DNA of 64,000 nucleotides from Bryoerythrophyllum caledonicum (Eukaryota > Streptophyta > Bryopsida > Pottiales > Pottiaceae). The notes below the pieces were generated by a model. It searched no databases, had not been told where the DNA came from, and saw only the letters and a list, made by a program, of their open reading frames with translations. This document shows positions 1-64,000 of this stretch, piece after piece. The stretch lies in contig OZ020524.1 in assembly GCA_963971425.1 (NCBI GenBank), positions 12,589,845-12,653,844 of the forward strand, read 5' to 3'. Each line of letters begins with the position of its first letter. Position 1 is the first letter of the stretch. The position numbers and the translations under genes are program-made.

Positions 1-73
1 ATGTTTGAGTCTGCTTGGGATTGAGGGAACTTGTCGATTGAAGTGGAATCTCAATCGGTGGCTGTATTCTTTT

Positions 74-3012
74 CTCGGATCCGAGAGGACTGTTACTTCT
101 CTTTCGGTAAGAAGTGGTTGTTGGTGCAAGAGTCTCTACGTTGTGCGAAACTTGTGAAAGTCTGCTGGGGTATGGGGGAACTGGTCGATCGATGGGGAAT
201 CTCAATCGGTGTCTCAATAGTTATCTCGGATTCGAGAAGACAGTATTTCTGTTTAGGGAACTAGTGGCTGCTGGTGCACTATTATTGGAGGCCATCATGT
301 CGATGATGAGACTCACCTAATTTTCAAGAGAAACTCTGAGCGGATGGGGATTGCAACAATCATTGTGAGTGACGAACTCACCCATTCGATAGCCTTATCT
401 TCAAGTATGCCTATTCAATCAACGGCATCTCGCCAACCACGCTTATGAATACCTGCTGAGCTTCCCTTCCATCAAGTTTGCGGCGTGCGAAGACTGTTTT
501 GGACATACTGCGCAGAGGGTTTGACCAAACTCAATTGAAAGAAACAGCCACTTGTAAGTGACCAGTTAGGAGCTATTCTTTGGGAACTTTCGGGAACGGG
601 ATGGTGCGGAGGGGTGAGCTAGTGCCATCTCGGATCCGAGAACACCAGAAGTTACGTGGAGAAGTGTCCACAGTATCGACAGTTTTGAGTTCGGGTTCTT
701 ACGTTCGTCCGAAGGGTTCATACGTAAGTGCACTAATTGTTTCACTCAAATAGCTCAAATGAGAGCAATTTCTGATTTGCTGTGAGATAGTGCAAGATCG
801 GAATGCGAGTCGCTTAATGGGCCAAAGAAGACGTTTTAATTTCAGTGTTAAGTGATAGGCTCAAGAGGACGTGTTCAGTGCAAGTCTAGAGTTCGTTATG
901 AATATGTTGAATTCAGGCCGTTCATGCGAGTCACTTATCGGATCCGATAAAGAATTTTTCAGTGTGTCAGGGTGAGATCAACGTCGTCTCGGAGCCCTGA
1001 TTAAGTTTTTCGTTGAGTACCAGCTGATGTTGAGTTTGGAAGACTCAGCCGGAAGAGAAGATAGTGATTCACATGTGTCAGATTCGTCGGTGTGAGGGGT
1101 GCCGTCTCGGATCCGAGACTCGATAAGGAGTAGTGATCGATGATGGACAAAGATGAGTCATGATATGATGCACTGCACTTTCTAGGTGCACTTCACTGCA
1201 CTGCACTTACACTCAAGAGAAGAATATGTGCTGACTACATTGTACATATCGTGATGGATTCCCAATATCAATTTAGAAGGTTGATTACTGGTCGATGCTG
1301 GAGAATGATTCACCATGTGGTATAATGACCTGGGACTACGATGATATTATTGGTTCGTAGTGGTGAGATAAAAGTCGTCTCGGATCCGAGATCCACCGTC
1401 ACGTAGTGTAGTGGTCCGGTGATGGCCTTGGGGGACGAATTCGGTTTCTGGGTGAATGATTAGCCTGGTATGTTAATTTTGGCATGTTATGAAATATTCG
1501 GTGTAGAGGGATGAAATTTTTGCCTTCTCGGATCCGATAAGGCCTTGACGAGTACATGAAATGAACGAGCACATGTATCCTGTAAGCCCGTCAGCATTTG
1601 ATTGTAGTATCGAGCTGGATATTTGGTCTTACAACAGCTAACTCTTCATACTCGGTCAAACTGAATACCTGGTTTCTTAGATTCTCTGGTCGGTCAGGAT
1701 ACCTGCATACTTGGATACATGGATTCTTGGATACTCGGCCATTCTGCATACCGGCCACAGTGAGTTACGTTCCAGCCTTCAGATGTAGCCTGTCTCGGAA
1801 CCGAGAATCGTTGAAGGTGAACTGATTTACCAAACTGTTCCAGGTTCGAGGAATTTTCATACATAGAAACTCAGATAAAGTGGAGTCATGATGTGGTGGA
1901 CTGCATGTTTGAGTCCAGGCTGCACTTTCACGACCTCTTGATCCAGACTGCAGTGCACTTACACCCACGAGGTGATCCTGTATGGATCCTGACTGCATTG
2001 AACTTATCATCATTAGATATTCATCGTCTTGGATACTAGTTATCGATTCAGAAGGAAAATTTCCGGTCGAGGCAAGAAAATATTGGATCACCCTGGGGGT
2101 GAATGATCAACCAGGTGGTTTATTGAACTTCGACTGTGATGATCTTATTGGTTCGGAGGGGTGACGTTGAAGTCGTCTCGGATCCGAGATATGATTATCG
2201 TGGTCCGGTGTTGGCCGCGGAGGACGAAGTCGGTTCGGGTGTGAATGATTCACCTGGTATGTTTATCGTGGCTTGATTTGAGTTCTTCGATGCGGAGGGG
2301 TGATATCCAAGTCGTCTCGGATCCGATAAGGCATTTGCGAGCTAATGTAACGGACGAGCACATGTACCCTGCAAGTCCGTCAGCGTTAGAATCAAGTATC
2401 GATTGATAATTAGTCGTGCTCTGGACCGCACTTCATACTCGTTCAAGCGATTCCTGGTTTCTGGTTGGGCTAGATTCTTGCATACTAGATTCCTACATCC
2501 TGGTTTACGATATTCAAGCTGGATTCCGGTCGGGCTGGATTCCAGCATACTTGGATACTTGGAAAACAGTCGAGCTGCATACTGGCCATTATGAGCTGAA
2601 TATCTGCCTTCAAATGAAGCTGTCTCGGATCCGAGACCTGCATTGCGGTGATCGATATACCTAGTGGTTCCAAGTTCCAGGAACAATCATGTACAGAACT
2701 ATCATGCACAGATACACTATTCAAGTTGATTACAGTGTGACGTTATGCTCATGTAATTGGACTTTTAGATTGAGTTGTTGGAGTGGCCGGAGCAGGCGAT
2801 ATTAGGTGCACACTGGATAGTATTACTAATAATTTTCGGAGGGCGGTCACATCATGTACTAAAGTTTAGACTGCATGCCAGTAGCATTTCCAACCTAGAG
2901 CTGCAGGCTCTATAAGTTTGGATCTTGCCTTTTAACAGTACCACTAAACTGTAGAATATGATCCTCTCTGACAAGATATTTGATTTTGCGACGCATGCTT
3001 CTCGGATCCGAG
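74..3012. repeat. Array of CTCGGATCCGAG palindromes (copy A)
   Basis: The perfect 12-bp palindrome CTCGGATCCGAG occurs at 74, 629, 1106, 1379, 2177, 2624 and 3001. One- or two-base variants occur at 225, 937, 1527, 1794 and 2316. Spacing is irregular (about 140-550 bp). The block lies directly upstream of the first seen exon of the partner gene, whose 5' side is a splice acceptor, so part of it may be a 5' intron. I saw no copies elsewhere in the window. Each site contains GGATCC/GATC. A role as a binding or modification site for the element's own protein is inference. Confidence 0.85.
1140..2740 (+). repeat. Diverged ~0.8-kb tandem duplication
   Basis: About 1140-1905 and about 1906-2740 align along their length. 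Shared landmarks in the same order are a GCACTTACAC word, a GTCGTCTCGG palindrome site (1379 and 2177), a second site ending CCGATAAGG (1527 and 2316), GACGAGCACATGTA with GTCAGC following, a CTTGGATAC-rich stretch, and a third site (1794 and 2624). Spacings drift from about 745 to 830 bp, so the duplication is old. No coding frame is supported in it. Confidence 0.7.
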
Positions 3013-3241
3013 AACAGTCTACAAAAGTGCCTGATCAACTTTCAGATTTGGTACCTCAATTATAGTTGTCGCAGTGGTACCTGATTTAATGTACAATATG
3101 CTGCCTCGTCGCATGTTTCAAAGATCCAAGATACATCCTGTTCTAGACCCATTTCCCCCAACTTTGGAGTGATTTATGATTTGTGGTGCATAATTTTATC
3201 ATTGTCTTATTCTTTATGATTTGATTTCTTTGTTGTAGAAG

Positions 3242-6200
3242 ATGCTTCCGATCATCAATGACGGTATCTCATCAGGATCTGAGCCCCCTCAAAAGGATTC
3301 AGTTCATGGAGCTCAAGTTCCTCCAACTCTTGAGGTCTCCGATGATTCCTCTTCACAGGAGGCTCCTGGAGCTGCAAATGTAAGTTGAATTCTTTCATGT
3401 TTACGATCAGGGTGCACGTTTAATGACGTTTGAAGAATTGCATGCAATCTCTATAACTGAAATATTTTGGAGGTATAATTTAGTGAGTTCACGGCGGAAT
3501 TGCACTAGTGATATTTGTGAGGGCTATTCATTCCTTGCTATGTCCTTATGTGAGGGAAAAAGATCTCCTCCATGATTCAGAGATGTGATTTGTGATGCTA
3601 CTTCTACTCTTTGGACCATACTGGTTTGAGTGATAATTTATTTGATTTATATTTTTGGAAGGAAATTGAATGTACTACTCGCTGAGAAGTCTTGACATTA
3701 AATCTTTCCTCGTGGTCTGTTCAATGTAAAATTTTCTACTCATGATTAATTGTGATAATCTTAGTACTTATGATTATGTAATGACAATCGCAGGAAAATG
3801 CGTCACCTACGACTCTATCTCAAGGGCACCAGGATGATGGCACTCCTGGAACTGATGAGATTGCCCAACCCGAATTTGGAGGTCAGACGGATGATGGTGA
3901 ACTTGAAGGACCGGTTGATGAAGGTCTTGAGAATGAAGAGAAGGAGTTGTTTGAATATGACTTGCGTCGCCTCCAGAAAGTGGATTCCGTGACTTCAATC
4001 TCCTCATTAAGAATGAAGCCTGAGCATCTATTCCGCCTTCGCATCCCCCTGTGCAGACTGGTTTTTATGCCAATGGTAAGACCTACTCTTTCGTGCGACA
4101 TCGTGAAACTTGAACAAGAATTTGTTCATGGATATCGAGATGGGGCTGCAGTATTTTATGTCTCCACCACTAACGAGGCGGGAGTGTGCATGGAGTTCAC
4201 GGCGGATGAGATTTTAAATTTTGGAACACTATGGAAGAAGGAGAATGACGTATTTGAAAACCATGTAAGTTCAATACCCGAACTCAACTTCCTGAAGAAT
4301 GCAAATTTTTTTGTTTGCGACGGCAATCACCGGCTTCTAGCTTGGATGAACTACATTTCCAGGCTTCATTCAGCTGATCCCTCCTGGCACATCGCCGTTG
4401 ACTGCATCGTGCTGGAGACAAGGGGACGGATTGAATTGGTCATGCAAATTATGCATGATATAAACAAGTGAGTTTTTGGCAGTCACTGAATTTTGAGATC
4501 ATTTTGTCATTTGGTTTCTTGCTTTTAATTCTGCAGTATTATAATCTTTTTAACCTCAGTTTTGGTATCACCTCTAGGTCCACTGAGGACTCCCACGTGA
4601 AAACCAACTTGGTTCACACACTGTACCGGGTTCAAAAGTATGGTCTTATGCCCCTGGAGAAGTTTTGTGACGTACTCAGACCATCAGAGAGGAGACGGTG
4701 TTCAGTGCAGTTGCCTCGCAAAACTTGGTATTTACTACCAGTTGATGTCTTCACTGCATTTATTTTCAGGGTGAGACATATTACATGTTGACTTTCAATT
4801 AACAATTATGTTTTATATTTTCGTTGAATTTTATTTCAAAAGTTTCATTAATGGAGATAGTGCTTGATTCTTGTAGCAAGAAATTGCAGCCGCATCAGAT
4901 GCCGCACTTCGACAATACCATGAGAACACACCAACTGATGAAAAAACAGACGACGGTATTGCGGATGCTATGAGACTAGGAGCTAAAGAGAAGTCCACGA
5001 AATTATATCAGAAGATGCACAAATTACTCACTGTTGCTAATCCTGCTCTTGGTCCTGGATTTCTTGAAGAGGTTAGTTCTCCACATCGCTTCAATCCCTT
5101 TCAGTCATTTTCATGTTATGCATTCGATTATATGATAATTCCCTCTCCTGGACTTATTATCAGGTGGAGAGTCATTGGAGCTCTAACGAAGTTCCAGAGA
5201 TGACCTTGGAGAAACTCCAGATGGTAGCTACATGTTCCACTACTCCGTACCACAAGATTAAGTTTCTTCAGTGGTGGAACTCATCCATGCCATCTCGTGA
5301 TGCTAGGCATTTTCCGCCCAAGCCTGTTTCAGAGCTCCATCTTGGTCCATTTCTGAACAAATGCGTTTGGTATGCCGGGGTAAGTTTACCACTACTCATA
5401 GCAATTAAATTTCATACTTAACAATATTAAATTTCTGGATACATAATTAATTAAAAAATTTCCATTGCAATCTTGTAGATCGAAGATGCTGCTGTTGAGT
5501 TCCTTGATATGGTCGTGAAGAAGGACAAAATCCCAATCAATATGATAGTACCACTCAAGCCCGAGCCTTTAAATGTTTACGTGGAAGGGTGGAGGCGCAA
5601 AATTTGGGATCACGGTTTTTGGGCAGTTATTAAAGGAGCGAATCATTTCAAAAAGATTGACAATTTCAAGACTTTTGAAGGTTCAGGGCAGGCAGTGCAA
5701 AGAGTAATTTTCAGGTTTGATTTTCCTGACATTTCATTGTAAATTTTGAATCATTTTAATGCTTTTCATATCCACACGGACATTAATTAGTTGCTTTGTG
5801 TAAAATGGGCTTATTGTTGAAGTGCATTGTTTTGAGTATTTATGTGAAATTCTTATACTGACTCTTTTTATTTTTGATTCCATTACTCTAGGTACTTCAA
5901 GTACGAGTTGGAACCAAAAGGTGCAATGGCTCATACAGATTTTCCACCTTTCTTGTCGTCTTGGTTGGACCGTAGTTCCAAGGAGTGTATGTTTTCTCCT
6001 ATTCAATTCCGCACCTTTACGACAACCCACCTTAGTGGTGGAGGGTGGTACTTGGATTGCAATGTTACTTTCACCCATCCATTTGAGGTAGAGCTGAGGA
6101 AATCCTTTGATGGACTAGGTGCTATCACTATGGATTTTGACGAGTATGTCGGCCTTACTGAGAAACAAAAGAAGAGAGCCATTGCCAAAAGAGACGCCAC

Positions 6201-8078
6201 TGATAAGAAGAAGGAGGAACGTCTCCAAGAGATTGTGACTTCAAAGGCAAAGAAAGAAGAGGAACGCTTGGCGAAGAAAGAATTGGAAAGCTTGGCAAAG
6301 GTAGCAGAGAAGGAAAGAGTGAAGGACAAAGGTAAGAAGGCTGATATGGGAGTCCCAATTCCAGCTTCTTCGACAGTGGACAGTGGCTCTCAGATGCTTG
6401 GTGGTTCTTACAGTGGTGTGATGAGGCCGGCTGCACTTCCTGAGTTCTCCGAAGATGTGATTACTCATGGGACACAAGTGATTGTCCTTGATGAAGAGAA
6501 TATGGAATACTTTGGAGGATTAATTCTTAATATCTCCATCTCAGAGTTGTTGGAAAACATGGACGCTATGACACCGATAACATATACTAAGGTTTCCCAA
6601 TTTCTGAAGAAGGTAATTTTTTTTAATATCACTTGCATAACGTAAACTATTGAATGTCCATGGACATTTTGCATAATTTACTAACTGATTTACTCTTGTC
6701 ATTTTTCTTTGCAGTTTTCTGGAGATAAGTCTCGAAAGATCAATGGTGTGGCAGATATCAAGCCAGCCGTGGACCTAATTCTTTTTGACTGTCAGGAGAA
6801 TTTTCCTGTACCAGGGGTGTCTGTACCAGCGACTATGGTACCAACTTGGAATGAAGACAAAGAGTATGAAGATCTTCAATCAGCTTTTGCATTTGCTGAA
6901 CTCCATCTTCAAGACGATGGTTGTATGATAGTGTTCCATTCGTTCTCTGCTATTTCAAAAGGAAATATTATTGGACTTTGTGAGACATATCAGATGCTGA
7001 AGAAGAAGGAATGGTTGGGCATGAATCGTCTTCACTTGACTTCGGCATTGGATGTTACTACCACCGTGAGTTTTTTATAGTGTTCTTTATTTTTAATTGA
7101 TACGTTACTGAAAGTGTCCTTTATCTTCTTGATGTTGATGTTGTTTGTAAATTGACAGACGCAGAAGTTTGGAATCAGCCTCCTTGTGAAAGACCTCGGC
7201 CCGAAAGGTAAATCCAGCTTTTCTTTCAAACGGTCAACCACAATGAAGAATGCAAGTGTCGACATCGGGCGAGACGACATGTTGATTAATTACACCATCG
7301 ATCGAGACTTGGCGATGAATGGTGATATTCCGTGGCGAGGGCCTCGTCAGAAGGATCCTCGATTTTTCCAGCTCCTTTTGGAAGGCACGACTGTTGCTGG
7401 AGACCTGGTACTAGATTGCACTGCAGCTACAGGTGCGTAATCAACTATTTGGTTGTGTGTTTCAATTTCCATCCTCAAATTTATCTATATATTTATTTAT
7501 CTAAGGTTTTGTTCTGCAAATCTAGGTGCGTCGATTACCGCCTGTCGTGGTCTTCATCGACAAATCGTGGCTTTAGAGAAGGACACCGATTTGTTTGATG
7601 CCCTTCTGAAGCCCATGGAGGTGGCCCCTCCTGCCATCAAATCGTCTGAATCCAAAGCCGTGGAGGTGGCATCTGAAGATCCTGATGCCATGGTTGTCGT
7701 GCCTCGCAAATTCAGTCGGAAGGCTAGATTCAGTAAGTGAGTGTTTACCTTTTATTTTCTTTCGTATGATTATCTTTTTCTATCTTTTGTTCTAAATATT
7801 CTTATTGCACAATATTAATGTGCAGCCGTTCAGGATTGACGTTAGCCACAACATTGGTGAAGAATCAGGGTCTTCTTCTAAGCCCGGTGAAGTCATACGA
7901 TCTGCCAATGTATGTGGAGAAGATGGCAACGGCATTTGTGGAGTTTGGTTGCTCTAAACCAAAATCCAAGAAGTATGATGATAATGTTTTGAAGTATATA
8001 GATGGTTCAGCAGCTGAGGATAGAGAGCCATCAGAGTCATTTACGAGTGATGATTTTGTGTTAGGTTTCTTCAACTGA
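3242..8078 (+). CDS. ParB-like/DNA-methyltransferase-like fusion protein (copy A partner gene)
   Basis: Eleven exons join in one open frame of 1153 codons: 3242-3379, 3794-4467, 4578-4770, 4877-5071, 5164-5379, 5479-5714, 5892-6612, 6715-7065, 7159-7432, 7526-7736, 7826-8078. All junctions are GT-AG. The N-terminal third looks like the ParB/sulfiredoxin fold: IPLCRL and VRP near residue 155-170, then CDGNHRLLAW with D222-R226. A helical middle region follows, then a K/E-rich coiled coil (about 634-700). The last third has beta-class methyltransferase order: a motif IV-like LILFDCQENF (D816), then a late motif I-like LVLDCTAATGAS (D994) with ALEKD after it. The usual DPPY is DCQE, so catalysis is doubtful. 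The start is the first ATG after an acceptor at 3238; a further upstream exon is possible. Homologous to the minus-strand gene at 8458-14315. Nuclear action is inferred. Confidence 0.75.
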
Positions 8079-8433
8079 GTCTTCATCGTCTTAAACTCCT
8101 GGATTTTTTAGAAATCTTGGATATTTTGTATTGATTTTATTATGATTGGATTTGTGTGCTTTATGGCTATATAACTGGGTGATGTCTTGTTGATAATCAT
8201 GTTATTCATCACATTCTTTACAGCAAACCATATACATTTGATAAATGTAATATATCCATTGAAATAATTTTTGTTGATGCTCCAATAATAATTATATAAT
8301 CACAAGAGAATTTAACAATTTCGAACTCCTCTAATCTCACGGTAATAGGTCTATCACTATTTTTTCTTTATAAAATGGTACATAAATCTTCTCATGTCCT
8401 ACCAATTTTTTTTTGTCAAGGCTTAAAAAATTC
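8079..8433. other. 3' flank of copy A partner gene
   Basis: AT-rich sequence after the stop codon. It should hold the 3' UTR and polyadenylation signals of the partner gene. No gene or repeat was recognised before the terminal repeat. Confidence 0.5.
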
Positions 8434-8504
8434 AGCTCACCGCTCACCGCTCACTGCTCACCGCTCACCGCTCACCGCTCTAGGCTCACATAATAGCATT
8501 CCCC
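8434..8504 (+). repeat. Right terminal inverted repeat of copy A
   Basis: Six near-identical 9-10-bp words (GCTCACCGC or GCTCACTGC) run from 8434, then TAGGCTCACATAATAGCATT and a terminal CCCC at 8501-8504. Read inward it begins GGGGAATGCTATTATGTGAG, which matches the ends of copy B (GGGGATTGCTATTTTGCG) and copy C (GGGGAAAGCTATTTTGCG at its right end). The ten bases outside, ACGCTTCCTG (8505-8514), are the expected right-hand target duplication; the partner is outside the window. Confidence 0.75.
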
Positions 8505-11500
8505 ACGCTTCCTGGGACATGTTGGAGCTAGGAAATGGCGGTCCAGGTGCCACCTTCCCCTTCAACTTGTGCATTAGTATGGAGATTGGGCTTGACCCGT
8601 CCTCTACTGCAGTTACCGAATTGACAGGGGCCAGTGCGGAAGTGTTCACACAAGTTGACTCTGGTATCACCTGAAGGACGTCAATGTCAACATCCATTTC
8701 TACAGCAGCACTACAGTCTGCTCCAAGAGACCTCTTCTCACTAGCTACAGCGATGGCGGCTTTAGCAAGCTTCTTCATATTCAATTTTGCCTCCGCTGCA
8801 ACAGCCTTCACCGTTAGTGCAGCTTCTGTCTGTGAGTTGGACTTTGGAGTAGCCGCAGCAACGTCCTCAGCCTTCCTCTTTGAGCGTCCTATCTTCTTCA
8901 CTGTAGCCTCGGTGGACTGTGGAGCAATAACATCCTCTGTGCCCGCCAAATTGGGCTGAATAGTATTCCTCAAGTCAATCTCAAAGGACGGTGGCTTGTC
9001 CAACGGGCAGTCAATGTACCACCCACATTGCATCCAGTGGTCCTTCGACCACTTACTTGCGATCTCGTCAGTGATCATACAATTAGCTGTTCGCCTATCG
9101 AGATAGCTAGGAAAGAAGGACAGAGTCTTGGAAACAACTTTCCGCGGATATAGAATGAACTTAAAATACCTGTAAAGAATCCTAGAAACCGCCTGAGACA
9201 TTCCAACCTGGTCCTCCGGGCTTTGGTTTTTATGAACTCCCTTTCTCTGAAACTCATGCTGGAATGCTAAGTCCCACAACTGAATTCGATTCTGCTCCAC
9301 ATAGTCTCCCAAGGATTGAACGACGTCTCCATCAAGCGGTTCGTAATCAATTGAGACACCAAGCTCAAACAACGTGGCATCGAATAGGTCCTGAACCTCG
9401 CTAGCGATCTGAGGACATGGATTTTATTAGAACCAAGATGAAATTGGTTAAAAAAGAAATATAAATTCACTAAATTCTGACCTGAGACCACCAAGTGGCC
9501 TTGTGGAGCCATTCGGGGAACGCGTGGTCAGCAAATTTGCTCCTTGGAAACCGCACAGCATCACGAAGTGAGGCTGGCATGTTCCAGCGCTCAAGCCACT
9601 TCACCTTCATAGCTGGTTCCATTGCAGACGTTGCAAGGTACCACAACTTCTCCTGGGACATCTCTGGATCGTCCTCTCGCTTTTCGTAATGCCTTCTTAC
9701 TTGCTCAAGGAACTGTGGGGTATGCTTTGGATCAGCAATAGGAAGTTGTTTCTTCAATTCAGAAGAGGTCTCTCTCTTCACCTTATCCACAGCTTTTCCA
9801 ATTTCCTCGTGCAGCTTACCGGTTGTCCACTCACTTGATTTCTCGGGGTATTTTTCTTTGAATTTCCTAGTGGCATGGGCTACAGCATCTCCAAGCTCTT
9901 GCTGAAGACAGCGAAGCATAGGTCAATCACGATAATATATTCAAATACCGTGTTTTCAAAAATGATACACATGAAAGAATGTCGAAAACGCAGTCTAGAG
10001 TGCTGCATTATTCCCAGTTAAAGGGCCCTACTTCAACAATCTGTCCCTGGCGCTTTGATGACACCGAGAAAATAAAGAGCGAGCAGTTTGGGTGCCGATA
10101 TCGGCAGCCCAATGTCTTGTACCAGAAACTTACACTAATAAAAATATATGTGCTGCCCATTAAGTGCAGCACATCTCATACTGAAACATAAAAACATTAG
10201 GGCGACCCATAACTGCTGCCCATCTCATAAGTGTTGCCCATGCCATTTAATTGTAAGTGCTACCCATGCCATAAAATCGTAAGTGCTGCCCATCTCATTT
10301 TAAAAAGAGATCATTGGGGACAAAGTATCAGATGCTATATAACAAGCTTCACAATGCAGTTAGCATCACAGTGCAAGAACGTGAGAAATATTCTTGTAAG
10401 TGGCTCAATTTCAAGGTTTAACACAGTCCACGAATTAATCAACCAGAGGAGATTCGATTCGTACCTGGTAAAGAACTGAAATGAGGCCGTCCATCGTAAG
10501 AGTATACCAACCATGGTTCTTGGACAATTGTTTCTTCTCAGCGTCATTGAGTTCCTCTTTCGAAACAAGATTCTCGAAGTACTTTAGTGGCTGACCAGCA
10601 ATTCCCTGGATGCGGTATAGCTTATGCACTAGGTTCATTTTCACATGGCAATTTTGATTCCTCCTGCAAAATCAGAGAATCGTTAGTACTTGAAATTATT
10701 TGAATGAGAAAGTTTCCAAATTCTTCCTCTCTTCCAAATCAACTCCATATCAAGTCTTGGTTCAAGTAAATTTTTTAATTCTGACAATAGTTTTTACAGG
10801 CCTCAAGATTTTTGATTATTTGGAAGAGGACTTGTTCACTTTCTATTCTATGCATCTAATCTATATTTTCAGAAGATATCCAAGTTCCAAGGTGCAAACA
10901 CTATGCACCAAAACTAGTTAGAGATTCACATATACCTTGTACAATGCAAGACTGCGGTTAAAGTATTAGACAATTATTATTTGGGGTATTAAATTATTGA
11001 TATTTGAATTCTTGCCCACTTTTGAGATCATCAATGTAGGTTAGATTCTTACCAATTCACCTGATGAAGCGCAGTAAGTAGTGGTCCAACTTGCCCTTCA
11101 ACCTCCAGGATAATTGACTCGATAGCATAATGCCACTCGGGATCGTTGGCATGATCCCTGTTGATAATTGGCAACCAAGCAGCTAGTCGGTGGTTGCCAT
11201 CCCAAACGAAGAACATCTTCTTAGAGAAGCGCTTCCAGGCCTCTTCTTTTTGTAGCTCTATCTCAAATGCTTCATTTGCTTTTTCCCACAGCGGACTCCA
11301 ATTTGATGAGTGCTCACTGGTAACATCAAGTGTCCTTCCTTCGTTATCCTGCAAGGCCACGTAAAATACGCCATGGCCATCCATGTAACCTGTACTTACG
11401 AAGTGAGCACCTAATGCCATTACATCGTTCTTGAGATATGGCCTCACAGCGGCAAGAGGAAGCATGCGACACAAGGGAATATTTAACTTGGACTTGCTCC

Positions 11501-14315
11501 GTGGCTTTAAACGAAGCTTATCCAACACAATATTTGTGTTAACAGACTCCTTTACCACCAAGGCGTCCATCTCCTTGCCCAGTTCTTCTGCAGACATGGC
11601 TGTTGAATATTGACTTTCGTCTTCCAGGGGCATAGAATCATGATCTTGCGTGTCCTCGTCTCCCTCATTGTCAAAGTCCCCTGCAGATAATTTTATCAAT
11701 TAGGATATCATTAATATAAAAATAATGAACAGAAGATCGAAACAAAAATTACCGGGTGCTCCAATATCAGGCTGAGGAGAATCTTCGTGATCCACCATTG
11801 AATCAACAAGTCCAGCAGTCGCTAAATTGACATTCACCCCTGTGGACAGCAACAAAGAAGGCATATAACCTCAAATTAATAACTACGGTCAAAGAGCAAG
11901 AGCTACAGAGTGAACAAATTAACCATCGATTCAAAAAGGAGGTAGCTCGAGAACAAGAACCCTGATTCAATGTTAGCATAAGTTCAACCAGGCTTAATCC
12001 CGTGAATCAATATCTAAGGCCGATATCAGCGATGCTAGCGCGGAGCAAGGCAGGTGAGGTCTCCGCATAACACCTGAGGTCTTCGCACAACAGAGTCAAT
12101 ACTAAGGTGCCTTCCTCTCCACTCCATGCAGTCTGCTAATGTCGGCGAGGCCGTGCTAAAGGTCCCAACGAGGTGTCGAGGTGACTAGGTGCCGAGGTGT
12201 CCTGGTCTAGAGGATCCAGCGAGGTCCAGAGGAACCGAGGACTGCCGATGTCATTCACATAAACCCGAGAAGAACACGAGTCGTTCACTACTAACCAACG
12301 TGCTGTGAACTGGCTGACTGAGAACTGCGTCCATGAACTCAATATTATCCTTACCCCTAAACCTAAATGAACTGCGTCTACCAACTCAAAAATCTTGAAT
12401 CTTGATGGGAAACAACATCAGTCTCGTAATCTACCACTGCCGATATCGGCACACCTAAACCGACAGAGAATCCGCATAAATAGTGTGGTAGGGAATCTGG
12501 ATAGGAACGAATGAAGTATACGTTTCCACTTAAGAACAGTACATTGTGGTTCCACCTACGAAAAATTCATCACTGCCGCAACAGAATCGTGGTTCACCAC
12601 TGCCGGATTATGATCAATAGCGGCAGCCAGTCACAACGCTCCAGCATATACCATTTTTCCAGTCCACTCATATTCCAAGGGGAATATTTCACGCCTCATA
12701 TTCGAAGGTAAATATACCAAGGTGGAAATGCTCGCTTCTCAAATAGTGGACTAACGGTACATTCCGACCCTCTCAACATGAGAAAAATTCCACAGGAATC
12801 AGTGCTCCATATCCGTAACCAGTGCAGCAATGACGTTAATATTATGCAAGTGCAAGTCAATTACATGCAAATTCGCCTGCCGATTCAAGTCACCAGTGCT
12901 ACAGTCCGTCGATGAAGATTTCTGATGAACCACAATCAGGCGATGAACCTCAGTTTACCGACGAGCCAGACTCCTTACAGTCTGACGATATACCAGAAGC
13001 CTTGGTCCAAGGTCCCGAGGATCACCTGCAGTCTGTCAGTTACCACTGCCGAGGGTCACCAGTACCACGCCGAGGATCACAAGTACCACTGCCGAGGATC
13101 ACCAGTACCATTGTCTGCCGGTTACCACTGCATGTTACTATCGTTTGCCGGTTACGCCAGCGAGGTCTTGAGGCAGCGAGGATCACCTCAACCTGTCCAG
13201 AGGTGACCTGTCCACTGCCGATGTCGGCGATGCTTCGTCTCAAAAACCAACGAGCCCAGTTTATGAGGACCCAGCATGGTCCAGGAACGGCCATGTTACC
13301 ACTGCCGACGTCGGCTATGATTCGCCCCACCGGTGCATGTGCACTATTTGCAGATAGACCGGATTCGATTCTGCCGATAAACCAGGTTCGATGCACTAAC
13401 TGTCGATGAACCAGGTCCGATGCGAGGTCCACAGGTCGGCGATGATACCACTGCCGATGTCGGCGATGCTTGGCACTACCGAGGCAAGTGCACAGTCTGG
13501 TAAGAGACCTGAATCCATGCTTACGAGGTCCGAGGTCCCGAGGTCCAAGCGAGGTCCACAGGTCGGCGATGCTACCACTGCCGATGTCGGCGATGCTTGG
13601 CACTACCGATGCAATGGACTGCCTATCTATGATCCTGCATGCGAGTTTCGAGCGAGGCCTAGAGGTCAATGGTTGAAACGAGCATGGCTTCAAGCCTGAT
13701 GCGAGGTCCAGTTGAAGTGAGAAGGTCGGCGCGTTGAGGTCCAAAGGTCGGCGCTTGAAGTAGCGAGGTCCGGTGGTCGGCGATGCTACATCCCTAAACC
13801 CAGCCAGTCCAGTTGACGTCATCCTCTCACCCAAAATAATCGTCGTTCTCCTAGAACCGACGTCGGCAGCGCTTTCAAAGCGCATTTCCAGGCTCTTGTT
13901 CAACTCCCAAACGTTGAACATGTTCAACTCCCGAACATTCAAATGCTGTAATTTGAACATGGAAAACTCACCTTAGGGTGGCAATCAACCGCGCCGAAAA
14001 AGAAAAAGCTGCCTTCTCAGATCTCTTTAGATCTAAAAATGACTTAGATCTAAAAACGAGTTTGGTTCGTCGAACGGTTGTCTAGGTCCGCCCTGACCTG
14101 AGTGAGAGGACAACGAAAGTACACATAGACGCAGTTCCACGACTTCCAATCCCTTGAAACAAGTGCCGACATCGGCCTCCCTAAAACGGAGTGCATCTCG
14201 ATCAAACCCTAAGAAGTCTGCGACCCGATCATACCCTAAGGTTTTCGTATCCTAGTTCAAATATCGTGAAACTGAACAAGAGAAACTAAACTTCAAAATG
14301 GATCGAACCTTCCAT
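8458..14315 (-). CDS. ParB-like partner protein of copy B, 3'-truncated
   Basis: Minus-strand exons 14309-14315 (ATGGAAG), 11753-11839, 11053-11680, 10465-10663, 9482-9901 and 8458-9408 join in one frame of 764 codons with matching phases. The first donor (GTTCGA) is weak. The ParB/sulfiredoxin-like core is clear: IPLCRM, VRP, GYMDGHGVFYV and VWDGNHRLAAW with D192. The middle region matches copy A exon by exon, but two of A's introns are absent here (within the 9482-9901 exon and the 8458-9408 exon). An Ala/Lys-rich coiled coil follows. No methyltransferase motif is present. The final 15 codons are read from copy A's terminal repeat (8458-8504) and end in CEPRAVSGER, so the original C-terminus is lost. 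Divergent from the transposase at 16161; the 2.5-kb first intron is full of palindromes. Confidence 0.7.
10130..10310. repeat. Short tandem repeats inside an intron of the copy B partner gene
   Basis: The intron between the 10465-10663 and 9482-9901 exons holds about five degenerate copies of a word like AAGTGCTGCCCATCTCAT, spaced about 30 bp apart. A perfect GCCGATATCGGC palindrome lies just beside them at 10094-10105. No coding potential was found. Confidence 0.6.
12019..14176. repeat. Array of GCCGAYRTCGGC palindromes in the first intron (copy B)
   Basis: Exact matches to GCCGAYRTCGGC start at 12439, 13217, 13304, 13453, 13580 and 14165. Near matches are at 12019, 12135, 12244 and 13856. 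Further exact copies lie in other introns of the same element: 10094 (partner gene) and 18513 (transposase), with a near match at 18346. Around 13.44-13.60 kb the sites sit in a ~125-bp tandem unit. Between 13.04 and 13.14 kb there is a shorter repeat of CCGAGGATCACCAGTACCAC type. All sites are in non-coding DNA, as in copy A, but the motif differs. Confidence 0.85.
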
Positions 14316-14766
14316 GTCGCGTGCAAAACAATGTTGATCTTCGGCTTCACTCCCCCTCCTTGTTGGTTGAATTTCGATAACGCCTGCACAAAGCAAAGAA
14401 AGCTGTTTAGGTCTTACAAGCCCCACAAGCCCCACAACCTCTAAAGGAGTGTACGAATTTCGACCAGCAAGACCATATCAGAAGACTAAATCCCTAATAC
14501 AGTTCTGCAGAAAACTACCTCAAATAGACATAGTACAGTCTTAACGCTGCTACTCTCATCACTCTAAAGACTTCCCCATTTGAACGCCTCAAACTCGAAC
14601 GCATAGCCTTCTGAAATGAATCATATCGATACCACAAAATGAGAGTACAGACCCAAGATACTATGTCTAAATGATTAAATATGAATAACAAATGACGAAA
14701 GGAACTGTGAAGAAACCTCGTTCCGCTGATGGGTCTTTACATTGAATAGTTGCAGCATGCTCTTAC

Positions 14767-15089
14767 CCTCTTGAATCATTGCTACTACTTTGGCTATCGC
14801 TCGTATGAATCGTCAAAGTCTGCCCTTGTCCCATCGTGTTCACTGCAACTCCATCTAGAACGTTGGGAGTTTCTCCAGACATCTCTGGAGTTCTGCAATG
14901 TCCTTCAGACTCAGGCACGGTCGCGGTCTCACTCCCGGAAACTAGCCTAGAAGTCGACCTCAATCCCCTCATCAGCCTGGACTTCGTGAGTTGCTTAGAG
15001 CTTGTGAAGTATAGTGATTGTCTCCTCCGTCTCTTGGGCATATTACAAAAATTGGTCGACAGCTTTTGCCCACTACCTCGGCACTCCAC
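14767..15089 (-). other. Possible 5' exon with a polybasic start
   Basis: A minus-strand open frame contains MPKRRRRQSLY (ATG at 15041; an upstream in-frame ATG at 15089) and ends at a good donor, GTAAGA, at 14766. The basic cluster would suit a nuclear localisation signal. It lies upstream of and on the same strand as the copy B partner gene, so it could be a leader exon. Splicing it to the exon ending at 14309 (acceptor near 14387) hits a TGA after a few codons, so it does not simply extend the partner protein. It may be an upstream ORF, part of an alternative transcript, or chance. Confidence 0.35.
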
Positions 15090-15289
15090 TACAACTTAAT
15101 CTCATTTATGGATAGTTTTAGATACCTAGTTGCTTGTTTATGAAAATTTAGTTGGCCGCCAACCTTCTGTGTAATTAATTATAATGATGTCAACATCAGA
15201 CGACATGATGACAAAATCGACGGTTGCCTGTAGATTTATCCCCTAAGATACCGTCACTGTTTAACACCACTAATAAGGTTACAAACACA

Positions 15290-15725
15290 TTGATTTTCAG
15301 TTCTGACCGTAAGATCTCAATTAGGATTTATTTAGTAATATATCCACCAAACTTCATAAACTTTAACTGCATGGATTGAAAAACTATAGTGTTTGAAGTC
15401 AAGCATATGGATCATTATTTGACGGGCGTTTAGTGGATCAGCAAACTGTGACTTCACTTGGTGTCATTTGATTGGCACTACATAAGGTCTTCATCTATTT
15501 CCATCTTCTTAAGCATGATGTTATTTCCTTATACACCAATTTTTAGAGGTGAAGGACAGGTGAAGCATATTGTAAAAATTGTGCAAGGAGTGAAAGTTTG
15601 GAATTTGTTAATTCACAGTTTATTTTTATGTGGACGTATTATATTTCATATTGATAATTCAAACGATGTGTATGAAGGTTTACACCACAAATTGTTGTGG
15701 AAAAAATATATAGTGATAAATTAAC
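15290..15725 (+). repeat. Dispersed repeat, copy 1
   Basis: This stretch lies between the divergent genes of copy B. It aligns with 51555-51965 (same strand) and with the reverse complement of about 25800-25930. Shared words include ATAGTGTTTGAAGT, GTTTAGTGGATCA, GACTTCACTTGGTGT, ACACCAATTTTTAGAGGT and AAGGTTTACACCACA. No convincing frame was found. Probably an inserted non-autonomous element; the ends were not defined. Confidence 0.65.
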
Positions 15726-16160
15726 CGACACTTGGTCCTTAATGGATTTAGACGCTTAAGGGGCTCATAATCTTGCTCTGACATGTACTTCATTAGGGAT
15801 CATTTTTGCGGGCTCCCCTATTATTGTCACCATGTACATTTAGCTCCTGCCGGACAGTTTGTATTATATTATTCACTAATTCATTAATAATGCTACATTG
15901 GTTAGTACGAAAACAGTAAAGCCTATTAACCACCAATTCCTTTTAAACTTTAATTCTCGTCATCTTTCGACGGCGTATTTAAATGCCATCACTGTTTCTG
16001 GTACCTACCTTACTTTGTCCATTACGGCGTGCAAATATGCTGGATAGAAGATGTAAATTTCTTCACAATGCCTTTAGATGTTCAGACATAGTTCCTTATT
16101 GCCTCCACCATCCCTTCCTGGAGATTATTTTCCTATTCTTCTGCTTTCGATTTGCTTCGC

Positions 16161-19100
16161 ATGGCGTCCCTGTTGGATGCCGAGTCCCAGCCTGTTCTGA
16201 TTCACGGGAGTGGATCAACCGTGCCTATTTCGTTTGTAGTCGGAGAGGATGGCTTCTCCATTGTTACTGGAAGTCGTTTAGCTGCTCGATTCCACATCTT
16301 AGATGGCAGTTTGCATATTGACAAGGATGTAGTCGATCCCGTCACGAAAGAACTCTCGCACACTGAAGCTCAGATTTCCTTTCCTTATGATGGTGGTGAC
16401 TATTGGAAATTGCAGCCGGGGACTTATAGAGTGTATGGAACCAAAGACCGTCCCTCCAATGTGTCGACGGACACGTTAACACCAAGACGGTCAACCACTG
16501 AAACGGCTGTTACTCCGCTGCTACAGAAGGTAAAACTTGAGCCTCTTCATGATCCAGTCTTCATCCTTAGTGACGACTCTGACTGTGAGTGCCTCTCTGG
16601 AATCCCTCTTCGAAGTGTTCCCCAGTCTAAGTCCGGCTTTGAGAATCTGGAGTCCTCCCCATCTTCTCGTATTGGTCCGACCACTTCTAAACCCCCTCTT
16701 CCTCCTGTGGATAGTATTATCCAATGCCTCCGTCTTCTTGGTACTAGCCGGGGTGCAAAGTCAGCTCTCAGCAAGTTAGATTATAATTCAATATCAATTC
16801 GGAAAGTAGATTTTCTTCCCCCAGAATTCGATGGCGATGTCATTTTCGAACTTCCGCCGATGGGGAAGTACCCACCGTCAACCAAGGCTGGGCAACTTCA
16901 TGGAATGGATAAGCGAGACGACGGCCACGCGTGGACTCGAACTGTCACATCGCACATCAAATCAGAGTTCCACCTCACATTTAGGATGTCTGCTTGTTTG
17001 GGCCACCTCCAGTGTACAAATGATTCATGTGACTATCTGAAGCGTCTGAACCGGACCTCACCAACTAATGAAACTGAGTGGGAGGGTACTGCCTCAACTC
17101 CATTTCATCCAGGTTCTGACCCACCTCCTCATTCTACCGTCGTTTGCGCTATCTGCCAGGTTCCACCCACATGCATTGAAAGTTGCTCGGCTAAGATTTA
17201 TTATGTACATGCCGAAAGCCACATGACACGTGCATGTGTACATCTTGGAATACACAGTCATGCTGTGAAGAAGGGAAACTATAGAGAGTCCTCCGCAAAA
17301 TTTTGGTCACTAATTGCTGAACAGGTGCAGAGGACTCCATCTGCAATCAACTCCTCAATTGTCCTTGAGGCTAGCAAGGAGTATCTAGGGGAATTACTAT
17401 TGTGCCCAGAAGGTGTTCCTCAAAACCAATTTGGATTTGAGGAGCTAATCCCCGTCTTGGATAAGTTCAAGCATGTATCCTCCCCAAATATTCGAAATGA
17501 GGTCACCAGTTTTCGATACCTACGTCGTTTTGGTGTCCTGGATAGCATCACTAAACTAAGAGGGTCGAGTAATTGGGCATTCATCCAGGAGAACCGATTT
17601 CCTGGACAGGGAACCGACTCTGACAAGGTCTTCATATTTAAGATGGCCGAGGTGGGCCCTGGTAGTGGAGTTGACTTAGTTAGGCGGATGCAACCTGGAG
17701 GTGACTTGGAGGACTCATGGATGATGTTTGACCATGTGAAACGTGTGAAGTCCTGGACAACAATGGCTTGTCATGTGTATGACTCCACATACTGCCGAGT
17801 TATGACTATCGCCGTTTGCGATATGCAATCAGAGGATGTGGTAGCCCAACAAATGTTCTGGAGGAATTCGAACGCTATTTCCGTTAAACACGACATTTGC
17901 AATCCAAATTTCAAAGGTTTCATGGCCGACAGCGCACAAGCAAACTGGAACGCGGTTCGTATTGTATACGGTACTGGAGACCCATCTGTCCCTATGGACA
18001 ACCGTGAGAGAACCTGCCTTTTTCACTGGACACAGTCGCTTGAGAAGCACACCAAGGCAGATATACGAGCTGACCTGCAAGATCAACATCGCCGCCTCTA
18101 CAAAGAGTACAAAAACTCAATCTCGATGGAGGTAGCAGAAAGCAGGTATTTGGCAATCCGAGCGTGGTGGTTGTCATCGGGAGCAACATCTGATGAAGCG
18201 CTACCAAGATTGGAGTTATGGCTAGCTTTCTGGCATTTCCGTTACCGACAATGGGGAGGCTTCATGCAGCTTGTAAGTCTTATCATTTTTGTACATTCTA
18301 ATTGTGCTCAGATATTTCACATCAGTCATTCACTTCCATTGTAATGCCAACATCGGCACTCTTGCTTGCCATCTCCTCAATTGGTTATGAATTTCTGGTT
18401 CATGTTCCTATACCGATTTGTGAATTGATGGCACTTGTTCTCTTTGGCACTTGTCATGGACATCCCCGTTTTATTCCACTACCCTAAACCCCGAAGTTAC
18501 TCTTCAAGCTAGGCCGACATCGGCAGCACTTATGAAGTCCCCTCCTTTAATCATCTTTCAATCTTGTACTTCTACTAGAATTCCTTCTTCTCTTCCATTC
18601 ATTTCTCTGCCTTATACGATAAATGAAATATTTACCTAATTGTTTGTGTGCAGAATCTTTCTGAAGCAGAGCTCGCTGAGATGCCCTCGTGTAATTTGGC
18701 CGAATCTATACATAACAAGTGGCTGCAACAGCCTGGAAAAAGAGGGAATGATCTCTACGTTGCAGCTGTCGATGACATGGTACGCGCATTCATGCAGGTT
18801 GTTGCGTACTACCAATTTCTGAAGGGTGAGAAGCCGGGTACCGGACCTGGAAAAGAAGAACTTCGATTGCGTATTGCTCAACGCAGTGCCCAACGTTCAG
18901 GAAACTCGAAGGTCCTCCATGCCGCACTAGCCAATATGCCTGGTGCAGGAGAATTTTGTACACGCGATCCCCACTTGGAAGGTGAAGAAGTTTTTATGTC
19001 TTTGAAGAGAAAAGCTGATCTTCCTCCTGGTTCTGAATTCGATTCACATCGCCCTGAGAAGGTCAGCGTTTCCCGCCCAAAGGTAAAGGCTCGTCGTCTT

Positions 19101-20102
19101 GATGCAAAAATCGTAGACCTAACAGGTGAAGATCCCAATCCACTGTTTGATCCTTGTCTTGCTGTAGCCGAAGATCTTCCTCCTAACTCAGCGGCCACTT
19201 CACCTCGGGTCCAACATGTCAAATATGTTCAAGAGACTGTCTGCGATGAGAAGCAATGGCACATTGCAAGGCTTCCCAAGACATCTGGTAAAGCTCGCTT
19301 TGCCCAATAAGCTGTAACAAAAAAAAAGTGCGTGGCTAAGATTGTGAAGGATGGGAGAAGTACAGCTGCTCCAACATACACGGAGATGATGGACAGCTAC
19401 AAAAAGAATAGATTAGAAAGAATGAAGTTCTTCTACTGCAACGACGACATTGAGCGTTGTGTCAAAGGTACTAAGCGCAAGTGGGTGGTTTCTAAACCTC
19501 CTCTCCCTGACTTCTGGCCAGTGAAGATGGGAACGAACTTGAGCAGAAAGGAGATTCTTGCCCTCGAAAATGTTGGCTTCCATCTTGCGGAGCGCGTGGA
19601 GCTGTCCCCACGACGGTTGTTTGTAGATGGCGTCTCTGTGAACCTGGACGATTACCCTAGTCCCCTAAATCCAACAGAACACCCTACAAAGAGATTTGGT
19701 AAAAACATTCGTAGAAACCCGTTTGGCCCTACTACTAAACACCATAACAACTGCGCCTCAGCGCTCTCGGTGGTTGGGAAGATTTGTGGTATTCTAATGG
19801 TCCCACCTCCAGCTCTAGGTGCCATTGTGACCCTGGAGTCTTCGAGCATTTCCAAGGTTTCCAGATATTTGTTGACTATCGGCCAGTTTCCAAGCTGCGA
19901 TTGCGAATCCTTTAAAGAGATGTCAGCAAAGTCACTCGGCAAACGCGGTGCTTGGACATATTGTAAGCACCTTTATTACATCTTCAATGTAGTGTGCAGA
20001 TTTGATTCTGAGGTAGATGTCTTCGTTCACGCCCCTAGTTTCAACTGGAATGAGATTAAACGAGTTCTACAGATTTTGCTCCTTAAATACTACGGTGCAT
20101 AG
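16161..20102 (+). CDS. MULE-like DDE transposase with SWIM finger (copy B), one in-frame stop
   Basis: Two exons, 16161-18272 and 18654-20102, join in phase 0 with a GTAAGT donor and a CAG acceptor. The N-terminal 240 residues are not recognised. Cys/His clusters around residues 285-310 and 340-365 (ACVHLGIHSHAV) resemble WRKY/GCM-type zinc fingers. The DDE core is suggested by VYDSTYC and CDMQSED (about 540-556), FMADSAQANW (D590), CLFHW (about 619) and LAESIHNKW (E721). A C-terminal CDC...CKH SWIM finger lies near 1119-1141, as in many MULE transposases. A TAA at 19308-19310 is in frame between the DDE core and the SWIM part, after codon 922. The frame continues cleanly to 20100, so this is a recent nonsense change, a readthrough site or a missed small intron. 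A decayed copy exists at 38861-40046. KDZ-like membership is the main alternative. Confidence 0.7.
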
Positions 20103-20801
20103 ATATTACAAATGTATTTTGGCTTTGTAATGCAGTCTGCGGCCTTCTAAATCTATAAATAGGAGGTGAGACTTAAAGGGCCACCTCCACAGTTCGTACA
20201 TGTTGTTCGTCACATGCTCATATTTGAGGGAAAGGAGGAAAGGAAGGTGCTTCTCAATAAAAAATTAGACCAAATTTGCAATTTGATGAAAGGAATCTAA
20301 ACTCAGACACTGCCATTGCTCCTCTTTACCACTCTCTTCAAATTACGTAAATTTGTGGAAAGCCTACAGTCTTTTACAGCATTTTTTTATAAACTCTCCC
20401 ACTGATTGATCATAAACCTTGGTCTTCAAATTCTTCACTTCTCTCTCTTGCCAAGTATTCCTAAACCCTGACCTTCTCCTACTTTCTGGCAACCTCCTCC
20501 CGTCTCCTACTATTACTCTACGTTGCTATTCCTGCCTTTACTTTTTGAGTCTTGACCCGAGGAGATTTTATTTCTCCTTCATTGGAGATACTAGATTCAA
20601 CGGTTATAGGTCACTTCCTTTAAGAATAGAAACTCATTGGTTTCATGTACTACATGTACTGTCAATAGTATACCTTCCTTACTTGTAGTATCATGAACCT
20701 TTAGCACGGTTATAGGTCCATTCATTTATAGAATTAACAAGTTTTCTTCTTAAAAACCGCCTATGCATTTGTTATCTTTAGTCCATTTTTCATTATTACC
20801 T
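20103..20801. other. 3' flank of transposase
   Basis: Non-coding sequence between the transposase stop and the terminal repeat. It is expected to hold the 3' UTR. No further gene or repeat was recognised. Confidence 0.5.
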
Positions 20802-20881
20802 CACTTTTTGCACTCTACGCTCATAAACGTAGGCTCACGGCTCACCGCTCGCAAAATTGGGCACGCAAAATAGCAATCCCC
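20802..20881 (+). repeat. Right terminal inverted repeat of copy B
   Basis: About 80 bp: CACTTTTTGCACTCTACGCT, then GGCTCACGGCTCACCGCTCG, then CACGCAAAATAGCAATCCCC. Read inward it matches the left end of copy C nearly block by block (GCTATTTTGCG, TTGCGAGCGG, GAGC...GAGCC, CAAAAAGT). Multiple GCTCACSGC words also link it to copy A. Confidence 0.75.
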
Positions 20882-20935
20882 ATGTGGAGCATCCAAAGCA
20901 TCCACAATCTCCCGGTTGTGACGAGTGAGCTCTAA

Positions 20936-23640
20936 CTAACTCCTCCATGGAAAAAGTGGATCCTTGCAATGACGTGCAGGGATTTCCACTGATCTATGCT
21001 CACGTGATGCTGCCACCCACGACATAAAAGCATATGTCTCCTCCAAAAGCGTAGAACCACATGGCAAATGGGATGCCAAGGCATTGCATCCAAATATAGC
21101 ATCCTCCGTGGAAGTCACCGCGCTAGTTGCAAAGATAATCAAAATGAGTTCCTTTCTGCCGTCATCGACAGACCACCCAGGCTTAATCGAGGCCTCCTTT
21201 GTCCAGTTATCCACCCCAAATCTGAGTGAATGAAGCACTTGCTGATCCACCAAAATGTCATAGTTGGTGGCGCCACTCACAACGCAATGGAGAGATATGT
21301 GGGAGAATAATGGACGAGGTCCCACGCCAAACATCATCTGCAACGGATGTCGGGTGTACCCTATGGCCTTCTCCGTGCCTCCGACCAATGAAACAATCGT
21401 AAATGGGCAAGGCTCGAGGTCCAAAGCACCTAGACCCAAATCCTCGGCTAGCTGCTTGCCAATCATTACTTGCTGAGCTCCGGAGCCCAACATGACACAT
21501 AGGGAGGTAGCTCGGGTGAGGTTGCCATTCGTACGACCAACCACCATGACTCTGTCATCGTTCACCAAGGGTACCACCCCTGGACGCACACAACGTCGCC
21601 TTTGTGTTGACCGGGCCGCAATGTCAGACAAATAAGCCACTCTAGAGATCAAGGACTGATCCCCGGAGGACTGCTCCATAGGTGTGGCAGTGACATTGGC
21701 CTCAAACACCGAAATAGCCCCCGCCGCCAATTTGGCCTGTATTGCCACCAAATCCTCCTCAGTGGATGGAGCCGTCATTGTTTGCAACACCTCCGACAAT
21801 AGCATGGGCATTTTGCCCTTCAACATACTGTCCGCCAAGTGGAATACACGAGATGGTTGAAAATGCGATGTTAGAAAGTCCACACCGACAAACACCGACA
21901 AACGTAACACCTTATATGCCAAGGTGTATGCGGCATCTTCATCAGTAGAAACAACCGATGGGCCTGGGGTCTGGGTGGGAGCGGTAGTAGAATTAGCCGC
22001 ATCCGCAATGTCGAAAGAAGGAGGCACCCGGGGCTGACCAATGTGGTCTGGCAAAACCGTGTAGCGTAGACGGCCACTATCAACCGGCACAAAAGTGAAA
22101 GTGTCACTATCTGTGCGGTAGTCTAAGCACAAGTGGCAACTGCTCCCAATACCTTCCCTAAGCCTCATACAATTAGCGATCTAGAGCTGAAGATGAGCTC
22201 TGATCCCTTACCAGAGGCCATGTGTCTGCCTCTTACTCCGAAGAGGCCATGTGTCTGCCTCTTACTCCGAAGAGGCCATTACGCTCATCCGCTTCTTCAG
22301 CTCCGCCAGTTTGGCCTGAAGTGTCTTCACTTCATCCAAATCAGCAGATGAAGACCCTAGGCGCTTCTCTGGATGAAGAGAAAAATAATTTTCATCACTG
22401 TGGCCAGTCTTGCCACAATAAAAATATGTCACGGCCTTCTTCTCCTTGCCCCCAACCTTCTCTGCAGGTTTTGTTATCTCAATCTTCAGCTTAGCCTTCA
22501 CCATGTTTGCCCCCTTCTTCTTGGAGCAATTCGGGTTCCTCTTGGTGTGACCTGCCTTTCCACAAGCCCAACAATGATCAACCTTTTCAAGTTGTGCTTC
22601 GGCAAAGCTACCAGTAGCTGTAGCAAGCTTCTTAGGCTTGGAAGCCTTCAACAATGACGTAACCAAATCCGTAGAGTTGCTAACGCCGAACGCTTTATCA
22701 AGCGCCTCTACCTTGGCAAACGCTCGCGCCAAAGTGGCGTTGCCGTGATACCAAAAAAGAAGGTGCGGACTAATCAACTCCACTACTAGCTTGAGCAGCT
22801 TGGAGATGAAGATCTTCACTAGTTGGCGCTCCGTGAACACATCACTGGCCTTCGCTGACAACCACGCCAATCGGGTATACATAGTGCATGAGGTATCCTT
22901 CTTCTCCTGGCAAAAATCTTGGATGCGCTGCATCTGATTACACTTGGACCCCCGTAGTACACCTCCAGACGCGCCATGAATTGCACTAGTGGATCAAAGG
23001 CTAGCAGATTGCCAACCGCCACCAATGCCGCACGTGTCGCTACTGCCAAACGGGACATGGCCTCCATGCCAACCCATTTGCCCACAATGGCAACACTATT
23101 GCCCCTAGAGACCTCGCTGATGAAACACTCTTCCACTTTGGGCTCCTCGATGGAAGTCAGGAGTTAAGCAATCGCACTCTCCTTAAGCGCAGTCACTAAC
23201 TCCACACGTTAGGGCCAGTACTCCTCAACGGGGCGCAAATGTGCGTCGTTTTGCGTGGTCCTGCTCTTGTATCCTTGAAGGGTCTCCAGCTCCTAATGCT
23301 GGGGCAAGAGCTCGAACGCATACCAGCTATTAAACAACGACGTCCACTGGCACTTCTCCTTCATCCAGATCTGAAATTGGAGCCGCCAATCGGGCAAGGA
23401 GATGCATGTAGCCCGTTCCGAGAACTTGTCTCGCACGACATGACGGAGATTGTCATCCAAGTCGTCAAATGTGCCCATGCCCCAGGCCCAAAGCCTACGG
23501 TCGGTATTCAACGCCGAAAGAGGCTCAAAAGCCTCGTCGGTATCCGACCCTGGCCCAAAGTCTACAGTGGTAGCACTCTCCGAGTGATCTTGTGAGGGGG
23601 AGTGGTAATACCAACTTTGGGTACTCACCATAAAAAAAAC
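20936..23640 (-). pseudogene. Ty3/gypsy-like gag-protease remnant
   Basis: On the minus strand, a gag N-terminal region (about 23632 down to 23293) and a gag C-terminal region (22933-22262) are in different frames. The latter carries two zinc knuckles: CWACGKAGH...C and a degenerate YFYCGKTGHSDEN. A long open frame (22168-20936) follows with a retropepsin-like segment: VMLGSGAQQVMIGKQLAEDL, then NYDILVDQQVL. The catalytic Asp of the usual DSGA is Gly here, so the protease should be dead. No reverse transcriptase, RNase H or integrase follows, because copy B begins 55 bp away at 20881. LTRs were not identified. The missing pol part may lie beyond the left edge, on the other side of the nested insertions. 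Confidence 0.65.
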
Positions 23641-24240
23641 CACCTCGAGTTCTATCTGCATGTACTATCTAGAGGATAAGGTTACAAATTGGCAACCTGC
23701 ACTTGCAAAACCACCAAAAAGACGTGGTTCACCGGTAATCACCTCCGGCTAGCACAGGTCCAACCACAACCCCCCACATAAAAAGGTATTGCGGACCATA
23801 AATCCAATTTCATCCCTAAAGTACCTTTTCACAATCTGGGACAATAAGAAATGGGGCCACCAGAAAACACTGCCAACAAGGCCGCAACACCGGGTAGGTA
23901 CCGCACAAGAATTGAGAAATCAAAATCGGATCCTCTCCCCCAACAATATAAAAGTAATAAATGAAAACGACAAGAGCCACTGGCACACACTTGTAGTGGA
24001 TGGTCACTAGTCACAAAACCCTTCAACAACACAAGGAGAACACCCAAAGGTGTTCTTCCCCAAGTCTAAACTAAGGAAGTAACAAACTAATGCGATTGAA
24101 GTGTTTAAAAACACAAGTCCCCTTAATGAAAATCACACATTGGGTGACAAATGCGCTCAACACCAGTCAAATACCAAAATTGGATTAAGGGTGAAATGAC
24201 CTAAATATAGAAGCAAATTTCGCTCAAAATTGAGTTAAAT
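23641..24240. other. Flank of gypsy-like remnant
   Basis: Moderately AT-rich sequence upstream of the gag frame. It may include the 5' untranslated region or LTR of the retroelement, but no paired LTR or primer-binding site was recognised. No gene seen. Confidence 0.4.
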
Positions 24241-26000
24241 TGCCCTAGTTATATACCTTCAAAGTTTAGACACTAATCTTTTTTTTTAACAATCCACAAA
24301 AATGTGGTTTTGGAAAAAACTTTTTCCACTACAATATTTCCTTCCCCCTAGGTAGAAACCCCTATGGAGAACTCAAATCCAAAGTCAAAATATATATATT
24401 TTAGGAGATGGTTTATAACATTCCGCTTTGAATTTTTTACAATAGATGGGCATTACCAAAATTCCATTGTGAAAACATTTTTTTCTTCTAAATCCAACAT
24501 TTCATTAAAAAGTGACTGGGTTTTGAATTTTAAACAGGGAGACTGGGCAAGTCGAGTACCTTAAAACCTTTTGCTAAGACACTCTATTGAATGTGAGAAT
24601 TTCAATACTAACAAGCAATATTATTTCCTTTCATGTTGTCAAAATTGTTTTTGTCTTTAGTAAAAAATAGCGTATTAAATCCAAGTCAAACATTTTCATA
24701 CATTGTGAGGCAAAGTACTAAAAAACTTCTTCCTTTTCACATAAAACATAAAACTTAGAGGTTCTTCATGTTTTTTTACTTTTTACTTTTTCTATAACAA
24801 AAGGTGGTGTGAACCTTCTTATTGACAAGTTGGATTATCAATCTAAAACATATTAAGTTCACAAAAATTTAAAACATGAATTGGCAATTTTTGAACATGC
24901 ACAGCTTGCACAATTGTTTTAAATATGCTACATCCCTTCTCTACCTCTAAGAATTGGTGATAAGGAACCAACATTGTGCTTAATCCTTTAGCGCTTAGGT
25001 CATGTTTCCCCAAAACCAAGATATGTGTTGATTTTTTTCTTTAAATCAACTTTGATGAAAATAAAATGGCTCATTACAGTATCCAACCTTACAAAATTGA
25101 ACTCAAACCATGTTTTGAACTTTGGGGCAAATTTGCACAACATCCAATAGCTAATGGATTAGATTACAGTGTTTAGAGTTACCGTATATTGGTAATGAAA
25201 ATTGTGGACTTTGGAGGGTATACTACTTTATCCATCAATAGACTCTTGCAAGAATTTTTGTACTTTGAATAAAAGTGGTTTACATGTGCATTAGGTTGAT
25301 AGCTTTGCATTGACATGGCATATGTGAAGAAAACATTTATACATGATTGTTGATGATTTTCTTATCTTTTGTCTACATGATTGTATACTAAAATGTTCCA
25401 AATTTATACAAATTAAAATAGAAGTTTTGTATGCAATGAGAGAGATCAAAAATCACAAAACAATGAAGAATCTCTTTAAAAAAAACTTCAATAAAAATGT
25501 AATACCAAAATCATTTTGAATGTGTATAAAATACAACATAGTATGCGGCATGGTATTCATTGTATTTTAGTATATTTGATGTATTATGTGTTGTACTCCT
25601 GGCTTTTCCATGAGTTCTATAACCCCAAATCATGATCTGTTTTTTGGAGAGTATCCATGTAATGTGTGCGCAAATCTGAACTTCACATTTCACAACCTAA
25701 TTCCTCATGGATTTCATGCAAATTGAGTTTTAACACCTCCACAGTCCCATTTTGGATCTCCTCGACACTCAAGAGTTAACACAATGGTAATGGATTTCAA
25801 CGCAGGAAAGAAAATGAACCATTTGCTTGACTTCAAACACTATAGTCTTTCAATTGGTGCGGTCAAAGTTTATAAAATTTTGTAAGTATGTCACTTAATA
25901 AGTCTTAACTAGGATCCTATAGTCAAAACTAGAAATGAAAGTTCTTGTTTCCTTCCTACTCATTGCAATAAAATCAACAAGTTTTGAAGTGTTTTTGGTT
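24240..26000 (-). repeat. Dispersed repeat, longest copy
   Basis: The reverse complement of this AT-rich stretch aligns in segments with 51.5-52.4 kb. The clearest match is GACACTCTATTGAATG here against CATTCAATAGAGTGTC there, followed by a TTTGACTTGGATTAATA-type block. The 25.8-25.93 kb part matches copy 1 at 15.3-15.7 kb. Part of 24.72-24.95 kb also resembles 50.46-50.73 kb. Many short unlinked frames are present, none convincing. Confidence 0.6.
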
Positions 26001-27540
26001 TGAAGCTGTCACAGTCCTTTAGAGGTTGATATAGCTTAAGATTTTTTAGGTTGAAATCAAAATAAAAAATTCTTTAACTTGTCTTCTCTTTGCACAATAA
26101 CCTGAAGTTTTGAAGTGTTTTTGGTGAGAAATGGTAAAGAACTCCAAGGATTAAACACAACTTCATGCAATGTAAGAAAATTGAAAACCCCCATTTAAAA
26201 GTGCAACTTTGGACTTTCTTCCACATGATTCGAATGGAAGTATAAAATGTGCTCCAAAGTCCACTTTAACCCTTAAAAGATACCTTGGAGATAGTGAACA
26301 CATCAACCTATCCTTTTTGTAAGTGGAAATCTTAAAATGGAAATTCTAAATTACATTGAAAATCAATCCGAGATGATCCTAAACCCTTAAAAAGGCCAAT
26401 GAACTCACAAGGCCTAGGAAAATGAACACCATCTATACATAGGATACATTTCATTGTAATCCTACTTCAAGGAAACCACTGCAGCTTGCCAATCCTTGCT
26501 TCAATTTTGGTGGTGTCAGGCTCAATATATGCTCATCTTCTTCGCCTCTAAGTCAATTCAAATGTTCTACGGAGGTGGCTTGAAGCACTTGCAACAGGGG
26601 TTAACGATTCAAAAATGGCCTTTAACCCTTTACCGCCTAAGTGCACCATGGGGCCCTAGGAGAGTCTACTAGAGTAATAGATTATGTAAAATATCATTTA
26701 CACAACAGGTGCATTTCATTGCAACCCCACTTCACAAAAATCACTATAGTTCATCATTGCCTCCATTGATTCAAGATCATAGATATGTGTTGGAAAGCTT
26801 TCTCAGCACTTTGAGTACCACCATGGCGACAGGTAACGGAGGAAAATTGGACGTAAAGGGTTAGGGTCCAACAACCAAAATGATACTGTAGAGGTATCCA
26901 AGCCGAATAAATGGAATGGTTGGCTTTTATAAATCCCAGCCATGATATCTTCTCTTTACTGGACCAAAATCCTAGCCATAAGTTGCCAATATAACAACTC
27001 AGTGTTATTTATTCAAAAGATAAGAATAAATTACATTGACAACTTCATCTTTTACTTCAAACTTGTTAAAGATGTTTAGGAAAAAAACCTCAAATCATGA
27101 ACACCTATTCCGCCAACTACACTAAGTGCGGTGACAACATGATAGACAGGATCAATCTGAGGAATAAATAGCTAAAGGTAACCAAAGATGTCCAGCCTGC
27201 AAAATCTTCAAGAATTGAGCGGAGTGCTGGTTTCGTGCAGTAAAAGAGAACACCATGCTACATGCAGATCAGTAAACGTTCCCGAAAACTAAAGCACTAC
27301 AAAAGCAGCGTTTGCTTCCAATACTCCCGTGGAGTGATCAGTCGTGGGCAAACCCAGTAAAAGAGAGCAAGTCTGTGTTCGAGAGCTATCACATGTCCTC
27401 GTCCGAGCTAACACCATTTCGTGAGGAGATGTATACTGCAGAAGACTCAAAAGAGGCTTGCTCAACACTAACAAAAGACCTTCACCCGCTGCATGACGAG
27501 GCAAGAGAATAAAAAAAACAACAAACAACGAGAGCACAAC
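26001..27540. other. AT-rich intergenic sequence
   Basis: No gene was recognised. Two related stretches (about 26380-26500 and 26620-26760) share a CCCTT..., GGCCTAGG/GGGGCCCTAGG, then GCATTTCATTGCAA-type pattern, suggesting an old duplication or repeat. The last 250 bp likely include the 3' UTR of the minus-strand gene ending at 27548. Confidence 0.4.
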
Positions 27541-27547
27541 CTCTGCT

Positions 27548-29661
27548 CTAACCTGGACCTGGCTGAAGCTCCCCGCCTACCACATCATACTCAATCGTGG
27601 GGACCAACTTCCGCTTGTGGTGCTTTTTCACAAAGCTCTTCCAGATAGCTTCAACATCCCCCGTTGTCACAAACTCCTTTCCAGCACCTTCCGAGTACCA
27701 TCCATCATACGAGAACTTGTCCCCTTCCCGGTTGCGGCGAGACATGAACAAGGCGAAGTAGGTATTTTCCAGGTCAAGCAGTGTAAGATCTGTGAGCTTG
27801 TCAAATGCATATTTCTTTCTCCTTTGCCAAGCCTGCAACAGGAACAGTTTTGTTGTCAGATAAGACCCGGCTCTAACAAACATGTACAATGTCTGATTGT
27901 TGAACAGTCAGAAAGTATACTACCCGAAGATTTTGTAACGTGCAGATCTTCCTTGAAACATGAGATCAAAATAAAAGTTAACTGGACCATCTGCTAGAAA
28001 GTATGGAGCCTGATTATCTAGCTAACATACGAAATGAAAATGATATAAACATTAGAAAATATCTGCCGAAAGAAACTTGTGGTTATCGAGGTCTGTACCT
28101 TGTCTCCCAGACGACCCTCTCTTTTAGCTTTCTCCTTGAGCATGGCCCATCGCTGCGCAACACGAGCTTTAGTCTGGTCTCGCAAGTAGGCGCCACAGTG
28201 GGTGCATTGAAGCTTGGCCGAGGGGTTCTTGCTATGGCCACACTTGACGCACCGAGTGTGTCCCCTTGAAGCTTTTCCGTCGTCAATGCATGGGGTACTT
28301 CCGGCAGCATCTTCTTCGCTTTCTCCTTCACCGGCGGAGCCCCCATCATCTTTCGACAGTTGCAGTCCTGAGAAACGAGAAGGATAAATGTCAATCCCCA
28401 ACCGAAGAAAAGGCAGAAAGGCTCGACCAAATCTCTTGGAAAAACAATAATTATCGCCGAGCAATACACAGAACAAATACACCGCCTGCAACTAAAATGG
28501 ACCGGTACCTTGACCCGAAGGGCCTTGAAGAAATCCCACGAGATCGCCTACTTCGTGGGGTTGATGCTCCACGATTTGCTGAGACTCTTGTATGTTTTCT
28601 GTGCACACGCATCAGAGAGGTTTGAGCTCAAGCTTTATTCTTCGAACTCCAAAATGAAATGTAGGCAAACAAATATACCAAAGTTTCTGCAATTATACAA
28701 AGCCCCTCCAACTCTCAGGTCTCAACTTACTTACACATGTAATAAATATATGCCAGTAAGGTGTGATAGATACAGATGAACTAAAGCTTACCAACATGAG
28801 ATGATGAGGGCTCCACTGTCTCTAAACCCCCTTGATCAGACACAATAATAGGAAGCCCTCGAAAATCTCTTTTCAAACCCTTGGGAAAAGTCTTCTCCTT
28901 TGGCGTATTTGTGTTCAGGTTCTCAACTGGCCGCACCTCTGCCAAAAAGTGGCCGAAACTTAGTAACAAAGAGTAGGTAGGAACTCACTCCAGCCAGCCT
29001 CTCAAATACTCTTCCATGTATCAAAACCCAAGAATCCTGAAAACAACTACGCCAAACCATATCACTGGCATGTTTGATGAACTCTAGAACTAAAACTGTC
29101 CATCTTGTCAACAAAGGCCTCACCTCCAGTGTTGGTCCCCCAGTTCGGCAAAGACGGCATCATCACAGGCGACTCTTCAGGTGTTCCACTTAAAGGTTGC
29201 GCGTCTGTAAATCAACACACAAGCAGGCGGTCAGAGCCTCTTACATGCACCGAAAACACCCATAAAAAAAACACTCCTAAGGATGAAAAGCAACACAATG
29301 TCTCTCCGCCTGACTGCTGCAAATGACACAAAACCCACATAAAAAGAGAACCCTAAAAACCATAACATTTTTCTCCCGCCCAACTGGAATACAAACCAAA
29401 GCACCCCAGGTTTAGTTTGGAAAACGAACCACCTTGCGGCACAAGAGAAAGATTATAGGTGCCGCCCGCGACGAACGTGTCCATGCTCAAGCCGTCGTCG
29501 TCGGCCTCCATCATGCTGCCGTCGCCCATAATAGCCACCGAGGACTTGAAGACGGCGAGCACGTTAGCGACCTTGACGCGATTCTTTTCGGGGCCAAAGA
29601 GGTTTGCCTTGAACGACTGCGACTTATCATTCTGGTTCACGAAGATAACCTTCGCCGCCAT
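27548..29661 (-). CDS. Unknown protein with a CX2CX11CX2C zinc ribbon
   Basis: Five minus-strand exons (29433-29661, 29124-29204, 28792-28938, 28099-28367, 27548-27832) join in one frame of 336 codons, all GT-AG with consistent phases. The N-terminal 80 residues (MAAKVIFVNQNDKS...) look like a compact beta-rich domain, not recognised. A low-complexity linker follows. A Cys4 zinc ribbon (RCVKCGHSKNPS...CTHCGAYL) lies at about residues 195-220. A basic helical segment (VAQRWAMLKEKAKREG) comes next, then a conserved-looking C-terminal region with AWQRRKKYAFDKLTDL and WKSFVKKHHKRK. The basic regions and zinc ribbon suggest nucleic-acid or chromatin association; this is inference. It looks like a normal, intact host gene. 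Confidence 0.75.
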
Positions 29662-30886
29662 AATCCCGCTGGAACAAAAGAAGAACCCCTCTACCCGTGT
29701 CAGAGAAAACCCTCATGGCTCCCGGCGAAACCCTCATCACGACCACCGCCATCACACACAACACAATGCAAGCTCGCTTGCTCGCTCGCTCGAAGAGAAA
29801 ACAAAACAGGGCGGGGAGGGAAGGGACAGTTTGATTCCGGTAAACTTACCCAAAAACTTAGATAGCGGAAGGGCGAGACACACACGAAGATTTGTCCAAG
29901 CGCAGCAAAGAAAGAGCAAGATTGTGACCCTGCCAACGGAAGAAGCTCCCAAATCAGGGCTTGGCTGTAGATACCTAGCCTCGCGATACCCGCTACAACA
30001 AAGCCTTCCCCCTCCACTAAACTAACCCACCTCGAGAAGCTGGCGAAGATTTGGAGGCGGAATCAGGGCCGCCGTATAGATGTCGACTAATCTGGGACCG
30101 TCCGTCCGTTCGCGAGATGGAGTCGAGCCTGGTGCTTCTTCGATTCCGCCGCAGATTTCTGGGATGTTCTTCGTGGCCTGGTTCGTGGTTATCGTGATAT
30201 GTGTGTAGATTGTGAGGCCTCGTTTCTGTAGATTGCGTGAGGCGTCCGGGGTTTTCTCTTTCTCTTTGACTTTTCTTAGTTACTTTATAAACTTTTTATA
30301 TGTTTTTACAAAAGAACTCTCTCTGTCCTAAAATTGTGCACCCACTTGACTCCTGGAATCTATACCCTGTCTAGACTCTGGGTGTGTACTCTTAGGTCGG
30401 AGGGCCACAGTCTGCCTTGAAGATCCTATTTTTGGTGGGAAGAGGAGTGACTACTACCGTACAGTTATCCAGGCTGATTTCGAAGGAAAGAACTTACTTG
30501 TAGAAACTCTACTAAACTTGAAAGACTATTTTGGGTATTGTTTCTTTTCTGTATATATATACAAGATATTGGTTTCTTTGTGTGCGTGCGAGGGTCAAGT
30601 TTTGCCCTTTCACTTCTGAATGTTTCTCTTCTTTTACTTTCTTTATACTTTCTATTACGTTCTATATATTTTCTATTACTTTCTGTTATCTTATTTTACT
30701 TTCTTTTACCTTCTGCTACTTTCTTTTCATAAAAGTATTTTACTTTTACTTTACTGGTTCTATAATATGTATATAGATATATTTTAAATACATTTTGAAA
30801 GATACAACTATATACTCACAACGCTTTTTTTCTTGACAAGTCATAGGAAATTGGGAAACGTGAGTTGATTGTAAAAGTCACCTAAA
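29662..30886. promoter_or_regulatory. Shared upstream region of two divergent host genes
   Basis: This stretch lies between the divergent zinc-ribbon gene (minus) and PLATZ gene (plus). The first ~500 bp next to the minus gene is GC-richer and likely holds its 5' UTR and promoter. 30.5-30.8 kb is strongly pyrimidine/AT-rich with many TTTACTTTC-like words. No defined motif was assigned. Confidence 0.4.
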
Positions 30887-31798
30887 ATGTTGATAAAGTC
30901 ACTTGTTGGAATGCGTTTGAGAGCGGCAATGGTGATGGGTCGCAAGGGACCGGCATGGTTGTCGGCGTTGCTAGAATGTGAGAGTTTCTTTGTGCGTTGC
31001 GATTCACACAAGTCACGGAAGAATGAGTGCAAGCACTTCTGCTTTGATTGTCCACATGCGGGGGCGTTGTGCTCGGAGGGGCTAGCGACAACGCATAGGG
31101 GTCACTCGAGTATTCGAATTTTGCGTGCGACATACAAGGACGTGGTACGAGTGGCCGACATTCAAAAGTACGTGGACTTGGCCAACATTCAGCCATACAC
31201 AATCAATAGCATAGAGATTGTATTCCTGGTGTCGAAGCCACGGCCAAAGAGTGCCAAAGGTGTGGCCCATTACTGCGAGATGTGCCACCATAGGATTGAC
31301 AACCCCTACAGGTTCTGCTCCATCATGTGCAAGCTGGTCGGAATTCAAGAAAATCCACACGACTCTACGCTCACGCTCACGATGTATGCCAAGCCCGGGA
31401 CACGATTTTTTGTCAAGGGAGTGTTGGACTTCGGAAATGTGGCCTCTCTAACCACTAGCTTGCACAACCACGGGTCAAGAACCATGGATTCCATACCTAA
31501 TACGCCCGAGAAGCTCTCACAGCACACTGCCACAACTTGGGAACAACGGAGTTCATGCCCAATACGCCAAGAAGCTCTCGAAGCGCGCTTGGTTAGAAGT
31601 CTAAGCTCACATTATCCGCCATGGCTACCCTCGCTCAAATGTACAAGTTTGGCCGCAAGATTCACCTCCAAAAGCAAGTGCGCCGGCAGTGCGTGCCCAA
31701 GTCCCAAGGCAAGAAGAATTGCTCGCTCGCTTGTCTGTGAGCAATGGAGAACGTCTTCTCTCGTATTTGAGGTTTACTTAGATCGTATGCAAGTTTAA
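30887..31798 (+). CDS. PLATZ-family zinc-binding protein, intronless
   Basis: A single open frame of 303 codons. The PLATZ signature is clear: PAWLSALLECESFFVRCDSH, then NECKHFCFDCPHAGALCSEG, HRGHSSIRILRATYKDVVRV, IQKYVDL...QPYTINS, and the second cluster YCEMCHHRIDN...FRFCSIMCK (here YRFCSIMCKLVG). PLATZ proteins bind A/T-rich DNA in the nucleus. Two oddities stand out. There is no intron across the whole domain, although plant PLATZ genes usually have introns, which suggests a retrocopy. The normally CxxC position after GALC is CSEG, losing a probable zinc ligand. The C-terminal 100 residues look unconstrained. It may be a young retrogene or a pseudogene that is still open. Confidence 0.8.
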   Translation: MLIKSLVGMRLRAAMVMGRKGPAWLSALLECESFFVRCDSHKSRKNECKHFCFDCPHAGALCSEGLATTHRGHSSIRILRATYKDVVRVADIQKYVDLANIQPYTINSIEIVFLVSKPRPKSAKGVAHYCEMCHHRIDNPYRFCSIMCKLVGIQENPHDSTLTLTMYAKPGTRFFVKGVLDFGNVASLTTSLHNHGSRTMDSIPNTPEKLSQHTATTWEQRSSCPIRQEALEARLVRSLSSHYPPWLPSLKCTSLAARFTSKSKCAGSACPSPKARRIARSLVCEQWRTSSLVFEVYLDRMQV

Positions 31799-33340
31799 AG
31801 GAAGCATTTGCTAACACTCCCAGAGTGGAAGTTGGTATTTAGTGGTTTCCTGGAGTGAATCACTTTCAATTTTGATACTAGTTTCAAAATAAAAATGCCT
31901 AAGTCAAGATTTGGAACTATTGTATATTCAATTTAGTGTGATTTGATAAAAGTCTCAAAATAGCCTTAGAACTATAGTACAATTAGATGTGTGTATTTAT
32001 ATCTTCACTCATTTTTATCTTTGTAATATATTTTATTTGGTGTAGATGCACTATATTATTTGTTTTCATTAGCGTAGATTTGTTATTCATTTTTACAAGC
32101 ATTAGAACTCATTTAAACTAATAGATTGGTACATCAATAGAATGGTGATATTTTTTAACCATGAAGGAAATCAAAATAATAGTCATTTACCACAAGTTTG
32201 GTGTACACGCCCACTATTTTGGTGTATTTGATGGTTTAAAAGGATATTTGTTCTATTAGTGCACTTTAAACAAATAAAGATAGTATTGAGATTTAAAGGG
32301 TTTCAAGGGAACATACTCAAGTCTACAATCCTGCATAAATCAAACATTCATTTAACCCTTCATGGACAAGCGACCAATTTCTAATTGATTGCGTACTTAT
32401 TTGCATGTAGCGGGTACTACATGTCACCTACAGAGAAGTTACAAAGTTTGACTCAATGGGAGAGGCAGCTTGTGATCAAACAAGACTGGGAGTACTTGCA
32501 TCGAAGCATGCATTTCAAAATGAGACTAATTTGTGCACTATATTTGCATGAAGAAAGAGCTCTTCCGGTCTTTGATTGTTGTTGTTGGCAAGTGGGGCGC
32601 GTGCAAATAATATATGTTGTGTTGCTTTCATCTTTGATCAAAGGGATCCTGCATTGGGTTGTCGACACCTTTAGATTGGGATGTATACATAGGTCATCAA
32701 AGAGCCCTTGTTCTTTAGGGGTTAAAGACTTGTACAAATTATCAATTTTTATTTATTTATTTAAATAATATTTTATGACCTAGGATAAATAAAAATGAAT
32801 GTACGTTAGTTTTAATAATCTCATATGTGCTCTCAAAAAGATCATGTGGTGTTTTTTGAATTGGAATTAGTTCGTATGTTCATGATTTCAATGCAAAAAA
32901 TTTAAAATCTCTTTGAAAAGATGTCAAGATTGGCACATGGAGGCGTTTGTATAGGTGGTTTTTGGTTAGAAACCACCTAGGGAGTTGTGGAGTTATTGGA
33001 AGGCTTAAGACTTGGCTCTAATTAGAGACTAGGGATAGGGTTAGAGCCGTATAACAACTAGGTCAACGGTGGTGTCTTTTGACACCTCATTTGGGACTTG
33101 GAGCCCAAATGACCTCCACGTGTGGTTGAGAGAGACTCATCTTTCTCAGGTTGAGTCTTCGACGTGATGAGGTGAGGGTGTATTGCACACCACAACCTTA
33201 TGGTAATCATGCTTCAACTCTTCGAGAGTAGCATGGACTTGACTATCATGTATGTTACAAGTGTTTTGTACTTGTTTATTACTTGAGAAAGATCATGTTG
33301 CGGAAATGGGTGTAACTGCAACATTATAGTACATCTAACA
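31799..33340. other. AT-rich intergenic sequence
   Basis: No gene or known repeat recognised. Around 32.95-33.2 kb there are short inverted words (GGTTTTTGGTTAGAAACC) that may form a small hairpin. The rest is AT-rich with short unlinked frames. Confidence 0.4.
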
Positions 33341-33717
33341 GTATTTTGAGGACGTTGCTCAATATTTGTGTTTATACACTAGGGTTTCCAGGTTTTGAAA
33401 CTGGACATGGCGCCCAAGGTTTCCGCTCATCATTGAACGTACAACGGTTGCAAGGTGGGACTCTGTGGCGTATGAAGGTGCAGTGGCGGAGTCCTTTGAA
33501 GAGAGGGAGTACAAACTATTGTCCTCAACTGCACTCGGTTTGGAAGTCCTAAATTTGAGACTTAAGACTATCTGCCACACGGAGTGACTGCTGGAGGAGG
33601 GGCCAACCTTTGCGTCTTCAACATTCTGCTTGCATCCACTGTTCGTCTGCCGCAACCCTACAAGGAATTAGTGTTTGCGTCTGCGTTCGCCTTCTACATT
33701 ACTTGGCAATAGGCTTA

Positions 33718-33990
33718 GCTTTGTCGGAGTGCGCCACTATCGGTGCAGAATCGGTTCCCTTCTCCCTAATCACGGCTCGGCAAAACTTCAAGGAGCTTGT
33801 CGAGAAGGAGATTCCGTTGAAGTTTTTGGATGTGGACGAGGAGCGCACCCGTCTTGTTCTGAGCAACAGGAAGGCTATTGTAGAGAATGAATCCTTGTTC
33901 TGAATTGGTTCCATTGTCGTGGAAACCGTGTAGACTATGAAGCCATATGGTGCTTTCATTGACATTGGAGGAGTTAGGAGTCTCCTATAG
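33718..33990 (+). pseudogene. Fragment of plastid ribosomal protein S1
   Basis: The frame reads PFSLITARQNFKELVEKEI followed by PLKFLDVDEERTRLVLSNRK, a well-conserved stretch at the end of one S1 repeat of plastid ribosomal protein S1. After a TGA at 33901-33903 it continues IGSIVVETV, a TAG, then KPYGAFIDIGGV, the start of the next S1 repeat. Two stops and the loss of homology on both sides show it is dead. Upstream (33420-33600) another open stretch, RWDSVAYEGAVAESFEERE, is not recognised and may be part of the same chimera. The functional gene must lie elsewhere. Nuclear-encoded plastid protein; not a plastid DNA insertion, since S1 is nuclear in plants. Confidence 0.75.
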
Positions 33991-34240
33991 GTACATGCTA
34001 TTCTTGCATTCAATAATCATTGTACGTGTGTAAAAAATCCATGCAGGTAAATGCTATTCTTGCATTCAATAATCATTGTACGTGTGTAAAAAATCCATGC
34101 ACGTAAATGCTATTCTTGCATTCAATAATCATTGTACGTGTATAAAAAATCCATGCAAGTAAACGCTATTCTTGCATTCAATAATCATTGTACGTGTGTA
34201 AAAAATCCATGCAGGTAAATGCTACATAATTATTAGTCAC
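33991..34240 (+). repeat. 56-bp tandem repeat, four copies plus a partial
   Basis: Units start at 33991, 34047, 34103 and 34159, with a partial at 34215. Each reads GTAAATGCTATTCTTGCATT, then CAATAATCATTGTACGTG, then TGTAAAAAATCCATGCAG with one to three changes. The array begins directly where homology to ribosomal protein S1 ends. Confidence 0.9.
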
Positions 34241-37200
34241 TATACCCACATAAATCTACATCCATCAAGTACTAGTCAACCAATAGCTATTATACTCTTG
34301 TAAGATCTACATAAATACAACTTTAAATAGATGTGAAGTATTTGATGCATGGAGGAAGATCACATGTATGAAAGTTAATGTGATAAACTATAACCATAGT
34401 TTAATTTGCAATTCACTTACTATAAATTACTATATTTTTATCATCAATAATGATTATATTATCTTATAGCTAAATTCAATTGAATTTTATTATTAAAGCT
34501 TTTTGTAACTTTTTTCTAAAGCAGAATTCAATTATAAGATACAAGTTTGCTAACTCTAACCGTGGCCATCTATTGGAATAAATAGAAACTAACATAGCAG
34601 AATAAGTTCTTTGCATGTAAAAGGATAATTATATGTATTTTACATGTCAAAGCAGCTAATATACTTTAATTAATGATAAGTTCTATCTCTAATTTTAAAG
34701 ATGTAGTCCCTTTTTCCATATTCTAAAGTATATGGATATAAATGAAACTCACGTGACATTTACCAATATATGTGGTAGCACATTTGCTACTTTGTTGATT
34801 GATCTATTAGAATTGACAATTATGAACCAATGTGAAATATGATTCGGTTTTTTTATTTTATAGTAGTTAGAAAGAAAATAAACACTATATGCGTATTCAA
34901 ATTTTTTCACATATGAATGTTAATGACCTTTAAAATAAATTGAAAACTTTAATTCTTATAATATATATGTTTGTATTTTATTGGGTTGCTTTAAATTTTA
35001 TGATTTTAACAAGTGAATTTGATCCATATTTTATACACTTATTCAAAGAATGTAGATACTCATTACAACCTTTTTTAAAAGTATTGTAAATTATATTTAA
35101 TTATAAGGAATTAAGATATTGTGTATTAAAAAGAATAAAAGATGGAGGCAATCATTATCATAGAGGCAAATTGTGTCTATATTTTGCTAGTAGATAAGTC
35201 ATAAAAGAAATCTCTATATTGACACTTTAATATAGATGTCTAGAAATACTAGCCAAATATTTTGTAATACAAATTTATTTTAATCTAATAAATTATAAAA
35301 ATGAGATGTTCAGAAAATAACACGTTACTATTTCTATTTAGATATTTAGATATTTATTCAAAAAATATATATATATATATATATAAATAGAGAGAGATAT
35401 ATATATAAATAGATATATATATATATAAATAGATATATATATATATATCTATATGATACTAAGTTGTCCCAAAACCTATGTGCAAGGCTCTATCTCAGGA
35501 TTGGGTATTGGACATCGTATTGGGACACGGTATCAAGACATGGTAGGAGTGAGTGAGCAAGGAGCGAGTAGCATAGAGTAGAGAGAAAGAACACCAGATT
35601 GAACAGACATGCGGAGTATTAGAGCAAGTCTGTAGACAAAGTGCCAGATTGGGCAAACAATGTTTGTGAGAAATGTTTGTATCAGATAAAGCAGGAAGGC
35701 GTCACGCACATGAGTGATAGGGGCTCCGCGACAGGAGCAAGAGGCATGACACAACAACAACAATGTGGAAAGTGGAAAGGGTGAAGGAGCGCGACACAAC
35801 AACACCGGAGAGGAATGTAGCAAGAGTGCAACACAACAATGCTAGAAAAGACAAGTAAGGTATAGCCACCTATGACCGCCACCTTCGTAACACCACAACT
35901 CTATGTTTGGTCTCAATTCCACCCCACATACACCTCATTACCACCCAATCACTCTTTGTCTGTTCCAAATTAAGGCTTTCTATTGGTCAAGACCCCTGAC
36001 CATTGGCCGGCGCACATGGGAGGTACCTAGTAGCAAAATTAGGCTAATGTGGCAGCACACTTTGATAATTCATAACTAATTTAATTTTCATCAAAAAATA
36101 TGGCATCACTTGGGTTGAGATTGTAATTCTATTTTCTATCACTGAAAAATTAATGTATAATTATTTGGATTCTCCATATATGCACATTGTTTAATCTGGC
36201 AGTCATAGGCTGGTATACTTTAGAGAGATTGCAACACATGAAAACCAGCGTTGGAAAAATTGTTCAGAGCGTAAAGACCCATTGCGCCAAAATCAAATTT
36301 GTGTGCGAGTAGAAGTGAAGAGGCGCGTAGGAAAAGCAAGCTCTAGAGAAAGGACATAAGTTCTAAATATCGAGACAATGAATTACAAAAGGGGCTGGAG
36401 ATAGAGAAGGAAGCCGGCAAAAGAGGGACAAAAAGATGCGAAAGCGGAGAGACAATGCACATGGACAAAGAAGAAGCTCGTATTGAGCAGATCTGGGAGC
36501 GCCAAGACATGGTATCGAGTTCTACATGTTTTTGTTGACGGCAATTTTATATGCCATTGCTAGGATTTGATTAAGACTTTGTTAAGGAAGAGGTGCAATA
36601 GGAAAATACCTAGCACCTCGTTGAGCGCAACAAGTGGCTAGTTCATGCACAAGTTCCACCTTTCAAAGAACACCGATTCGGACCATATCAACGCCAAGGT
36701 TGAGAACCACATGCTCATGACCAATGTGTTGAAGATTATTCAATCAATTCATTTAAAAATCTTAAAAAGTTACAAAATATTGAGGGAATCTTTCAAACCA
36801 AACAATATTAAAATATAAAAATTAACCAAATTGATAAAATTATTGAATAGATACAAAGATTTATTTTAGATACGATGTAAAAAAATCTATCATAACTTCA
36901 AAATAATCATACTTGTCTTTAGGAATTCCTTTAAAAACTAAGAAATGAAGGAAATTTAAAAATTAAAAAAATTTAGGTCCAAAATGACTACACTGAAAGT
37001 GATAATTAGTGTTGTATAGCATTTATTGTCACAGTAAGTGACATTGTTCATGTACAATAATGTCATCTTTTATCTCTGTCTCTACTATTAAAAAAACAAT
37101 GAGAACGCTTGTAGACGACAACAACAATGACTAGCAAGGAGCTAGTATTGTTTGCAACAAAATATGGGTAAGATTATGTTTGCGATACAACTTTGATTCC

Positions 37201-37939
37201 AACATGCTCCTAGACACCGTAAGCATAAAAATTTGTTGGATGTGATTAAAATTCATTTTTAGCATCCCAAATCATTATATTTGGAGATGAAGGTGGTGCA
37301 TAGTGACAAACCAAAATGTATGAAGCCAACATAATGATAAATTTGTGTCATTGGAAATATGATACAACAAAATTTGATATCTTGGGCATGGTTGAAATTC
37401 ATTTGTAGCATCTCACATTGTGTATCAACATAATCTTACACATCAAAATGTGTGAAGCAAAAGTTTTGGGCTTCAAGTATGATTTTAGATTTTGGATTTT
37501 AGAAAGTCATGGGTTCATTTTCTCCAAATTCATGCAATTGAGACAAATGATGGTGGTCCTCTGCAACTTGTAGTACAACTTGGAGTTGAATAGGTGGTTG
37601 TTGAGCTTGAAGACAACCCTTCTGCCGTATGCGGATGCGGCGGTGGTTGAGGAGTTGTAGCGCGGGTCGCAGAACTCTAGAAGTAATAGGACATCAATGT
37701 GAAGAAAGTAGAGGATGCTTTGCCTTTATAAGCAAGTTTCTCTACTGATTTTTTGGAGAAAGAGGTTGATGCAAATGTTGAGCTGCTAATTCTTAGTATG
37801 TACTTGAAACCTGTGAACCTTTCTTTGAAGTGAATAGATTTACAAGTGACAAATACATTAGCTTCCTAACATGTGTGCATCCTATAACTTGCAAGCCTTT
37901 TCTGAAGTGCGGCTTGCATGAGTGCAAGTTCATTAAAAT
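34241..37939. other. AT-rich gene-free stretch with an AT microsatellite
   Basis: No gene was recognised. A (TA)n and ATATATAAATAGA microsatellite runs at about 35364-35452. Words of the type GACATGGTATCG and GGGACACGGTATCAAGACAT occur at 35.46-35.55 kb and 36.5 kb and recur at 44.95-45.2 kb on the other side of copy C. This suggests that copy C sits inside an older repeated region. Confidence 0.45.
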
Positions 37940-37949
37940 TGTCTAGATA

Positions 37950-38034
37950 GGACAAGGCTATTTTGCGAGCATAGACTTGCGAGCGGAGAGCGGCGAGCCT
38001 TGGTTTGCGAGCCTAAAGCACAAAAAGTAGAGAG
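37950..38034 (+). repeat. Left terminal inverted repeat of copy C
   Basis: This runs from GGACAAGGCTATTTTGCGAG through AGCGGAGAGCGGCGAGCC to CACAAAAAGTAGAG. It is the inverse partner of 44843-44914, with about three mismatches in the outer nine bases. Confidence 0.85.
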
Positions 38035-38860
38035 TTTTGAGGAAAAAGTAAAAGTTTCTTAGGTTATTTTAGGGAAAAGAACACTAAATTTAATACGTCA
38101 TTGGCCCTATTATCGTGGAGTAGGTGGCTGAAACATTGGGCAAGCCAAAATAGTTTTTGACAATTAAAAGACTTCAAGAGGAAAAAATTGCAAGTCATCA
38201 TGAAGAAGGCCTATGACCGTGGTGATAAGTTTATCAAATGATGAAAATATATGCTTTCTGAGGTTAGGAAGATAAAGGAGAAGTAACAATGAACGGGTGG
38301 TCAGTAAGAGAGCAGATAGAAAGTTGGTAGCACGAACACACCTGAGATGGATAAAAGAAAATGATGGTGAAAAGCATTGTTGTGGAGGGACTATGAGTGG
38401 TATGGATAAGAGAGTTCATATGAGAAATTGGTGATAAACAAGGACAGTAAGAGAGTAACGGTTTAGAGATGGAAAATGTCAATTTAGGATAGAGACACAA
38501 TTTAGGGGAATTTTGATGGAGATCAAGTTAAGACATGATGTTTGTGAGAGGAACAAGTAGGGTCGAAAGAGTGCATAGAGGTGTAAGGAGACCAAAAAAA
38601 TTCTACAAGTGTAGAATACATGTGCAACAAACATCCATCCTATCATTCCATGTGGTGTACAAGAAATTGCTCATGAATGAAATGTTGAAGTGGCCCTTTT
38701 TGTCTTACCACAATTTTTATAGAATTGAAAGAAGATAGTACCCTAAAGAATTTTGAAGTATATTTAAGCACTGTAGTGTTTTAGAAGCAAAATCTAACGG
38801 AACCATTTAATCTCATTCCAGGTGAAACTAGAAGTGTGCATGAAGACATCTAGGCCCTAG

Positions 38861-40046
38861 TCAAATCCATATACTATGGTAAAGATGTAGTAGAGGTGCT
38901 TGAAGTAGGTCTACGCATTGCACTTGCCAAGTGACTTGTTTGACATCTCTGTGAAATATGGACAAGAATTGACAAATTGTCAACACATAGCGTGAAACCT
39001 TCGAAATGCTATTGGATTGTAAAGTAATAATGCAGCCAAGAGCTGCAAGCGATACGATAAGGATATCGCAGATCTTCGCAGCTATTGATAGTGCAAAGGC
39101 ACAGTTGTTATGATGTTTAGTACTTGGAGCTTTAGGATTCATGCCAATGTTATTTCCAAATTTTATGGTAGAGTGGTCCAAAGGATTGGAAGGAAGAGGA
39201 TAGTCCGTGAGGTTCATTGAAATGCCTTTTATCCAAATAGCTTTTGAGGATACATCTCTACACACTTAGCAAGTCTGAAGTTGCCGCACTCGAGAGAAAG
39301 AATTTTGGACCTGCTAAGGTTAGTGTCCATCTTCACCAGCAGAAGTCCGGGACATGGGGTTTTGAAACCACTCACGGTGGTTGAGGATTGTGGACACATC
39401 AATAATTATCATCTTTGCAGAAGAAAAATTGCATCTTCTCGAGTCTGCTCTTCTTATAATTTTCCATGAGGTCAATATAAGTTGGAGTAGCCATAGGTTG
39501 CCTATTCTACACAATCCTTGCTACACAATACTTCTTGTCCTGTATGGCAATGCAAGCTTTTCCTGAGGTCTTAGAAAGTCTTGCAATGTGTCATTGTTCC
39601 TTGTCACAAAGTTGGAGTCTTAGACAAATCAACCTCGGTTGGAATGTGTCTACTTTCGGAGGGCATTTCAGAGTCATCAACTATGAGATCAACAAATTTC
39701 ATATCATTATGCTATCTTCTGAGCCGTCGGTGAGAGAAACAGATCTTGTCTAGGCAATGGAAGTCAAATTGAGAACACAAAGGAAGTTTTCCTTTTTGAT
39801 TCAACGAGACAAATTCTTCTTCACTTTCCAGGTGAGGATCTTGTATATAGGATTTGTCCGCACTAGGCATTGTGGCAAGAGCCGCGCAAAAAACCTTCGC
39901 ATTCCCAATGTGTTGAGCGGAACGATAGACAGTACAAAGTCGTAGATCTTTTTTCTTAGGATCAGTTCTCGGCTTCCACTCTTGATAAATTGGTAATAGA
40001 CAATAAGGTGCATGAATACACGCCATGTCATCCACAATGGCGACAT
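38861..40046 (-). pseudogene. Decayed transposase of copy C
   Basis: The 39712-40046 part matches copy B's transposase just after the DDE core: DDM..., RSAQHIGNAKVFCAALATMP against RSAQRSGNSKVLHAALANMP, then DPHLESEEEFVSL. The 38861-39265 part matches the region before the SWIM finger: DYPLPSNPLDH, KAPSTKHHNNCAFALS, and SISKVSRYVLTICQF against SISKVSRYLLTIGQF. The CDC of the SWIM finger is lost and the frames are broken between the parts. The first exon with the catalytic core was not found, so it is deleted or displaced by the repeat array to its right. Confidence 0.85.
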
Positions 40047-40309
40047 ACTAATCGTCTTTTTTTTGTCGGACTATTGTAGTCATTTGTTGTGAATCGTCTA
40101 CGTTAAATCGTCTTATAGGCAACTGACGTCGACATCACAACAAGCTTCCATGGAAATATTATACTACCCAATAAATGCTAAGGAATATATTTTTGAAAGC
40201 GTTGATACTGGCAAACGATGGAGCGGACACCGCAAGCAAGAACGTTGCCCATTCCGGGTACGTTCAATTGGCAAAAGAAAGGACATTTGTAGTGACACTA
40301 TGAAGAGGC

Positions 40310-42235
40310 AGCCGATATCAGCGGCCTATAATCAGGATAGGGGAAAAACCAAGGAAATGAAAACTCCCAAAAAATCATGGAAAAAATAGAAAAATGTAAT
40401 AAAAAATGCGTTGCCGATGTTGGCAGTGCATCATTGTAGAACAATAAAGGAAAATCATTAATAGAGTAGATTGCATTATCCATGTTGACGAGCTCACAAT
40501 TTCGACCTTATTTGACAATAGACTTCTTTAATTGTAGAAGGAATCTCAAAAAGAAGTCTCTAATATCGGTACTTATCTTGAAGGCCCTTCATATATTTAA
40601 AAAGAAAACTTTCAAAGGGGTGCTCACATCAACATTCCTCTAGAAAGCCCTTCCAATGTTTAGAAATGAAACCTTCAAAGCGGATGGCGACATGAGCAAT
40701 CATAAAGAGGGCCCTACATTGTTTAAAAAGAATCTACATAAAAGATGCCGACATCGACACTACTCAAGAGCACCCGTCCAATATTTAAAGCGGAACCTCT
40801 ACAAGGGGTGCTGATATTAAAACCCCATTACATGATGCTTAATGTTTATTAATGAAACCTTAGAAAGGGAGTTTGACATTGGTACCTCTTTAGATGGCCC
40901 TTCAATGTTTACAAACGGAACCTTCAAAAGAGGTGTCAACATTGGTACCCCTTAAGAGAGCTTCTTCTATGTTTAAAATATATATTTCTAAAAATGGTAC
41001 CGACAACAAAACTATATTGTAGGGCCCTTCAAACCTCCACAAGAGATGCCAACATTGACACCTTTTCAAAAGCCCCCCCCCTCCAAATGTTCGAAGCAAA
41101 CCTCCAAAAGAGCTACCATCAAATGCACCTCTTTAGAAGACCCTCCAATTTTTATCAAGCAAACTTCCAAAAAGGCAAACAACATCGGTGCCCGTCAAGA
41201 GATCCTCTTAAATATATATTAAGAAAACCTCCTAAAGAGCAGCCGGCATCGGCGCCTATGAAGAGGACCTTTTAAATGTATATTAAGGGAACCTCTAATA
41301 GGGCAGCCAACATCGGCGACTTCCTAGAGGACCCCTTAAATATATATCATGGAAACCTCCAAAAAGGTAGCGGTCATCGGCACCCTTCTACAAGATCCCT
41401 TCAATGTATATAAAGGGAACCTCCAAAAGGGCAGCCGACATTGGCTACCCCTAAAGCGTGCAACCACGCTTAAGAAAATTTGAAGATATTTCCAAAATAA
41501 TATTACACTTTATCATTGGACATTGTACGAATGAGTTATTTGCGGATGAAGTTATGAGATTCAAAACTTCATCCATTGATAACTCATCCATACAATGTCC
41601 AATGATAAAATATAATACCATTTTGAAAATATCTTCAAATTTTCTTAAGCGTGGTTGCACACTTTAAGGGTAGCCGATGTCGGCTGTCCTTTTGGAGGTT
41701 CCCTTAGTATACATTCAAAGGGTCCTCTAGAGGGGTGCCGATGTTGGCTGCCTTTTCGGAGGTTTCCATAACATACTTTTAAAGGGTCCTCTGAAAGGGC
41801 GCTGATGTCGGCTACCCTATTTTTGGTTCCCTTAATATACAGTTACGGGGCCCTTTAGAAGAGTGCTGATGTCAATAGCCCTTTTGAAGGTTCCTTTCAT
41901 ATATATTGAAGGGATTCTCATGAGGGGTGCCGATGTCGGCTACCATGTTGGAGGTTCACTTGATATACTCTTCTTGGGGAGGGAAGATGTCCGCGATCCT
42001 TTTGGAGATTTTTTAACATACATTTAAGGGGTTCTCTTGAGAGGCGCCAATGTCGGCTGCTCTTTTGGAGGTTCCCCTAACGTACACAAAAGGGGACTTC
42101 TTAAGGGGCGCCAATGTCGATTCTACTTTTGGAGGTTTCTTTAATAAAATTGAAGAGGCCCTCTAGAAGGGTGCCAATGTTGGCAGCTTCTTCACATGTT
42201 CCTTTTTAAAACCTTAGAATTGGCCTCTATATAAG
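40310..42235. repeat. Inverted array of ~63-bp units carrying the GCCGAYRTCGGC palindrome (copy C)
   Basis: About 25 degenerate units of roughly 63 bp run in one orientation up to about 41.45 kb and in the opposite orientation from about 41.67 kb. Each contains an imperfect or perfect GCCGAYRTCGGC site plus words such as AAGGGAACCTCCAAAAGGG. Exact palindromes are at 41673 and 41929. Close variants include 40412, 41242, 41433 and 41739. It occupies the same place as the palindrome region of copy B, between the divergent genes. Confidence 0.85.
41450..41670. repeat. Central ~220-bp near-perfect palindrome
   Basis: The arms start GTGCAACCACGCTTAAGAAA (left, from about 41459) and are mirrored by the reverse complement ending near 41667. 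The axis lies near 41561. Both strands therefore encode the same peptide in open frames (41458-41667 plus, 41451-41660 minus), which is a by-product of symmetry rather than a gene. The symmetry continues outward into the flanking array units. Confidence 0.9.
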
Positions 42236-42399
42236 ACATGTTCCAAGTCTCTGTCTGGCGTCTGCTGATATTGATTGCCTCTACATTGTGACGTGCTATT
42301 ATCCTGGTTAGAACATTAGTGCACTTTTACCTATCCTTCATTGCCTCATTTGATGATACAATCGTATTTTTTGATTCAAAAACAGTTTGATAGTGTTGT

Positions 42400-43760
42400 T
42401 TCATTGCAACTTGAATGTTTCAAGAGCAATTTTCTGATAAGTCAATTGAGTGGACAACGAAGAAAATCCACGAGGTGGTCAACAAAGTTGTGATGAAAGT
42501 GAAAAAAGAGATGACATCTATGTTGAAGAAGTTGTTGCCCATTGAGGACCCTAAGTATTCTCCACAGTCCCTTGAACAAATTAGGCTACATAACTAGAGT
42601 CTGAAATATTATCCAAAGATGTCTCAAAAAAAGTTGATATATCCCTCAACCTCTGTAATGGACGTTGCCAGAAAGGTCAAGTGGCTGGAGCGCTAGAACA
42701 AGTTGGCTTCTTTCGTGTTTCACTGAAATTCCATATGGAAAAATTTGCAAATCATTCTTTTCTTGGATAGTTGATGAAGGTGAATTCGTAAGCACATGTT
42801 CGTTTCAATACCTTCAATAATTTTGATTCTAAACTCGTTCATATGATCTCACTAGAGATGCTTCTGCAGCTTTCAACTGAAGTGATGGCCTAATTTGATT
42901 CTACATTATATGAACTTGGAGAGCCGATTGACTTTCATCATTCACGCTTTTGGAGAGTGTCTCAATCTATCAATTCATGATTACGTGGAGCGGATGCGCA
43001 TTTAGCTATAGGACTTGGCGTTTCTGGACAAGTTGGATGTGAAGGGTGTGCACAAGAACCGCGTTGCAGAGTTGGAGGTTGAACTTTTAGAGGCCATTAC
43101 CTAGGTCTTATACAGATAGTTTTTTACATCTTGTATTAAAAGAAGGTGGCGTAAAAGATGTGTGCATATTTTGAAAGTTATCTAGATCGTAATGGCGACA
43201 AGTGCATTCTAACTGAAAACATCCCAAAAAAGTGGGCCCACCTGCACTAGCACAAATGCAGGTGATACTTTGACTTCCCAGTGACCAAGCCCCTATCCTT
43301 GACATCGAACTCAGAAATGGCATCTAGCCCGATTAAGTTGGCACTGAGATTATGGTTCCTCCTTTGGATGATGCGGCGCCTATGAAACATACAAGTAGAA
43401 CGCAAAAGAAGGCGGCTGAAGCTGAGAAGGCAAAAAAAGAGAAAGCAACGGTGGAGGCAAAAACAGCCGCGGAGGTTGAAGCTATTATAAAATTAAAGGT
43501 TGTGGTTGCCAAGGCCAAAGCGAGCATGAAGCCCTTTGCTGAGGTTGTTATTGCTGAGATGACAACAAAGCAAGCCGCTCACAATGAGGCCCTCGCGGTA
43601 GTGGATTTAGGTGTCGACACATATATCTTTGGTCTAGCTCACATTATCCTAACTGCTGTAGTTGCTGCTCGGAGCCATTACTCTAACCCACCACCGTTGG
43701 CAGAGGATGGATAAAGTTCTCTCTCCTTTATTATACAGAAATTGAAGTAGAAAATAGATC
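42400..43760 (+). pseudogene. Decayed ParB-like partner gene of copy C, lacking its 5' part
   Basis: The plus strand reads, with many stops, the same order as copy B: SIEWTTKKIHEVVNKVV against SSEWTTGKLHEEIGKAV, LPIEDPKYSPQSLEQIR, VARKVKWLER, then DSTLYELGEPIDF, SYLDRNGDKCILTENIPKKW, and the Ala/Lys coiled coil (43352-43714). It ends with EDG-stop-SSLSFIIQKLK, matching EDGSSPISILMHKLKG of copy B. The DGNHR domain exons are absent, replaced by the array on the left. No methyltransferase domain was recognised before the terminal repeat, though an unrecognised open stretch lies at 43777-44124. Confidence 0.85.
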
Positions 43761-44842
43761 TGCTTCCCGCTTCATTTTGTCACATCCTATTTCAATCTTT
43801 GTTGAGCCCACGAGTATCGGGAAGATAATAGAAGTGTTGTCTCGTGTTCACGGTTGTGTACCAAATTTTGAACAACTTTGTCCTTCAAATTCAATTTATT
43901 TTCCCACTCTTTGCACTTATGTTAATTTACTCATTCTTTCGTCTTTGTTCCTGAAATCCATGTCGTTGTTGCCAATGAACGAAATACCTCTCTGGAGAGT
44001 GTGGAGACATCCTCATTGGTCCCACAAAGGTGTTGCATTGCGCATCAGCACCTCAGTAAAGAGAGTCCCAACATTGACATTGATTGAAGGAAGTGATGAC
44101 TTTGGGTTGCCATTGCATTTCTAACTTGATGTCGTCGTTTTGATCACATTGCATCACTGCAATGTTTTAGAGTTGTTGATTTCAAGCTCTTCTTCTCATC
44201 CTATTCAAACTCTACAACATATAGAATATCCACAATGGAAAATATAAACATTACTCTCGCACTATTAAACACGCTCTTCCCTTCCAAGCAACCCTTAAAA
44301 TCACTCTACATTAGTTCATATGGATATCTGCTTTAGCTGTCCACTATGTGGTCCTTCATTATGTCCATTGAAGATTTATTACTTCTTGACTTCTTCTTAG
44401 GAAAATTATTTAAATACCAATACTAGTTCCACATACATGGTTGGAGTCCCTTAGTCGACAGAAATCACAATTAAAATTTCCACTTAATTCAAATTCATAG
44501 TCTCCCTCTTTAAATTCCACTTACTCGTTGAATATTAATAAGTCTTGATGAATATCTAGTTGAAATTGTATTTGGAATCCAACTTTGCTCTCCTCTTTTT
44601 GTGCAAAAAATTGTTTTCATCAAAACACAATTCATCCACGGTCATAGGATAGTAGTATCCATTTCATCAGTCAGTCCCTACTCTAATTTCACTTCTAGTG
44701 ACAATTAAGTACATCTCAATAGCACTTCAGTCTAAGATCTAGTCCAATTTTTACGGCTATAGGACCCTATCCTAAATGTTCACGTTTACTTTTCCTTTAA
44801 TTTTAACTTTAAAGTTCTGTAAACTTTTATTTTTATCCTTAA

Positions 44843-44914
44843 ACTCTCTACTTTTTGCGCTTTGGGCTCGCTGCTCTCCGCTAGCATCTCTACGCTCGCA
44901 AAATAGCTTTCCCC
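44843..44914 (+). repeat. Right terminal inverted repeat of copy C
   Basis: CTCTCTACTTTTTGCGCTTT, GGGCTCGCTGCTCTCCGCTA and GCTCGCAAAATAGCTTTCCC, ending CCCC at 44914. Inverse partner of 37950-38034. Confidence 0.85.
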
Positions 44915-44924
44915 TGTCTAGATA

Positions 44925-45885
44925 TAGATATCGTCTAATCCTAAAACGTGTTGGGACATGGTATCGTGCCAGGATGAGGTCTCATGCTAGGAACAAGGTA
45001 TTGAGTCGGGATTGCTCTTGTTCCATTGGGGGCAACGCGTATCTATAACAAAATATCAATAATATCAATTTGGTAAAGCCAAATGACCTAAGTGATACTC
45101 GGACAAGGTTTCACACTAGCACATGGTATCGCCTCAAGACAAGTTCTCATGCTAAAACATGGTCTCATGCCAAGACAATGTGATACTTTGATAGGTGATA
45201 CCATGTAACTCCCACAATTATCCGCAACTTCATGTACATCCACATCATCGGGACTTCTAGCACTTCCAATATAAAAAGTGAACTACATTTTCTATATATA
45301 GGCTACGTAGCGGCGTCAGTTCCTATCTCACCACGTCATTAGAAATTTTGATATTGGAAGTAGACTACGCTTGTCTCTATATATAATAGAAAACGATTCA
45401 TCAAGTGTCCGTCCGATACATTTGTCGGTTCCGCAACAAACAACTTTAATGGATGACAAAGCCTTTTGGAGGAATCACTTTGTTCTTTGGATGTGTCTTT
45501 GGAAGAATCCTCCATATGTGACCTTTGGTGGAATCCTTTGAATGTGCCCTTTGGAGGAATCCTTTGAATGTGCCCTTTCATTATAATTGGGATATGATTA
45601 AAAAATATATAATGTTTAAAAAATGTTTTTTGAAAAAAATCAAATTATAAAATCAATAGTTTGAATTTTACTAATAATGCACCATAAAAACAACTAATAG
45701 AATCCTAATTTGGATTGTGTAAATACAAGTTTTTGATATTGAATTAGTATAGGTTCATGATGCAAAATACATCATAGCTACAATTCATTAAAAATGGATG
45801 AAAAGAGGTGATCCATATTCTCTCTATAAAATTAAAAATATTGTTTATCCAGTAAAGGTGAAATCTTTGGAGTACTGGGAGTTTC
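44925..45885. repeat. Degenerate repeats flanking copy C
   Basis: 44.94-45.2 kb has repeated ACATGGTATCG, GTCTCATGC and CAAGACA words, related to 35.46-35.55 kb. At 45464-45582 a ~27-bp unit, CTTTGGAGGAATCCTTTGAA plus TGTGCC, is repeated about five times, the last two nearly perfect. Segments around 45.24-45.38 kb with TTGGAAGTAGACTACGCTTG recur near 51.22 kb. No gene seen. Confidence 0.6.
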
Positions 45886-45887
45886 AA

Positions 45888-48800
45888 TCAGAGTCATAGA
45901 GTATGTGTTGAGTACATACGTACTCGTGTACTCTGTATTCAACACGTACTCACACACACTTAGCTGCGACGTAGGCGTCTCACTATCACCATCGGTAGCT
46001 GTTCACTATTGGTAACCACCGCGCCACATTATTCACCATTAATAAGTCGGCGCTACACTATTTGCCATCAATAGCCCCCTGCCAACTTTCGTTCGAAATT
46101 TGGAGACCTTCACCCTCCATTTGATGTGGAATCATGCCCGGAGTTGATTTTGAAGCCGTCGCATTCAATCTGGAGTGGGCTTGGTGCGCGGACGTGAGGC
46201 CCTTGTTATGGTTGCGGTTTCTTCCCAGTAGTTTCACTTCTGATTCACTACCTCAGATGTTCAATCACCAGCTCTCAACAATTTGCGAGCTCACAAAAAC
46301 CACATTTTTGAGGTGTTTCGAGACGAGAAACTAGGTTGGCGTTGAAAGTTGGAAGTTTCTTGTCATGATTAACGAGCTCACCACAACCAAATTTTTGAGG
46401 TGTTTAGAGATAAGAAACTTGGATGATGTTGAAAATTGGGAGTTTATTGTCATTGCAGAAGACGACATGACCATTGAGCTTGATGTGAAAGTGGGACAAT
46501 TTCTTAGCCACTAATTTTGATACCATGCTTCTAGTACTTGCTAAAAAAGTTTCCAAGCTAGTGGAAGCACCTGGTGATTTGAATTTGAAAGGATCCAATT
46601 CTACCAAGTCAAACAAGGCAAGGTTTGGATCTCTATGAAAATCTTTGCAAGTTTTGTTGGATACTAAGAGTAGTTCCACGGATAATATTTCATAGCAGAG
46701 TGGTGCAACACGAATTGGAAACAATGAGGTTGTTTCTTTGGGTTCTAAGAATAAGTCCTGAGATCAAGGGTTTTAATTTCTACAATTTTTGTGAACATGA
46801 TGGTTGAAGAGGATTGGAAGTGGTTCAGAGAAGGATAATGTCGTGGGATTTTGCAAGGAAACATTTTCCCATCAGAATGATTTTGTGTTCCTTATCTGCT
46901 TTGGTTGTGTTTCTTATGAGGTTTTTTTATTTTACTGACTTTGTTTTTTTCGTGTCTAAAATAGTGGAATTTGTGTTTGAAAATAGATTTTGCTTGATGT
47001 TAATATAGAGTTCAAACATAGAAAAGCGGTTTTTTTCCGTGGAGGATTTATATTCAGCTCTTGAATGTGTTGGAACAACTCTGGGTATAGAGAAGGTGAT
47101 GTGCCATCTATCTAGTCCAAGATTTGATGCACACCAATTGTTATGGTGGAAACTTGATGACGTAATAGGAAGGATGATTATTTTGGTAGAGGAGGTCTAT
47201 TTGAGCTTTGAGACCTCAGAGACATCTTACTTTAGGGATCAATATTTTTGAGGTTTCCTTGGAATTGCCAATATCCGAGCAGAAATCAAGGGGCTCAAAC
47301 GGAAGCTCACCAATAAACTTGCCCTAACTTCTTCTACTCAAATGGAATTGCAAATAGAGTGGTCATTTTTATTTTTTATTTTTATGTTTGATCTGGACCA
47401 TGTGAAACTCTAGTGTAGAAAAGTACATAAGATGGTGATATGACTTTAAGTATTGTTGAATACCTAAGGCATCACAAATGGATGCTATAATGATGGTATA
47501 AATTATCAAGTGTTAACGCTAAAACATCATCAGGTGCCATTGGAGGCCACAATATTTTCATGTATGGTGTTATATTTTAACATGATAAGGTTTATATATT
47601 GAAATGACCTCCAAATGAATGATGTTAACTGTAGAATTTTCTTCAATTTAGAGGTGTATGTCTTGTTAAACTTTCTTAAACATATTTTGCATTCTAGAGA
47701 GTAAAATACTTGCTTCTATACACAATTCTCAACTAACGTCTAAGGCTTGAGCTATGCATGATTACATGCTATGTCTCAAGTTTCAGGTTCTCAATCTTCT
47801 ATTGAAACATCTTCCATCACATTGTAAGGAACAACTTATAGATGGCCTCCAAAACACCATATTGGTTATATTGAGACTTTTCACAGTCTCAATCTAATGC
47901 TGATCTTATATTTGTAATCGATTTCTCGATTAATCTTATATTTTTAATTGAAATTTTTATTATAATTGGAATGTTTATCCTCGACTCAAGGATAATCTAT
48001 AATTAGAAATTCAATACAATGCATGAATTAGCTCAAAATAGGTGCTGAAATTATAGGCAAAAAGTCTCAAAACTCTCAAGTTGTCTCAAAATAATGAATA
48101 TGACCATCCAAGTGAATCTTGTGAATGGATTTTAGTTGAAGATATTGCACATCCAAGCAAGCGTGGGGCACCAACGTCAGTACGATGCAGGTCATGTGGA
48201 AAAGAATTCAAAGCATCTTCTATTGTTAGAGTTTGAGAACATTATTTTGTAGGAAAGAATATTGTTGCTTCTGAAATTGTTCCTAGGGAGATCCTTAATC
48301 CTATTTGTGTTGTTGAAAAATTTGTTCAAGAAAAGAAGCCATTGAAAAGGAAAGCACAATCTGGAGAAGACATTTATACAAGTAAGAGGTTGGATGGTAA
48401 TGAAGACAAAGTTGAATTGGTGGATAAAGTTGATGTTGACAAGGCAGTGGGTATGTTTTTCTATGGGTGAGGTAAGCCTTTCAATTGTGCGGGCTCCCCA
48501 TATTTTCAAAATATGCTTGCAATGGTTGACAAGCATCGTCCTGGCTATATAGCTCTTAGTTTTGAATGATTGCATACAAGCTTATTGTGAGAGGTGAAAA
48601 GTGATTTGGAGATAGAATAAAATCCAATTAGAAATTCTTGGAGTAAAATATGATGCACCATTACTAGTGACGGTTGGACAAGCAACAATAATAGGCCATT
48701 GTTGAATATTTTATGTGTAGCACCTTTGAAAGAATATTTTGTGAAGGTTGTAGATACAAGTGGTCATGAAAAGACTGCGGAGTACATTGCATATCATATT

Positions 48801-51035
48801 GCAAGTGTGATTGAAGACATTGGAAGGAACAACATTCTTCAAGTAATAACTGACAATGCAGCTCATTGCAAGAAAGCTAGGAGATTACTAGAAGAAAATA
48901 TCCCCCCATTGTATACTCGGGTTGTACAACACATGGTTTGGACCTTTGTCTTAAAGACATAGGTAGATTGCGGTGGCTTAACCATGTTGTCCAAGCGGCA
49001 AAAACCATAGTGAGGATTATTACCAATCACCATCATAGCCAAGCTTTGTTTAGGGCATTTAGTGCAAAACATTGTGGTTTGGAGTTATTTAAGCTTGTAG
49101 ATACAACATTTGCCACCCATTTTATTAAGTTGGAAAGGTTACTTGCTACTCAAAGCGCCTTACGACAGATGGTGCTTAGTAATGATTTGAAGCAATTGGA
49201 TGTCAGTAAAACATATGATGGCTGCATGGTTGCTGAAACACTATTATTGCCTATATTATGGAGGAATGTTGAAGCTACTTGTTACGATTTTTGAGCCTAT
49301 CCAACAGTGCTTTGACTAGTGGATTTTGGAATTCCAACCATGGACAAAGTCTATGAACATTTTTGCCAACTTTGAAATTCTTTACGAATTTGTTTATGAT
49401 ATAAGTTGATAAAAAAGCTTCAATTCTTTCCATATTGGAAAATAGATAGAATTTGGTCCAAAGTCCATTACATGTTGCAAGATTTTTATTGGATCTAGAA
49501 TGGAAGGGTGCAGGACAAAAGTTGGATACAAAAGTCATGGAAGGCTTTCAAATCATTCCGGATAAATTCTACCCTAATGTAGAAGATCGAGCTCTAGTTG
49601 AGAAACAACTATTAGTATATAGGAATTCACTAGGTATGTTCACTCATCTTGTAGCAAAAAATTTTGAACACATTTTGTAGCAAAATTTTTAGCAAATGAT
49701 ATATCTGCATGGCACTAGTGGGAGTTATACGGAAGTGGCACACGAGAGTTGATGAAGTTGGCAATACAAGTGCTTTCCCAAGTTACTTCAACATCATCCC
49801 GTGAGAGGAACTCGAGTTCTTTTGACTTCATTCATTGAATATGACAAAATCGTTTATCGTCAAATTGAGCAAATGATTAAGTATATGTTTTTAGTAATAT
49901 TAGATTACGAGACAAAGTTTTTGATCCTGAGTACAAGGAGCCTTTTCCAATATGGCCCAATGACGAAGGATAATGCCACAACATGTATGTAAAGTCCTTT
50001 GGAATAAAGCTCTTCTTGTCTCTATGAAATCTTGAGCATTGTGTTTCAAAAAACAACAACATTTGTTACACATAAGCAAATTTCTTGAATTACGCTAACA
50101 AAGATTCCAATCATAAAAAAGATTGATAGTAATTACATTTTATACTTGATTAATATGTGTATCTCAAATTATTTTTTTTCACATAAAACTTGTTAGGGTA
50201 GTGAATAGTTATTTGGAAAACTTGATACTTGAAGACCTTGCACCATTAGAATTAAAGTTATGATAGTCAATGTGCAAATTGTTGATTTTTTTTTCTAGTG
50301 CAACTTTAAGATTTTTCCTTTGTCCTTTTATAGACATTGAGATTTCTTTAACCAAAGGTAAGATTTTGTTTTTTCTTAGATGTCAGAAAAAATCCTTGCC
50401 ATATTTGTACAAAACTATGTTTTTCAGCAAGTTGAACTATTTTAGATCTTGTTGAGCATGGTACCAAAAAAACCTTCTTCATTTCCACATAAAAACAAAG
50501 ATTTTGTTACTTTTTTTACTTTTTTACTTTTAGTTTTTAACTTTTGTACTACTACAAGATGTGATAGATGCATCTTTTGACCATTTTGGATTCTCATTCA
50601 CTAATAAACTGAGTTCACTTTAGTATGTGTATTGGCAATTTCTAAATCACTTTCTGTTCAATTTTTTGAATTTGCTACACATGTCTTCTCCTTCTAAATA
50701 TTTGATTGCAAGCAATTGATAAAATGTTAAACATGATGGTACAAAATTTAGACGGTGTGTATTGTAAAAATTTGATATCAAGTAAATGATAGTCCACTCA
50801 TCCTCTTAATGCAAGTATATTGAGCAAGGGCTAATTGTGCTCAGCAGCAGCAAAGTTTGTTAGTGCAACGGAGCAGAGTTCGTCAGATTGTCGACGGTCT
50901 TTGACCGTGGGCCCCAATCTTCCTCTAGTCTATCCAAGAGCTTCCAGAAAAGTTTGTCAGTTCAAAGCTCGTAGTTATTGGCGTACTTGAGTGCGGAGTA
51001 TGTACGTACGCACGTACTCATGTACCCTGTGACTA
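45888..51035 (+). mobile_element. Putative hAT element, decayed
   Basis: Candidate termini are the GTAC-rich stretches at 45888-45940 (AGTCATAGAGTATG...GTACATACGTACTC) and 50988-51035 (inverse AGTCACAGGGTACATGAGTA). They share AGTCAYAGRGTAYRTG in inverse orientation, and the CAGGG-like end is usual for hAT. An 8-bp target duplication was not found, so the exact ends are uncertain. The body contains a clear hAT transposase pseudogene. A separate degenerate frame on the plus strand at about 46280-46950 contains an 88-bp tandem duplication (LTKTTFLRCFETRN, LTTTKFLRCLEIRN) and is not recognised. Confidence 0.45.
48085..49680 (+). pseudogene. hAT-family transposase, decayed
   Basis: The plus strand begins with a BED-finger-like segment, GAPTSVRCRSCGKEFKAS followed by a stop where the pairing His region starts. 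Later, SDGWTSNNRPLLNILCVAP-like and VITDNAAHCKKARRLLEE segments, then VVQHMVWTF and LKDIGRLRWLNHVVQAA, match the DUF659/RNase H-like core of plant hAT proteins. LEWKGAGQKLDTKVMEGF near 49490 matches the downstream helical region. Several stops and frame changes interrupt it, and the C-terminal dimerisation domain is not evident. It should be inactive. Confidence 0.75.
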
Positions 51036-51550
51036 TGGTTTCAATGAGGTGGTAAGATAGGACTTGGGCCACTTTATGGCTCGTGTATATTCCAATAACG
51101 GGTTATATATACGGGCCAAGTCCCCCAAGTCCCCACTTCCCTCAAGTCCCCACGGGCCACTTCCACGGTGGGCATATTTGAACCACGGATATCTTTAGAG
51201 TATCACATTATATTGGAAGTGGACTACACTTGTATATATCACATATAGTACCTCATTGAACCAATCAATACATTATAGACATTCAATATGGAATTGAGCA
51301 AAACAATTAGAGTTCATGACACAATTTATAATATTTATAAGTCCATTCTACATATCAAACATATTGTCGCTAACAATGACGGTAATCTTTCACAAAATAG
51401 TAGTTCTGATCTAAGAAAAAATACAAAACTAAACAACTACAATGAGCTCCCTCAACCCCTAAATTACCAAGCCATTTTCAAACCAAAACACTTCAAAATT
51501 GCTTGTTTAGTGCAATGAGCAAGGAAGAAAACCAATTTTTTAAATTTCTA
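49681..51550. repeat. AT-rich sequence with further dispersed-repeat pieces
   Basis: 50.46-50.73 kb resembles part of the repeat at 24.72-24.95 kb (ACTTTTTTTACTTTTT words, then GGCAATTTCTAA/GGCAATTTTTGA). 51.11-51.17 kb has three AAGTCCCCAC-type words. No gene recognised. Confidence 0.45.
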
Positions 51551-51554
51551 GCTT

Positions 51555-52400
51555 TAACTGAAGGATCTCAATTAAGACTTATTGGATAACATACTCACAA
51601 AATTTCATCAACTTTGACCGCACGGATTGAAAGATTATAGTGTTTGAAGTACAAAAAGGGTTCATTTTCTTCCCTGCGTTTAGTGGATCAACAGACTTTG
51701 ACTTCACTTGGTGTTAAATTTTTGCACTACACAAGGTCTAATATCATTACCACCATATTCAACATGATATTAATTCCTTGAACACCAATTTTTAGAGGTA
51801 AAAAAAAGGTGTAGCATATTCAAAATAATTGTGCAAGGAGAGGAGGTTTAAAAATTGTCAATTTTTTTAATTGTCAATTGTGTTTTATGTTTTGTGGACT
51901 TATGTTTTAGAATGAGAATCCAATTGGTCAATGATAAGGTTTACACCACATAATGCTGTGGAGAAAATAAAAAGTTAAAAAATATGTAGATCTCCAAGTT
52001 TTATGTGGAAAGGAAGAAGATTTTTTGGTACCTTGCCCGACAATGTGCGACAATATGTGAAAATGTTTGACTTGGATTAATATACTATTTTTCACTAAAG
52101 ACAAGATTTTTTTAGTGTTAATATCAAAGGAGATAATATTATTTTCTATTACTGAAAAATCTCGCATTCAATAGAGTGTCATAGCAAAAGTTTTTGGAGT
52201 TGCCTAACATGCCCGCTCTACCCATTTAAACTTCAAAACTCTATAAATTTTTCATTAAATGTCGGATTTTGGAAAAATTGGACTCACACAAAGCTTTTAG
52301 TAGTGTCCATCTACAATAAAATTCCCAAAAATATTGTTATAAATTGACTCAATAGGAACCTGTCCAAACCTTCAAGAGTACCCCGAGGGGACTCTTGGTG
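51555..52400 (+). repeat. Dispersed repeat, copy 3
   Basis: The first 410 bp match copy 1 (15.29-15.73 kb) on the same strand. The following part to about 52.4 kb matches the reverse complement of 24.25-24.75 kb, including CATTCAATAGAGTGTC. This copy therefore joins the two segments seen separately elsewhere and best shows the full unit. Confidence 0.65.
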
Positions 52401-53390
52401 TTTTAGGGGTTAACAAAGATATTTTATACAATAGAAATTTCATTATAACAAACGGGTTGGGCCAATACAAATACTTGCTTATTACAACAACCATCTTCTA
52501 TTACAATATCATTCATCAAATCAAATTTATTACCCCTCATGACATCCATGCAAAGGGAGGCATGTTGGAATTGGTCACAATGAAGGAATGATCTACTTAC
52601 AATTGTAGTTAAAAATGACTTTCCACTTATCTTTTCATGATTTGGTGGCCTGTGCACATTTTGGTTGATCACACAAATCACTTTGTACCCCGCATTAATA
52701 CATTTTGTGACATGTGGAAATCATTTTTTTCTGATGATATCATACACGATGGTTTGCTTTGGCACATCACTAATTGCTTGAACATTGTTTAATATCGTGC
52801 TCTTCTCAACACTCCCATTGCTTCAGCCTGTACTACAACCATTCATCCAAAACTTGCATGAATCTGGTCCGAGATGACCCGAAACTACATGGGTGATAGG
52901 GTGAGATACCCAAAGCCATGTGGTTACGAGTTTGAGTCTTCATAGATTTGTAGCCTCATAGTAAAATCTTCTCACTTAACAGGATTTTGCCCAAAGTTGC
53001 CAATATAGCAACTTGTGTGTGAAAAAACTTGCATGAGTCACCCATAACCCACCCTATCCTTTGTAAGAACTGCTTGAAATGGCAGCCTCTATATACAATA
53101 GACAAAACAAACAAGGCTGAAATGATAACCTCTATATATAACAGACAAAACAAACAAGGCTATTGTAAAAGAAGTCGACTATACAAAAGGCAAAATGATA
53201 GCCTATATATATAACAGACAAAACAAACAAGGCTATTGTAAAGGAAGTCGACTATACAAAAGGCACCAACATCTTCAGATTGAGTTGTGTTCTTCAAAAT
53301 CTCAAACATAAATGTTGTGGCAAGGAAGCTCATTGAGTAGTACTAGGCAAGTCTCATTTGTCCACCCCTAATACGTTTCCACACTACACT
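52401..53390. repeat. Short repeats upstream of the 177-bp array
   Basis: Between 53088 and 53275 the word ACAAAACAAACAAGGCT occurs three times (near 53103, 53145 and 53219), with an associated GAAGTCGACTATACAAAAGG twice. A ~65-bp segment at 53266-53330 (CACCAACATCTTCAGATTGA...AAACATAAATGTTGTGGCA) is repeated directly at 54651-54714, framing the array. 52.4-52.95 kb has no recognised gene. Confidence 0.6.
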
Positions 53391-54640
53391 GCTGCCAGCT
53401 TTGACACCCTCTTGAGGGCTGAAAATTTGTCAATTTACCATGAAATTTTTGGTACAAGATCATTTCTATGTTGACAACATGCGTGCCAAATTTCAAGTCC
53501 AAAAGATGAACATAAAAAAAGATACTCAAATTTAGCAACATGTGTAGCCATGAGAAAAGTTTCACAGCTCCCAACTTTGACACCCTCCCAAGGACTGAAA
53601 GAGTTGTTTTTGCTCATGGAATTATTAGCATGAGACCATCTCTATGTTGATTACATGTGAGAATAATTTATAGTCCAAAAGATCCACATAAATGAAACTA
53701 ATTCAAAATCTAGCAACATGTGTAGTTGTGAGAAACATTTCACTTCTGGCCAACTTTGACACATCCCCAAGGATTGAATTTTTGTTTTTTCCCATGAAAA
53801 TTTTGACATGAGATTACCTCTATGTTGATCACATGCGTGCCAAATTTGAAGGCCAAAATATCTATATATCAAAATATTTTTGAAATTTACCAACATGTAT
53901 AGTTGTGAGAAACATTTCATTGCTGCCAACTTTGACACCCTCCCAAGGATTTGAATTTTTTATTTTTTCCCATGAGATTTTGGTCACGAGACCATCTATG
54001 TGTTGATTACACGTGTGTTTAATTTCAAATCCAAAAGATCCAAAAAAAAACAAATCTAAATCCACGAGCATGTGTAGTTGTGAGAAACAATAAGGGAAAC
54101 CATTTCACTATAGCCAACTTTGGCACCCTCCCTAGGTCTAAAAAATTGTTATTTGACCATGGAGTTTTTGGCACAAGATCATCTTCATGTTGATAACATG
54201 TGTGCCAAAATTCAAGGCTAGAAGATGAATACAAAAACCATCTTCAAAATCTACCAACATATGTAGTAATGAGAAACAATTTTGAATATCCTTTTTTGTA
54301 TTCATCATGTGGCCTTGAAATTTGGCACACTTGTTGTAAACATAGAGGTGATCTTGTGCCAAAAATTTCATGGTAAATTAAAAAAATCCAGCCCTAGGGA
54401 GGGTGTCAAAGTTGGCAGCTTTGAATGGCTCACTACTACACATCTTGGTAGATTTTAAATATCTTTTCTTGAATTCATCTTTTGCACTTGAAATATGGCA
54501 CACATGTTGTCAATATTGAAGTGATCTTGTGCGAAAAATTTCATGATAAATTGACAATTTGTCAGCCATTATGAGGGACCCCTGGTACGTTTCCACACTA
54601 CACTGGTGCCAACTTTGAAACGAATGAGACTTGCCAGGTA
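53391..54640. repeat. ~177-bp tandem array ending in an inverted copy
   Basis: Units start at 53391, 53567, 53745, 53922 and 54110, each beginning GCTGCCAACTTTGACACCCT and containing ATGTTGATCACATGTGTGCC and CAACATGTGTAGTTGTGAGA. From about 54270 the same sequence runs in the opposite direction (CTAGGGAGGGTGTCAAAGTT at 54396), and ACGTTTCCACACTACACTGG appears at both borders (53373 and 54590). No coding signal; the frames change from unit to unit. Confidence 0.8.
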
Positions 54641-54714
54641 TTGTGCAATAAACACCAACATCTTCAGATTGAGCAGTATTTCCTCAAAATCTCAAACATA
54701 AATGTTGTGGCAGT

Positions 54715-55383
54715 AAATAGCTTTACCGTGCTGGCAGTCAAAAAGTGGATGACGAATGAAAGAACTCATCCAAAAGTGGATGAATGAATGAAAAGGAAGG
54801 AGATGAAAAGTAGTAGGGTGGAAAGTACTGGAAAGCACCAGAGCGGCGCTAATCCGAGGCTGAGACCACGAAGAGTTACCGGTTAACCCCAGTACAGTAG
54901 TTAACCGAGACCCCAACCGAATAGCGGCTCCCGGCGCCCTCGCCGCTCCCGCGTTTGGGAAGACGAACCGTGGAACCTCACGGAATGCGGTTACACAGCC
55001 CGCTCCCCTACACCTCCTCCGCCACATCTACCCCTGGAGGCGATCTCTCTCTAGAAATGTACCCGACGGGGACAGGACCCGGGGACGGCCCGGGCAGGGG
55101 GACGAGCTGCCCGCGCGAGCAGAGCATGAAGAGCCAACCACCAAAAAGGCAGGAGGCGAGCGAGAGATGGCTGCGCCCATGCACACCCCGACGTAACAGT
55201 TGATTTAATCCTCTATCGCCATCGACGTCGAAACGCTCCAGTCGCGACACACTCCGACGCAGTCAGTCACGGTCCAAATGATTATTACATTCTGTTGCCC
55301 ACGAGCATGCGGGGGCGCTGACTGTTGATTCACTTTGGTCGGTTCATCAGTGCCTGATCAGATTGTTGTTGTAGCTAGTTCCG
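54715..55383 (+). promoter_or_regulatory. GC-rich 5' region of the RWP-RK gene
   Basis: Base composition changes sharply from AT-rich repeats to GC-rich sequence near 54.9 kb. This stretch should contain the promoter and 5' UTR of the RWP-RK gene. No TATA box or specific operator was assigned with confidence. Confidence 0.45.
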
Positions 55384-58176
55384 ATGGCAGGAGGGGAGCG
55401 AGACGGGGAAGGTTTGGCTGTCAATGGGAATGGAGCAGCACCGGTCGTGGTTGTTGGTGGTGGTGGTGCTCCTGCTGCGCCTGCAGGTCCCGCGCCACCG
55501 GTGGTTGTTGCTGCGACTGGGGGAGCAGTGGAGAAGGTGAAGTTTACGGTGAGCGTGAGAGGGCATCAGTGGAGCTCGGCGCGGCATGTGAACGAGACGT
55601 TGCAGGAGTTTGCCACTGCAATACAGGTATTGAGGGGCCTAGTTCCCCTATTGTTGATGAAGGGACTGGTCGGTTGTTGGAGACGATTGCAGTTGTTTGG
55701 GACCCCCGGGTGGTTCTTGAGGATGACAATTGGTTGAGAGGACTGTTCGGAGATTGTTGGAAGGGCGTTTGGGTTCGTGTGTGCATGCCCCGAGAGTGGA
55801 GTGAATTCCTGATCGTGTGCAATTGTGGGGTGATTTCATGTGCGGCACCAGCGGAACGCGCGGCGGCTAGAGTTCATCGAGGAAGGCGACAGCATCCAGC
55901 GCCTGCAGCTGGCTTACGCGGACGGGTCGGAGCCGGAGGATCTGGACGTGGACGCGACGCTGGGCGACGTGATCATCTGCATGGGCGACAAGCAACTCGT
56001 GGCCATCGTCAATTCCGCGAGAGCGTCGACGGCCCCGAACCCCACAGTTGTTCCCAATGGCAGCGCCGTCCGCCCAGACACAAATCCGAACGTCGGCCCC
56101 GCCTCCCCGATCGGCCCCGCCATCGCCAGCAAGCTCAAGGCAGCAGCAGCTCCAAACGGCTACAACGGCCTGGACACGGAGCCCAAGTTCATGTTCCCTC
56201 CTTACAAGCCGAACAGAGCCGCCCCGAAGCTGGCGCCCGAGCCGTCACGTGCGCTGGAGATCGCCATCCCGCCTCAAGGCGACCCAGGAGCTCTCCCGAC
56301 GTTCCAAGACAATGTCGATAGGGGGTTCCACTCCGATCAGTACATGCCCTCCAGTCTGCCGCCTCCGGCGCCGTGCAGATCGAACGGCAAAGTGGTTATG
56401 GGTGGTTGTAAGCAGCAGGGGATGAGTTACTGTCCCGGCAAAGCAACCCCCAGCCCGGCGGAGCTCGCCAACATGCTGGTGCGCAGCTCGTCGACGCAGC
56501 GATCAAACTATGGTTGCCATGGCAACAGAGTGGGCATGGGAGCGCCGCAGTGCGGCAGCCGCAGCACCGCCGCGTCCAGTGGGGGGTCCCAGAGCTTCGC
56601 GTCGGCGCTGCTGTCGCGCTTGCCCATGCTGCCGGGGAGCCAGGTGCAGTGTCCTCACGGCCTGTCCACCAACATTGCGCTTCTAGCGCAGTTCCTGGCG
56701 TCGCAGCTGCGTGCGTTCGTGCCGGTGGAGAACGCGCGCCCGTCTTCTCCCTGCCGAGAGAATAAAGCGGCCGCGACCACTGCGAGCGCCAAGGACGCCC
56801 CGCATCTCAACGGCAGCATCGGCCAAGCGACGACGATGCCGGAGAAGGATATTCACCGCAACAACGCCTACCCCGAAGAGAATGGCGCATCGCCCAAGAA
56901 CAACGACAACAACGCGAAGCTGTCCGTGAGCGGATCGCATGAGAAGGACGAATCCTCGTCGTCAGCGAATGTGAATGCCGCGGGGAACGCGCCCACAAGC
57001 GATGTGGTGGACAGCGCGCATCCGAACGGGCGCAACGAGCTCGTGTTCCTGGTCAATCGAAGGAGCAAGACGGTGAGATCTCGATCATTGAGCATCATCG
57101 CCATTCCTCACCAAATCCAAACCATCATCGTAAAATATGAAGTCCTCTCTTGCAGGGCGTCGGAACGCATCACTTGAAGATGTCGGATTTGTCGACATAT
57201 TTCCATCTCAGCGTTGTGGACGCCGCCAAGAAGCTGGGCGTGTCGCAGACAACTCTGAAGAAAGCGTGCAGAAAATTCGGCCTAAAGCGTTGGCCTGGCC
57301 GCAAGGTAGGGATGCAACTACAGCAAATTCTTTGGAAATGGACTGCAGTGGTGCCGGAATCTTACATTTTTTCCGTATGATAATACATCCAGGTCAGAAG
57401 CTTGGAGAGTACAATTCACGGGCTGGAGCACACGATCGCAGTGGGGCAAGGGGCTGGTTTGGAGGAACTAACCGAAGCATACATGCGAAATGAAGTGCAA
57501 AAACTGCAGCAGGAGATGGACCAGCTTGTGCATGGCACTCCTGCTCAGGTATTCAACTTACACACAAATCACAATAGTCTAGAACTTAGTACATTCATCT
57601 CGTCGTCTTCATGATAGTTTTCGGTCTGTGCAGCATTCTCCAGCAGTGAGAACAGCAGATTTATACAAGCGTCTGTACTCCCGAGGGTGGCGGTCGAAAT
57701 ACCACAGCGCAGGTCGACACGATGTGGATCTCACCCAGCCAGGCTCAAAGAAAACCACCGAAGCAACCAAGGTGGCTGCTGCCACCAAAACTCCTGCTGC
57801 TCAGCAGCAAAAGCAGAAGCCAGGCAAAGATGAGAACCAGGCGAGCAAGCAGGGAAGTCACGACGCGGTGATGAAGGACGTGGACATCGAGGGGTTGTTG
57901 AGGGAGCCGAGCAAGGAGCTGGACGCGGACAACAACTCCAGCCTCGCCGCTCCCGAGGCGGGGAGCGTGCCAGTGGACAACGGCGCCGTTGTCAACTGCA
58001 ACCACAACACGAACGGTGAGAAGCCTGGGTCGTCCCTGGAGCGAGACTCCCTGGTCGTGGAGGAGAAAGAGATCACGTTCCAGGAACGCAGCCCCAAGCG
58101 GCCCAAGCGCGAGTGCAGGACCGCGGCCGAGGCGGCCGTCAGGCAAGGCTTACGATCCAGCACCTGTGCAATGTAA
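55384..58176 (+). CDS. RWP-RK domain transcription factor
   Basis: Five exons, 55384-55626, 55852-57072, 57156-57305, 57393-57548 and 57634-58176, join in phase 0 throughout into 770 codons. The RWP-RK DNA-binding domain spans about residues 497-545: HLSVVDAAKKLGVSQTTLKK, CRKFGLKRWPGRK and the following leucine-rich helix RSLESTIHGLEHTI. The N-terminal part has a Gly/Ala/Val-rich lead, then KFTVSVRGHQWSSARHVNET and RNARRLEFIEEGD...LQLAYADGSE across the first intron. This is a conserved-looking domain I do not recognise. The centre is Ser/Ala/Asn-rich. The C-terminus has a KRPKR basic cluster. No C-terminal PB1 domain is seen, so it is not a typical NIN-like protein. It is longer than most RKD proteins. 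Nuclear transcription factor; target unknown. Confidence 0.85.
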
Positions 58177-58740
58177 GCCATGCAGGAAACTCACCATGAA
58201 ATGATTGTTGTGACATCTTTTTCAACTTCATCGCAAGAAGTCAGAGCTACTGATCTCTTGACAATCGATATATGTTTCCTTCCATCGACAGGGCCTACTA
58301 TTGACAGTTCTGTTGTATTCCATCTTTTTTTCCCCTACAGCCAACCTACTACTACTGGGACGTTCAAGTATGTGCTCCCTAAACTTGAGCTCGAAGAAGA
58401 GTTTCCCGTCTAAGTACTGTTTTCTATCACGAACACTAATGTGTTCGCCTTGGAGTTTCAAGCCTCTCTATGAATCAACCCCAAGAGAAGCTCTGGAGTT
58501 TGCTCAAGATCTATGTCCAGAATTTAACCGTGTCACACTTGACACAAACTTCTCTGAAATTTACAAGTTTTGTGAAAACTATTTTGTTGTGTTTAGTCAG
58601 AACTTTAAAGGTACTAATGGTTTTTTCCTAGATCACGATGATTCACAGCCGAGGAAACAATATGGAAGACTTAACTAAGTTTTATTGTTTCATCGATGAC
58701 GGATATATAAACTCGAGAGAAGTGTCAGAAACCTACCCAA
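58177..58740. other. 3' flank of the RWP-RK gene
   Basis: AT-rich sequence after the stop, likely 3' UTR and intergenic DNA. An open plus-strand stretch (58301-58678) has no recognised similarity and no splice link, so it is not called. Confidence 0.4.
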
Positions 58741-58826
58741 TCAAAAGGAGCTGCCCTTTGCTTTTCGGAACGCTTTTTCTGTCTTCTTCAGGGAGCTTGT
58801 TCTTCTTTTAAGTTTGTTCGATTGCG

Positions 58827-60720
58827 GCGGCCATCCTGACATTCTTGTGCTCCACGTCCCTGCATTCCTTCTCAGCATTCCTTGCTTCCATCATATCCTC
58901 GCCGGCCTTGGCACGGTTAACTTTGAGATTCTGCTCGGTTCTTGCCAGCTCCTTGGTCAGTCTCTGGTTTCACAGCATTCTAAGTTTTCAGCACTGGAAT
59001 GGAAGGCATGACATTACAGAAGCACATACCTCCCCTTCCTCTTCAAATTTCTAGTTCTGCTCTTCCCATTTTTTTGCCTCGTCTGTCATGGCCGCAATCT
59101 CATCCCTGTTCTCTAAGCTTGCAGCATTGTTGCACAGTTGCTTCAGACGCTTCACAAGGAAAGCCAAACTTGCAATCTCAGTGTATAGTTTCTGCAAATA
59201 CGATGATTTTGAACAGAATCTACAGAGGTGTTCAATGACGAGAAGTAAATTCGTCCGAGTTAGCAAGATTTCTTAGAGCTGGTCATGCATGCTTCACATA
59301 CTCACTTCCTCAAACTTACATAAAATGGAGGATCCGTGACTCCAATCCGGTCAGCAATATAGAATGTTAGGGAAACTTGTGACCACTTTTTGAAGGTCAT
59401 GCCCACCTTGAATTCATGCACCCTGACAATTGGGCTTCTCCATGTCTTCGATATCTCTCATCATCTTCCTGCAACAGAGCAAGTGACGGACACATGCATA
59501 ATTGATCACAATGAAAAATCTAGAACTCTTTCCACACCAAGCTGATCAATCATCTTCAACACCTCAAACTGGCGCAACTTCTCATGACATGGAACAGCTC
59601 TAGAAAACTCATGCTTCTAAAAACACCGATGAGTGATTACTCTCCAGATCCATCCATAAAATGGACATACATTCCTACTCGAACGAAAACAGATGTGAAG
59701 AAGAGGATTCACCAGTTTTCCAATTCCATAATGGAAGCATGGATCTTGTGATGCCGAAGGTGATCCTGCTGGTCTTGCACAGCGCGCTTCAAGTCAATGA
59801 TTTCTTCCAGGAGCGACTCCTTATCATGGTACGCCAAGACGAGTTTCTTGGACACGCTGGGGACAATCCGGACGCGCGGCGAGGTCGGGAATGGCGGCGG
59901 CCTCGGGTCGTCACACGATGCCAGATCCAGGGTGAAGATGGGGCCCTCCCTTCTGCCCGGACGCGACCCACGTTCAGCCGCACTCTCATGCCAGCTGAGG
60001 GCACAAATCCGCGAGGTCGGAGTCCCATGTGCTCAGGCGCAGAGACAGGTCGAAAGTGAGTGTCGACTGCACTGGCCACGTCCAACAGCTCGCCACACAA
60101 CACGGCCCCGCGTTCGTGCATTTCGGGTCCCACTCTCCCACCTTGCTGCGTAAAGCCCACATCAATGGCTTCGTGTCTTGGACCACCTCGTTAGTCATTG
60201 TGAAGCGCTTTCCTTCCTTCCCTTTCGTTCACTGTCTGAAATGCATGCACTCTCTCAACAAGTGCTTCCCTGAAATGGCCTTCAATTCCAACCAGCTCTG
60301 GAATTCAGACTTGCCTGGGATCACACTCTGGTTAATTTGTCTCTGAATTATACAACTAGGTCTTTTCCTTACTTGGGTAGACCAAGAGACAGGAGACACT
60401 TCACACAATTCAAAGAGGTTGTAGCCCTTCAGATAAGAGGTAAAGGATCCAAGAGGGATTGTAACCACCGCTCGTCCATCATCAGTTTTCTATAATCTCT
60501 ATACAAATGCCGTCCTCTGTGTGCACCAGCAACATTCTATGACGATTCAGAACCCAAGGTCTCCCATTCATCGTATGGCTTAAACTTCAAGGTTAAGGGA
60601 GGATATTCGCACCAGTTAAGTCGGAGGAGCATTTTCTGTCTGTAGGAGAATAAGTCCCTCCAAGAGATTTAAGTACTATACCTGTTCGCACACCGAAGCT
60701 CTTCAAACAAGTGAGGAGAG
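58827..60720 (-). pseudogene. Coiled-coil protein gene with in-frame stops, not recognised
   Basis: Several minus-strand exon-like pieces share a helical, charged character. In order these are VTIPLGSFTSYLKGYNLFEL (60229-60468), FTLDLASCDDPRPPPF to YHDKESLLEEIIDLKRAVQD (about 59690-59950), KHEFSRAVPCHEKLRQFEV (about 59540-59620), KLYTEIASLAFLVKRLKQL to KKWEEQN (59066-59190), and RLTKELARTEQNLKVNRAKA to AAAIEQT-stop (58827-58962). Good acceptors precede the last three. A TAG interrupts KWEEQN|KFEEEGE just before a GTATGT donor, and the 5' pieces do not join in one clean frame. The gene is either recently broken or I have missed splice sites. The family is unknown; an SMC-hinge or GHKL-type chromatin protein is one guess that I cannot support. 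Confidence 0.4.
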
Positions 60721-61188
60721 AGGAGAAGTATTCTGGTCACCAGATGGTAGCATTTTACTGCCAACAAGGAATGAATACAAAAATCTAGAAAACAATGGAA
60801 CTCCGAGTGTATCAGTACCGTCTGGCCAGCTTCTTATAAACAAAGATAAGCCGTGAGCGCCATTATTCTACTGTCATATAATAGCCGTTGGAGTACTACA
60901 AGTTGTGCTCTTCTCCGCCACCTGATGAGGAGCTTGACAAGCATCAGCCAGTTTGGGAAGCAGTCACTATTTAGAATGTTCACTTGCACACAAGTGGTTG
61001 CAGGAGCATAAGGTGAAACTTGGACGGAATGTAACCACTGCGTACTCAGTTTGAGATCCTGAAAAAATGGGGTGTGGAATCTGTACAGGGGTTATAGTCA
61101 AAACCTATGGCTCAATGGTGTTAGATCTGATGAGGCTAGTCACGATGTGGCCTTCCTTTTCTACATAACTGGGAAGAGATGAGGCCAC

Positions 61189-62780
61189 TCATGAGTCAGA
61201 CAAGTCGTTCTTGTCATGGTAGAGGCCTAGCATTTGAAGTTCACTCACATGTGCTCTGTCCAAAGGAGGCGCTTCCTCACCCTCGTTTAGGTTCTCAACG
61301 ACATACTCCTACAAAAGAAGCACAGTGAGGAGCAATTAGAAGGAGCACAATAGCAATAAATAGTAACATCACAACTTCAATGCAAGCGATACTCAACTTG
61401 GAACAGCAAACCACAAACGTATATTACCTTCGTGAGTTCCTGTTTGGCGAGCACGTGATAATGCCGGTTATTTATCCTCTGGCCGCATATTATCGCAATA
61501 AAAAATCCGTACAGCAACCCCACCAGCACGCTGACAGAGACTACAAGGAAAACATTCATGTCCCCAACATATCAGTATTTTGGAAAATGAATACACTGTC
61601 CCTCTCAAGAAACTCTTTGAACGATAAATCTCATCTACGACAAATACTCGTAGCACCCAACACATTGCACAAGCTGAAAAGTCAGATGTTTCTCGTGAAT
61701 TACTTGCTAAAGGGTAGAAGCCGATAGGGTACTGTCCGTAGCCGAAAATCTCGATGAGCTGCTCCCCATAATATTTGTACACAAGCATGGCCATCGAAGC
61801 AACCACCTGAAAACAACCCAGATGCAAAAGAGAAGAAAACACCAGCACGGTCATGAGAGCCGGGATAAGAAAAAACTGAAAGACTTTTAACACCTGCTTG
61901 GAAAGAATTATTCTAGCACCCAATTGTTACGATCGGTTGAGAGAGCAGGCACTAACAAGCAAAAAAATTGTGTATGACGAAGAGGTTAGTGATGTTGTTC
62001 TGACCAGCTGAACGACGATGAAAACCACTGCATGGTCTCTGATGACAAGGAGCTTGAACTTGAGTCGTAGCCACCACCGCTCCGCAGGCATGTTTGCCCG
62101 AAGATGAAACATAGTCCTACATTCTGTACAGTGAGCAAACGCAAATCCCTCCTGAAAAAGCGCACAAGAACAAAAGTGAAAACACAAACCAATACGACAT
62201 TCCAGCTGCGACCATACACTAGTTTAGGGTAAACCCCAGGTAAAACAGTGCCACCCTTTCCCCTCCCTAAAAACTCCCAATGTTTTTGTCATTCGACAAA
62301 GTCTCTCCTATTAACGAAAGGACAGAAAGGGTGGGAAGAGCGTATCACCTTCACAGCTCTCCAATGGTCAAGGCAAGATCTATGAACATACTTTTGTGTC
62401 CCTTTGCATCGACAGGGAGCGATCAGCTCTTCATCCCCTGAGCGAAACATCACACGCTACCAACTATTAGAAAAGAAAAACCACACATGCCGACTGCCTC
62501 TTCAGGACATTTCCACATTTGAACTGGTCAGCCGCAACAACATACATGACATACCATCCGAGTCGAGGCATATACGGCACTGAGGTAGATCTGAGGTAAG
62601 TGCATCAATTTCTCCCTCCTTGGAAGTTTCAGCTTTGTGGATTTGAACAAGAAGGACATCGTCAAGTGGGGTTTGATTCTTTTCCTTTGGAAAAAGCTCG
62701 GCTGGCAAGAGAGGCTCCGTGTCTCCGGAGCTTTCCAGTATATCCGAGGAATCGTCGTCCTCGCCTCTTGATGTAGACAT
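61189..62780 (-). CDS. RINGv (RING-CH) membrane E3 ubiquitin ligase
   Basis: Six minus-strand exons (62555-62780, 62349-62437, 62005-62151, 61704-61806, 61428-61540, 61189-61308) give 265 codons with matching phases. After an acidic N-terminus comes the C4HC3 RINGv finger, about residues 68-115: CRICLDSDGDEELIAPCRCK, KYVHRSCLDHWRAVK, FAFAHCTECRTMFHL. Then WWLRLKFKLLVIRDH leads into two hydrophobic segments (VVFIVVQLVVASMAMLVYKY and ISVSVLVGLLYGFFIAIICG). The conserved tail GQRINNRHYHVLAKQELTKE and EYVVENLNEGEEAPPLD follow. Members of this plant family sit in endomembranes and transfer ubiquitin with an E2. All zinc ligands are present, so it should be functional. The 5' UTR probably lies upstream of 62781 and may contain an intron. 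Confidence 0.9.
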
Positions 62781-64000
62781 CTCCTCAGCTGTATAATAGA
62801 TCTGAAGATCCCATAATCAATGAATGGGATGCCCACACATGAGTCACCACAGCTCCATAGATTCTTCAGAACCCTACAAGACCAAGCCACGGCGCATACG
62901 ATCAGAGCTGAGGGATACATACAGCACGAAGAAAGAAAGCAGGAGGGAGCCAAGCCCCGAAAAGAAACCTATCTTAACATGGACTGTAGAACATGATTCG
63001 CTCACAAAATCCCATGTGAAAGGGGGTTTGCTATCAATCAGCTCCATGACAACAAAACTGCGACCTTGTCACCGGAATCGTGACCAAAAACTCAACCCTA
63101 AAGTGGAATGCCTTCTCACACGTTACCAAAGCATGGCAAGGTTAGTGAACCTGGTGAAATTCACAGCTGTACTATGAAAGGGTTTCTCGACTCTTAGCCA
63201 CACATACTCTCACGGATCCCACTCTCCGGGTCACCAGAACAGATGAGCAGAATTCTAAATCTAGCAGCAACCAACTCCCTCCAATCCAATCTAAAACCTA
63301 AAACCCACACACGCACGCACCGTGTCCAAAGCCTTCACATCACAGCTTTGCATGCAACCGGGGATCCGCATGATTGGCACCATCCCTACAAGATAGTCCT
63401 CACTGGCATTCCAGAAGGGATTCGCCATTGGAGGTGGAAAAGGGGATGAAGCAGATGCAGAGGTAGCAAACAAAACGAAGTGAGTGCAGTGCATCATCGG
63501 CCAACCACCGCTATGAGCAAAAGCAGAACTTGAGATCCTTTACCCTTTCGTCTATGATTGCAGTTACGTGATCACTCCGAGACACCTGCTGCTCGCCTCC
63601 GATGCAAAGGCATGAAAGAGTCTCATGTGCTTTTCCATTTTCAAGGCTCTCCTGCTCAATGGGAGCACTGTGGGGCTACAGGAAGTCAGCTTATTGACCC
63701 TTTAACCCTTAAACGACGGAGCCTATGACCGTGGCATCAATCTAAATTTTCAATCAACTGTATGCTCGAGTTTCTCATCCAATATAAGTGGAATTTTTTA
63801 AAAGAAATTTAGAGATGAGATCATATGTCTCAATTATGTTACAAAAATCACAGATTTTTTTGTGGAAATTTGAATTTATTGTGATTTTCTGAAGAAAAAG
63901 TGAAGAAAATTCATATTAAATACAAATTATGCTAAAAAATTCTGAAAATTTCACCTTAGGTGGACATTATAGTGCCAAAACTTGTGGTGTAAATGAATGT
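62781..64000. other. Upstream region of the RINGv gene
   Basis: This should hold the 5' UTR and promoter of the minus-strand RINGv gene. No second gene could be supported. From about 63700 the sequence turns AT-rich, with a CCCTTTAACCCTTAAACGAC word resembling the one near 26.63 kb, suggesting another piece of dispersed repeat at the right edge. Confidence 0.4.

Follow-up and report, generated by a model that had tools for sequence, protein, structure and literature searches.

A Mutator-like transposon family pairs its transposase with a divergent ParB–methylase-like partner gene and carries clade-differing palindrome arrays

A two-gene transposon was identified in Bryoerythrophyllum caledonicum from three copies, elements A, B and C, in the window (the whole stretch of DNA analysed, 64,000 nucleotides). 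The element is a Mutator-like (MULE/IS256-type) transposon of an abundant family, a classification that both the length of its target duplications and its transposase fold fit. The second gene encodes a partner protein that is, judging from sequence profiles and predicted structure, a ParB-CTPase-like domain joined to an N6/N4-type methylase-like domain. Palindrome arrays, which differ between the A and B clades, were shown in mostly noncoding DNA of the elements, and this clade difference suggests that the partner may recognize its own element.

MULE target duplications are about 9–11 bp in length. Terminal inverted repeats, related among all three elements, were detected in three of the three elements, each flanked by an exact 10-bp duplication of its target (ACGCTTCCTG for A, ATGTGGAGCA for B and TGTCTAGATA for C). 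Element A (−6023 to 8504, 14,528 bp, forward strand), of which 1..8504 lies inside the window, ends with a right terminal inverted repeat at 8430..8504 (reverse strand, inner limit approximate), followed by its target duplication at 8505. Element A is nested in element B (−9258 to 20881, forward strand; approximately 15.6 kb without A), the insertion site being the B partner gene, and the right part of B at 8505..20881 ends with a terminal inverted repeat at 20807..20881 (reverse strand, inner limit approximate) and a target duplication at 20882. The true starts of both elements are thus upstream of the first base of the window. Element C (37950..44914, 6,965 bp, reverse strand) is decayed and flanked by target duplications at 37940 and 44915. 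Because target duplications were present in all three elements and many same-score copies were found across many contigs (11 at 459.4 bits and 13 at 141.5 bits among the matches listed), the transposase and its partner were read as one mobile unit. The first-pass annotation had described a MULE-like family with divergent transposase and partner genes and related termini in B and C, and the same partner and terminus in A; this description agrees with the 10-bp target duplications and the structural matches given below, with C retaining decayed remnants of both genes and A being fuller than described, as its own transposase lies upstream of the window.

The pairing of the two genes was analysed by comparing transposase exon matches with divergent partner exons across the genome (437 Mb), which is that of a green photosynthetic organism, with 58 matches to light-harvesting proteins. 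Among the matches listed, a divergent partner exon was present within 35 kb for 57 of 60 matches to transposase exon 1 and for 126 of 145 matches to exon 3, as expected from the earlier proposal that the pairing is a property of the element; the unpaired matches listed (3 for exon 1 and 19 for exon 3) may not be truly unpaired. A partner exon in the wrong orientation only was found for none of the matches listed at 35 kb, and for one exon-3 match at 20 kb. When the 135 listed exon-3 positions were placed at random on large contigs, a divergent partner within 20 kb occurred with a mean of 0.78 and a maximum of 5 in 200 placements, compared with 115 observed. These results confirm that the pairing exceeds chance, and that the unit consists of two divergent genes.

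Transposase A (−5577 to −1916, upstream of the window, reverse strand) is divergent from partner A, and is 58–59% identical to transposase B (16161..20102, forward strand). For the latter, splice sites, open reading frames, relatives and fold indicated exon 1 at 16161–18272, an intron and a further stretch at 18654–20102, with an in-frame stop at 19308–19310. The transposase remnant of element C, detected by sequence match, covers exons 2–3 only (38767..40124, reverse strand), and no match to exon 1 was found within this element. The structure model of transposase B (pLDDT 70.9, pTM 0.49) gave chains of ISCth4 (IS256) as best Foldseek matches (E 7e-4 to 8.5e-3, probability 0.87–1.00) and contained a GCM-like DNA-binding fold, and a SWIM-type C-x-C...C-x-H pattern was seen by eye in exon 3. 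The search of Pfam with the three transposase B exons (E up to 1) matched nothing, MULE and SWIM included, and a PDB sequence search gave nothing useful. Kinship with IS256/MULE-type DDE transposases of RNase H fold is supported by structural matches of moderate quality.

Partner gene A (3242..7740, forward strand) was modelled with 10 exons and remains open over approximately 1,070 aa, with the ParB-like domain in exon 2 (3794–4467) and the methylase-like domain in exons 8–10 (6715–7740). An 11th exon was tried in the splice model and rejected, as its reading frame was not open; a stop closes exon 10. Partner gene B, broken by element A, retains its 5′ and middle exons at 8505..11699 (reverse strand), including the ParB-like exon at 11052..11699 (reverse strand), while the methylase-like exons of this gene are located before the first base of the window. 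In element C, sequence matching detected middle exons only (42406..43756, forward strand), and no match to the ParB-like exon was found. The ParB/sulfiredoxin (Srx) fold recognized in the first-pass annotation was recovered by structure comparison of the partner B exon, which is homologous to exon 2 of A, and the P-motif GxxR (G168-N169-H170-R171) falls within columns at least 90% conserved among 45 sequences. The first-pass annotation had described neither the methylase-like domain at the C-terminus nor the arrays of palindromes. The Pfam scan of partner A, which missed both the ParB-like and methylase-like domains, identified no HTH and, at E up to 10, gave a single weak unrelated match, with neither DUF1985 nor DUF287.

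The methylase-like domain was matched by PF01555 in two partner copies (E 4.5e-5 and 1.1e-4, both under the curated cut-off of 26.7 bits), but not in partner A alone, and a three-copy profile of the domain matched beta-class methylases in the PDB. Searching exons one at a time against Pfam and PHROGs gave nothing useful, and a protein search with methylase exon 8 gave two candidates, neither significant. Catalytically ordinary N6/N4 DNA methylases carry the motif DPP(Y/F/W). At this position B and C841 read DLKD and A reads DCQE, the canonical motif being absent in all three copies read; other clades may keep DPPY, as its state is known from these three copies only. Between B and C841, pS was saturated (0.81 and 0.86) and pN was 0.21 for the ParB exon and 0.18 for methylase exon 8; on these substitution values, both partner domains were shown to be constrained between the two clades, while comparisons with A indicated weak constraint (pN 0.47–0.52). 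Because the canonical motif is absent in the three copies, a putative SAM and DNA binder, or an enzyme of altered mode, is more likely than an ordinary 6mA/4mC methylase. An active 6mA/4mC methylase, guided by sequence and placing a chemical mark on its own element, as proposed for the Ectocarpus Sola1 protein, would account for the PF01555 and beta-class matches and has a precedent in the self-marking suggestion for that protein in the available text of PMC12477816, but we consider it very unlikely, since DPPY is lacking in the three copies and the comparison of B with C841 shows constraint on the exon.

The available text of PMC12477816, which cites Iyer 2011 and Petroll 2025 as originals, describes in Ectocarpus Sola1-1_Ec32 a ParB-methyltransferase accessory protein of 1,104 aa encoded opposite to the transposase. 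The present partner resembles this protein in its ParB-like and N6/N4 methyltransferase domains, in its size (approximately 1,070 aa) and in its location inside a DNA transposon on the strand opposite to the transposase. The host element is Sola1 there, whereas it has an IS256/MULE-like transposase here; candidate target palindromes are present here, and DPPY, as read in the present family, is altered in three of three copies. Because such proteins were reported earlier in algal transposons, the class of ParB-methylase accessory proteins is not new, and the earlier view of a ParB-fold transposon partner as unprecedented does not stand; the novelty lies in the MULE-type element, the altered DPPY motif and the candidate target palindromes. 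Phage fusions of ParB-CTPase and N6_N4 methylase (PMC12704722) share the domain fusion, the GxxR phosphate motif and the mobile-element setting, but are viral and prophage; that survey takes in eukaryotes, and neither 'plant' nor 'transposon' occurs in its main text. Fungal DNA transposons carrying TET/JBP (PMC12730594, available text) likewise have a DNA-modification gene aboard, with a different enzyme in a different host lineage. No report placing a ParB-methylase in a MULE, or in any land plant, was found in the literature searched, most subscription papers being beyond reach, and 'ParB' does not occur in the main text of PMC6446971 or PMC13317346.

Element A carries 12 copies of the palindrome TCTCGGATCCGAGA (up to two mismatches) at 73..3013 in the divergent intergenic region, compared with a mean of 0.05 expected for this element under a Markov model (20 simulations). 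For GCCGAYRTCGGC (up to one mismatch), the motif scan placed 8 of the 11 sites of element B at 12019..14176, and the other three, at 10094, 18346 and 18513, are intronic, with both genes represented. Element C carries 11 GCCGAYRTCGGC palindromes (up to one mismatch) at 40311..42057, two of which match GCCGANNTCGGC exactly; they sit in a 405-bp inverted duplication with a spacing of approximately 64 bp. Within the 74 kb scanned at these thresholds, 34 of 34 motif matches were inside the three elements; at two mismatches, the B motif also gave matches outside the elements (three), in A (one) and in a B exon (one).

Genome-wide, TCTCGGATCCGAGA was found at 128 sites compared with 0 for the reversed control. 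Of 50 sites listed, 40 had an A-clade partner no more than 20 kb away and were on its 5′ side, and 10 had no listed partner within this distance. On the sites listed, TCTCGGATCCGAGA was present within 20 kb for 10 of the 11 A-clade partners and for none of the 59 other partners examined, and the motif was absent from loci L001–L062. GCCGAYRTCGGC was found at 397 sites compared with 2 for the control. Among the 50 exact sites listed, 21 had an exon of a listed element no more than 12 kb away (21 of 35 on C1 and 0 of 15 on C2), and the other 29 stand apart from the listed elements. Sites listed within 6 kb on the 5′ side were found for all four B-clade partners on C1, compared with 2 of 17 other C1 partners, and 29 of the 30 B-clade partner loci (L032–L061) had at least three matches, the exception being L050 with none.

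Since DNA is shared by descent within a clade, the association of motif with clade is by itself no proof of binding. The palindromes might instead be promoter sites bound by host transcription factors, or might have arisen through tandem duplication and been retained by recent common descent, the role of the partner being unrelated. The placement of arrays between divergent promoters, the constant distance from the partner of several A-clade sites, the inverted duplication in C with its regular spacing and the many listed GCCGAYRTCGGC sites apart from listed elements agree with this explanation, which we nevertheless regard as quite unlikely: GCCGAYRTCGGC also occurs in introns of both genes, the motif differs between the A and B clades, and, as the main case against descent alone, B and C have it in common though their intergenic DNA cannot be aligned.

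Repeated subterminal sites are bound by many transposases. Together with the GCM-like fold in the transposase model, this favours the palindromes as enhancer or subterminal binding sites of the transposase, the partner acting elsewhere, for example as a DNA nickase or methylase aiding transposition; nicking of DNA has been reported for a Bacillus cereus ParB-methylase (PMC5512222, available text). We consider this unlikely, as the array of element A, on the 5′ side of the partner, is separated from the two ends by 5.5 kb and 6.1 kb and is not near the termini, although this is not decisive because the transposase is also clade-specific.

ParB-type proteins recognize palindromic, parS-like sites. 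The partner has a predicted N-domain fold like that of the partition and repressor proteins ParB, Noc and KorB, but neither an HTH nor a dimerisation domain turned up when partner A was scanned against Pfam, a scan that also missed its ParB-like and methylase-like domains. The best explanation as a whole, tentative and somewhat short of an even chance, is that the partner is a self-targeting, VANC-like regulator of its MULE-type element. The partner would bind palindromes of its own clade, in the manner of ParB at parS or VANC at its arrayed motifs, and may act as an NTP-dependent clamp spreading out from several sites; once bound, it would label the element, and would counter silencing of its two divergent promoters or regulate them. 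A more specific version, which we regard as rather doubtful, is a self-recognition system in a eukaryote, in which each clade would have its own ParB-like nucleotide-switched clamp co-evolving with palindromic loading sites, which would form a parS-like array within introns and in the DNA separating the divergent promoters, while the methylase-derived domain, no longer working through its usual motif, would mark or unsilence its own clade only.

As described in the available text of PMC5735166, VANC of VANDAL MULEs is likewise a MULE accessory protein with family-specific arrays of short motifs in noncoding element DNA, different families carrying different motifs; unlike the present sites, the VANC21 and VANC6 motifs (YAGTATTAY; AGTTGTCC and AGTTGTAC) are not palindromes. 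The DUF1985/DUF287 domains of VANC were unmatched in partner A by a Pfam scan that also missed its methylase domain. VANC is an anti-silencing protein, whose expression goes with loss of methylation on elements of its family, and such an effect is a candidate role for the partner. If the regulator reading is true, the partner would be a second, unrelated kind of MULE accessory gene, which may do the job of VANC in VANDALs, and a bacterial DNA-partition fold would have been re-used in plant transposons. For the algal ParB-methylase proteins, a self-marking role was proposed with no target named in the available text of PMC12477816; the large green-plant family adds candidate, clade-differing target sites, so that this proposal becomes directly testable with two proteins and two palindromes.

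At loci L025 and L030, one GCCGAYRTCGGC site each falls within the coding region, where transposase exon 1 ends; none was found in the 1.5 kb 5′ of the L030 transposase. In four intergenic stretches of other clades, exact palindromes did not exceed the Markov maximum at L063 and L065, but were above it at L064 (three copies) and at L066, where they are locally clustered.

The boundaries of the three elements were defined by terminal repeats together with an exact 10-bp target duplication, which flanks each of A, B and C (3/3), and the terminal-repeat core GCTATTTTGCG or a near variant was found in all three. Element A extends from −6023, in the locus directly upstream of the window (L031), to 8504; element B extends from −9258 to 20881, interrupted by the inserted A; and element C occupies 37950 to 44914. 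Within this nest (upstream L031 and window 1–20881), A has inserted into the coding sequence of the B partner gene and so disrupts it. The transposase of A (−5577 to −1916, minus strand), located outside the stretch available to the first-pass annotation, is divergent from partner A and shares 58–59% identity with the transposase of B. Its exon 1 contains one stop, and the transposase of B carries one in-frame stop at 19308–19310, where several relatives are open over approximately 490 aa. Partner A is open across 10 exons (approximately 1,070 aa in our splice model, the last exon ending at a stop), and copy C retains only parts of transposase exons 2–3 and parts of the middle exons of the partner. 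At 29527 and 31956, the short sequences CATAATAGC and CAAAATAGC match the terminal-repeat core, possibly reflecting a further decayed element or chance.

A Pfam scan of the transposase B exons gave no match. Its AF2 model (pLDDT 70.9, pTM 0.49) was matched by Foldseek to the IS256-family ISCth4 transposase (E 7e-4), to the GCM DNA-binding domain (7.2e-3) and, with weaker E-values, to PB1/DIX-like folds. The predicted ISCth4 similarity, together with the target duplications, supports MULE/IS256 kinship of the transposase. The weakly matched PB1/DIX-like fold is placed at the N-terminus, at residues about 35–115, as read by eye from the model strands.

The transposon family is real, abundant and well paired. 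The window was placed in contig C12 of the assembly (437 Mb, 894 contigs), in which 58 light-harvesting-protein matches indicate a green plant. We listed at least 60 exon-1 and at least 145 exon-3 transposase matches, and at least 150 partner matches each to the ParB exon of B, the ParB exon of A and the methylase exon, each listing drawing on 1,576 to 3,437 first-look candidates. Pairing was counted against the listed matches to the B ParB exon and the methylase exon. Among the matches listed, a divergent partner exon was present within 35 kb of 57/60 exon-1 and 126/145 exon-3 matches, none had only a non-divergent partner exon within 35 kb (one exon-3 match did at 20 kb), and 3 exon-1 and 19 exon-3 matches had no listed partner exon. 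On large contigs, 115 of the 135 listed exon-3 matches were divergently paired within 20 kb, whereas 200 runs of random placement gave 0.78 on average and never more than 5. Conversely, for 31/33 B-clade partners the listed matches included a divergent transposase exon no more than 35 kb away. The matches listed also included same-score copies across many contigs (11 transposase exon-3 matches at 459.4 bits and 13 methylase-exon matches at 141.5 bits), and subtraction of positions in five same-score pairs gave a gene-to-gene spacing of 8.7–8.9 kb. This constant spacing indicates that the transposase and its partner appear to move together. The subfamily of 11–13 same-score copies, such as C10:15026501-15035616 and C1:9566774-9575890 (genome coordinates, G000), is likely a recent burst.

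The divergent intergenic region of A contained 12 matches to the palindrome TCTCGGATCCGAGA (≤2 mismatches), and B and C each contained 11 matches to GCCGAYRTCGGC (≤1 mismatch), against a Markov expectation averaging 0 to 0.05 per element. None of these 34 matches fell outside the three elements in the 74 kb of window and L031, about half of which lies within elements, and none overlapped an exon of our gene models; two mechanical ORFs (12840–13409 and 13040–13972) overlap the array of B. At 2 mismatches, B-type matches also occurred three times outside the elements, once in A and once in a B exon. In the degenerate array of C, exact palindromes did not exceed the Markov maximum. Copy C also carries, at 41153–41965, a 405-bp inverted duplication (79% complementary) with palindromes spaced approximately 64 bp.

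Genome-wide, TCTCGGATCCGAGA occurred at 128 sites, compared with 0 for the reversed control. For 40 of the first 50 of these, an A-clade partner was no more than 20 kb away, and every one of the 40 lay 5′ of it; in the region covered a site accompanied 10/11 A-clade partners and 0/59 others. GCCGATATCGGC occurred at 397 sites, compared with 2 for the control; for 21 of the first 50, one of the listed element exons was no more than 12 kb away (21/35 on contig C1 and 0/15 on C2, where the part containing these sites has no B-clade partner among the matches listed). Sites within 6 kb 5′ of a partner on C1 were found for 4/4 B-clade and 2/17 other partners (first 50 of 397 sites). Based on these counts, the A motif shows a tight association with the A clade; the B motif, although strongly enriched and found at the B clade, is also scattered, perhaps in decayed elements. 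Common descent can account for part of the motif–clade association; the best evidence against descent alone is that B and C have the B motif in common, despite intergenic regions without blastn similarity at E ≤0.01.

At least three B-motif matches were found at 29/30 B-clade partner loci (L032–L061), with no match at L050, and the A motif was absent from L001–L062. Two more distant loci, L025 and L030, each had two sites within the transposase intron, with a consensus near CACTGCCGAYRTCGGCAGTG, and one at the end of transposase exon 1, in its coding sequence; the 1.5-kb 5′ flank of L030 had none. For other clades, four intergenic stretches (L063–L066) were analysed. Exact palindromes surpassed the Markov maximum in L064 (ATCGG-2-CCGAT, 3 copies) and, locally clustered, in L066, but not in L063 or L065. 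Dispersed 10-mers were above it in L063 (4 vs 3), L064 (6 vs 3) and L066 (5 vs 2), but not in L065 (3 vs 3) or in three control stretches of the window. One A-motif match was present in L064 and one B-motif match in L066; L065, from the same-score subfamily, showed only 2 B-motif matches and no clear motif array.

According to passages of PMC12477816, the accessory protein of the Ectocarpus transposon Sola1 joins ParB to a methyltransferase, with relatives in green and red algae, and self-marking has been proposed as the role of such proteins. Passages of PMC5735166 describe Arabidopsis VANC proteins as binding arrays of motifs, specific to each family, in the noncoding DNA of the elements that encode them, and as causing loss of DNA methylation. 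The moss family resembles Sola1 in protein architecture but resides in a MULE-type element, and its candidate motif arrays resemble the VANC/VANDAL target layout. It combines ParB–methylase architecture, a VANC-type target layout, a MULE-type element and a non-canonical methylase motif: the class is partly known, and the variant is new, with a testable candidate target site. The likeliest mechanism would be sequence-specific self-recognition of the element, leading to anti-silencing or promoter control, for which we infer binding, nucleotide switching and an effect on methylation.

Elsewhere in the window, two minus-strand ORFs adjoin the right end of B (20936–22993) and are probably a retroelement gag region, since a CCHC zinc knuckle was weakly matched by one of them. 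A dispersed repeat (74–82% alike) occurs at 15275–15576, between the two genes of B and possibly a small inserted element there, and at 25799–25954 and 51659–51825. Further repeats are a 56-bp tandem array at 33935–34270 and, at 53077–54425, a distinct group in both direct and inverted orientation, several of them spaced approximately 178 bp.
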